From the NCBI RefSeq assembly GCF_022458985.1, contig NC_061772.1:30986506-31050505 (forward strand): a stretch of 64,000 nucleotides of DNA. The letters run 5' to 3'. The notes beneath the pieces were generated by a model. That model was given only the letters and a program-made list of their open reading frames with translations. It was not told where the DNA came from and made no database searches. Source of the stretch: Mugil cephalus (taxonomy: Eukaryota > Chordata > Actinopteri > Mugiliformes > Mugilidae). This document shows positions 1-64,000 of the stretch, one piece after another (position 1 is the first letter of the stretch; every line of letters begins with the position of its first letter). The position numbers and the translations under genes are program-made.

Positions 1-896
1 AAGTCTGTCTGGTTTGAGTCCTGTTTTTATACTTCAGGCCAGAAGACGACGACGACGATGATCTTTTTCTGGCAGCTGGAGGGAAAACAGAAAAGGGTTA
101 AAACGAGAGGAACCATTAAAGCTGGAGCTGAAACAAGAAGAAGAAGAAGGAGGGACGTCCTGATCAGCACCTGGACACGTCTGGTCTTATAGACCTATAT
201 TATATATATATCATATATTATATTAGGTACAAACCAAACTATGTCCCTGTAACAGCAACACTTCACTGGGAAAACTGCTAAAAAACAAAGAGCTGAACTC
301 CCAGGAATGAACCAGGAGGAGGAGAAGGAGGAGAACCAGAAGGAGGAGAAGAAGACGGAGGAGAAGAATAAGGAGAACCAGAAGGAGGGGAACCAGAAGG
401 AGGAGGAGAAGAAGGAGGAGGAGAAGAAGGAGAACCAGAAGGAGGAAAAGAATAAGGAGAACCAGAAGGAGGAGGAGAAGGACCAGAAGGAGGAGGAGGA
501 GGAGAAGAAGGAGAACCAGAAGGAGGAGAAGAATAAGGAGAACCAGAAGGAGGAGAACCAGAAGGAGGAGAACCAGAAGGAGGAAAAGAATAAGGCAAAC
601 CAGAAGAAGGAGGACCAGGAGGAGCAGAAGGAGCAGAAGGAGCAGGAGGAGCAGGAGCACTAGATGAACACTGATATTATATTTATTGGACTGAACCAGT
701 TATTCCAGGAGACGTTGTGCTGTACAGGGAAGGAGCTTTGGGCCATTTAAGATCGGAAGTGGACTCGGTGCCGGGTGGGTACTGGTTCTAGTAACCGGAT
801 CAGGACCTCCCTGAGTGGGTGGACTCTGTGCCGGGTGGGTACTGGTTCTAGTAACCGGATCAGGACCTCCCTGAGTGGGTGGACTCGGACTCTTAC
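1..896 (-). other. kmt5b intron, incomplete, with two tandem repeats
   Basis: No kmt5b-like coding was found left of the donor at 896. The stretch holds a purine-rich minisatellite at 305-660 and a 60-bp tandem duplication at about 759-889 built around ggtactggttctagtaaccg. Long open frames over 223-663 on both strands are by-products of the purine repeat. Confidence 0.6.
305..660. repeat. Purine-rich minisatellite (GAGAACCAGAAGGAG core)
   Basis: This is an irregular array of GAGAACCAGAAGGAG and AAGGAGGAG words inside a kmt5b intron. It opens a Glu/Lys/Asn frame on plus and Leu-rich or Pro/Ser-rich frames on minus, none of which looks like a protein. Confidence 0.85.
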
Positions 897-6110
<5,214 letters not shown>

Positions 6111-6339
6111 TCCCACAAGCCCCCTGGTCCCGTTGCATTTAGTCTCCGAGGTGAGGAAACGCTCTTGAGTGGGGAAGACTGGGATCTGTAGTTTGAAACC
6201 TGGAGGCAGAGCACCAGCGTTAGTACGTGGCCTTTTTACCTGGTCGCACTTCGTTAAAAGGAGATTCTGCTCCAATTAGGTCATGTGGGCGGGGCTTAAC
6301 GGGGTCAGACACAAACCTTATTACTTTCCTGCTTCCTTC

Positions 6340-6525
6340 TTCAACCTTCCTTCATTCCTTCCTTCTTTCTTTTCCTCCTTTCCTTCCTTCCTTTCCTTTA
6401 TCCCTTTTCCACCTTCCTCCCTCCCTTCTTCCACCTTCCTCCCTTCTTCCCTTCATCCACTTTCATTTTTTCCTCTATTCCTTCCTTTCCACATTCTTTC
6501 ATTGCCTCCTTCCTTTAAAAATAAC
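6340..6525. repeat. CT-rich (CCTTCCTTT)n polypyrimidine tract
   Basis: This is an irregular run of CTTCC and CCTTT words with almost no purines, upstream of the kmt5b coding start. It opens short Phe/Leu/Ser/Pro frames without meaning. Confidence 0.85.
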
Positions 6526-7835
6526 ACGATGAAACAGTCTATAAATCAGTTTGCAGTGTCACTTTGTGTCCATCTGTCATGGGCCTAGTTTTTCTTTGCT
6601 TTTGTGTTTATATACATTTTAGATACATTTCTTCTTCTTCTTTTAATCTCATATTCGTACATTTTATGTTTAAGTTGCTGCACCATAGACCTTTGAGGAA
6701 GGAGAAATCAGTCGTGTGAATGTGCTGCGCATGTCAGATTTGACAATAAAGTGGACTTTGACTCGATAGCAGATGAATTATCCGAACAAAGACATCTTGA
6801 CTTAATTCTAATCACATGAACCGTCTTTAAGAACCCAGATTTCTTTGTTTCAGCTTGTTCTTCACAGCAACGTCCATGAATCAAGAGATCAATCAACATA
6901 AAGCGTCTTCCCATCTACTGAAAGACACATCCCACGGTGGTTTGAGAAGATGTTAGTCTGTTTGGGAGGCGTCAAATCACTGGCAGCACCAGGATTCATG
7001 GGGCTCAGATAGAGAAAGAGGTTCAGGGAGCATGAGACCAGATCAGAGTCCAGACCTGAACCCAGAGAGAAGGTTTGGGACGAGCTGGAGACTCAGAGTC
7101 TGACATCATCAACACAAGATCTGAACTAAAAACACTGGAGGAAATAAATCTGGAGACACTGGAGAAGCTTCTTATTGGATCAATGGAGTCAAAGCTGACG
7201 AAGCTTCATCCACATATTAGAGAAGATGACTTTTTATTCTGACTTTTTTCATTGTGTACATGTTGCTCATTGTCATCCATGAAAACATATATCATAGTGT
7301 ATCACAGTGTGTCACACTTTTTATTCTACATGCAAACCTGCACTACCTGCACTTCAGGTTAGATGCTAAACTGAATTTCTTCGCTCTGTACCTGAACATG
7401 CGTAATGAAAGTTAAATTGATTGTAATCTAATCTACAACAGGCTCAAAGTGTGACAGTTTAAAATGATCCTACAGCGCCACTCGGTGGTAACCCCGAATA
7501 TGACAGTGGCTTACTGTCAACAGTGCATCAACAACACATATAAATACACTGCTTGGTCAAAACACGGTAATAATAATAATAACAATAATAATAATAATAT
7601 TTGGTTAGGCTGCATCTCTTCTTACCCTGATTCCCCAACACAGTGGAACAGGGTCAATCTGGACTTCACCAAACATTTCAGTGTCCTCCCATCACCCTCA
7701 ATCAGGATTTATTTCTTCCTGGAAGACCGTGGTTCTCCACTGTCCTTACAGCTTTTAATAAGGGTCTTAAGCCAGTTTTAGTAGTTTCTAGATGTTTTCT
7801 CTGCTTGATGCAGCCAATGATTTGACCCTTCTCCA

Positions 7836-8306
7836 CCAGACTAACATCTCCTCCACCAGACTAACATCTCTCCTCCACAGACTAACATCTCCTCCACCAG
7901 ACTAACATCTCCTCCACCAGACTAACATCTTCTCCTCCACCAGACTAACATCTTCTCCTCCACCAGACTAACATCTCCTCCACCAGACTAACATCTCCTC
8001 CACCAGACTAACATCTCCTCCACCAGACTAACATCTCCTCCACCAGACTAACACCTCCTCCTCCACCAGACTAACATCTCCTCCACCAGACTAACATCTT
8101 CTCCTCCACCAGACTAACATCTCCTCCACCAGACTAACATCTCCTCCACCAGACTAACACCTCCTCCTCCACCAGACTAACATCTCCTCCACCAGACTAA
8201 CATCTTCTCCTCCACCAGACTAACATCTCCTCCACCAGACTAACATCTCCTCCACCAGACTAACATCTTCTCCACCAGACTAACATCTCCTCCTCCACCA
8301 CAGGAT
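7836..8306. repeat. 20-bp minisatellite (ctcctccaccagactaacat)
   Basis: More than twenty near-perfect 20-bp units are present, some with an extra TCT or CTC triplet. The array lies between the kmt5b coding start and its probable promoter, so it is probably intronic. Confidence 0.92.
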
Positions 8307-8499
8307 GTGTCTTTCCACATGGTTGTTAAAGAAATGAGAAGCTCCTCATTGCATCAGTTGGTTTTAAAGAACTTGTTGAAGTGTTTGTTTGTTTTGTCCA
8401 GACTGCCGGAGTTGAAGTGCTAACATGTGCATTAATTCTAAGAACTACAACCTGTTTCATGTTTGAAACGTGGAGCTAAGGTTAGCCACAATAAACACA

Positions 8500-10060
8500 C
8501 AGGAGGAAACGGGGAATTTAAAGGCCACACCGACACCTGAGGAGGCCGAGGCAGGACCACAGCGGCCACCGGGGCAGCGCGCATTGTTTGCTAACAACTA
8601 GCTCCTCTCCTCCCGTTAGCATGGAGCTACGGGGCTGCAAACGCCGGCATCGTGCGGTAACAATACCCAGGAACCGAGCGAGAGCCAGAAACATTCAGAG
8701 TTAATCACACCCCAACACAAAGAGCCGGACTGAGCCTCACAGGGACGATGCTGTTACACGAAGGAGCCATTTAATACTCACACTATAACACTTGCTAACA
8801 CATTGACTGGGGGGACCACACGTGCCCGATTTCTGGGGACAGTCTCCGTTTTGGATGACCTGTCCCCCGGCTAAAGATGTCCCCGAAAAATGTCCCCGAT
8901 CTTAGCGTTTTATGAATGAGGAAAAAAATGTTGCGCGAAGACTACAACTATTACGGTAGCCGGATAGGAAGCGCTAGTGAGTACGTTGCGCACAGACCAC
9001 AGCTATTACGGTAGCCGGTAGAACTGCTATTGACATTACAGACAGTTTAAATATGTTTGGACATGAATAAATATGTCAAAATAAATGCAACCGCAATTGT
9101 CCCCGTTTCTTCACTTCATCTTGATAACATTTAATTCTTTCTTTTTGTCACGTCCGAACTGTAAATGTCCACGGATTTCATTTCAGAGAAATCTGGTCAC
9201 CTTAACATTAACTCCCAACGTTAACGTATTTCTCCAGGTCACGAACACCCAGATAATAAATCCAAAAGAGTGTCTGTGACTTTTAACGAAAATAAAGCTC
9301 CTTTAACATTAACGTACTTTCCAGGTTGTGCCCAAACTTCACGTTAGCATTGTGCTAAGTTAGCTTCCCCAGTCAGCTAGCACAGCTAATACAAAAAAGA
9401 AAACACAATGCAGCTACGTGTTAATCGACTCCACAACCCAATGCTGACTCGATCATCGTGAAATATTGAATAAATATGTGAGATATTCGACACACATGTA
9501 CCAGTTTAGAAGCTAATCGTGCTACCTACCAGCTAGCGCTAGCCTGGCTTGTTTGATGTTTATCGGGATAAATCTCACGTCCCCAAACGAATTAAAAGTT
9601 CATTTGTTTGCTCCAAATCCCGCAGATGCGATCAGGTGTAGCCATCGGAGCACGATAATAACAAATAGCCCGGTGTGGGTGGTGTTATTTATCATAACGG
9701 CTAGAAGCTAAACAACGCGTTAAATGTCCCGGAGTCGACACAACACAAACACAACAAGTCATGGATATACTCACAAAGGTTATTTTTCCACAACAGTCAC
9801 GAAACAAAGCCGCGGTCCTCAAACTAATCCAAATTTGGCACGACAACCCTAAACGAAAATATCACAGGAAACACATTTTTTTTTTTTAGAAATTAACATT
9901 AAAATTCAAGATGGCGGCCTAGCACAGGCGAGGGGGAGAGAAAGCCGCACCACCGCCATCCAAGAGAAAATAGTCCCAACGAATGCGCCGCCGTTCTCCT
10001 CCGAAACGGGAAACAACTCCTCGGGATTCAGTCTGAAACTTTAAAAGTAGATTTTTGAAA
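8500..10060 (-). promoter_or_regulatory. kmt5b: CpG-rich region, probable kmt5b promoter and first noncoding exon
   Basis: CpG-rich, gene-poor sequence lies upstream of kmt5b. On minus, a GTGAGT donor (9774-9769) could close a noncoding exon ending at 9775. Within this exon or just upstream, GCCGCCATCTTG (about 9906-9917) is a perfect YY1-type motif in reverse. No conserved protein is encoded here. Assignment to kmt5b rests on position and orientation only. Confidence 0.4.
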
Positions 10061-10204
10061 ACCGGTAGAAGCTAATTTTCCGAAAAATTGTAAAATAAAC
10101 AAATAAATCGCTTTCGTAGTTCGTGGTAGTAGTTGTCGGATGTACACAAAAGTAGTGCTGCATAAACAAACCTCTTTACGCTTCCTAAAGAATCCAGAGG
10201 TGGA

Positions 10205-10340
10205 GGGAAGACCCGGTCCCCGGAGAACCAGGACCAGAACCAGGACCAGAACCAGGACCAGAACCAAGACCAGGACCAAGACCAGGACCAGGACCAGGAC
10301 CGAGACCAGAATCTGGACCTGGACAAGAATCAGGACTAGA
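10205..10340. repeat. (GGACCAGAACCA)n minisatellite
   Basis: This is a short array of 6- and 12-bp units of ggaccagaacca type. It opens Arg/Thr frames on plus and Val/Leu or Ser/Trp frames on minus, all spurious. Confidence 0.85.
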
Positions 10341-10379
10341 ACCGATCTGCACACAATACACAAAGAGATATAACATACA

Positions 10380-11960
10380 ACAAGTTTATTGACTTTTATT
10401 TATTTACTTTTATTCTAAAATACTTATTTATTTATTTATTTATTTATTTAATACAACAGTCGCAGCTTGTTCCCTGTTCTTGTCATTGTTTATGTACGTG
10501 GACTTTTATTTAGTTAGTATTAAGTAAATATTAAATAAAAATAACAAAACACAACAATGAGAATGAAATGAAAGAAATTAATAATTTTTTTTTTTTTAAT
10601 TTTTTTTTAGACCTTGTGCGCTTTGTGTCTTTATTACCGTTTTTACTGTAGTACTGTTTTTTTTTGTTTTGTTTTGTTTTGTTTTTTTACTACAGGCTGC
10701 AGGTAAAAAAAAAAAAAAAAAACATCTTATCTAGTTGACATTATGCAGAGTTCAGGGTGGTGATGGCTCTCGGAAAGAAACCGCTTTTCAGTCTGTTTGT
10801 CCATGATCTGATACATCTGTAGCAGATCACAGACAAACAGAATGAAAAACTGTTTCTTTCACCGCTACCACTAACCAGAACTCTCACATGCAACTATCTG
10901 CATAATGTGAAATATATAAAGTGTATTTTCAATTAATAAGTTCTGAAGTGAAATGTTTGTCTGAAAACCGGTAAATTAAAACTAATTAATTAAGATTCTG
11001 GACAGTAAATGAATGATGTGTTGTGACCTGTGAATCTGTAACAGAAAAGAAGTAACAACTGTTGTTAGATTAGATTCAACTTTGTTCAGGTCCAGATCAA
11101 CTAAATCCAGTTTATCTTGGGCCAGAAGTTCAGTCGGCAGGAAGAGCATGGAGCATAAACAGTGGAATATAAGAGGTGTGGTACAGGTTGGTTTATAGCA
11201 GATGGACAATATTTACAGATGAATGTACAGGTGAGTGAGCAGAACATACATGATGACTGGTTGAGCTGCTATGAACATATCATACAGATGAATTAAATGG
11301 ACGTCGACTATAAACAGGAAGTAGAACATCATTTACAGTAGAGAAAATGGGCCGATGATAAATGAGACAATGCTAGAGACCCTGAGGCCGAGGGAAGGTG
11401 GTTTTCCTGGAGCTCTGCCCAGAAACAGCCAGCGAGGCCTGGACCCGGTGGGTGTAGGTGTTTCATGGCTGACTCTTACCCTGCAGTGGTTTGCAGCGTG
11501 TGGGCTGTAGTGAGGAAACCATGGAAACCTCCGAAATACCTTTAGCCCCCAACAAAACCTGACCTTCCCCATCTCGACTGGAACCGAGCTGGACGTCGGC
11601 CCAGGCAGGTTTTAATATCCGTCTGTACACGTCTGTACCATCACTTTACTGCACAGCAGCGTTTACAGACAGGGATTTACACACAGCACAAGATGATCTA
11701 CGTATAGTCTGGACTTTAAATCAGTCCATGAGTTCATGTCTCCCATCTTCCCTTCTCACTAAACCTTTAAACACAGCTCACAAACTTAGTTTCCTTTGAA
11801 CAAACAGCCTCATAACAGCTTTCAAACAACAGTCATTATTTACTGTGTTGTTTGGTTTGACAACATTCAAATAAAGTTTCACCAAAGAACTTTATGAAAA
11901 CGGACTGAATGTAATTAACAATAGTTGTATTTATTTTAAAGAATTTATTTATAAGATTGT
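10380..11960. other. AT-rich intergenic stretch without recognised genes
   Basis: It contains (ATTT)n at about 10393-10450, poly-T and poly-A runs near 10570-10720, and at about 10740-10880 a fragment that resembles a common fish retroposon. No ORF with family resemblance was seen. Confidence 0.4.
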
Positions 11961-11964
11961 AAAG

Positions 11965-13000
11965 GGCTTCCTGACCCTGGACCGGTGCAGGTCCTGGATG
12001 GAGGGAAGGTGGAGGCGATGATCGTCTCTGCAGACCTGATTGTCCTCTGCAGTCTGTCCCTGTCCTGTCTGGTGGCTGATCCAAACCAGACCGTGATGGA
12101 TGCAGGACAGACTGGATTATTGCAGAGTAGAAGATGAGTCCACGGTGGGGACGGTCCTGTTTAGGACAGTAAGGGGAGGGGTGGATGGGGGTCTCCTCCT
12201 AAAGTCCACAGTCCTGAGCAGGTTTAGCTCCAGGTGGTTCTGACTGAACCAGAGAACCAGCTGATCCACTTCCCCTCTGTATGAAGACTGGTCCTGGTCC
12301 TGGATGAGTCCAGTGACGGTGGTGTCATCTGCAAACTTCAGGAGCTTCACAGAAGTGTCCCCAGAGGTGCAGGGATTCATGTAGAGGGAGAAGAGCAGTG
12401 GGGAGAGAACACACCCCTGGGGGGCGCCACTGCTGGATGTGAAACTTCCCAGTCTCACCTGCTGCCTCCTGTCAGTCAGGAAGCAGGTGATCCACTGACA
12501 GGTGGAGGGGGGGGGGGACAGCTTGTGGTGGAGAAGCTCAGGGACGATGGTGTTGAACGCTGAGCTGAAGTCCACAAACAAAACCCGTGCGTAGGTCCCT
12601 GCAGAGTCCAGGTGGTGCAGGATGTAGTGCAGAGCCATGTGGATTGCACCACCCACGGATCTGTTTGCCCTATAGCCAAACTGCAGGAGGTCTAGCAGGG
12701 GTCAGTGATGTCCTTCAGGTGGGACGACACCAGACACTCACCAGTTGTTGGGGTGCAGGTATTCCTCCTGTGATGGAGATGGTGGAGGAAGTGGAAGCTG
12801 TGAAAGCACTTTCAAACCTGGAATAAAAGAGATCAGGCGGGGGCTCACCACAGGGTTGGGGGGGTGGTCTCCTGTAGTTGGTGATGGTCTGCAGGAATTT
12901 ACAAACAGACATAGAGTCGTTGGCAGAAAAAAAGTGCAGAAGGTTTTGGTCTGCGCACACATGTCTTCACAAAAACTGAAGCAGGATGTCACAGTGTCAG
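11965..13000 (-). mobile_element. LINE fragment (CR1/L2 superfamily), reverse-transcriptase region
   Basis: Read on minus, the element shows the pre-RT segment SANDSMSVCKFLQTITNYR (about 12.9 kb), then GGAIHMALHYILHHLDSAGT, the RT motif VLFVDFSSAFNTIVP, the conserved GAPQGCVLSPLLFSLYMN, and the catalytic FADDT near 12.33 kb. Beyond 12.12 kb a short internal deletion and frame changes leave pieces like RDRLQRT of the C-terminal region. The 5' end (endonuclease) is missing and the copy cannot be active. The fish Rex1/Babar or L2 lineages are the likely sources. Confidence 0.85.
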
Positions 13001-13277
13001 TGTGCACCAACCTTTTGATGTAGAAGCACGTTCCTCCTCCCTTTGCCTTCCTGGACAGGTGGAACAGTCTCTAAAACCGTTCAAAGGAAAGTACAGTCTG
13101 ACAAACAAAGATTTAGTCATCTCCAGTTATGTGACTTTATTAGAGCTATTAGGAAGTTTCCTCCCATGTCTCTAGTTGAGAGTCTGTGTCATGATCAACA
13201 ACCATTATTTAGAACTATCTCAAGGTGTTTACAGCTCTTATGTTGACCAGATATGGATCGATGGAGATCACCTCTAC

Positions 13278-13278
<1 letters not shown>

Positions 13279-13308
<30 letters not shown>

Positions 13309-14760
13309 AGATAAGATAAGATAAGATAAGATAAGATAAGATAAGACTTTATTGAAATTCAAATGTTACAGCAGCATAAGAATATAAACAACTGTGACCA
13401 AAGAAAGAAAGGAAGTAGGACACAGAGAGCAGAGCAGACAACAACATTAAACAGGACAAACACAACAGGCAACATAAAGTACAGTAAACAAAGTGACAAC
13501 AGTTGTGCGTAAAGTGACTGTAAATAGTCTACATCTGGCTCAGTGAGGTGAGAGCTGCTGCAGATTTTGTCCTTCGTCCTCCTTTCAGCCACTGTTTCCA
13601 TGTTCAGTCCCAGCACCGAGCAGCTTTCCTCCCCAGTTCGTTTAGTCCTGTTTAGATCGTCCTGCTCTGTCGTCTCCTGTAGGGGGCGTCTGTATCATGT
13701 GACCAGTCCAGTTTATTGTTGATGTGGACCCCAAGGTTCTTGTACGAGTCCACAACCTCCACTTCCTCACCCTGGATGGTGACTGGGACAGGACTCCTCC
13801 GGTTCCTCCTGTGGTTCCTCCTCCGGTTCCTCCTCCGGTTCCTGCTGTGGTCCTCCACCACCTCCTTAGTCTCGCTGGTGTTGAGTTGTAGGTGGTTCTG
13901 GTTCCTCCAAGCTGTCGATCAGTCCTCTGTCCTCCTCGTCATCACTGATACATCTGACTTTGGAAGAGTCATCGGAAAACTTCTGGAGGTGGCTGGTTGT
14001 AGCGGAGGTGTAGAGGGTGAAGGAGACAGGACCAGGACAGTTTCCTTGGGAAACCTCTGTGTTGCTCATCAGGACCTCAGATCTGCAGCCGTCCCCCTGC
14101 AGCCGTCCACCCTGCAGCCGTCCCCCTGCAGCCGTCCACCCTGCAGCCGTCCCCCTGCAGTCGTCCACCCTGACATACTGCAGCCGTCCCCCTGCAGCCG
14201 TCCCCCTGCAGCCGTCCACCCTGACATACTGCAGCCGTCCCCCTGCAGCCGTCCCCCTGCAGCCGTCCACCCTGCAGCCGTCCCCCTGCAGCCGTCCACC
14301 CTACAGCCGTCCACCCTGCAGCCGTCCCCCTGCAGCCGTCCACCCTGCAGCCGTCCCCCTGCAGCCGTCCCCCTGCAGCCGTCCCCCTGCAGCCGTCCAC
14401 CCTGACATACTGCAGCCGTCCTGTGAGGTCGTCCTAAATCCAGGCAGCGATGTCAGGGTTAAGTTAGATGTCCAGTAGCTTGTCTCTCAGGAGGACGGCT
14501 GGATGCTGTTGAAGGAACTGGAGAAGTCAAAGAAAGTGACTCTCATATGAGACAGGGTCTTGTGTGTGAGGAAGATGATGGCGTCCTCCACACATGTGCT
14601 GCTGGTAATCAAACTGCAGGGGGTCCAGGAGAGCAGACAGCAGATCCCTCAGGTGCAGGAAAACCAGCCTCTCAAATGACTTCATGACATGGGATGTTGA
14701 TGCCACTGGCCTGAAGTCACTGGGAGCGCTGGGTACATGCTAGGTACAATTCAACTTCCT
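13279..14760 (-). mobile_element. Rex1-type LINE fragment split by an internal minisatellite
   Basis: The 3' end (low coordinates) carries a (TATCT)n tail at 13279-13345, usual for this fish LINE group. Going upstream on minus come the C-terminal VAERRTKDKIC, then SYKNLGVHINNKLDWSHDTD, then a decayed SHLQKFSDDSS with upstream SQGNCPGPVSFTLYTS. Upstream of the minisatellite (14085-14425), further 5' RT sequence resembles FRPVASTSHVMKSFERLV (about 14.7 kb). The same 3' region occurs on plus at 45866-46440 and, shorter, at 58010-58290. Confidence 0.8.
14085..14425. repeat. CTGCAGCCGTCC minisatellite inside a LINE
   Basis: Units of about 12-15 bp (ctgcagccgtccccctgcag, ccgtccaccctg) alternate, with 'acatactg' variants. 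Flanking sequence on both sides belongs to the same LINE reverse transcriptase, so the array grew inside the element. Long Pro/Ser frames on plus and Gly/Cys/Arg frames on minus are spurious. Confidence 0.9.
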
Positions 14761-15269
14761 GCATCAGTTGTATATTACAGCATAAATTACATAAATACAA
14801 CTCCAATATGTCACCTCTTTGTTTGAGATGTTGCACGGAGGAAGGAACATTGCTTGATCTAAACTATAGAGGTTTTGTCAGAGGGTTTGTGAAACTCTAA
14901 CATTCACAGGGTTACATTTCCAACGGACCCTGAAAACTGTTCACCAGTTCCAGTCTTGAGACAAAATATTCTAAGAAACCTAAAGAAATCCTTTTGACAG
15001 TTGCTAAGAAATGTATTAAACTGGATGCAATAAGCTGAAGATCTGATGCTCCTCTTCCAATTAAAATGTGAAGCTTTGTGAAATAAAGCTTTGTGAAGCT
15101 TATTGGATGCAGAAAGGAGTTCAGACTTTTCACAAAATATGGCAGCCATTTTTAATTTATGCCAGGTTGACTAATCTCCCTGTATTGGCTCCCCTTTGTT
15201 TCTCTCTGTATCTTTGATAATTGCGTAATGTATTTTATTTAATAATTTAGTACTATTACTATTATTATG

Positions 15270-15300
15270 TGTTGGGCCATGACCAACACATGGCCCAACA
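15270..15300. repeat. 12-bp perfect inverted repeat
   Basis: TGTTGGGCCATG (15270-15281) is followed after 7 bases by CATGGCCCAACA (15289-15300). It can form a strong hairpin. No gene adjoins it and there is no U-tract, so a function is not implied. Confidence 0.7.
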
Positions 15301-15584
15301 CAGGAGAGCCAGCTCATCAGGAAAAGACTCAGCAGTCCACCTCCACCTGATGGACAAAGGACACTCCAAAGGACATTATTATTAGTATTATTGTTGTTGT
15401 TATTATTTATGATAATAAAACATAAGAACTGATAATTAAACATTATCTTTAGGTAATTAAACAACACTACAACAAACAGTACAAATGTCATATTTAATTA
15501 TTCGGAAGAAACACTGAATCGTTATATAATTTATCAATTAATTTCATTTATAGTTTTCCACGATTTAATTTTTTTTCTTGGGAC

Positions 15585-15956
15585 GGAAATGACGTCATAC
15601 AAGCGACCGCGGTCAGGGGTCATTGATGACGTAGTATGGCTCGTGGTGATTGGAAGCTTCGCGGGAAAACGTCAAAACAACAAAACGGCTCTGATGGACA
15701 CGAGTGACTCGTTAAGAGTTTAAAGTTTAATCAAATAAATATTTTTTTTTTAAATCATCTGTCGGACAAAGCTTATCTAGGTCCTCTTAACCTGCGGCGA
15801 CACGTGAACACTACAACACCTGAGCTAGCTGCACCGTTAGCTTCAGGCTAACACCACCGTCAGAAGGAGCTAATCGGTTAGCTTAGCATTAGCCCGGGGA
15901 TTATCGGACAGGCGGCGGATAAACGGAACCGGAGGAACCGGACCGGGTCTGAGGAA
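15585..15956 (+). promoter_or_regulatory. pole3: pole3 promoter: CRE, CCAAT and E2F-like sites
   Basis: In the CpG-rich DNA before the pole3 start there is a perfect CRE palindrome TGACGTCA (15590-15597), a half-site TGACGT (15627-15632), an inverted CCAAT box ATTGG (15649-15653) and an E2F-like TTCGCGGGAAAA (15658-15669). There is no TATA box. E2F/CCAAT control fits a replication factor; this is inference from motifs. Confidence 0.6.
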
Positions 15957-18250
15957 ATGGCGGAGAGGCCAGAAGACCTGAACCTTCCCAATGCGGTCAT
16001 CACTCGCATCATCAAAGAGGCGGTGAGTGCTCCGGTAGCTTAGCATGCATTAGCCACACAGCTAAGCGTAGGATTTTTCGCGAAGTTAACAACGTTTTCT
16101 CGTTAAAAGAACCAAAAAGATATTTAATTTGAATCCCAACGTAGTTCTGAAATGTTCGGTGAGTCTTATAAACATCGGCATTGAAAGATATTCTGTCCGT
16201 GGAGTGATTAATTAATAATTAAAAGTTTTCTTCTCAAGTTTAGCTGTGAGATTAAATCAAAACAAAGATGGTGCCTGGACAGGAACTGGTTAAAAATCAG
16301 TTATCGTTCATATTCATCGATGAGCTTTGACAGGCAATTCGTAAGTTTCCTAATCATTTTTCTTCGGTTGAGTAAAAATAGAAAATTGTAAGGCTACGAA
16401 GAAGATAAATACTTTATTTATTCCAAGGGATCAGTATATTTATATTTTAATAATCTCTATCGATCTTAATTTATTAGTATGTAAGATTATTTTGTCAGCT
16501 GGTCAGTAGAGCAGATCAGAAGTTGCTTGACCATCAACATTTTCAATATTTTCTCATAATCACAGTAATTCACTGACATAAGTCAAATGTTTAATAGTGC
16601 ACAACAAAAAAACATCTGTTAATAGTTAATTTGGCATTTTTCATTTCATAAAATGTTAATAAACATAAAATAAGCTCAGGTTTCACCCCACCCCTACTTC
16701 TGATGCAGATTGATGTGTTAAATACATGTTTACATTTGTTTACCACTTAGGGTCAAGGAACCATATATGGTAAATTCATCAATCTTGATTTTCTCCATGA
16801 AAATTTAAAAAAATGTTTCTAAAATGTGAGACAGTTTTCTGTCCTACAAAAACACTCAGGTTAAAATTTAGAATTTCAGAGTATCTCAACGAGAGCCCTA
16901 TGAAAGTCTAAAGAAGTGAGTGTTTTTATTCTTCCTGCTGTAGAAACAATAATCTAAACTACTCGTTGGGTTTTAACAGCTCCCAGATGGCGTGAACGTG
17001 TCTAAAGAAGCAAGAAGAGCCATTTCCCAGGCGGCCAGCGTCTTTGTGTTGTACGCAACGTCCTGGTAAGAAGGAAATAAATATTAACATTAAATGAGAA
17101 CATTCAGTCCTTCTAGACGGTCAGTGTCATATTTTAAAGTTTCTCTTGTTGTCAGCGCCAATAACTTCGCCATGAAGGCCAAAAGGAAGACGCTGAATGC
17201 TGGAGACGTGCTGGCCGCCATGGAGGAGATGGAGTTCGAACGTTTCCTGGAGCCGCTCAGAGAAGCTCTGGAAGGTGAGGACGAGGACGCCATCTTGTTT
17301 CTGAGACCCCAGCTCATAGCTGCTCCTCCTAGCTTCCTAGCCTCCCAGCTAATAGTAGCTCCTCCTAGCCTCCCAGCTAACAGTAGCTCTTCCTAGCCTC
17401 CCAGCTAACAGTAGCACTTCCTAGCCTCCCATCTAACAGTAGCTCCTCCTAGCCTCCCAGCTAACAGTAGCACCTCCTAGCCTCCCAGCTAACAGTAGCA
17501 CCTCCTAGCCTCCCAGCTAACAGTAGCACCTCCTAGCCTCCCATCTAACAGTAGCTCCTCCTAGCCTCCCAGCTAACAGTAGCACCTCCTAGCCTCCCAT
17601 CTAACAGTAGCTCCTCCTAGCCTCCCAGCTAACAGTAGCACCTCCTAGCCTCCCAGCTAACAGTAGCACCTCCTAGCCTCCCAGCTAACAGTAGCTCTCC
17701 TAGCCTCCCAGCTAACAGTAGCACCTCCTAGCCTCCCATCTAACAGTAGCTCCTCCTAGCCTCCCAGCTAACAGTAGCACCTCCTAGCCTCCCAGCTAAC
17801 AGTAGCACCTCCTAGCCTCCCATCTAACAGTAGCTCCTCCTAGCCTCCCATCTAACAGTAGCACCTCCTAGCCTCCCATCTAACAGTAGCTCCTCCTAGC
17901 CTCCCATCTAACAGTAGCACCTCCTAGCCTCCCAGCTAACAGTAGCACCTCCTAGCCTCCCAGCTAACCGTAGCTCTTTGCTGGCAGGAGTTTTTTTTTC
18001 TCTCAGGATTTCAGCTTAAATCCGTTTCTGTTCAACAGTTTACAAAAAGGGCCAGAAGGGGAAGAAGGAAGTTTCTGAGCAGAGACGCAAAGACAAAGAG
18101 AAGAAAGTCGACTCTGAGAACGACAAGAGCCGAGAGGAGGAGGAGGAAGAGGAGGACGAGGAGGAGGAGGAGGAGCAGGAGGAGCAGCAGCGCATGGAGG
18201 AGGAGAACCAAGCTGAGAACGATGCTGAGGAGGAGGAGGTGGAGAACTGA
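15957..18250 (+). CDS. pole3: DNA polymerase epsilon subunit 3 (histone-fold protein, CHRAC17)
   Basis: POLE3 pairs with POLE4 in the leading-strand polymerase epsilon and with CHRAC1 in the CHRAC remodelling complex; it binds DNA and histones in the nucleus. Exons 15957-16022, 16980-17065, 17156-17274 and 18039-18250, all GT-AG with matching phases, give 160 residues. The start [20 protein letters not shown] matches the family. The histone fold spans about residues 8-90 ([36 protein letters not shown]), followed by a Lys-rich stretch and an acidic Glu/Asp tail ending EEEEVEN. The acidic tail is longer than in the mammalian protein (147 aa), through Glu codon repeats. Intron 3 is almost wholly a 28-bp minisatellite. 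Confidence 0.97.
17305..17985. repeat. 28-bp minisatellite in pole3 intron 3
   Basis: About 24 units built around agctcctcctagcctcccag followed by CTAACAGT, with AGCACC and CATCTAAC variants. It starts about 30 bases after the exon 3 donor and ends about 50 bases before the exon 4 acceptor. The same unit, differing by one or two bases, forms arrays at 38995-39530, 48666-48890 and 60515-60775. Confidence 0.93.
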
Positions 18251-18471
18251 GGTCCCTGAAGGCATCGCCTCGTCTTCTGAAGCAACAATCATCCTGAACG
18301 CAGCCAGTCAGAGCTGATGCTTCCTGGTCAATCTGAGACCGGAACCAGAACTAAAAGGATCCAGACCTGTTCCCTTCAGACTGGACTAGAGTCTAGAGTC
18401 TGGTCTCTGAGGCCGTTATTCCCTAAAACTCCTTTTGTTTGTACTTTTGTAGAACGTGTAAACAACATTTC

Positions 18472-18477
18472 AATAAA
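18472..18477 (+). terminator. pole3: pole3 polyadenylation signal AATAAA
   Basis: AATAAA lies about 220 bases after the pole3 stop codon and is the first good signal on the plus strand, giving a short 3' UTR. Confidence 0.7.
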
Positions 18478-18714
18478 TAATTTTGTATGAAAATCAAACC
18501 GGGTTCAGATCAGATGTTTTAATGCGAGCTGAGGGTTCTTGAGCTGTTTCCATGGAGACCAGATGAGTATATGAAGGAGCATCACTGTTGTTTTCCTTTA
18601 ATTAATCCTACACTCTGCTCTACCACCAGCTACAAGGAAATGTTGGATTATACACAACTCATTTTATAGAAATCATTTTTCCAACTCACGGTTTCACAGG
18701 AACTCTTTACAGAG

Positions 18715-18990
18715 TGGTTGGCATGGCAACTGGTGGTCGCCATGATGTCACATCCTGTTTCATCATAGCATCAAATAACGAACTAAAACGAAACTTATCC
18801 AAACAATTGACACTTGAACATTCATCAACATATTAACTACCTAAAATGACTGAACCTTCCTTATAAAATATTTGGTGTATGTTAGTGTTTCATTTGGCCC
18901 AAGTCCCGCCCACTAACAATGGAGGGGGTGGAGCTTATGACCAATACTGCAGCCACCAGGGGGCGCTCTACTAGCTTTGGCTTCATATTA
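18715..18990 (-). repeat. Dispersed repeat family R2, reverse copy
   Basis: Its sequence reads, in reverse complement, like the copies at 23755-24000, 25555-26090 and 34728-35625: gaagccaaagctagtagagc, CCCCCTGGTGGCTGCAGTAT, cataagctccaccccctcca, then gtgggcgggacttgggccaa. It lies between pole3 and rpl12, which converge here. Class unknown, probably a nonautonomous element. Confidence 0.65.
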
Positions 18991-19559
18991 ATATACACAT
19001 CTTCACTGAGGAAGAGGATCATGAACAGGAGGAGGAATCCAGTCCTGAATTAATATTGTAGAAGAAAATCAGTTTATTGTAATCTTCCTTTTTTCAGTCT
19101 TTATCCCAGACTTATTCACGGTAACTTAGTTTTTAAACCATCCTCCAGTCTCTGGTCTATTCTAAATATGTGTCATGACTAAAATCCAGTTTCAAACTCG
19201 CTCAATAAACCATGAATAAACCCTTCGACGTGTGGCTGCTGCCATTTTGAAGTCAGTTAGCCACGCCCCATTTATGACATCACTGGAAAGACAAGTCTGG
19301 ACAGAATTCTGTTTATATCCATCAGGCTCAAACCAGAGAGACTGTAACTATGTTCTAAGTAGAAGTTTACATCTTAAAGTAGAGGTCAGACTCTTATGGT
19401 CCACATGTTTGACACCTGGACCCGTCATGACGTCCACTGGTTCTACCGACTACGATCCAACACCAGAACTCTGACATTCTGTCATTTTAAATGAGCCAGA
19501 TTCAGTCACTGAGGATTAAAATAAACAGATCAGACACAAGCGGCTGAGAGTTGATCAGT
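18991..19559. other. Spacer between convergent pole3 and rpl12
   Basis: No coding or structured RNA was recognised. It is moderately AT-rich, with short open frames lacking family resemblance. Confidence 0.4.
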
Positions 19560-19565
19560 TTTATT
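19560..19565 (-). terminator. rpl12: rpl12 polyadenylation signal
   Basis: AATAAA on minus lies only 7 bases after the rpl12 stop codon, so the 3' UTR is very short, as is usual for ribosomal-protein genes. Confidence 0.8.
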
Positions 19566-19572
19566 CGTCTCT

Positions 19573-22123
<2,551 letters not shown>

Positions 22124-22228
22124 GATGCTGCCGTAGAGGTTGAGCTCAGTTCAGCTTGGTTGGTGAGGGTGTCGGATGAACCCGGGCTCGGGACGACCGA
22201 TTACTGTTGCACCTTCACCGCTACCGGG

Positions 22229-22239
22229 GTAAAGAAAGG
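22229..22239 (-). promoter_or_regulatory. rpl12: Candidate 5'TOP transcription start of rpl12
   Basis: On minus, GCCTTTCTTTACCCC provides a C followed by a pyrimidine tract about 115 bases upstream of the ATG in GC-rich DNA, as in terminal-oligopyrimidine mRNAs of ribosomal-protein genes. Such mRNAs are translated under mTOR/LARP1 control; the start base is inferred. Confidence 0.55.
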
Positions 22240-22299
22240 CTGAGCCGAGGCCGCGGAGCGGTTTTATAGCCGCGCCAAGTCCCGCGAGAGCTCTCAAAT

Positions 22300-23750
22300 C
22301 TCGTTATGGTGTGATTGAATTAAATGTTATTACATTATATAATAATAAAGGAAGATAACTCCATATAATATGTTATGTTTTATTTTTACTGCAATAAATA
22401 TATACAAATAAAACAAAACAACAGATGATTACAATCAGTGAATAAATAAAACTGTCGAATAAATAGGTACATGTAGAAATATGTAAAAAAAATATACATT
22501 AAAAAAGTGAGTGTAGTTTGCAATTTCAGTAATATTTGTACTTTGCATAATAATATTTTATATATTTTTTAGAATACGTTTTGATATTTTGAGACTATAA
22601 ATATTATAATAGTCAGATTTTAAAATATAAAGAATAAAGAAAAAAATAACCCATGAGTAAATAAATATGAAGATATAGAATAATTATTTTTAAAGAGATG
22701 TTAATGAATGTTTATCTAATGTGTTAAATAGTTTTTATAAGTTAAATAAGATTTTACAGTTTGTGAAAATAAAAAAATACATAATATACAAAAGACAAAT
22801 ATGTTATAATTTTGTATGTATGTTTGATGTACATACAAAATAATGTGTCATTGTTACCAGTTTATTAAATAATCAAATTACACGCATTCATAAAATAACG
22901 AATAAATGAAGTAACCATCTAACGTTCAATATATTGTTGTCAGTCTTATAAATATAAAGTCGGAGCCGTGTGTCTCTGAGGATGAGAGGCCTCAGGGTGA
23001 AAACATGTTGTTGGCTCCAGTTGTTCTCACATTATTTCCACTGGTGCCTAGAAAACAAGCTTTTTTTTGTTGTTTTTTGCTTTTTTGTTGGTAAAATTCA
23101 CTGCTTGTGAAGATCCTCTGATCCACTACGAGACCAGCCAGAGGTTCATTTACATTAACCAGATAAAATACGTCTGTTTTTCAGAGAGGAACATAGATAA
23201 ATATCTATATGTGACAGTGAGTGATTGGATGCAGGGTTTAATGGGTTCTGAGGAGCTGATCTTCTGTGGTGAAGTGGAGTGGGAGCTGAGTGGACCGGCG
23301 GTTTCATCAGATCATGAGCATCGACGTTCAATCTGTGTTTTCCTGCTTCTGGTGAAGGACTTTTTGACTCAGAGACGCTTCTACAGGAATAGCAACAGAA
23401 CACAAGAGGGAGTAAGTGGGTGAGTGAGCAGAGATCATCACTGTTTAATATGCATCATGAAAATCTGGGAGGATAGTCACAAATTCACAAGTCGGACTCT
23501 GACAGGAGCTTCGTCTGTGTTTTATTACACATCTAAATCGTCTCTGTGGCCACAGGTTTGTGATTTTCTATCCTTGCATCCTGATGCACAGACCAATGTC
23601 ATGTCACGTTTTCATCCCTTTGTTTTTCTGAGTGCGTTTACACAAACGTTTCAAATCATTTCTCTGACTCACTGGGATTTCAGGGATATGCAGCATCATC
23701 TTGTGAATTTGCAGCCAGACTTTAGTATAAATAGTATAAATAGCGGATGC
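22300..23750. other. AT-rich intergenic stretch, no gene recognised
   Basis: 22310-22960 is strongly AT-rich. Open frames at 23067-23423 and 23424-23849 have no recognisable motifs or family resemblance, and their ends overlap repeat R2. Confidence 0.4.
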
Positions 23751-23754
23751 CATA

Positions 23755-24000
23755 ACATGAAGCCAAAGCTAGTACAGCTCCCCCAGGTGGCCAGCTGCAG
23801 TATAGGCTATAAAAGCTCCACCCCCTCCATGATAGTGGGCGGAAACTAATACAGTAAAATACAGGTTACATACATTTCATGTAGTTGATATGATGCTATG
23901 CTGATGTATGTTCAAGCTATTTAACGCTATAACAACAGGAAGTGAGGTCATGACAACTGACAGTTGCCATGACAACGTGTAACTAAAGGCTCTTTCAGGT
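23755..24000 (+). repeat. Dispersed repeat family R2, copy without 39-bp array
   Basis: It starts at gaagccaaagctagtacagc and runs through CTCCACCCCCTCCATGATAG to acaggaagtgaggtcatgac and GTTGCCATGACAACG. The order matches the copy at 34728, but the 39-bp tandem array is absent. Confidence 0.65.
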
Positions 24001-25550
24001 ACTGCAGGATTTAGACAGTGTATCCTACGTAGGTGTGAGTCATTTCCACTTGTACCTGATCAGCCTGTCTTGCTCTGTAACAACTCCACCCAAACACTAG
24101 GCGGCGCTGTGTCTTTTTTCCTGCTTCACTTTCAACAATGGCAAAATTTCCCCAAACACGAGTCGTACAAATGTCTGTATCTCCAAACCTCCTTCGTTAA
24201 CCTGACAGATTCTTTATTGATCCAAAACCATCAATTAAAAAATAGAGATTGGGAAGCAGCTGGAAACATGAAAGAGGAAACACGCTGCTACCAAGACGAC
24301 CAATCACAGCTCTGGCTACATTTAAACACTAACGAGGACCAATCACAGCTGTAGTTACATTTAAACACTAACGAGGACCAATCACAGCTCCAGCTGCATT
24401 TCTGGAGGTGGGCGTTAGCTACGATGCTAGGCTCTACGTTAGGCTCTACGTTAACACAGAAACATAAACTAACCGACTTCAAGTTAAACTTTAGTTCATT
24501 GAGACTGTCGTTAGCTAGCTAGCTACGTTAGCTCTGTGCAGAGTTACCATTTACAAATTGTGTATCCATGAGTCAAGATTCAGGAATCATTTATTGTCGT
24601 TATATGTGTACATAAATCAAATCAAATCAAATCAAATCACACTTTATTTATATAACACTTTTCACGCAAAAAGAAAATAACACAAAGTGCCTCACAAATA
24701 AAAACAAAACATTACAAGAGACAAATCAAGATTGGATTTATTTATTTATTTATTGGATCTCTAAGACTGATTTAGTGATTTAGTGATTTAGTGATTATTG
24801 TTTCCTTGGTTTGTGTTTATTTGATTGACTGATTGTTTGCGGGATTCATGAGGAAAAGCTGCAAATGAATTGTCCTGATGGGATAAATAAAGTTCTCTGA
24901 ACCTGAATCAGGTATAAAAACAATATAATAAGCGCTATAAATAAAATAAAATAAAATAAAATTAGAGCTGTACAGATATATACACATAAGCATATATAAC
25001 AGAAAGAGTTAACCTGAGAATAAGGCAGCTGTGGTCCAATGAAGGAGGAGAACCAGGTACCAGGGTCCTGGACCAGAGGATGAGAACCATGGATGAGAAC
25101 CATGGATGAGAACCATGCTGACCTCTGATGGTTTCGGGATGAAACAGTGATTATTGACAGCAGAGGAGGAGAAGGTCGATGGAAGTTAGAGACGAATCGA
25201 CGAACGTGTTCCTGGATTAAAATCCATCCAGACAGTTTGTGAGTGCAATTAAAAGAGACGAGCCGCGTCCTTAGTCCTGATTCCCTTCGACTGCAGCTCC
25301 AACTAAATCAATAGAGGAAATTGTAAAACGGAGAAATTAGAGTCAGAGGAGAAGAGCTGCTGATTGGAAAACACAAGGAAAAGGTCAAGTAGGCGACGGA
25401 GGAGAGGAAATCAGATCAACCCCCCGGGTTTAACAAACGAGCTGAGAGTGTGTTGCTGCATCACATCAGGACCGACCTCAGCGAGGACACAACTTCTGAG
25501 CTCTTCAGACCCAGGACATAGACGCCATATAAATATAGATGTGGAGTAAC
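24001..25550. other. Intergenic stretch with small repeats
   Basis: It contains a three-unit repeat of aacgaggaccaatcacagct with tacatttaaacact at about 24300-24400, GCTAGCTAGC-rich DNA at 24410-24535, and an (AAATC)n run followed by actttatttatataacactt at 24617-24662 that looks like a retroposon 3' end. No gene was recognised. Confidence 0.45.
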
Positions 25551-25554
25551 TCTC

Positions 25555-26090
25555 TGAAGTGAAGCCAAAGCCACTAGAGCTCCCCCTGGTGACTGGCTGC
25601 AGTATAAGTCATAAGCTCCACCCCCTCCATGTTGGTGGGCGGGACTTGGGCCAAACTAAACTACTAAAATACACGTCAAGGAATTTCAAGGATGGTTTCA
25701 GTCACTTTAGGTATAGTTAAGATAATGTTGATGAATATTCAAGTGTCAATTTATTGGACACATTTCGTTTTAGTTGGTTATTTGACGCTTTAGAAACATT
25801 CAGTCACTCTGGCTCACAAGATGGCGGCACCTGTATCCCTGTGATTGTATCATCAGTTTGAACCAATGACAATATGTATACGGTCTATGGAGGAGACGTG
25901 TTTAGTCCATATTTATATACAGTCTATGGAGGAGACGTGTTTAGTCCATATTTATATACGGTCTATGGAGACGTGTTTAGTCCATATTTATATACGGTCT
26001 ATGGAGGAGACGTGTTTAGTCCATATTTATATACAGTCTATTGAGGAGACGTGTTTAGTCCATATTTATATACAGTCTATGATTCTGGAT
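25555..26090 (+). repeat. Dispersed repeat R2 with a short 39-bp array
   Basis: The R2 body at 25555-25860 is followed by about five units of a 39-bp repeat (25864-26085) containing gacgtgtttagtccatattt and ATATACGGTCTATGGAG. The same body and array, much longer, lie in the kcng4 intron at 34728-35625. Confidence 0.75.
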
Positions 26091-27180
26091 AAAACCCGAC
26101 TTTAATATCTGGGGACAGCACCAAGTTCTGCGCTGTGGCCGAATCACGTCACTACAACAAAGCTACAGGACAAGGAGCAGCTGTTTGTTTTAATAAATAA
26201 ATAAAATGCCATTATGTTTGACCCAGAATCTCATGGAGCTGGTATCTAAACCCTGTGGGGCCTGATCTAACTCAAATCAGCTCAAATAAACAAGGCACCA
26301 TGTTTCCAGTTCTTCTAAATCAATATATGAAGACGGATGAACCTCCGTCCTGGTTTTGAAGCTCAGTGTCTCCAGTCGTCTCCAGCTCATCAGCTCATTG
26401 GTCCACCACGGTTTTAACTGGGTGAAAGTCTATCGGGCGTCTCCAGGTCTTTATCAGAGATCTTCTCAAGTGTCTGAGGACACCCACCTGTCAATCATAG
26501 AGGCCACACCCCTTAACTCTACAGATCTTTAAGCTCTGGAAACTCTGGTTCTAGACAGAACAGTTCTTCATGAGCGCTCAACTCCAGAGAACTGGTTCAG
26601 TATCAGGCTGTAAACACATGACTGATTCACATGTGTAGCCTCTAGTGGCCATTACAGGAACTGTACTTAGCATTAGCTTCATTAACTCCATACTGACCAG
26701 TTTAACCAGCAACACAGAGCATCATATTTAAATATTATTTCTATAAACACGTTGCATTAGCTTAGATTGTAGCTACTGACAAAGTTAAAAAGTTCATACG
26801 TGATTTTTTTTATGTTCTGCAGTTTTTTCCTCCAGTTTCCTCCTGTTTGAGTCAACTTCCTGATTGTTTTTATTCACAGCTGTAGGTATTTTGGAGGATT
26901 TGTTTCAGGACTTGTCAGCATGTGATGAAAATGTCTGCAGAGAGAAAATGTGTTTTTATAAACCTTTGGAAACTCACACCAGCTTCACCAGAGAAAACAG
27001 CCTCATGCTGACAACCTGTGTTTTAACAGTCTCTGTTGACTTGAGCTGCTCAGGTAGAAAATCAGTCCATCACAAACAAGAACAGGATCAGTCGTCCCTA
27101 CGATGGATAACAGCGTCATTCATCCTGCACACGGACAGATTCATTCAAATACACAAAGGTTCAAAATAAAGGTTTAAAAA
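26091..27180. other. Intergenic stretch, no supported gene
   Basis: An open frame of 101 codons at 26864-27169 has no recognised domain, no convincing splice context and no resemblance I can name. I treat it as chance. Confidence 0.35.
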
Positions 27181-27189
27181 TGACTTGAA

Positions 27190-27625
27190 TGTGTCCTGAG
27201 CTACAACTGAGCTAATGCTGAGCTAATACTGAGCTAATACTGAGCTAGCACTGAGCTAACACTGAGCTAGCACTGAACTAATGCTGAGCTAGTACTGAGC
27301 TAATACTGAGCTAGTACTGAGCTAATGCTGAGCTAGCTCTGAGCTAACACTGAGCTAATGCTGAGCTAATGCTGAGCTAACACTGAGCTACCTCTGAGCT
27401 AACGCTGAGCTAATACTGAGCTAATACTGAACTAGCACTGAGCTAATACTGAGCTAACACTGAGCTAGTACTGAGCTAACACTGAGCTAATACTGAGCTA
27501 ACACTGAGTTACCACTGAGCTAACACTGAGCTAACACTGAGTTACCACTGAGCTAACACTGAGCTAACACTGAGTTACCACTGAGCTAACACTGAGCTAA
27601 CACTGAGCTAACACTGAGCTACCGG
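27190..27625. repeat. 11-12-bp minisatellite (ctgagctaacac)
   Basis: About 38 short units of actgagctaa type occur, with AATACTG, AATGCTG and TAGCACTG variants. It shares the AGCTAA word with the other minisatellites of the window. Confidence 0.9.
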
Positions 27626-28740
27626 TGTTTTAACAGTCTCTGTTGACTTGGGCTTGTTCAGGTAGAAAATACCAACTGGATCTGAAATCTCTCAGCGGTA
27701 TCGTCCCCCCCTACGATGCTTTAAAGTTATGTCACTTTATTATTATTATTTCATTTAAATGAATATACAAATGTTAATGCTGATGGATTTTTAATTAGGG
27801 GCCAGATGTTTCCACAGAATCGAGTGAACCGAGCAGCTTTCTTAGAGCACTGAACCCGCTGCATTAACTCAGCAGAGGAGGAAATAAATCAGATAACTAA
27901 GACATTAGTCGACCAGTAGCGCTGCACAGAGCCTCCACGCCGGACATTGTGGTTATCTTCGGGGAAAGAGATGCATGATGGGATAAAGGCAGCAGTTTCC
28001 CAGAGCTGATAAATGAAGAAGAGGAACAAGGACAAAATGTTTGATCCAACAGTGCACCTCGTTATTCAGCAGCAAATACACGGGGAAAAATAAGTTTCCT
28101 TCTGGATTAAACTAAACAAACAGGCAGTGTTACGATGGGGGTTGAAGGCTGGAATCTTTCCACGATTAACTCCTTCTTCTTCTTGTTCTTCTTCTTCTTC
28201 TTCTGAGTAGAAAGTTCAGATATTTGTGGACAAATGCTCCATGTAGCTGTAACACACCAACCACTGGGATAAATACTGTGCTAATCTGCACTGCTCAGAT
28301 AACGTTGAGCTATTGAACGCAGCGTGTTTTCTTTAATTACTACTATTGATTTTTCTATTTTTAATGTTATTTTATATTTTGTATCATATGTGTCTTTTTA
28401 TATTCCATTTCTAAGATTATTTTTTATAGTGCACAAAACAATAAACTCTCTGAATCTGGAGTCTCTTTAATCCTGATTGCGTTTTAAACTCGTTAGCGCT
28501 CAGACTCCTCGGCCTCGTTGGCAGTGAGACGTCTCGGTCCATCCAGGCTCCGTCAGGAGGCTGAAAGCTGAGTCGGGGGGCTGAGAGAAGGCAGCTCGTC
28601 AGTAACTGTAAACGGACACCTGGCCTATATAATCTGATTCCTCAGTGAGGGTTTCCTCCATCTACGCTCCACAGACTTCCTCTGTTTCTTCATTCCATTA
28701 TGAGAAACAGGAGACAGCACAAACAAAGGTTGAATGCCTA
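27626..28740. other. Intergenic stretch, no gene recognised
   Basis: Mixed-composition DNA with a (CTT)n run near 28160-28204 and an AT-rich part near 28320-28450. No coding signal was seen. Confidence 0.35.
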
Positions 28741-29130
28741 ATGAAACCACACGGCATGCCATATTAATGAAACACAGTCCGACAGGAACAATGAGACCAG
28801 GGCCTTTGCGAGCCGAGTTTGGGAGTCCTGATGAGGCTGGGATTTGAGTTAATTAACGAGAGCTTGAGAGGACTGTTTGTGCTGAGTGGAGGGTGACTTA
28901 TCAGTTGCCCTGCTGCACCGGTCCCCTGGCGAGCCGGCAACAAATTGAGAGAGCAGAGCAATTCCCCAGGAGTTTGGTTTAATTTCTTGTGCCGGGGAGA
29001 TTCCACTGATCCATGTTAACCCCGCCGCACCATCAGGAAATTAAGTTGCAAAAGAAGCTTAAGGTTTCCGATCGAGATGAAATGAAGGCAGCCTGCAGTC
29101 AAAAATGTAAATGAGCTGCTGGGTGAGAGA
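28741..29130. other. Candidate conserved noncoding element
   Basis: This non-repetitive block of even composition contains homeodomain-like words (TTAATTAACG, ATTAATGA, TAAATGAGC) and lacks long ORFs, tandem repeats and retroposon features, in contrast with its surroundings. It resembles the texture of vertebrate developmental enhancers. That is a judgement of style only; conservation was not tested. Confidence 0.25.
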
Positions 29131-30890
29131 ACGGACGCGTCGACCCGGTTCATCCAGCCAGACAACACGAGGACGGTTTGTGTCTAACACAGAAAAACAT
29201 GTGGCTCCCAGTGAATGAAGCCATGGACCCGGGTATCTGGGGGCAGTGGGGGCCCTGCAGTGTTGGGCCCTTCAGCAAGTTAATCTGGTTTTGCAGCCTC
29301 CCTCCTTCTCTGGGATTATCTAGTAATCCCAGATATTCATCTGTTCTGGAGGTCAGAGGGCGTCTTATTACAATTCAGCATCACTGTCGTCCTGATGTGG
29401 ATGAGCTGGATGGTGCTGGAGGGTCTGGCTTCAGGAACACGACGCCAGGATGAACAAATAAACCAGACGAGATGAGACCAGACTGTATTGATCCAGCCAT
29501 CCATCAACAGACGGAGAGGAGGAAGCTCCAGACTTCCCTCCAGCTCGTCCTGGGTTTCCCTGGGTCCCAAACCACCTCAACCAGAACCAGCTGCACTCTG
29601 AACTCCCTCTGGATGTCATTTCTAATCCCCGTGTCTCTAAGGCTCCAGCTAAGGGCAGCTATCGTACAGAAGAACCTGAATGGATTCTCCTTAACATCGA
29701 GTCAGTTACCAGAGATCTGGACCTCAGCGTCACCAGGATAGTCCTCCACCCAATCAGAGACATTTAAACCAGAACTGTCCAAATGTCCAATGATTCAACT
29801 TTGATCAGATTAATCTCAGGTTGATGTGGATTAATTCACATTAATCAGATTAAATCTCCTTCATGTTTAATCTCAAACAGACTCCAGGAAGAAGAGAATA
29901 TATCTGCACTGAACGTGTTCATTCAACATAACACCTTTTTGTGTCTTTGTTTGTCCACCATGTGTCCACATGAATGTGTCCCTGTTGCTACGGAGACAAA
30001 CTAACTTGTGGACATTGTCCAACCAGAGCAGAGTTGACGCTTCTTATTGAGAACAGTGTCTCCCAGTGAACAGTGGCTGCAGGAGTGGACACATATTAGC
30101 AGCAGCATTGGCAGCTTGTCTTTGTCTTGGTTTGTCTTGGTTTGTCTCCAGCTGTTAGCCGCGTTAGCCCAAGTGCTAGCAGAATCCCCGGCTAACGTAT
30201 GCTTGGCTTGGTTCATGTGCTGTTTGAAGCTGGAAAGAAAACTCCTTCCTGCAGAGTGTGATGATACTTTATGTGTCTCCACTGGTCCCTCTTGGTTTCT
30301 TTGTCCTCAAATGTCCCATGGAGAGGACCAACGTGCTGTTTAGCGTCTTCCATCTTTATGGGTTGGTTCTGCTGCCTGTCACTACCGGATCAGCTGGTGC
30401 TAACGCTAACGCTACGTGGACAAACTGAGACACGTTCACAGTCAGAACAGTGGTGGGTCCAGGACGGAGCCCTGTGGTGCTCCATGTGAAGCGTTGGCTT
30501 CATGTGTTTTAAAATACTGATTTGAATCAAATAGTTTTTGTTCCTTCTGGTCAGTGCAGCTCAAAGTGATCTCCAGTTCTGGCTGGGGACTCATGTACGG
30601 AGCCATTTTAATTAATTAACACCAGGCGTGAACACAGAAACTTAAAAGTGAGATCAGGATGATGATGTGAGGCCTGTTTCAGATCATCTCTAAATGAATC
30701 ACTGCACAACGTTTATTTTGAAGATCATAAACAGGCTTTAAACCCTGAGCTGAAGCTTTGGCCTTTTATTAGATTTTATTTTACAGAGGTCACATTAAAC
30801 CACGTGGATGTCACCTTCAGAGCAGCTGACGTCCTGGTTATTAGATCTGAAACAACCACCTGCTTCTGGTGCAGCAGCAGTGACATAATG

Positions 30891-30957
<67 letters not shown>

Positions 30958-31890
30958 GTGATGCAGACTGTAATACTCTGCGTTTCATCTCCCGTCGTTT
31001 TATTAATCCTCTGTGTTCGGACACCACAAACTTTGTCAATCAGGCTTTTAAACAAAAAGCTTTTCAGTCGGATCCAGTTCAGAGTCAAGTGTGGACAAGT
31101 AGCGATGCACTGTAAAACAACACACGGTACCACACGTCTGTTTACACAGGCAACACAAATGCTCTAGTGCATCCAGGACTGAGGCAGGTTTTATTAGTGT
31201 TAATATATATTTACAGTGGAGGCTTATAAGGTTATATAATAACAACAATAAGGACGATAGAGGTGGAGAAAACCAGTACAGGACAACTTTGTTAATTAAC
31301 TGTGATGTGATGGTTGGACAACGTTATCTTAAATGTGACGTCTGTGCAGAAAAGTTTGCAAAGATTAAATATAGAAAAGTCCATATTTGTTTAAAGTTGC
31401 ACTGAAATTTTTGCCTGTTTTGCAAACTCGCTGTACAATTAGATGAAAATGAACCTTTATTTGTCTAGACAGCTTGATATGTACTGAACCGGTTAGTTCA
31501 GGTTAGTGTCCTCAGCACTAACAGTGACAGCGTCCATGCTAACATGCTAAAATGACCTTTTTAATGATCCGTGCTCCGCGGCGCCACCAAGCAGGAAGTC
31601 ATACAATAAAAAGAAAAGACACACATCAATAAGTTTGAAGAAATAAATTAAGATTTAAATGTGTTTTAATTACATTCAAAAATAAATCCAACAATAAAAT
31701 GATTCATTTCTGCCAGAGCTCCTTCCTTCCTTCCTTCCTTCCTTCCTTCCTCTTCCCTAAGTCTTAAAGCTGTAGTTTGTTTTTCTTCAGACTGAATTAA
31801 CTAAACAGATAAACTCTGCGTGTCCTGGTTGTTAAATGAATAAACTCTCTCCTGTCCAGTTTTACAGTGTATTAGAGGACAGAGCTGGAG
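29131..31890. other. Intergenic stretch upstream of kcng4, no gene recognised
   Basis: It contains a (TG)n microsatellite (30892-30956) and a (CCTT)n run (31723-31750). Short open frames at 29.2-30.5 kb on both strands lack family features. Confidence 0.4.
30892..30956. repeat. (TG)n microsatellite
   Basis: About 32 uninterrupted TG dinucleotides are present. Both strands stay open across it (Cys-Val or His-Thr repeats), which explains several false frames. Confidence 0.97.
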
Positions 31891-31979
31891 GAGGGAGGGT
31901 GGAAAGAGGAGGAGGAGGAGGAAGAGGAGGCGGATAATGATGATGATGAAGAGGAGGAGGAGGAGGAGGAGGACGGTGC

Positions 31980-32180
31980 TCCTGTCAAACACAGATGAAA
32001 ACCCAGCAGCAGGTTCCAGGACGTCGGTAGAAATCAGCGTGTGAGCGCAGCGACCAGTCCGGGGACAGGGACTCGTTCTCGGGCTGAACTCGCCCACCGG
32101 CCCCGGGGATGTCGCACCGACTCACGGAGGAGCCGCAAACTTCCAGCCGATCCATCACAACCAGGAATGAACAATAAGAG
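31980..32180 (+). promoter_or_regulatory. kcng4: Candidate 5' noncoding exon of kcng4
   Basis: A CpG-containing block follows a (GAG)n run (31890-31975) and ends at a good donor, AAGAG|GTGAAG (after 32180). It would join the acceptor at 33471-33473 that opens the exon with the kcng4 start. It contains a 22-codon upstream ORF (32109-32177, begins MSHRLTEEPQ). Inferred from position and splice signals only. Confidence 0.4.
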
Positions 32181-32679
32181 GTGAAGGAAGGGAGAGAAGA
32201 GGTGAGTGAAGAAATAGACTCAAGTTTTATTTTTTCATTTTCTGAACTAGACGCGTTAATCATAATTTCTCCTGAAATATTCATTTTATATTCAGGACGT
32301 TTCTGTTTTTCACCAAACAGCAATAAAACAATTAAAAGTCACATTTATTAGAAGGTAAATGAGGCGAAACTGGTGCAGCAGGTGGCAGATTATTGAGTCT
32401 TTATAAATCTGTGGTTTAATCCGCAGCTGTCAGGTTAAATCATGACGATGACGAGTCAAATACAAAGAAAAGATAAAACCCAGAAATTCATCGGAACATT
32501 GAGCATTAATCCACCTGCTGGAGGAAAGAAGGAAGAACAACGATGGAGATTTAATATGAAAGTTATGAACTGGACGAGTTTAACTAATTCATCCACGTTG
32601 GAAATGATCAAAATGTTTGTGAGAGACGAGACTTTAAAAGATTCTGACATTAGAGCTGAGAAAATAAAGAGAAACGGAT

Positions 32680-33415
32680 CCTTCCTTCCTTTGGTTCCTT
32701 CGGTTCCTTCCTTCCTTCCCTCCTTCCTTCCTTCGGTTCCTTCCTTCCTTCCTTCCTTCCTTTGGTTCCTTCCTTCCCTCCTTCCTTCCTTTGGTTCCTT
32801 CGGTTCCTTCCTTCCTTCGGTTCCTTCCTTCCTTTGGTTCCTTTGGTTCCTTCCTTCCTTCGGTTCCTTCCTTCCTTTGGTTCCTTCGGTTCCTTCCTTC
32901 CTTCGGTTCCTTCCTTCCTTTGGTTCCTTCAGTTCCTTCGGTTCCTTCCTTCCCTCCTTCCTTCCTTTGGTTCCTTCCTTCCTTCCTTTGGTTCCTTCGG
33001 TTCCTTCCTTCCCTCCTTCCTTTCTTCGGTTCCTTCCTTCCCTCCTTCCTTCCTTTGGTTCCTTCGGTTCCTTCCTTCCTTCGGTTCCTTCCTTCCTTTG
33101 GTTCCTTCCTTCCTTCGGTTCCTTCCTTCCTTTGGTTCCTTCGGTTCCTTCCTTCCTTCGGTTCCTTCCTTCCTTTGGTTCCTTCAGTTCCTTCGGTTCC
33201 TTCCTTCCCTCCTTCCTTCCTTTGGTTCCTTCCTTCCTTCCTTTGGTTCCTTCGGTTCCTTCCTTCCCTCCTTCCTTTCTTCGGTTCCTTCCTTCCCTCC
33301 TTTCTTCCTTTGGTTCCTTCGGTTCCTTCCTTCCTTCCTTTGGTTCCTTCGGTTCCTTCCTTCCTTTGGTTCCTTCCCTTGGTTCCTTTGGTTCCTTCCT
33401 TCCTTCCTTCGTTTG
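32680..33415. repeat. 730-bp polypyrimidine array (CCTTCCTTCGGTT)n before kcng4
   Basis: Words of ttccttcggttccttccttc and CCTTTGGTTCC type alternate; inside is a direct repeat of about 240 bp (near 32780-33030 and 33030-33280). Nearly all purines are the GG of 'GGTT'. It lies in the intron just 5' of the branch-point-like TACTGAT and the acceptor of the kcng4 coding exon. Frames of more than 300 codons on both strands are by-products. Confidence 0.95.
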
Positions 33416-33532
33416 CTCCATTCATGCTTTAAATACTGATTTGGATTAAATCATTTTTCTGTCTTCTCTTCAGTGCAGCCCACCCAGCTCCTCCTCCTCC
33501 TCCTCCTCCTCCTCCTCCATCCCGCCGCCATC

Positions 33533-36500
33533 ATGCCCATCATCAGCAACGCCAACCATGACTTCAGCACCTACTCCGTCAGCAGCGACGACAGCAGCCT
33601 CGACCGCTTCTTCACCGAGATCCCGGAGACGGAGACGGTGAAGGGCGTGTACTTCCAGTGCGCCCGGCTGATCCGCGGCCCGGCGGCCTCGTACGTGGTC
33701 GACCACGCCCTGCAGGCGCTGGTGAACGTGGGGGGAAACCGCTACGCCTTCCCCTGGAGCACGCTGGAGCAGTTCCCCCACAGCCGACTGGGACGCCTTC
33801 GCTTCTGCACCTCGCCCGAGGAGATCGCACGGCTCTGCGACGACTACGACGAGACGTGCCAGGAGTTCTTCTTCGACCGGAACCCCACGGCCTTCAGGGT
33901 CATCCTCAACTTCCTGGCCGCGGGGAAGCTTCGTCTTCTCCGGGAACTGTGCGCCGTTTCCCTCCACGACGAGCTCGACTACTGGGGCGTGGACCCAGGT
34001 CACATGGAGCGTTGCTGCCGCCGCCGCATGCTAGCCCGTGTGGAGGAGGTGGCCGAGCGGGAGCGCAAGGAGGAAGAGTGGCGGCAGAAGAAGATGATGC
34101 TGAAGAAGAGCAGCACTCAGACTGAGAAGGGATACCGCAGGGTGGTGTCGGTGCTACGCGAGGTGATGGAAAACCCTCACTCGGGGCTGGCGGGGAAAAC
34201 GTTCGCCTGCCTCTCGATCGTCATGGTGCTGGTCACCGTCATCAGTCTGTGCATCAGCACCATGCCCGACCTCAGAGACGAAGAGAACAAGGTGAGGCCG
34301 GAGAGAACGCCACTAATAAAAACGTCTGAGCATCAAGCTGAGCTCCTGGTCTGAGCGTGATTACGAGCAGGACACACAGAACCTCTGACAACATGGCAGC
34401 CGTGTTGTTTAGCTCATAGACTGTGTGTGACATGAGATAAAATAAGATCAGATCAGATATTACTTTATTGATCCCATTGGGGAAATTCAAATGTTACAGC
34501 AGCACAACAGTGACCAGAAAGAAATGAAAGAATTAAAGAAATTAAACAGGACAACAACATTAAACAGGCAACAAGCAACAAAAAGTACCGTACACAAGTA
34601 AACAAAGTGGCAGCAGTTGTGGATAAAGTGACTATGCTACATATGGGCCCAGTCAGAGCTGTGTGCTGCTGTACGGTCTGATGGCCGTGACACAAAGGAG
34701 CGTCTGAAGCCTAATATGGAGCAGCTCCTCTAAAGTGAAGCAAGTAGAGCTCCCCCTGGTGGGTTGCTGCAGTATAGGTCATAAGCTCCACCTCCTCCAT
34801 GTTAGTGGTCGGGACTAGCAAAATTAAACACTAAAATACACATCACATATTTTTTTTTTCAAGGATGGTTTCAGTCATTTCAGGTAGTTGATATAATGTT
34901 GATGAATGTTCCAAGTGTCAATTCTTTTGGATAAGTTTCACTTTACTTCATTATTTGATGCTACTGAAATAGGAAGTATCATAATGTCGACCACCTGTTG
35001 CCATGCCAACCGCTCTGTAAAGTGTTTCTGTGGGACCATATTTATATACGGTCTATGTAGAGACGTGTTGAGTCCATATTTATATACGGTCTATGTAGAG
35101 ACGTGTTGAGTCCATATTTATATACAGTCTATGGAGGAGACGTGTTTAGTCCATATTTATATACGGTCTATGGAGGAGACGTGTTTAGTCCATATTTATA
35201 TACGGTCTATGGAGGAGACGTGTTTAGTCCATATTTATATACGGTCTATGGAGGAGACGTGTTTAGTCCATATTTATATACGGTCTATGGAGGGACGTGT
35301 TTAGTCCATATTTATATACAGTCTATGGAGGAGACGTTGTTTAGTCCATATTTATATTACGGTCTATGGAGACGTGTTTAGTCCATATTTATATACGGTC
35401 TATGGAGGAGACGTGTTTAGTCCATATTTATATACGGTCTATGGAGGAGACGTGTTTAGTCCATATTTATATACGGTCTATGGAGGAGACGTGTTTAGTC
35501 CATATTTATATACGGTCTATGGAGGAGACGTGTTTAGTCCATATTTATATACGGTCTATGGAGGAGACGTGTTTAGTCCATATTTATATACGGTCTATGG
35601 AGACGTGGCTTCAATCTTTAGCTGCTTGGACTGCGATTATCTTCACACTAAACCTTTTAACATTCAACACGTCTCCAGACAGAGTTCAGGACTAGACCTC
35701 GTTATGTTTCCAGTCGAGCTCTAGATTAAAACCATTGATTTCAGTAGATGAATAAAAGCTGGCGTTTCCTCTCAGACAATGGGCTCGTTATGTTCAGGTA
35801 GAAAAGACTTTTTGTGGCCATGATCTTCTTTTCTTCTTCTGTCATCTTTTCAGAGCCGCTCTGGAATGGAAATGGATTTTTCTCTTTAAACGAACGGCTT
35901 TTCTCATTACGACAGACACATTTTAACATTCAGCTCCACAGGAATCGATTTAAGTGTCTCTGCAGCTTTTAAACACTTTAACACTCACAAACACTCATGT
36001 TTCTATCTCTGTGAGGACCCTAACCACTTCAACTAAGGGCCGCTTTACTTCCTTCCTTTGTTTCTTTACTTCATCCTTCATCCTTCCTTCCTTTGGTTTT
36101 AATTCCTTCCTTTGTTTCTTTACTTCCTTCCTTTGTTTCTTTACTTCCTTCCTTCATCCTTCCTTCCTTTGGTGTTAATTCCTTCCTTTGCTTCTTTAGT
36201 TCCTTCTGTCCTTATTCCCTTCCTTCCTTCATCCTTCCTTCCTTCCTTTGTTTCTTTATTTCCTTCCTTGTAGGATTCAGATCTAATCTGAGCTTCGTCT
36301 CTAAAATAGCCTCCTGGTTAATCGTAGCAGTATTAGCTAATGACAGCTAATAGCAGCTTCTTTTCCTCGTATATTCCTTTGCCTTTGACTCAGATGTGTA
36401 AACCTGTGGGTTCTTTAAAGTTTCTCCACGTTCTTGTTTTTGTTTCCATCTCAAGGGTGAGTGTTCCCAGAAGTGTCGCAACATGTTCGTGGTGGAGTCC

Positions 36501-37259
36501 ATCTGCGTCGCCTGGTTCACGCTGGAGTTTGTGCTGCGGTTTGTCAACGCTCAGAGCAAACTGGCGTTCGCTCGCGGCCCGCTTAACATCATCGACGCCA
36601 TCGCCATCCTGCCGTACTACGTGTCCCTGGTGGTGGACGTCAAAGACGAGTCGCGGGACGATGTGATCATGGGCGCCGGCCGAGGCTACCTGGACAAACT
36701 GAGCCTGATCCTGCGGCTGCTGCGAGCCCTGCGGATCCTGTACGTCATGCGGCTGGCTCGCCACTCGCTGGGCCTGCAGACGCTGGGTTTGACCATGCAG
36801 CGCAGCATGCGGGAGTTCGGCCTGCTGCTGTTATTCGTCTGCGTTGCTGTCGCCCTGTTTTCTCCCCTGGTTCATCTGGCGGAGAGCGAGCTGGCGCCGT
36901 TCGCCGCCACGCATCCTCAGCACAGCTTCAGCAGCATCCCCGCCTCCTACTGGTGGGCCATCATCTCCATGACGACGGTGGGCTACGGCGACATGGTGCC
37001 GCGCAGCATCCCCGGGCAGATCGTGGCGCTGACCAGCATCCTGAGCGGCATCCTCATCATGGCGTTCCCCGCCACCTCCATCTTCCACACCTTCTCCCGC
37101 TCCTACCAGGAGCTGAAGCAGGAGTACGAGCGGCTGTGGAAGGAGGAGAAGGACGAGGAGGTGGGTTCGTCTCCGGACCAGTTCACGTCCGTGTCCAAGG
37201 AAGATAACGGTGAACCGAGGAACACTCATCAACCCGCCCTCCCATCCACGGCTTTCTAG
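33533..37259 (+). CDS. kcng4: Silent voltage-gated potassium channel subunit Kv6 (KCNG4-like)
   Basis: Kv6 subunits form no channel alone; they join Kv2 subunits in the plasma membrane and change gating. Exons 33533-34291 and 36456-37259 give 520 residues, close to human KCNG4 (519). The single intron falls after STMPDLRDEENK, before GECSQKC. The T1 domain (VNVGGNRYAFPWSTLEQFP, LCDDYDETCQEFFFDR) is at about residues 64-160, S1 near 225-243, and S4 (LRLLRALRILYVMRLARHS) near 340-357. The pore filter TVGYGD is at 427-432. S6 has FPATS in place of the PXP motif of conducting Kv channels. The start ATGCCCATCATC has a fair context; an in-frame upstream GTG is not used here. The acceptor is AAG, slightly unusual. 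KCNG4 fits better than KCNG1-3, but which teleost duplicate (a or b) is unknown. Confidence 0.92.
34433..34640 (-). mobile_element. LINE 3' tail in kcng4 intron
   Basis: The sequence agataaaataagatcagatc followed by actttattgatcccattggg GAAATTCAAATGTTACAGCAGC matches the 3' end of the Rex1-type LINE at 13279-13500. Only the tail is present, in minus orientation. Confidence 0.65.
34728..35625 (+). repeat. Dispersed repeat R2 with a long 39-bp array, in kcng4 intron
   Basis: The R2 body runs from 34728 to about 35025. About fifteen 39-bp units (35030-35608) follow, containing gacgtgtttagtccatattt and ATATACGGTCTATGGAGGA. As 39 is a multiple of three, frames repeat a 13-residue word (MEETCLVHIYIRS or VFSPYLYTVYGGD). 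These are not proteins. Confidence 0.85.
36040..36270. repeat. (CCTTCCTTTGTTTCTTTA)n pyrimidine repeat in kcng4 intron
   Basis: A T/C-rich array of about 18-20-bp units lies between the R2 element and exon 2 of kcng4. It is a simple-sequence expansion. Confidence 0.8.
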
Positions 37260-38640
37260 ACCTGAACCCCACGGTGGCACGAATTTGCAAAGTATAAAAA
37301 TCCCTTAGACCACATTTTTAAATCAAATGGACATATCTGAATTTTTAGCTGATCTAGTCCCAGAACAATCAGCCCAAATTACACTTATTTTTCTTAAGAA
37401 ATGTTTTTAAAGGTTCATTTTCAGTATGTTCTTCTTTGCACTAAAATGAAGGAAATTATATGTAGGTCATCGTGCTGTAATGTTCCTGGTCCGGCCCTTA
37501 GACTCATAACAGACACTATATCACTCTTCATGTCTCTTTATGCTTTAATATGATAACGTAAACGTGCTACATGCTAACCCTTTAGCGGAAGCTGAACTGA
37601 ATTCTTCTCACCTTTTGTGTAAGAAAATATAAATTATAACCTTCCAGAAATGACTGTGGACACTTTTTATTTCCTGAAGTCTTATATTCGAGGCTGATAG
37701 AAGACGATAAACAGAATTTAAAGATGGCCGACATCACAAAAGTGAAGCCAAAACAGGAGTAGGAGCTGCCATCTTGTGGAGATGTGCTCAATAGTGACCG
37801 GATACAGCCGCCATGTAGCCTTAGTCTGCTGCCAGCTAGGATTAGCATTAGCTTGCTATATGTATGTGAAGGTTCTCAGTCATCCAGGTCATGGTTTCTT
37901 TACAAAAAAAATGGTGCCCTAACGAAACCATTCATAGAGCAAATTCCTAAAGTGTGGAACAGAGAAGAAACCATTAAAAGGAGCATTTTTATTTAATGAC
38001 GATGAAAGAGACGAGGCTTCCCTTGACCTCCAGGGGAAAACGTCACTGCAACGCACCACATACGTACAATGCTGCGTTCCATTTAGCTCATATCTGGTTC
38101 TGGTCTCATATCTGGTTCCTGGTCTCATATCTGGTTCCTGGTCCTTAAACTAATGTAAACATGTATCCGTCACATTAGAACATCATCAACATCATCACAG
38201 TAGAAACATTAGGACACTTGTTCTTCTTCATGGTTCCTAATAAACCAGTTGTGCTCAGAGTTCATGAAGGGTTAAATCACATGTTTCACTTTCACGTAAC
38301 GACTCCTAACGTTTTGATGTCCTCGAACGCATCGTTGGGACTGATGGTGGAACCTTGACGGTGATGGATTACACTGAACAGGAGTCACGTCTCTGTGATC
38401 GATGTCTGACTCCAGGCTCAGAAAGTCATTTAAAAAGCTGCGGCGCTCGTCTCATCCTCCACTCCAGCGTCTGGTCGCTCCTCTCATCTCCGTTCAAGTT
38501 GGTCTTAAAATGAAATGAGCTCTTCTCACGTGTCTCGGCCTCAGAACTCACGTGTCGGCTCCTCAGCGACATTAATGGAAAACAGAAACATCCTCAAACA
38601 TGAACGAAGGGAAACAAGATGGTGGTCGTTGTTTGTCACT
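37260..38640. other. kcng4 3' side and spacer
   Basis: The first few hundred bases are probably kcng4 3' UTR. No clear coding follows. An inverted copy of the repeat seen at 1240-1440 lies at about 38080-38240. Confidence 0.45.
38080..38240 (-). repeat. Dispersed repeat, inverted copy of 1240-1440
   Basis: It shares tcatatctggttcctggtcc, TTAAACTAATGTAAACATGT and gacacttgttcttcttcatg with the copy in kmt5b, in opposite orientation. Confidence 0.6.
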
Positions 38641-38649
38641 GATTGTCTC

Positions 38650-38872
38650 TGGTTCTAGAGGGTCTGGTCTAGAGGGTCTGATTCTAAAGGGTCTGATTAT
38701 AAAGGGTCTGGTTCTAGAGGGTTTGGTTCTAAAGGGTCTGGTTCTAGAGGGTCTTATTATAGAGGGTCTGGTTCTAGAGGGTCTGGTTCTATAGGGTCTG
38801 GTTCTAGAGGGTCTGGTCCTAGAGGGTCTGGTTCTAAAGGGTCTGGTTCTAGAGGGTCTGGTTCTGGTCGGA
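38650..38872. repeat. 15-bp minisatellite (ggtctggttctagag)
   Basis: About fifteen units of 15 bp with A/G variants occur just left of the chemokine array. Confidence 0.9.
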
Positions 38873-38994
38873 CCTCTGTCAGAGAATTCACTCTGACTGG
38901 CTGATCAGCTCAGAGAACGTCATGGTTTTGAATGAATGGGACAGACCAACTGAGAAGATTCAGGGGAGGAAGGTTCTCACAGCGAATAGATGCT

Positions 38995-39530
38995 CTTCCT
39001 CAGCTAAAAATAGCTCCTCCATAGCCTCTCAGCTAACCGTTGCTTTTCCTAGCCTCCCAGCTAATACTAGCTCCTCCATAGCCTCTCAGCTAAAAGCAGC
39101 TTCTCCTAGCCTCCCAGCTAATAGTAGCTCCCAGCTAATACTAGCTCCTCCTAGCTTCCCAGCTAATAGTAGCTCCCATCTAATAGCAGCTCCTCCTAGC
39201 TTCCCAGCTAATAGTAGCTCCCAGCTAATAGTAGCTCCTCCTAGCCTCCCAGCTAATAGTAGCTCCTCCTAGCCTCCCAGCTAATAGCAGCTCCTCCTAG
39301 CTTCCCAGCTAATAGCAGCTCCTCCTAGCCTCCCAGCTAATAGCAGCTCCTCCTAGCCTCCCAGCTAATAGTAGCTCCTCCTAGCCTCCCAGCTAATAGC
39401 AGCTCCTCCTAGCCTCCCAGCTAATAGTAGCTCCTCCTAGCCTCCCAGCTAATAGTAGCTCCTCCTAGCTTCCCAGCTAATAGTAGCTCCTCCTAGCCTC
39501 CCAGCTAATAGTAGCTCCTCCTAGCTAGCT
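38995..39530. repeat. 28-bp minisatellite, chemokine unit 1
   Basis: Same unit family as in pole3 intron 3 (agctcctcctagcctcccag then CTAATAGT). It marks the left end of duplication unit 1. Confidence 0.92.
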
Positions 39531-40680
39531 TTGTCGCTGTAAATTCTCCTGTGACATCAATTCAATCTTAAACAAAGCTTGAAACATTGAGACGTTTTGA
39601 TATTTTTATTATTTTCTCAGCTTGTGTTCAGTTGCTGTGACATTTTCAAACCAGTATTTCTTCTATTTCTTCTATTTCCTGCTGAAGTGAACATTCATCT
39701 CTGTGTAATCATCGGTGTCTGGAGACAGATGGAGTGTTTTCAAGAGTTTCTCTCGTCTCTGTAGAACTGGTGTTGGCACGACTACTTTACATCAAACAAT
39801 GGAAGCATTGAAGAGTCCAACAGGCTTTTATTCTCGTCCTCCTCTATCACCTCTTATTTCCCTCTTCCCTGCACAGCCTCTCCATCTTACACAGAAACAT
39901 CAAGTGAAGAATCCTGGTGGATGACGTTGTTCTTCAGAGCCTCATCAGGTCTGAAATGACTCTAATCAGCTGTGGTGCTTCATGCTGCTGATTATAAACA
40001 CTAATCTGAGTCAGATGTTGATCTAGAAACCTAAATATCTGATTTACTGTCTTACAGATGTCATTTCATTGGCAAACATTTATTTTAGCTGTAGACTGTG
40101 TCTCCTTCTGGTTTTCTCTTTCTATTTCCTGTTAAAAACTGTTTCACCTTGTTCCAGCCTGGTTTGGTTTCATTCTTTTCAGCTCAACCTCTCATGTGCG
40201 ACTCTACACTTATTTTTTTCATTCTGTCAAACTGTATAAACACTTTGACCTAAAACCAGACTAAAACCATCAAATCCCGGTGGGAAAAAGTTAGAAAACC
40301 ACAAACGTGTAGAACCAACCATTTTAGAACTAAGAATGTAAATCTAACCTGGACATTTTTCAACCAGTAATAATGTCTAAATGTCTCTAAACTGTCTCCT
40401 GTCTCCATAGACTGAATATAGCCTCACTGTTCCCTAGCAACCATTGACACATCATGTCCTGATTGGTTGATGGATGCATGTTTCCACCAATAGGAAAGGG
40501 GCTGTCATGTTGTGTTTCTTTCTATCATGTGTAGCTGGCTAGCTCTCTCCTACTACTCTGCTAATATGCTACTTCCCAGGAGCTTCCTAGCCTCCAAGCT
40601 AATAGCATCTCCTTCTAGCGTCCTAGCTACCCACACTGCAGGGAGTTCAAAGAGAGCACGCTCATGATTCATTTATTCAT
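39531..40680. other. Duplicated spacer, unit 1 (copies at 48891-50040 and, degraded, 60776-61800)
   Basis: Non-repetitive DNA nearly identical to 48891-50040. A 69-codon frame (39715-39924) is identical in the second copy (49081-49290), which recent duplication explains. No domain was recognised. The left-hand part may hold chemokine 3' flank. Confidence 0.5.
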
Positions 40681-41012
40681 TTATTTATTTTATTTAACAG
40701 GGACAAAACAAACAACATCACCAGAGACGACTGGGAGGACGTCATGTCTTTAAGACTTGTTGCTTCTTTGTCCCTGGCCAGACTTTTAAATACAATGAGA
40801 CAATCACACAACTACGGTGAATCTATTTACACACTCGGCACAAAAACAAAGATAAATAAATAACTGGTTTAGCCCAGTACAAGATGGCGGCGCCCATCTC
40901 CAGCATCCAGCAGAAACCAAACAGATGAAACAGCCAAAATACGAAAATAAAAAAGATGTGAGAACTAATTCCAGTTGTTTCATTTCCATGAGCTCAGTGA
41001 TGACGGATTCAT

Positions 41013-41871
41013 TCATTCATTAATTCTTCTTGGAGCTGGATGTGGTGGAGCTGGATGTGATGGAGCTGGATGTGGTGGAGCTGGATGTGGTGGAGTTGAT
41101 TCCAGGAATTGTTTCAGATGCTTCTGTGCAAACTTTGATTCAGGATCAACGCAGATGACAACATTCTTCTTAGTTGTGACTCTGTAAGAAACACAAGAAG
41201 TCGACTGTGAGGTCAGCGCCCTCAGATAAGACATCCAGACAATGAACCTGAAGAAAGGGACCAACAGAGTCCAGCAGCACTTCCTGTTTCTACTCACATC
41301 ATGGCTTTGGTTTTGCAGTGGTCTGGGCTCATCTCTACACGCTGCACCATGCGCTTGGGGATGATTACTGGTTTGATATCCTCTGGACAGCAGCTGCTTT
41401 TACTCAACCTGTCCACAGCAACTGAAGCTGAAAACACAAACACACTCATTTAATATGAAGCATGGACAGGCTGGAGACATGAACTCATAGAGGACACAGA
41501 GACATGAACTCAGAGAGGACAGAGACATGAACTCATAGAGGACACAGAGACATGAACTCAGAGAGGACACAGAGACATGAACTCAGAGAGGACAGAGAGA
41601 CATGAACTCAGAGAGGACAGAGACATGAACTCAGAGAGGACAGAGACATGAACTCAGAGAGGACACAGAGACATGAACTCAGAGAGGACAGAGAGACATG
41701 AACTCAGAGAGGACAGAGAGACATGAACTCAGAGAGGACAGAGACATGAACTCATAGAGGACACAGAGACATGAACTCAGAGAGGACACAGAGACACTTA
41801 CCGGCAGCAACATGACGAAGAAGCAGAAAGCAGTCAAGAGTCAGGAGTGTGAGGATCAGTAGTGTCTTCAT
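41013..41871 (-). CDS. CC chemokine, copy 1 (Pro/His/Ala tail)
   Basis: A secreted chemoattractant that would act on G-protein-coupled receptors of leukocytes. Exons in gene order: 41871-41802, 41427-41298, 41181-41013, giving 122 residues. The signal peptide MKTLLILTLLTLDCFLLLRHVAA is encoded by exon 1. The mature core has the CC pair at 36-37 (SSCCPEDIKPVIIPKRMVQR), the third Cys at 61 and the fourth at 77 (NVVICVDPESKFAQKHL). The C-terminal tail after residue 95 is built from a minisatellite and reads PPHPAPPHPAPSHPAP. Intron 1 is full of a short repeat. Its upstream DNA differs from that of the other copies, with a probable solo LTR replacing the TATA promoter. No one-to-one mammalian ligand is evident. 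Confidence 0.88.
41460..41795. repeat. Minisatellite in chemokine copy 1 intron 1
   Basis: About fourteen units of roughly 23-25 bp (agacatgaactcagagagga plus CACAG or CAG). The same intron has about six units in copy 2 (50840-50970), two or three in copy 3 (55090-55150) and four in copy 4 (62650-62750). Confidence 0.9.
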
Positions 41872-41984
41872 GCTTCAAGCTGGAGTCTGGATGAAGCTTG
41901 ATGAAGCTGGATGAAGCTGGATGGAGTCTGGATGGAGTCTGGATGGAGCTGGATGGAGCTGGATGAAGCTCTCTAATGAGATGT

Positions 41985-42980
41985 GTTAGATCCCACAGGT
42001 AACAGGTAAGTCGGTAGTTGAGTCCCGTCAGTTGTGGTGACTTACCCCTAATGGATCTGTGCACTTGGTACGTGCCAGGTATTAATTTAAAGGCTAGGCT
42101 GGAAGCCCTAAGGACATAAGAATAGTTTTAAGTGGACTTGACTAGTGTGACCAATAAGAGCTCGGTGTCAGAGCTAGCATTCAGGTTTGCTTATAGTTTT
42201 ACTGTCTTGAGTACCAGCAAAAAGGGAGAAATAATCGTCAGCAAAGACTTCTGACCTTTGGAGTCAGATTTTATTTTCAGGTTCAGCTTAAGCAATTTGC
42301 AACAGCTCAGTTAATCAATCAAATCCAAAATCAGATATTTGTTAAAATAACATAAGAATTTCAGATAATCAATCCTGTAATACCTAATCAGAAATATCCT
42401 TATCGTATTCTGTTCTAAAAATCAATTAATCAAAAAGAATTACTTATGAACCAGGCCTATTCCAACTGAACTCTGTACAAAGTCCCAGGAATAGAAATCC
42501 AGAGGTATGAAAGATAAACCGACCTTCGTCTGCTAGGCAGGGGGGATCCAGACCAAACTTTAATTATTTTAAAAGCCAAAATAATACTGCTGGGGAGTCG
42601 GCTCAGTCCTCATGCAGCACAGTCTGTGTCCGAGGGGAAATTCTTGATAAGATATTAAGATACTTCTGCATTTCATCTTTTATACTCTTAAATCGAGACA
42701 CATCCTATTTTCCACACATCACCATGACCAACCATCACCCCACTACTTTCATCCAATGAGGATGTTACATTCATGACTTATTAATTAATACTTGGACATT
42801 GGTTTTCCACTGACTGGTTGTTTGGACATGTCCTAACCTGCCCTCAGCCCATAAGGTTTCAGTTCCCTTTCTGCCCCCACTGCCTGACATCTGTATCCTG
42901 TTTTTCTCATTCTGCTCCCGATTTCCCAACTTTAGTTACACTGGTTCAACTATTATTTATTTTACACTCTGTGTGTAACA
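41985..42980 (-). mobile_element. Probable solo LTR of an LTR retroelement (fossil)
   Basis: About 1 kb of DNA absent from the other chemokine units, bounded by TGTTA and TAACA. Read on minus, it has a TATAAAAG box (42684-42677) about two-thirds downstream of nothing else recognisable, followed by GC-richer leader-like sequence, as expected of U3-R-U5. No internal coding is present. Superfamily not determined; a target duplication was not evident. It lies in the same orientation as chemokine copy 1, ending 114 bases from its ATG. Confidence 0.45.
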
Positions 42981-43039
42981 TTCAATCACTGAAAATCTAC
43001 ACTGGATACGTTCAGCCTTGAATCAGAAAAACTCAACCT

Positions 43040-43145
43040 GGATCATAGAATAGAATAGAATAGAATAGAACATGCATTTAATGTCATTTCATGGGTAACA
43101 CAACAAGTAAATACAATCGTATCCGGTTCATAATTGAAACCATAG
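43040..43145. repeat. (TAGAA)n microsatellite and flank, unit 1
   Basis: 'catagaatagaatagaatag' is followed by a flank shared with the other units (ATGTCATTTCATGGGTAACA). The repeat is (TAGAA)n in units 1, 3 and 4 but has become (GAAGA)n of about 80 bp in unit 2 (51428-51510). Confidence 0.85.
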
Positions 43146-43545
43146 AATAATAAAAGATGACTCCACGGTCTCGTACGTCATATTATCCTGTGAAGAGAAG
43201 ATGACGAGAATTCAGATGGAAGAATCACCTCAGTCACTGCCACATTTCTTATCAAACTACGCAGGGATCCACAGATGTACGTCTGGGACTTTATACCTGG
43301 TGAAGTCATCGAAAAGAAAGACAAAGACAAACCCCTCCAAGGCCGGGACAACGGCTGGACATTGTTGAGGACATATTGACAGAACTGTGCAAAGGTTTAA
43401 GGCAGGTGTAAAAAATAAATGCTGCCAACTAAGAATGGTTTCAAAAATATAGATGATGATTTATTAGGTTCATTTTTATCAGTTTACAAAATGCAAAGAG
43501 TCACATCAATATGTGGTGTTACTGCCTTTACTAGACTTTACTCTA
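43146..43545. mobile_element. Insertion specific to unit 1, partly Tc1/mariner-like
   Basis: Against unit 2 (break after 'ttgaaaccatagaa') about 400 bp are extra here. The right part (GTGCAAAGGTTTAAGGCAGG, acaaaatgcaaagagtcaca) resembles terminal DNA of fish Tc1/mariner elements; the left part is unrecognised. No transposase frame is present. Confidence 0.4.
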
Positions 43546-44125
43546 GATAGGGTCAGGGTCTAGGTCCTCTGGCTCTACGTCAGGGTCTAGGTCCTCTGGC
43601 TCTACGTCAGGGTCTCCCTCTGACATGGAAACAAGACCAAGAGACTCCACCATGAACCAGAACCAGAACCAGGACCAGGACCTGGGCTCAGAACCATCTG
43701 GACTGATGAGTCAACACCAGTCACTTCACTCTGAGCTTTGATTTAAACACTCGACTTATTTATCATGACTTTACTCAGATGAAGAAAGAGTCACGTTGGA
43801 GTTTACGCTCATTTAATTCATTCATTAGTTTCTTGTTCTTTGGTTCTGATATCCTGACGTCTGGAGTCGTGTTTTTAGTCCTGAGCTCAACTCATGAAGT
43901 CATTTCTCAGTCAATGAATGAACTGAGGTGTTTCCTCTTTCACTTCCTCCTCCGTTCACGTGAATTAATCTGCTGAATGCTTTTTCTTCGAGGCTTAAAC
44001 GTTGTGGTTTTTCAGATGAACGGATCTGAAGTTTGGATCCAACTTCTGCATCAAGTTCAATGAAAATGTTGAACTGTGCTTTTAGGTTTCAGGTCAATCT
44101 GCTACTTTCTAGTAGCTCATTAGCA

Positions 44126-44350
44126 TTCCTCTCTGCTAATGTGCTACTTCTTAGCAGCATGTTAGCATGCCACTCTCCTAATGTGCTACTTCTTAGCAGC
44201 ATGTTAGCATGCCACTCTGCTAATATGCTACTTCTTAGCAGCATGTTAGCATGCCACTCTCCTAATGTGCTACTTCTTAGCAGCATGTTAGCATGCCACT
44301 CTGCTAATATGCTACTTCTTAGCAGCATGTTAGCATGCTACTCTGCTAAT
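44126..44350. repeat. 42-bp minisatellite, unit 1
   Basis: About five units containing gctacttcttagcagcatgt and TAGCATGCCACTCTGCTAAT occur. Unit 2 has one or two (52345-52395) and unit 3 about two (56380-56470), so copy number changed after duplication. Confidence 0.88.
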
Positions 44351-44639
44351 CTCCAGGGAGGACATCAGCGTGATCATCGATGACAAGTCTTCTCTTGCAT
44401 TTAAAAGGGTTTATTACAAGAAAGAACAATATCAAAAACTCAGTTGTTGAATCCTCTCTGTCGTTCAGCTGCTACAGTCGCCTTATATGTGATTCTTATC
44501 CCCAAGAACCACCATTCATGAACAAGGAAAACTTTTCTCCTGACGTCCAGTTGGTTTTACGAGCTGACAACTGGTAAATAACCTTTTAACCTTTAGATTT
44601 TGTACACATTTCACCAACAGGAAAAACACACAACCAACA

Positions 44640-45395
44640 TATCCTGGATTAATCCCTTATCCTGGTTTCATGCCACGGCCCCAGACTTATTCATCCATGG
44701 CCGTGATCTGGAACTATCTCTGCAGCCGCTCCCCGAACTCTCTTCATTTGAATGCCTTGCATTTAAATGTAAGTTCCCTTCCCCTGTGCTGCTCCTCCTC
44801 ATCTACCGACCATCCAAACCAAACTCGTCATTCATCTCTGAGAAATCAAATCTTCTCACAACTGTACATCATCGAAGGGACACACCCTGGACTTGGTCAT
44901 CACAAACTCTGCCCCTCTCACCAACCTGCAGGTACATGACCTTGGTGTGTCAGATCACACCAAACCCAATCATCATCCATAACCAGCATCACCTCCTCTG
45001 ACTCCAGTATCACTCTGTCATCAACAGTCACAAATCAAATCAACTCTGAATCCCAGTCTACCACCTGGTCCGTGCCTTTGTCTCCCCAGACTAGATTACT
45101 GCAACTTCTCATCGGGATCCCCAGCAAGAGCCTGCAGAGGCTCCAGTACATCCAAACCTCTGCAGCCAGGATCCTGGTGAGAGTGCGTAAACATGAGCAC
45201 ATCATCCCCATCCTCCGCTCACTCCCCTGGCTTCCTGTTTCCACCAGGATTCCACCACCACCTCAAAGAACACATCACGCTCCCTTCCAGAACCAGACTT
45301 AAGATCACGGGAGATAGGCCCACAACCCACCGACTGTTTCCAAAAACATTTCTTTTTAGTACAATTTTTGATTCTCCATCTAAGAAGTTTTAAAC
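44640..45395 (+). mobile_element. L2-type LINE, internally deleted, unit 1
   Basis: The left part encodes an endonuclease-domain piece (SSFECLAFKCKFPSPVLLLL, IYRPSKPNSSFISE, then TLDLVITNS-like). A jump then leads to the C-terminal region (SKSLQRLQYIQTSAARILVR, HIIPILRSLPWLPV) and ends near SKKF. The RT domain is missing. A nearly identical copy lies at 56767-57527, so the deletion predates the duplication. Confidence 0.8.
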
Positions 45396-45865
45396 TTTCT
45401 AAACCTTCTTATCTTGTTTTCTATTTGAAACATGATGATGGATAAAAGCTCTAATGTAAGAAACTCCACCACTGAGACTGGAAATGAAAAGAAAGTTTGG
45501 GCCTGACGGGAAGACGTTTCTTGTCCTGAACGTGGCAGTGTTTCTTAGAACATCCTCCAACACATTTCACTTTTAAAGACATCGGAAGAAAAACACTCTA
45601 CACTTCCTTATTCCACGAGAAACATGAAACCTCATCACATTCTACTTCCTGCTAACTCCTGGTTCACGTTCCTGTTTCCTTCATTAAATGTTTTTCTATG
45701 ATTCAATATGAAGTAATTCAGTCATTTAAAAATAAACAAAGACATCAGCAGGAGGTAAAGCTCCATAGAGACCAGAGGGCTGCTGCACAAAACCAGGATA
45801 AGGGATTAATCCTGGATATGTTGGTTATCCTGGATGAACTTATCCATGATGACGACTCTTCCATA

Positions 45866-46440
45866 GTCAGACGAGGAGGTGGTGGAGGACCACAGGAGGA
45901 ACCGGAGGAGTCCTGTCCCAGTCACCATCCAGGGTGAGGAGGTGGAGGCTGTGGACTCGTACAAGAACCTTGGGGTCCACATCAACAATAAACTGGTCAC
46001 ATGATGCAGACGCCCCCTACAGGAAAGGACAGAGCAGGACGATCTTCCTGAGGAGACTGACTCCTCTAGACCTTCTACCAGTCTATGGTGGCCAGTGGGC
46101 TCTCCTTCCCTGTGGTGTGATGGGGGGGAATAAACTAACTGGGGAGGAAAGCTGCTCGGTGCTGGGACTGAACTTGGACTGGTTGGAAACAGTGGCTGAG
46201 AGGAGGACGAAGGACAAAATCTGTTTAATGTTGGACAATCGCTCTCATTCTCTGATGTTCATCTCCTGCATTCAGAGGATCATTCACCCCAGAGCAGAAC
46301 TGAAGCTTCAGACGCTGCTTAGTGGCCACAGACATCAGCTCTGACCTCACTGAGCCCACATGTAGACGCACAACTGCTGCCACTTTGTGTACTGTACTTG
46401 TAAATGCCATTGTATTTGCCTTTGATAATAATTCATAAAT
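45866..46440 (+). mobile_element. Rex1-type LINE 3' fragment, unit 1
   Basis: It encodes a piece related to the LINE at 13.3-13.9 kb on minus (NLGVHINNK-like words, WSHDADAPYRKGQSRTIFLR, ETVAERRTKDKIC). The shared frame breaks show it is a dead copy. It directly abuts the BEL/Pao fossil. Confidence 0.75.
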
Positions 46441-48663
46441 ATGTTGTTGGACAGGATAAAATGTTAATTCATGTGTTTAAGAAGAAGGGGTTAATTTAAT
46501 TGTATTTACATAATTTGTTTAATGGCTGCAGTTGTAATCAGTTAATTGTGTTGCTACAGCAGCTAAAGTGATAACGCTGCATGCAAAGCATGGCCCGAGA
46601 TGTGTTAAGGACGTCTCTCATGACAAGCGGCCAACAAGGTATTTTTCGTTACATTCGTGATGTATTTTGTTTATATTTACACAGCGCAATTTTTATGCTT
46701 TGTTATTTTCTGTGCAGTCATTATTGCAAACTGATATATTTTATTGTTTATGTCTTAGTTCTCACGGCATGAAAGCAAGAGGGCGAGATGGATGGAGAAA
46801 AGCCTGATAAATGCCAGTTTCAAAGAACCCGATCCGTGTCTGCTCCACACGGGAAGGAGAGGAAGAGGCCGGTGTAACATTAAGTGAAGTCCATACATGT
46901 GCTGCTGCATTATGGTGATTAGACTGAGTCTGAAGCGTAACTTTTTAAAGTGAAGCCAGGAAACTCTCCGCCTGCCTAAGTAAAGTGGAGAGAGACCCGA
47001 ACTACACTAAGCAAAAGTTTTGGGATAAGGAAAGAGTGGATGTTGATAAGTGATTTTTGTTAGAAGTTAAGGGGAATCATTTTATATTGTGTACTTGATG
47101 CATCTGTAATTTAAACCCATTATCTTTTCAATGAATGTTCAGAGTATTTGTGTTTGTGATTTCACTGGGTTTAAATTGACACTAGCTTTAAGTTTGATAA
47201 GTTGCTAATGCTAAAACAGTCATCTGATACGATTTGTGTTTACAAATCAAGTCAAGCATAATCACTTTGTCTACATACAGTGATTAAAGAATCTCTCTTA
47301 AACCTACTGTAACTCAGTTTAACACAGATAACAACATATACACACATAACAGAGGCGCTGAAGATTTCTCAAAATGTCTGACACAAACACTGAGTCCTGC
47401 CATAAAGATGTAGGATCACCTGCTGAACCTGAAGCCACAAACACACAATCAGCAGAAGCACAAATTCTGCGAAGAAGCAGAAGAAACCGAACTTGGACAG
47501 AAAAGGAACAGGAACTTAAAGAGAAAAGGCTGAAGACTCTGCAGCATAGATACAAAATCATCTATGAGAAATGGAGGTACCATGCAAGGGTAGGCAAAGA
47601 AATACTGTCTGATACGGCCTCAGAAGATGATTTAAAGTCATTGATTGAAGATATTAAAGTTGCTTGCTCTAATGTTAAGACTATCTATGAAGAGTTACGT
47701 AGAGTTCAAGCACCAGACCCAGATGTGAAGCGTAGAGTCGACACATGTGTATCCCTCTCCGATCATATTATACAAAGGGCAGTGAGAAATCTGACAGGAC
47801 ACCCAGAGCAGGAAAAGGCAGAACCCTGGCCTGACGTTGGATCAATCCTAGATTCCACAACTTCTTCATCAAAGTCTCACAAGTCAAGGTATGGTTCTGT
47901 CCACTCCAGCATCCTCTCTGTAAAAAGAAATGAGGCTCTCAAGAAGTGCTGGCGGTGTTGGATGAACAAGATAAGGAAGCAACAGAACTGCAAAGATTAG
48001 AAGCTGAAGATAAACATCAGCTGCCACAGTTCGAGTATGAGAAGCTAGCTAGACAACAAGCGATCCAAGAAAGGCGCAGAAAGATTGAACGCCTAGAGGA
48101 AGTAAAGAAACTGAATGCTGCAATGACTCGAACAAAGGTCTATGCCCAAGTTGAGAACTGCAGCACACTTCAACTGCTGAATGATGCAGAATCAGGAGCA
48201 GACTTTAAAGTTCCTTTAAAGTTCCTGACCCCAATGGTTCAACATTCATACCACAACCTCATCCAGTCATAACTCAGGCCCCAGTCCCTCAAGTCTGCCA
48301 CCTACACCCCTAGCTCCAGTGATTCCAACATTCCCGACTCAAACTCAGAGAAATTCAGACATTGCTTTGGTCAGTGTGCTAGCTGAAGCTATTAATGCTA
48401 ATCGTCTCCTACACCAGAACCTGCAGTGTTTACTGGAGACTCCTTGAAGTTTAATGATTGGCGATTGTCATTTGAAACATTAATTCACAGGAAAAACATT
48501 TCCAAGAATGAAAAATTGTTCTACCTAAGACAATATCTAGGTGACCCAGCAAAGAAGGCGGTGGAAGGTTTCTTCCTACTAGGGACAGAGACAGCTTATG
48601 ACTCAGCCTGGCAGCTATTGGAAAAACGCTTTGGAGACCCTTTCATAGTAGGAAAGTCCTTCA
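46441..48663 (+). mobile_element. BEL/Pao LTR-retroelement fossil, unit 1 (leader and gag part)
   Basis: It has AT-rich LTR/leader-like sequence (46441-47370), then a coiled, charged Gag-type region (from 47374) and a segment typical of BEL/Pao Gag (FNDWRLSFETLIHRKNISKN, LFYLRQYLGDPAKKAVEGFF, LEKRFGDPF) ending at about 48660, where the 28-bp minisatellite begins. No protease, RT or integrase is present. It is broken, with a few breaks, and truncated at the right. The sister copy at about 58290-60510 shows the insertion predates the segmental duplication. Confidence 0.8.
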
Positions 48664-48665
48664 GA

Positions 48666-48890
48666 AGTAGCTCTCCAGCTAATAGCAGCTCACTCCTACT
48701 CCCACAGTTGTATAGCAGCTCCTCCTAGCTTCGTAAGCTCCAGCTAATTAGCTCTCCTAGCAGCTCCTCCTAGCTCCCAGCTAATAGCAGCTCCTCCTAG
48801 CCTCCAGCTAGACTAATAGCTAGCTCCTCCTAAACCTCCCAGCTAACAGTAGCTCCTCCTAGCCTCCCAGCTAATAGTAGCTCCTCCTAG
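48666..48890. repeat. 28-bp minisatellite, unit 2 (irregular)
   Basis: Same family as 38995-39530 and pole3 intron 3, but with many small indels and only about seven units. Confidence 0.85.
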
Positions 48891-50040
48891 CTAGCTTTGT
48901 CGCTCTAAATTCTCCTATGACATCAATTCAATCTTAAACAAAGCTTGAAACATTGAGACATTTTAATATTTTTATTATTTTCTCAGCTTGTGTTCAGTTG
49001 CTGTGACATTTTCAAACCAGTATTTCTTCTATTTCTTCTATTTCCTGCTGAAGTGAACATTCATCTCTGTGTAATCATCGGTGTCTGGAGACAGATGGAG
49101 TGTTTTCAAGAGTTTCTCTCGTCTCTGTAGAACTGGTGTTGGCACGACTACTTTACATCAAACAATGGAAGCATTGAAGAGTCCAACAGGCTTTTATTCT
49201 CGTCCTCCTCTATCACCTCTTATTTCCCTCTTCCCTGCACAGCCTCTCCATCTTACACAGAAACATCAAGTGAAGAATCCTGGTGGATGACGTTGTTCTT
49301 CAGAGCCTCATCAGGTCTGAAATGACTCTAATCAGCTGTGGTGCTTCATGCTGCTGATTATAAACACTAATCTGAGTCAGATGTTGATCTAGAAACCTAA
49401 ATATCTGATTTACTGTCTTACAGATGTCATTTCATTGGCAAACATTTATTTTAGCTGTAGACTGTGTCTCCTTCTGGTTTTCTCTTTCTATTTCCTGTTA
49501 AAAACTGTTTCACCTTGTTCCAGCTACCCTGGTTTGGTTTCATTCTTTTCAGCTCAACCTCTCATGTGCGACTCTACACTTATTTTTTTCATTCTGTCAA
49601 ACTGTATAAACACATTGACCTAAAACCAGACTAAAACCATCAAATCCCGGTGGGAAAAAGTTAGAAAACCACAAACATGTAGAACCAACCATTTTAGAAC
49701 TAAGATTGTAAATCTAACCTGGATCATTTTCAACCAGTAATAATGTCTAAATGTCTCTAAACTGTCTCCTGTCTCCATAGATTGAATATAGCCTCACTGT
49801 TCCCTAGCAGCCATTGACACATCATGTCCTGATTGGTTGATGGATGCATGTTTCCACCAATAGGAAAGGGGCTGTCATGTTGTGTTTCTTTCTATCATGT
49901 GTAGTTGGCTAGCTCTCTCCTACTACTCTGCTAATATGCTACTTCCCAGAGCTTCCTAGCCTCCAAATGCTAAATAGCATCTCCTTCTAGCGTCCTAGCT
50001 ACCCACACTGCAGGGAGTTCAAAGAGAGCACGCTCATGAT
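48891..50040. other. Duplicated spacer, unit 2
   Basis: Nearly identical to 39531-40680 over its whole length, with scattered single-base changes and a few short insertions. No gene was recognised. Confidence 0.6.
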
Positions 50041-50390
50041 TCATTTATTCATTTATTTATTTTATTTAACAGGAACAAAACAAACGACATCACCAGAGAC
50101 GACTGGGAGGACGTCATGTCTTTAAGACTTGTTGCTTCTTTGTCCCTGGCCAGACTTTTAAATACAATGAGACAATCACACAACTACGGTGAATCTATTT
50201 ACACACTCGGCACAAAAACAAAGATAAATAAATAACTGGTTTAGCCCAGTACAAGATGGCGGGCCCATCTCCAGCATCCAGCAGAAACCAAACAGATGAA
50301 ACAGCCAAAATACGAAAATAAAAAAGATGTGAGAACTAATTCCAGTTGTTTCATTTCCATGAGCTCAGTGATGACGGATTCATTCATTCA

Positions 50391-51048
50391 TTAATTCTTC
50401 TTGGAGCTGGAGGTGGTGGAGCTGGATGTGGTGGAGCTGGAGGTGGTGGAGTTGGGTGGTGGAGTTGATTTCAGGAAGTCTTTCAGATGCTTCTGTGCAA
50501 ACTTTGATTCAGGATCAACGCAGATGACAACATTCTTCTTAGTTGTGACTCTGTAAGAAACACAGAGAAGTCGACTGTGAGGTCAGCGCCCTCAGATAAG
50601 ACATCCAGACAATGAACCTGAGAAAGGGACCAACAGAGTCCAGCAGCACTTCCTGTTTCTACTCACATCATGGCTTTGGTTTTGCAGTGGTCTGGGCTCA
50701 TCTCTACACGCTGCACCATGCGCTTGGGGATGATTACTGGTTTGATATCCTCTGGACAGCAGCTGCTTCTACTCAACTCGTCCATAGCAAATGAAGCTGA
50801 AAACACAAACACACTCATTTAATATGAAGCATGGACAGGCTGGAGACATGAACTCAGAGAGGACACAGAGACATGAACTCATAGAGGACACAGAGACAAG
50901 AACTCAGAGAGGACACAGAGACATGAACTCAGAGAGGACAGAGAGACATGAACTCAGAGAGGACACAGAGACACTTACCGGCAGCAACATGACGAAAAAG
51001 CAGGAAGCAGTCAAGAGTCAGGAGTGTGAGGATCAGTAGTGTCTTCAT
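50391..51048 (-). CDS. CC chemokine, copy 2 (Ser/Thr tail)
   Basis: Exons in gene order: 51048-50979, 50796-50667, 50550-50391, GT-AG with the same phases as copy 1; 119 residues. The signal peptide (MKTLLILTLLTLDCFLLFRH) and four-cysteine core are as in copy 1, with an N-terminal change to ASFAMDELSRSSCCPEDI. The tail is read in another frame of the minisatellite and gives NSTTSSSTTSSSTTSSSKKN, a mucin-like Ser/Thr stretch likely to be O-glycosylated (inference), with an N-S-T sequon. A TATA box lies about 160 bases upstream of the ATG. Function in leukocyte attraction is inferred from family. Confidence 0.88.
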
Positions 51049-51204
51049 GCTTCAGGCTGGAGTCTGGATGGAGCTGGATGAAGCTGGATGAAGCTGGATG
51101 AAGCTGGATGGAGCTGGGTGAAGCTGGATGAAGCTGGGTGAAGCTGGGTGAAGCTCTCTAATGAGATGGAGCTGGAGGATGAGCTCTGAGAGGCTCCGTC
51201 CTCT

Positions 51205-51211
51205 CTTTATA
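51205..51211 (-). promoter_or_regulatory. TATA box of chemokine copy 2
   Basis: TATAAAG on minus, within GCATGCATATAAAGAGAGGA, 157 bases upstream of the ATG. The same box and flank are present in copies 3 and 4 but not in copy 1. Confidence 0.7.
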
Positions 51212-51427
51212 TGCATGCCCAGCTTGTCTTTCTCGGAGAGAATTATTCTAAGAACAGTCTGCTTCCTCCTTCAGTTCTGCCACTGCTTCTCTTTTCTCTC
51301 TCTCGGGTTATTTTTTGCAGTACAGAGAAAACGTGAAGTTGATGAAGACTATTCCGAAAAGACTCGTACACAGAAAACACATCTGGATACGTTCAGCCTT
51401 AAATCAGAAAACTCAACCTGGATCATA

Positions 51428-51510
51428 GAATAGAATAGAAGAGAAGAGAAGAGAAGAGAAGAGAAGAGAAGAGAAGAGAAGAGAAGAGAAGAGAAGAGAA
51501 GAGAAGAGAA
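51428..51510. repeat. (GAAGA)n microsatellite, unit 2
   Basis: About sixteen GAAGA pentamers follow two or three TAGAA units; elsewhere in the array the same site is pure (TAGAA)n. Confidence 0.92.
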
Positions 51511-52537
51511 CATGCATTAAATGTCATTTCATGGGTAACACAACAAGTAAATACAATGGTATCCAGTTCATAATTGAAACCATAGAACGTCAGGGTCTAG
51601 GTCGTCTGGATCTACGTCAGGGTCTAGGTCCTCTGGCTCTAGTCTCTGGGTCCAGTAGGATCAGAGACTCAGTGGAAACTCAGAGGATGAAAAACACGTC
51701 CAGATTATTTGTCTAAATGTGAAGACGTCCAGCAGAGACATGAGCTCAGAACCGACCCAGGTCCACCAGCTACTGTCTGGACCAGTCTGGACACAAGTGG
51801 TCTTCATGGAAGAGCTGCAGCCAAACATCCCTCTGACATGGAAACAAGACCAAGAGACTCCACCATGAACCAGAACCAGAACCAGGACCAGGACCTGGGC
51901 TCAGAACCATCTGGACTGATGAGTCAACACCAGTCACTTCACTCTGAGCTTTGATTTAAACACTCGACTTATTTATCATGACTTTACTCAGATGAAGAAA
52001 GAGTCACGTTGGAGTTTACGCTCATTTAATTCATTCATTAGTTTCTTGTTCTTTGGTTCTGATATCCTGACGTCTGGAGTCGTGTTTTTAGTCCTGAGCT
52101 GAACTCATGAAGTCATTTCTCAGTCAATGAATGAACTGAGGTGTTTCCTCTTTCACTTCCTCCTCTGTTCACGTGAATTAATCTGCTGAATGCTTTTTCT
52201 TCGAGGCTTAAACGTTGTGGTTTTTCAGATGAACGGATCTGAAGTTTGGATCCAACTTCTGCATCAAGTTCAATGAAAATGTTGAACTGTGCTTTTAGGT
52301 TTCAGGTCAATCTGCTCATTTCTAGTAGCTCATTAGCATTCCTCTCTGCTAATGTGCTACTTCTTAGCAGCATGTTAGCATGCCACTCTGCTAATCACCA
52401 GGGAGGACATCAGCATGATCATCGATGACAAGTCTTCTCTTGCATTTAAAAAGGTTTATTACAAGAAAGAACAATGTCAAAAACTCAGTTGTTGAATCCT
52501 CTCTGTCGTTCAGCTGCTACAGTCTCCTTATATGTGG
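51511..52537. other. Duplicated spacer right of chemokine copy 2
   Basis: It corresponds to 43600-44485 of unit 1, 55570-56600 of unit 3 and 63240-64000 of unit 4. Open frames such as 51709-51954 recur in unit 3 through duplication. No domain was recognised. At about 52537 the match jumps to the spacer before the next chemokine. Confidence 0.6.
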
Positions 52538-52734
52538 TTGTATGTAAATCTAACCTGGACATTTTTCAACCAGTAATAATGTCTAAATGTCTCTAAACTG
52601 TCTCCTGTCTCCATAGACTGAATATAGCCTCACTGTTCCTTAGCAACCACTGAACTCATGGCTGATTGGTTGATGAGCCATGTCTCCACGATAGAAAGCG
52701 CCTGCAGTTGTGTTTCTTTCATCATGTGTAGTTG

Positions 52735-53000
52735 CTAGCTCCTCCTCCTGCTAGCTCTCATCCTCCTGCTAGCTCTCCACCTTGCTATATCCTCCTCCTG
52801 CTAGCTCTTCCACTTAGCTAGCTCCTCCTCTCTGCTAGCTCTCTCCTTTTGCTAGCTCTCTCCTCTGGCTAGCTCTCTGTCTGCTAGCTCAATTCTCCTG
52901 TAGCTCTCCCTCTTGCTAGCTCTCTCCTCCTAAGCTCTGACTCCTTTGCTAGCTCTCTCTTTTGCTAGCTCTCTCCTTTGCTAGCTCTTCCTCTAGCTAG
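52735..53000. repeat. (GCTAGCTCTCCTC)n minisatellite, irregular
   Basis: About seventeen units of 12-16 bp occur, with many small indels. It lies where units 1 and 2 have 'agctggctagctctctcct', apparently an expansion of that word. Confidence 0.8.
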
Positions 53001-54165
53001 TGTTTCATCGCGAACCAAACATGACGACAATTTCAGAACAAGCTCAGTTATTAGAACAGTCTAGTTTTACTTGGTCTAGAACACTGTTAAATGATCTATA
53101 GGCTGAAGTTTCTACTAATAGAAACAGAGATCATGGAGAAGAGTCTGATGTAGTCGTTTAAATGGTTTTTTATTTAAGAGTCTAGAGGATTGAATATTTA
53201 TTTCAAACCTTAGTGGTATAGCAATATAGCTTGAGATCTGTCCACGCTGAAATATCTCCAGCATTTAATGGTCCCCATTAAGAAGCGATGAACGCGACTC
53301 CACTGATACGCTATGAGGTTAGCTAGCTGTTGAATTATTTAATCATTTTCATCAGGACCAAATCACTGGCATTGACTTCTGTGCTTCAGGACGTGTTCAT
53401 GAGGCTCTAGATAGCTTGACTCTAATAGCATGTGGGCTCTGAGTCCGACACATGGAATGGCGTCTGAACAACAGAGGGTCATGAGTAGCAGATGTTCTAA
53501 CATCTAGCTCAGTAACCAGTACAATATACTTTTACTGTAATTAAGTGTCATTTTTCGGCAAACTTTAATTTTATTTCTTTTTACTCTTTCTCCCCACGTT
53601 TGTCCACAAATATCAGGACTTTCTGTCCTTCCACTGGACAAACAGCTCATTACTTTTTAACTTTTTACTTTTTAACCTGCAAGATTGGAATGATGTCAAT
53701 ACTTACATGATCAGCACACGACTAGCATGTGGACTTAATGAAAGAATTATCGAAGAGGAAGGTAAGAGGAGAACTAGAGAGGAGAAGAGGAGAGGAGGAA
53801 AGAGCTAGGAGGAGGAAAGGAAGAGGACGCGAAGAAGAGGAGGAGGAAGTTAGGAAGAAGAGGAGGAAGGGAGGAGGAAGAGGCAGGACGGAGGTTTAGA
53901 GGAAGAAGGAGAAGAGGAGGAGGAGAGGAGGAACGGGAATTAAACAGAATGAATGTGAGAAGCAAGAGTAGTCAGGATGCAGAGGAGGAGGAGAGGAAGG
54001 AGCACAAGGGCGTAATGGTGAAAAGGTGATGAGTCAGAGTCAGATCCTATTTAAGAAAAATGATCAGAATGATTCACTGGTTTGAACTAATACAGAGTAT
54101 TTTACAGAAGCTATCAGTTAGGTTTTCTTTAGTAGTACAAATGTGTACTTTTGCACCTGCTCTTA
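53001..54165. other. DNA unique to the copy 2 / copy 3 junction
   Basis: It is not found in the other units. It includes a purine-rich (AGGAGGA) tract at 53755-54000. No gene was recognised. Confidence 0.45.
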
Positions 54166-54626
54166 GCTGCTACTACTGCTAATATGCTACTTCCCAGGAG
54201 CTTCCTAGCCTCCAAGCTAATAGCATCTCCTTCTAGCGTCCTAGCTACCCACACTGCAGGGAGTTCAAAGAGAGCACGCTCATGATTCATTTATTCATTT
54301 ATTTATTTTATTTAACAGGGACAAAACAAACGACATCACCAGAGACGACTGGGAGGACGTCATGTCTTTAAGACTTGTTGCTTCTTTGTCCCTGGCCAGA
54401 CTTTTAAATACAATGAGACAATCACACAACTACGGTGAATCTATTTACACACTCGGCACAAAAACAAAGATAAATAAAAAACTGGTTTAGCCCAGTACAA
54501 GATGGCGGCGCCCATCTCCAGCATCCAGCAGAAACCAAACAGATGAAACGGCCAAAATACGAAAATAAAAAAGATGTGAGAACTAATTCCAGTTGTTTCA
54601 TTTCCATGAGCTCAGTGATGACGGAT

Positions 54627-55223
54627 TCATTCATTCATTAATTCTTCTTGGAGCTGGAGGTGGTGGAGCTGGAGGTGGTGGAGCTGGATGTGGTGGGGAG
54701 GTGGTGGTGGTGGAGTTGATTTCAGGAAGTCTTTCAGATGCTTCTGTGCAAACTTTGATTCAGGATCAACGCAGATGACAACATTCCTCTTAGTTGTGAC
54801 TCTGTAAGAAACACAAGAAGTCGACTGTGAGGTCAGCGCCCTCAGATAAGACATCCAGACAATGAACCTGAAAAAGGGACCAACAGAGTCCAGCAGCACT
54901 TCCTGTTTCTACTCACATCATGGCTTTGGTTTTGCAGTGGTCTGGGCTCATCTCTACACGCTGCACCATGTGCTTGGGGATGATTACTGGTTTGATATCC
55001 TCTGGACAGCAGCTGCTTTTACTCAATAAGTCCACAGCAACTGAAGCTGAAAACACAAACATGCTCATTTAATATGAAGCATGGAAATGCTGGAGACAAG
55101 AACTCAGAGAGGACACAGAGACATGAACTCATAGAGGACACAGAGACACTTACCGGCAGCAACATGACGAAAAAGCAGGAAGCAGTCAAGAGTCAGGAGT
55201 GTGAGGATCAGTAGTGTCTTCAT
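54627..55223 (-). CDS. CC chemokine, copy 3 (His/Leu/Gln tail)
   Basis: Exons in gene order: 55223-55154, 55046-54917, 54801-54627, same phases; 124 residues. The core is as in the other copies (ASVAVDLLSKSSCCPEDIKP, KHMVQRVEMSPDHCKTKA, NVVICVDPESKFAQKHLKDF). The tail uses the third frame of the minisatellite: PPPPPPHHIQLHHLQLHHLQ, then LQEELMNE. Its promoter keeps the TATA box. Confidence 0.87.
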
Positions 55224-55359
55224 GCTTCAGGCTGGAGTCTGGATGGAGCTGGATGAAGCTGGATGAAGCTGGATGGAGCTGGATGAAGCTGGATGAAGCT
55301 GGGTGAAGCTCTCTAATGAGATGGAGCTGGAGGATGAGCTCTGAGAGGCTCCGTCCTCT

Positions 55360-55366
55360 CTTTATA
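55360..55366 (-). promoter_or_regulatory. TATA box of chemokine copy 3
   Basis: TATAAAG on minus in the same flank as in copies 2 and 4, 137 bases upstream of the ATG. Confidence 0.7.
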
Positions 55367-56766
55367 TGCATGCCCAGCTTGTCTTTCTCGGAGAGGATTA
55401 TTCTGAGAACAGTCTGCTTCCTCCTTCAGTTCTGCCACTGCTTCTCTTTTCTCTCTCTCTGGTCATTTTTTGCAGTACAGAGAAAACTCGTACACAGAAA
55501 ACACATCTGGATACGTTCAGCCTTAAATCAGAAAAACTCAACCTGGATCATAGAATAGAATAGAATAGAACATGCATTAAATGTCATTTCATGGGTAACA
55601 CAACAAGTAAATACAATGGTATCCAGTTCATAATTGAAACCATAGAACGTCAGGGTCCAGGTCCTCTGGTTCTACGTCAGGGTCCAGTAGGATCAGAGAC
55701 TCAGTGGAAACTCAGAGGATGAAAAAGACGTCCAGATTATTTGTCTAAATGTGAAGACGTCCAGCAGAGACATGAGCTCAGAACCGACCCAGGTCCACCA
55801 GCTACTGTCTGGACCAGTCTGGACACAAGTGGTCTTCATGGAAGAGCTGCAGCCAAACATCCCTCTGACATGGAAACAAGACCAAGAGACTCCACCATGG
55901 ACCAGAACCAGAACCAGGACCAGGACCTGGGTTTAGAACCATCTGGACTGATGAGTCAACACCAGTCACTTCACTCTGAGCTTTGATTTAAACACTCGAC
56001 TTATTTATCATGACTTTACTCAGATGAAGAAAGAGTCACGTTGGAGTTTACGCTCATTTAATTCATTCATTAGTTTCTTGTTCTTTGGTTCTGATATCCT
56101 GACGTCTGGAGTCGTGTTTTTAGTCCTGAGCTGAGCTCATCAAGTCATTTCTCAGTCAATGAATGAACTGAGGTGTTTCCTCTTTCACTTCCTCCTCCGT
56201 TCACGTGAATTAAATCTGCTGAATGCTTTTTCTTCGAGGCTTAAACGTTGTGGTTTTTCAGATGAACGGATCTGAAGTTTGGATCCAACTTCTGCATCAA
56301 GTTCAATGAAAATGTTGAACTGTGCTTTTAGGTTTCAGGTCAATCTGCTCATTTCTAGTAGCTCATTAGCATTCCTCTCTGCTAATATGCTACTTCTTAG
56401 CAGCTTGTTAGCATGCTACTCTCCTAATATGCTACTTCTTAGCAGCTTGTTAGCATCCTACTATGCTAATCGCCAGGGAGGACATCAGTGTGATCACCAC
56501 CGATAAACCACTGACAAGTCTTCTCTTGCATTTAAAAGGGTTTATTACAAGAAAGAACAATGTCAAAAACTCAGTTGTTGAATCCTCTCTGTCGTTCAGC
56601 TGCTGCAGTCGCCTTATATGTGATTCTTATCCCCAAGAACCACCATTCATGAACAAGGAAAACTTTTCTCCTGACGTCCAGTTGGTTTTACGAGCTGACA
56701 TCTGGTAAATAACATTTTAACCTTTAGATTTTGCACACATTTCACCAACAGGAAAAACACACAACC

Positions 56767-57527
56767 AGCATATCCTGGATGAATCCCTTATCCTGGTTTC
56801 ATGCCACGGCCCCAGACTTATTCATCCATGGCCGTGATCTGGAACTATCTCTGCAGCCGCTCCCCGAACTCTCTTCATTTGAATGCTTTGCATTTAAATG
56901 TAAGTTCCCTTCCCCTGTGCTGCTCCTCCTCATCTACCGACCATCCAAACCAAACTCGTCATTCATCTCTGAGAAATCAAATCTTCTCACAACTGTACAT
57001 CATCGAAGGACACACCCTGGACTTGGTCATCACAAACTCTGCCCCTCTCACCAACCTGCAGGTACATGACCTTGGTGTGTCAGATCACACCAAACCCAAT
57101 CATCATCCATAACCAGCATCACCTCCTCTGGCTCCAGTATCACTCTGTCATCAACAGTCACAAATCAAATCAACTCTGAATCCCACGTCTACCACCTGGT
57201 CCGTGCCTTTGTCTCCTCCAGACTAGATTACTGCAACTTCTCATCGGGATCCCCAGCAAGAGCCTGCAGAGGCTCCAGTACATCCAAACCTCTGCAGCCA
57301 GGATCCTGGTGAGAGTGCGTAAACATGAGCACATCATCCCCATCCTCCGCTCACTCCCCTGGCTTCCTGTTTCCACCAGGATTCCACCACCACCTCAAAG
57401 AACACATCACGCTCCCTTCCAGAACCAGACCTAAGACCACGGGAGATAGGCCCACAACCCACCGACTGTTTCCAAAAACATTTCTTTTTAGTACAATTTT
57501 TGATTCTCCATCTAAGAAGTTTTAAAC
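56767..57527 (+). mobile_element. L2-type LINE, internally deleted, unit 3
   Basis: Sister copy of 44640-45395 with the same missing RT domain and a few base changes. Confidence 0.8.
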
Positions 57528-58009
57528 TTTCTAAACCTTCTTATCTTGTTTTCTATTTGAAACATGATGATGGATAAAAGCTCTAATGTAAGAAACTCCA
57601 CCACTGAGACTGGAAATGAAAAGAAAGTTTGGGCCTGACGGGAAGACGTTTCTTGTCCTGAACGTGGCAGTGTTTCTTAGAACATCCTCCAACACATTTC
57701 ACTTTTAAAGACATTGGAAGAAAAACACTCTACACTTCCTTATTCCACGAGAAACATGAAACCTCATCACATTCTACTTCCTGCTAACTCCTGGTTCGCG
57801 TTCCTGTTTCCTTCATTAAATGTTTATTCTATAGTAATTCAATTATGAATAGTAATATCAGCTCATTAATTAAAATATATAACTAAAGACATCATGCAGA
57901 GAGAGTGGTAGACAAGGACTCCATGTAGACATCCAGTAGGGCTGCCTGACCACAAAAAACCAGGACTAAGGAGGAGTTCAATCCTGGATGTATGTTTGGT
58001 TTGGATATA

Positions 58010-58290
58010 TTGGTTGAAACTTGGACTGGTTGGAAACAGTGGCTGAGAGGAGGACGAAGGACAAAATCTGTTTAATGTTGGACAATCGCTCTCATTCTCT
58101 GATGTTCATCTCCTGCATTCAGAGGATCATTCACCCCAGAGCAGAACTGAAGCTTCAGACGCTGCTTAGTGGCCACAGACATCAGCTCTGACCTCACTGA
58201 GCCCACATGTAGACGCACAACTGCTGCCACTTTGTGTACTGTACTTGTAAATGCCATTGTATTTGCCTTTGATAATAATTCATAAATATG
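58010..58290 (+). mobile_element. Rex1-type LINE 3' end, unit 3
   Basis: It matches 46165-46440 (ETVAERRTKDKIC and following). The part of the LINE to the left is replaced by indel-rich sequence at 57830-58010. Confidence 0.7.
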
Positions 58291-60510
58291 TTGTTGGACA
58301 GGATAAAATGTTAAAAATGTTAATTCATGTGTTTAAGAAGAAGGGGTTAATTTAATTGTATTTACATAATTTGTTTAATGGCTGCAGTTGTAATCAGTTA
58401 ATTGTGTTGCTACGGCAGCTAAAGTGATAACGCTGCATGCAAAGCATGGCCTGAGATGTGTTAAAGACGTCTCTCATGACAAGCGGCCAACAAGGTATTT
58501 TTCGTTACATTCGTGATGTATTTTGTTTATATTTACACAGCGCAATTTTTATGCTTTGTTATTTTCTGTGCAGTCATTATTGCAAACTGATATATTTTAT
58601 TGTTTATGTCTTAGTTCTCACGGCATGAAAGCAAGAGGGCGAGATGGATGGAGAAAAGCCTGATAAATGCCAGTTTCAAAGAACCCGATCCGTGTCTGCT
58701 CCACACGGGAGGAGAGGAAGAGACCGGTGTAACATTAAGTGAAGTCCATACATGTGCTGCTGCATTATGGTGATTAGACTGAGTCTGAAGCGTAACTTTC
58801 AAAGTGAAGCCAGGAAACTCTCCGCCTGCCTAAGTAAAGTGGAGAGAGACCCGAACTACACTAAGCAAAAGTTTTGGGATAAGGAAAGAGTGGATGTTGA
58901 TAAGTGATTTTTGTTAGAGGTTAAGGGGAATCATTTTATATTGTGTACTTGATGCATCTGTAATTTAAAACCATTATCTTTTCAATGAATGTTCAGAGTA
59001 TTTGTGTTTGTGATTTCACTGGGTTTTAAATTGACACTAGCTTTAAGTTTGATAAGTTGCTAATGCTAAAACAGTCATCTGATACGATTTGTGTTTACAA
59101 ATCAAGTCAAGCATAATCACTTTGTCTACATACAGTGATTAAAGAATCTCTCTTAAACCTACTGTAACTCAGTTTAACACAGATAACAACATATACACAC
59201 ATAACAGAGGCGCTGAAGATTTCTCAAAATGTCTGACACAAACACTGAGTCCTGCCATAAAGATGTAGGATCACCTGCTGAACCTGAAGCCACAAACACA
59301 CAATCAGCAGAAGCACAAATTCTGCGAAGAAGCGGAAGAAACCGAACTTGGACAGAAAAGGGACAGGAACTTAAAGAGAAAAGGCTGAAGACTTTGCAGC
59401 ATAGATACAAAATCATCTATGAGAAATGGAGGTACCATGCAAGGGTAGGCAAAGAAATACTGTCTGATACGGCCTCAGAAGATGATTTAAAGTCATTGAT
59501 TGAAGATATTAAAGTTGCTTGCTCTAATGTTAAGACTATCTATGAAGAGTTACGTAGAGTTCAAGCACCAGACCCAGATGTGAGGCGTAGAGTCGACACA
59601 TGTGTATCCCTCTCCGATCATATTATACAAAGGGCAGTGAGAAATCTGACAGGACACCCAGAGCAGGAAAAGGCAGAACCCTGGCCTGACGTTGGATCAA
59701 TCCTAGATTCCACAACTTCTTCATCAAAGTCTCACAAGTCAAGGTATGGTTCTGTCCACTCCAGCTTTCTCTGTAAAAAGAATGAGCTCTCAAGTAGTGC
59801 TGGCGTGTTGGATGAACAAGATAGGAAGCAACAGAACTGCAAAGATTAGAAGCTGAAGATAAACATCAGTGCACAGTTGAGTATGAGAAGCTAGTAGACA
59901 ACAAGCGATCCAAGAAAGGCGCAGAAAGACTGAAGCTCTTAGAGGAGTAAAGAAACTGAATGCTTGCAATGCTGAAAAAGGTCTATGCCCAGTTGAGTAA
60001 CTGCAGCACTCTTCAATGCTGAATGATGCAGATCAGGAGTCGACTTTAAAGTTGCTTTAAATTCCTATCTCAATGGTGTTCAACATTCATACCACAACCT
60101 CATCCAGTCATAACTCAGGCCCCGAGTTCAGTTCTGCCACTGCTTCATACCTCTCTCTTTGATCAAATTTGCTAATACAGAGAAAATGTCAAGAACACAG
60201 TTAGGTTGGTCCTCTGTGTTCAGCATGCTACGTTCATGCTGGTTAAAGACTATGAAATCTAACTGAATCGTCTTCCTTCAACCAGAAACTGCATGTTTAC
60301 TGGTGACCCCTTTGAAGTTTAATGATTGGATTGTCATTTGAACATTACATCACATGGAAAACATTCCAAGATGAATTGGTTTACTAAGACAATCAGGTGT
60401 CCCAGAAAGAAGGCGGTGGTAAGGTTTTTCTTTCTAGGACAGTGACAGCTTATGACTCAGCCTGGCAGCTATTGAACCTCTTGGAGACCTTTCCTAGTAG
60501 AAGTCCTTCA
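58290..60510 (+). mobile_element. BEL/Pao LTR-retroelement fossil, unit 3
   Basis: Sister of the fossil at 46441-48663, with leader-like sequence and a Gag-type region from 59229. It is broken, with more breaks than the unit 1 copy, and ends at the 28-bp minisatellite. No pol region is present. Confidence 0.75.
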
Positions 60511-60514
60511 GAGT

Positions 60515-60775
60515 AGCTCCCGGCTAATAGCCTCCTCCTAGCTTCCCAGCTAATAGTAGCTCCCAGCTATAGCAGCTCCTCCTAGCTATCTCAGCTAATT
60601 GTAGCTCCCCTAATAGCACTCCTCTAGCTTCTCAGCTAATGTAGCTTCCAGCTAATTAGCTCCTCCTAGCTCTCACTTTAGTAGCTCCTCCTGCTATATA
60701 GCAGCTCCTCCTAGCCTCCAGCTTACTCAGCTCCTCCTAGCTCCTCACTATTTGTAGCTCTCCTCTAGCTAGCTT
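60515..60775. repeat. 28-bp minisatellite, unit 4 (irregular)
   Basis: Same family as the arrays at 17.3, 39.0 and 48.7 kb, with many small indels. Confidence 0.8.
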
Positions 60776-61720
60776 TGTCGCTAGTAAATTTCTCCTGTGA
60801 CATCAATTCATACTTACAAATGCTTGAAACATGGCATTTTATATTTAATCTATTTCTCAGCTTGTGTTCAGTTACTGTACATTTTAAAACAGTATTTCTA
60901 TGCTATTTCTGACTGAAGTGAAACATTCATCTCTGTGTAATCGTAACGGTGTTGGAGCAGATGGAGTATTTTTAAAGAGTTTCCTCTCTTGTAGAGTGGT
61001 TTAGGCACGAAGCTTAATTAATCAACCATGGAAGCATTGAAGAGTCCAACCAGCTTTTAAGTCTCGCCTCCTCTATCACCTTATTCCTCTTCTGACAGCC
61101 TCTTCATTTACACAGAACATCAAGTGCAGATCTGGTGGATGACGTTGTTTTCAGAGCCTCATCAGGTTGAAATGACTCTAATCAGCGGGGCTTCATGAGC
61201 GCTGATTAAAACACTATCTGAGTCAGAGTGATCTAGAAACCTAAATATCTGATTTATGCTCTTACCAGATGTCATTCATGCAAACATTTTTTTAGCTGTA
61301 GACTGTATTCTCTTCAGGTTTTCTCTTTCTATTTCTTTTAAACTGTTTCACCTTGTCCAGTAACTGTTTGGTTTCTTCTTTCAGGATCAACCTCTATGTG
61401 GACTCTTACACTTATTTTTTTTCATCTGTCAATACTGATAAACACTTGACAACCAGACACAAACCATCAAACCGGGGGAAAAGTTAGAAAAACCACAAAA
61501 CGTGAAGAAAGACGAAACCATTTGTAGAAGCTAAGAATGAAATCTAAGGAAAACAGATAAGAAGAGAAGGTCAAATGCCAGGCCATATGGTGAATGATGA
61601 TAGAGTCCAGCACTATTAGAAAATGATCCGATGTTCATGGTCTGAATTTCCAAGTATTTCAGATATCGTCTTTCTTAAGTGTAGCTGGCTTTGCACTCTC
61701 TATTAACTCTGTCTAATATG
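60776..61720. other. Duplicated spacer, unit 4, indel-rich
   Basis: It can be followed against 39531-40560 but differs by very frequent one- to three-base indels, whereas the DNA right of 61720 again matches closely. Poor consensus quality is a likely cause. Confidence 0.55.
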
Positions 61721-62164
61721 CTACTTCCCAGGAGCTTCCTAGCCTCCAAGCTAATAGCATCTCCTTCTAGCGTCCTAGCTACCCACACTGCAGGGAGTTC
61801 AAAGAGAGCACGCTCATGATTCATTTATTCATTTATTTATTTTATTTAACAGGGACAAAACAAACGACATCACCAGAGACGACTGGGAGGACGTCATGTC
61901 TTTAAGACTTGTTGCTTCTTTGTCCCTGGCCAGACTTTTAAATACAATGAGACAATCACACAACTACGGTGAATCTATTTACACACAAAAACAAAGATAA
62001 ATAAAAAACTGGTTTAGCCCAGTACAAGATGGCGGCGCCCATCTCCAGCATCCAGCAGAAACCAAACAGATGAAACGGCCAAAATACAAAAATAAAAAAG
62101 ATGTGAGAACTAATTCCAGTTGTTTCATTTCCATGAGCTCAGTGATGACGGATTCATTCATTCA

Positions 62165-62822
62165 TTAATTCTTCTTGGAGCTGGAGGTGGTGGAGCTGGA
62201 TGTGGTGGAGCTGGAGGTGGTGGAGCTGGATGTGGTGGAGCTGGAGGTGGTGGAGTTGGGTGGTGGAGTTGATTTCAGGAAGTCTTTCAGATGCTTCTGT
62301 GCAAACTTTGATTCAGGATCAACGCAGATGACAACATTCCTCTTAGTTGTGACTCTGTAAGAAACACAAGAAGTCGACTGTGAGATCAGCGCCCTCAGAT
62401 AAGACGTCCAGACAATGAACCTGAAGAAAGGGACCAACAGAGTCCAGCAGCACTTCCTGTTTCTACTCACATCATGGCTTTGGTTTTGCAGTGGTCTGGG
62501 CTCATCTCTACACGCTGCACCATGTGCTTGGGGATGATTACTGGTTTGATATCCTCTGGACAGCAGCTGCTTTTACTCAATAAGTCCACAGCAACTGAAG
62601 CTGAAAACACAAACATGCTCATTTAATATGAAGCATGGACATGCTGGAGACAAGAACTCAGAGAGGACACAGAGACATGAACTCAGAGAGGACACAGAGA
62701 CATGAACTCATAGAGGACACAGAGACATGAACTCATAGAGGCAGGAGACATTACGGCAGCAACATGACGAAAAGCAGAAAGCAGTCAAGAGTCAGGAGTG
62801 TGAGGATCAGTAGTGTCTTCAT
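62165..62822 (-). CDS. CC chemokine, copy 4 (Ser/Thr tail; exon 1 damaged or misassembled)
   Basis: Exons 2 (62600-62471) and 3 (62354-62165) are intact and encode SKSSCCPEDIKPVIIPK, KTKAM and NVVICVDPESKFAQKHLKDF, followed by NSTTSSS and repeated TTSSS words ending KKN, the longest Ser/Thr tail of the four. Exon 1 (ATG at 62822-62820) is two bases shorter than in the sisters: one base is missing from the A-run of the signal-peptide region, and one at the donor, where CGGTAAGTG reads CGTAATG. Taken literally this breaks frame and splicing. As nearby DNA is indel-rich, sequence error is as likely as pseudogenisation. Confidence 0.65.
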
Positions 62823-63001
62823 GCTTCAGGCTGGAGTCTGGAGTGGAAGCTGGATGAAGCTGGATGAAGCTGGATGGAGCTGGATGAAGCTGGATGGGAT
62901 GAAGCTGTGAAGGGATGAAGCTGGATGAAGCTGGATGAAGGATGAAGTGGTGAAGCTTCTAAGAGATGGAGTGAGGTGAGCTCTGAGAGGCTCCGTCCTC
63001 T

Positions 63002-63008
63002 CTTTATA
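63002..63008 (-). promoter_or_regulatory. TATA box of chemokine copy 4
   Basis: TATAAAG on minus, same flank as copies 2 and 3, 180 bases upstream of the ATG. Confidence 0.65.
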
Positions 63009-64000
63009 TGCATGCCCAGCTTGTCTTTCTCGGAGAGAATTATTCTGAGAACAGTCTGCTTCCTCCTTCAGTTCTGCCACTGCTTCTCTTTTCTCTTTCT
63101 CTGGTCATTTTTTGCAGTACAGAGAAAACTCGTACACAGAAAACACATCTGGATACGTTCAGCCTTAAATCAGAAAACTCAACCTGGATCATAGAATAGA
63201 ATTAGAATAGAATAGAATAGAATAGAAGAGACAATAGAATACAAATGCATTAAATGTCATTTCATGGGTAACACAACAAGTAAATACAATGGTATCAGTC
63301 AATTGAAACCATAGATTCAGGTCAGTTCTGTCTACGTCAGGTCATGCCTTGGTTCAGTAGGGTCATGCCTTGTCTATAGGGTCAGTCTGGCATAGGGTCG
63401 GGTCCTGGTTCGCAGGTCCTCTCTGGTTCTACGTCGGTCATGTCTTGGTTCTAGTCAGGGTTAGTCTCGGCTCTACGTCAGGGCAGTCCTCGTTTACTCA
63501 GGTCTAGGTTATCAGTAGTAGTCAGAGACTCAGTGAATAGAGGATAAAACACGTCCAGATTATGTCTGTCTAAATGTGAAGACGTCCAGCAGAGACATGA
63601 GCTCAGAACGACCCAGGTCCACCAGCTACTGTCTGGACCAGTCTGGACACAAGTGGTCTTCATGGAAGAGCTGCAGCCAAACATCCGTCCCTCTGACATG
63701 GAAACAAGACCAAGAGACTCCACCATGGACCAGAACCAGAACCAGAACCAGGACCTGGGCTCAGAACCATCTGGACTGATGAGTCAACACCAGTCACTTC
63801 ACTCTGAGCTTTGATTTAAACACTCGACTTATTTATATGACTTTACTCAGATGAAGAAAGAGTCACGTTGGAGTTTACACTCATTTAATTCATTCATTAG
63901 TTTCTTGTTCTTTGGTTCTGATATCCTGACGTCTGGAGTCGTGTTTTTAGTCCTGAGCTGAGCTCATGAAGTCATTTCTCAGTCAATGAATGAACTGAGG

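Follow-up and report, generated by a model that had tools for sequence, protein, structure and literature searches.

Chemokines such as CX3CL1 and CXCL16 carry long stalks and a membrane anchor, and a frameshift in the coding VNTR of CEL gives rise to a new repetitive peptide in disease alleles. Closer to the present case are human segmental-duplication paralogues (NPIP/morpheus and others), whose last coding exon contains variable tandem repeats; seven such cases are described in which repeat changes shift the frame and add new sequence while the original composition is unaffected, and NPIP type 1 repeats use two reading frames (PMC2812944). That work already documents frame-shifted repeats in the last exon of duplicated genes. 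Frameshifted protein tandem repeats have additionally been surveyed by comparing reference with frameshifted sequences in 50 proteomes (PMC12871928).

Here, we analysed a window of 64,000 nt from Mugil cephalus (GCF_022458985.1, NC_061772.1, forward strand, 30,986,506-31,050,505), whose positions serve as coordinates throughout. Its minus strand holds four CC-chemokine copies (1-4), with exon 3 sequences spanning 41013-62354, and two more copies (5 and 6), both Ser/Thr-tailed, lie beyond the window, giving six in the whole genome. In copies 1-4, exon 3 shares a core up to FL(K/E)STPP and then enters a minisatellite, read as PPHPA in copy 1, STTSS in copies 2 and 4 and HHLQL in copy 3. We consider it probable that this tandem six-copy array carries a frameshift-tolerant tail cassette, in which the switch represents tolerated slippage in a disordered tail.

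As in the NPIP-type paralogues, the repeat resides in the last coding exon, its frame differs between paralogues and the rest of the protein is kept, but the mullet array features three frames in six tandem copies, a 15-bp unit and a small secreted chemokine (PMC2812944). In line with the frameshift survey, reading a short repeat in another frame changes its chemistry sharply; in contrast to the survey, three frames coexist here in natural paralogues, and the gain of Arg described there is not prominent in the chemokine tails, where copy 1 ends in RRINE (PMC12871928). Lymphotactin/XCL1 likewise has a short C-terminal tail past the helix, unstructured in XCL1, but it holds one disulphide where the mullet copies have a CC motif and four core cysteines, and in the mullet array the tail switches between paralogues (PMC6300513). 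The MUC1 VNTR resembles the present case in that a frameshift in a coding VNTR yields a novel repetitive peptide, whereas MUC1 and CEL concern disease alleles of one gene and not differences between paralogues. A limited search of the literature on chemokine tails and repeat frames showed, among the matches listed, no chemokine with paralogue-specific tail-repeat frames. The locus can be considered a natural experiment, with six near-constant chemokines bearing three unrelated C-terminal tails from the same DNA, and the role of the tail in glycosylation, matrix or heparan binding, or stability is testable in near-constant proteins.

The features of the four window copies are as follows, with the basis of each assignment in brackets.

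41802..41871, minus strand: copy 1 exon 1, signal peptide, intact GT donor (splice check, translation)
41298..41427, minus strand: copy 1 exon 2, N-terminal loop and CC motif (translation)
41013..41181, minus strand: copy 1 exon 3, coding to stop, tail HPAPP...PRRINE and stop (translation)
41032..41087, minus strand: tail minisatellite of copy 1 with a 15-bp unit, read in the Pro-His-Pro-Ala frame, without the second 13-mer (TRF, alignment)
41887..41970, minus strand: copy 1 5'UTR 10-bp array, with the 12-mer CATCCAGCTCCA common to the tail array (repeat comparison)
41984..43001, no strand assigned: dispersed LTR-like repeat at the position expected for copy 1's TATA promoter block (copy comparison)
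50979..51048, minus strand: copy 2 exon 1 (translation)
50667..50796, minus strand: copy 2 exon 2 (translation)
50391..50550, minus strand: copy 2 exon 3, coding to stop, tail PNSTTSSSTTSSSTTSSSKKN and stop (translation)
50403..50456, minus strand: copy 2 tail minisatellite, Ser/Thr frame, 13-bp duplication, NST sequon (alignment)
51205..51213, minus strand: copy 2 TATA-like box CATATAAAG, found in 5 of 6 copies (copy comparison)
55154..55223, minus strand: copy 3 exon 1 (translation)
54917..55046, minus strand: copy 3 exon 2 (translation)
54627..54801, minus strand: copy 3 exon 3, coding to stop, tail PPPPHHIQLHHLQLHHLQLQEELMNE and stop (translation)
54650..54707, minus strand: tail minisatellite of copy 3, read in the His-Leu-Gln frame, lacking stretches of 7 and 4 bp relative to copy 4 (alignment)
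62755..62822, minus strand: copy 4 exon 1, 68 nt as assembled, frame broken, noisy stretch (copy comparison)
62471..62600, minus strand: copy 4 exon 2 (translation)
62165..62354, minus strand: copy 4 exon 3, coding to stop, Ser/Thr tail, two additional 15-bp units (translation)
62177..62260, minus strand: copy 4 tail minisatellite, Ser/Thr frame (alignment)

The genes have three exons and GT-AG introns; in copies 1-3 and 6, exon 1 measures 70 nt and exon 2 130 nt, while copies 4 and 5, with a broken exon 1, depart as assembled from the three-exon, signal-peptide structure; the signal peptide was called by eye. From the translations, SSCC..HC..IC gives adjacent first two cysteines and four cysteines in the mature core. 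An earlier note on this DNA had taken the genes for tandem chemokines, and this was borne out: copy 1, the copy scanned, from whose core the remaining copies differ by few residues, matches Pfam PF00048 (IL8) at E=3.1e-8 (34.1 bits, cut-off 21.3) and PDB chemokines with a best E of 1.6e-6, the nearest PDB sequence being the XCL1 ancestor 7jh1. Domain, cysteines and exon structure support an assignment as CC chemokines, for which receptor activation and chemotaxis are predicted only. Genome searches with exon 2 (6 candidates scored, E<=1) and with exon 3 (22 candidates) each returned just the six copies, whose identity to copy 1 is 95-97% over the 488-nt query, tail included; a genome search with Pfam IL8 gave 24 matches, with further chemokine-like exons that were left out as outgroups.

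By TRF, the array is found at all four window loci with a period of 15 bp, not about 20 as first noted, and together with the translations this confirms a common core followed by one repeat read in three frames, with tail chemistry switching accordingly; the recurrence of the array and the high identity of the copies speak against a chance resemblance. Between fixed flanks the tails of copies 1-4 measure 56, 54, 58 and 84 nt, which against copy 1 leaves remainders of 0, 1, 2 and 1 modulo 3, and the alignment places the frame-setting length differences at the array start. A 13-bp repeat separates copy 1 from the Ser/Thr copies, since deleting one 13-mer of an imperfect pair yields the copy 1 start, and copy 4 minus 7 and 4 bp reproduces copy 3 over its first 60 nt out of 70; a single 11-bp deletion would require at least 7 mismatches in copy 3 and fits less well. 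Of the two causes originally named for the frame differences, small indels therefore stand, while slippage in unit number does not, the unit of 15 bp being a multiple of 3.

All 12 combinations of frame and copy are open through the tail, because none of the unit's three frames contains a stop word, and each window copy stops at most 25 nt past the array, as the earlier note had stated. Stop-free units are common (37% of random 15-mers of window composition, 79% of unit shuffles), so openness alone is weak evidence for selection. Stops in all three frames directly past the array are rarer, occurring in 3.0% of minus-strand 25-nt stretches. When frameshifting indels were simulated in the arrays of the four window copies, 4404 of 4440 still met a stop at 0-25 nt beyond the array; for simulated indels in the exon-3 core, 1679 of 5880 remained open to the array end. 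The six copies show no indel event in exon 2 and the exon-3 core (224 nt) and five in intron 2 and the 3' flank (555 columns, alignment ends excluded), while the 13-, 7- and 4-bp events all lie inside tails of 54-84 nt.

We therefore propose tolerated slippage, which we consider most likely when set against a maintained device. A stop-free 15-bp coding minisatellite in the last exon, followed by a stop in every frame, would form a tolerant cassette, in which an indel would swap one disordered tail of 20-30 residues for another, leaving signal peptide, chemokine fold and open reading frame unharmed. The tail would be dispensable and its changes nearly neutral. Starting from an ancestral-like tail of (STTSS)n with an NST sequon, copy 1 would have lost one 13-bp repeat to arrive at the Pro/His tail, and copy 3, independently, 7+4 bp to arrive at the His/Leu/Gln tail.

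In the unrooted tree of the six copies, the central branch (99% ultrafast bootstrap; remaining nodes 41-64%) separates two groups that each include Ser/Thr copies, and among four-copy sites 11 favour 1+2 versus 3+4 and none either alternative. With the Ser/Thr frame in four of six copies, parsimony makes each other frame a single event, which does not bear out the fast diversification that had been suggested. The likeliest reading of this unrooted tree is that Ser/Thr is the older frame and that copies 1 and 3 switched independently. The 13-bp change would then be a loss in copy 1 and not a duplication elsewhere, a direction suggested here from an unrooted tree, which gene conversion among the copies could blur.

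The four Ser/Thr tails, 21-31 residues long, contain 16-26 Ser+Thr together with an NST sequon, the only N-glycosylation sequon among the tails of the six copies, while the tails of copies 1 and 3 contain 0-1 Ser+Thr and no sequon. By analogy with lymphotactin/XCL1, the Ser/Thr tail may be glycosylated. The four Ser/Thr tails differ solely by silent ACA/ACC and unit number; silent variation in these arrays is confined to a single kind of site, which is too little to demonstrate purifying selection on that frame. Two functional suggestions of the earlier note, altered tethering and antimicrobial activity, found no support. As in CX3CL1 and CXCL16, a stalk or Ser/Thr-rich region follows the chemokine domain, but here the open reading frames end at most 31 residues after STPP, and the 21-31 residues are hydrophilic, with a best 19-residue Kyte-Doolittle mean of -0.41 and no membrane segment by this measure in the four window tails, so that we rejected a membrane tether of that type. 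Histidine-rich antimicrobial peptides are known from CCL28 and histatin. The tail of copy 3 has 6 His and a net charge of -3 (His uncounted), and the helical moment of HHIQLHHLQLHHLQL, its HHxQL run, is equalled or exceeded by 96% of shuffles, for which a cationic amphipathic antimicrobial tail was likewise rejected.

The receptor-binding core, previously described as conserved, varies in a particular way: 12 of 13 variable nucleotides in the window copies lie in codons with a differing amino acid, and of the eight mature codons that vary, six precede the CC motif or belong to the end of the helix (p=0.010, regions picked post hoc). Nonsynonymous variable sites exceed noncoding ones in the four copies (12/227 versus 8/537, one-sided p=0.004; damaged copy 4 exon 1 excluded, 3' flank limited to its homologous 430 nt) and in the mature part of all six (11/177 versus 11/528, one-sided p=0.009; exon 1 excluded), counting bases of multi-base codons (30, 91) separately unless events are stated. 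With the flank running past homology, the sign is opposite (13/294 versus 60/648, two-sided p=0.012). This excess would also fit functional diversification of the tail, and it speaks, along with the clustering near CC motif and helix end and the full open reading frames retained by copies 1 and 3, for a maintained diversification cassette, in which tail frames and N-terminal changes vary glycosylation, charge and presentation and the variants are selected. We regard this as unlikely. Merging multi-base codons as events weakens the excess (one-sided p=0.018 for four copies; 0.040, two-sided 0.062, for six), so few synonymous changes are not significantly below expectation (P(<=1 of 13)=0.165), no sign of selection emerged for the switched tails of copies 1 and 3, and copy 1 has no TATA block. 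A further step, in which the exon-3 minisatellite is a built-in switch where nearly any indel swaps the tail harmlessly and selection keeps several frames alongside diversified receptor-facing N-termini, giving three kinds of presentation, appears more doubtful still. Should selection prove to keep alternative frames, a vertebrate immune gene would contain a repeat that acts as a frame-switch cassette.

Copy 1 has lost its TATA block to an LTR-like insertion. This displaced promoter block and the exon 1 breaks that copies 4 and 5 show as assembled would suit switched copies that are relaxed or dying duplicates, with the frame change as early decay. However, splice sites and open reading frames are intact in copies 1 and 3, exon 2 and the exon-3 core are free of indels in all six copies, and the copies with a broken exon 1 are Ser/Thr copies and not the switched ones, with breaks in or beside noisy stretches, making such decay distinctly improbable.

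The noise itself raises assembly error, by which uncorrected long reads across a six-copy repeat would have created the frames in part. Between 59.8 and 61.6 kb, 200-nt bins show 14-30% mismatches and many gaps, compared with 0-3 mismatches in neighbouring bins, and exon 1 has one- or two-base losses in copies 4 and 5, with two single-base deletions and an altered donor in copy 4. The tails, in contrast, are surrounded by clean sequence (the 3' flank of four copies has 5 variable sites over 422 nt), although single-base indels occur near them as well, one in the 3' flank of copy 2 and several in intron 2; their events of 13, 7 and 4 bp are unlike one-base losses, and the Ser/Thr state recurs at four of six separate loci. 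We consider this origin of the frames very improbable and retain tolerated slippage.

We identified four copies of a CC chemokine gene, each with three exons, on the window's minus strand, and in all copies the chemokine core is followed, right after FL(K/E)STPP in exon 3, by a minisatellite encoding the protein tail. The copy 1 protein matches IL8 in Pfam (E=3.1e-8), and its PDB matches are an XCL1 ancestor and other chemokines. Full open reading frames with GT-AG introns are present in copies 1, 2 and 3 (122, 119 and 124 residues); copy 4 as assembled has none, its exon 1 being short of two bases and the donor altered. The array extends beyond the window to a total of six copies, and a search of the genome (634.8 Mb, 24 contigs) with exon 2 gave six scored candidates, all of them these copies. 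The two outer copies were read from the 30 kb adjoining the window, which leaves 4 of the 6 (1, 2, 3 and 6) intact as assembled:

window-style 70945 to about 70290: copy 5, one base missing at the exon 1 donor
window-style 79213 to about 78470: copy 6, intact

As the earlier note proposed, one tail repeat is read in three frames, visible in the translations as Pro-His-Pro-Ala in copy 1 (HPAPPHPAPSHPAPPHPAPRRINE), Ser/Thr in copies 2, 4, 5 and 6 (PNSTTSSS(TTSSS)nKKN) and His-Leu-Gln in copy 3 (PPPPHHIQLHHLQLHHLQLQEELMNE). Of the two causes it named, small indels stand, as 13-, 7- and 4-bp events, and unit number does not: the unit (CCACCA-C-A/C-TCCAGCT) has a period of 15 in the window copies, a multiple of three, so that a change in unit number alters tail length only. 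The copy 4 tail is accordingly 30 bp longer than those of copies 2, 5 and 6 with its frame unchanged. The frame is fixed at the array start, where the Ser/Thr copies open with an imperfect 13-mer pair (12/13 identical). Removing the second 13-mer from copy 6 yields the start of copy 1, which then differs by one additional unit and one base change, while the first 60 of 70 nt of copy 3 match copy 4 with 7 and 4 bases removed.

All tails stay open to a stop just past the repeat, as had been claimed, the unit being free of stop words in every frame, and AAGAAGAATTAATGAATGA, 3' of the array, provides stops in all three frames within 25 nt. When frameshifting indels of 1–14 bp were simulated in the four window tails, 4404 of 4440 reading frames ended 0–25 nt beyond the array and the remaining 36 stopped ahead of its end; in the exon-3 core, 1679/5880 indels were still open to the array end. 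The tail is therefore almost free to change frame. Among random 15-mers at window composition, about 37% are open in three frames, and only 3.0% of 25-nt stretches carry a stop in every frame. No indel separates the six copies in the 224 nt of exon 2 plus exon-3 core, intron 2 and the 3' flank hold five (555 columns, alignment ends excluded), and the tails hold the 13-, 7- and 4-bp events as well as unit changes. Frame switching is most likely tolerated slippage.

Between 59.8 and 61.6 kb mismatches reach 14–30% per 200-nt bin with many gaps, against 0–3 mismatches in neighbouring bins. Because other copies of this stretch agree at 94–97% with the same reference over kilobases, the simplest explanation is that the sequence is uncorrected. 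Copy 4 has its exon 1 within a stretch of raised differences, copy 5 beside one. The tails lie in cleaner sequence (3' flank with 5 variable sites in 422 nt and two short internal indels), and their changes exceed one-base noise in size. Noisy stretches in which near-identical duplicated blocks differ by many small changes, at 59800–61650, 62740–62980 and 63290–63560 (the last by eye), are probably uncorrected long-read sequence.

Among the four window copies, 11 sites back 1+2 versus 3+4 and none either alternative grouping. An unrooted six-copy tree built without the tail separates {1,2} from {3,4,5,6} with 99% ultrafast bootstrap, other nodes reaching 41–64%. Since Ser/Thr copies occur on both sides of this split, the most parsimonious history starts from the Ser/Thr frame and has two terminal switches. 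We found no outgroup sequence to root the tree; if copy 1 were the outgroup, its frame could be the older one.

The Ser/Thr tails contain 16–26 Ser+Thr per 21–31 residues and one NST N-glycosylation sequon each; copies 1 and 3 have one and zero Ser+Thr, respectively, and no sequon. Net tail charges in copies 1–4 are +1, +2, −3 and +2 (His not counted). No membrane segment was found in the four window tails, hydrophobicity being too low, and the HHxQL run of copy 3, tested as a helix, is not amphipathic. We infer that the Ser/Thr tail would be a short glycosylated C-terminal tail of the XCL1 type. Murine XCL1 is described as not needing its C-terminal 17 residues for receptor binding and chemotaxis (PMC6300513), which fits the tolerance of tail change. 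However, a shorter human XCL1 form, as cited in the same article, loses calcium activity, and a viral chemokine is described as non-functional once its C-terminus is deleted (PMC8939814).

The core is less conserved than the earlier note held. In four copies (exon 1 from three), 12 of 13 variable core nucleotides sit in codons with differing amino acids (18, 26, 28, 30, 33, 49, 72, 91 and 94), the one silent change being in codon 15. Counting all 12 nucleotides as nonsynonymous, 12/227 exceeds 8/537 in intron 2 and the 3' flank (one-sided p=0.004), and for the mature part in six copies 11/177 exceeds 11/528 (one-sided p=0.009). With multi-base codons as fewer events, one-sided p becomes 0.018 (four copies) and 0.040 (six; two-sided 0.062), and taken alone the low synonymous count does not reach significance (p=0.165). 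Of the eight variable mature codons, six precede the CC motif or fall at the end of the helix (p=0.010, regions picked post hoc). These patterns hint at selection on receptor-facing parts.

Repeats that shift frame in the last coding exon are described for seven cases of duplicated human genes, and NPIP repeats are reported in two reading frames (PMC2812944), whereas here three are found in a single tandem chemokine array. Frameshifted repeats in general are the subject of a survey (PMC12871928). Three frames in one chemokine tandem array together with loss of a glycosylation-type tail looks new within the literature searched, where work on chemokine tails and repeat frames yielded no earlier description of such an array.

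Copy 1 also differs upstream. CATATAAAG lies 145–215 nt upstream of the ATG in copies 2–6 (5/6) and is absent within 700 nt of the copy 1 ATG. From 41984 to about 43001, copy 1 does not align to copy 2, and a dispersed repeat stands in place of the TATA promoter block, with at least 73 matches (40 of 136 candidates scored) and TG..CA-like ends. It is probably an LTR, because three pairs among the matches listed show a spacing of about 16.1 kb. Copy 1 may not be expressed, or may be expressed differently.

The window has 14 occurrences of an array-related 12-mer, CATCCAGCTCCA, against a mean of 0.00 over 100 shuffles, and every one falls in the exon-3 tail array or a 5'UTR 10-bp array of the four window genes:

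41031–41087, 41944–41965, 50417, 51069, 54679, 55244–55285, 62191–62232, 62875: sense strand of the genes, CATCCAGCTCCA sites

The placement is the same in copies 5 and 6 (sense strand only, non-overlapping hits counted), and both arrays may share a common origin. Tandem repeats of period ≥10 cover 17% of the whole window, so that the coding minisatellite arises in a repeat-rich setting. Intron 1 carries a 25-bp minisatellite (41474–41796 and matching places) whose unit count varies by copy, and is about 106–373 nt long across the four window copies. The duplicated spacers carry paired ORFs of 210–212 aa (MSDTNTESCHKD...; 47362–48000 and 59217–59849) with no Pfam match at E≤0.01. Adjoining the chemokine array, the plus strand of 33440–37259 has ORFs whose BTB_2 and Ion_trans domains point to a probable voltage-gated potassium channel gene.
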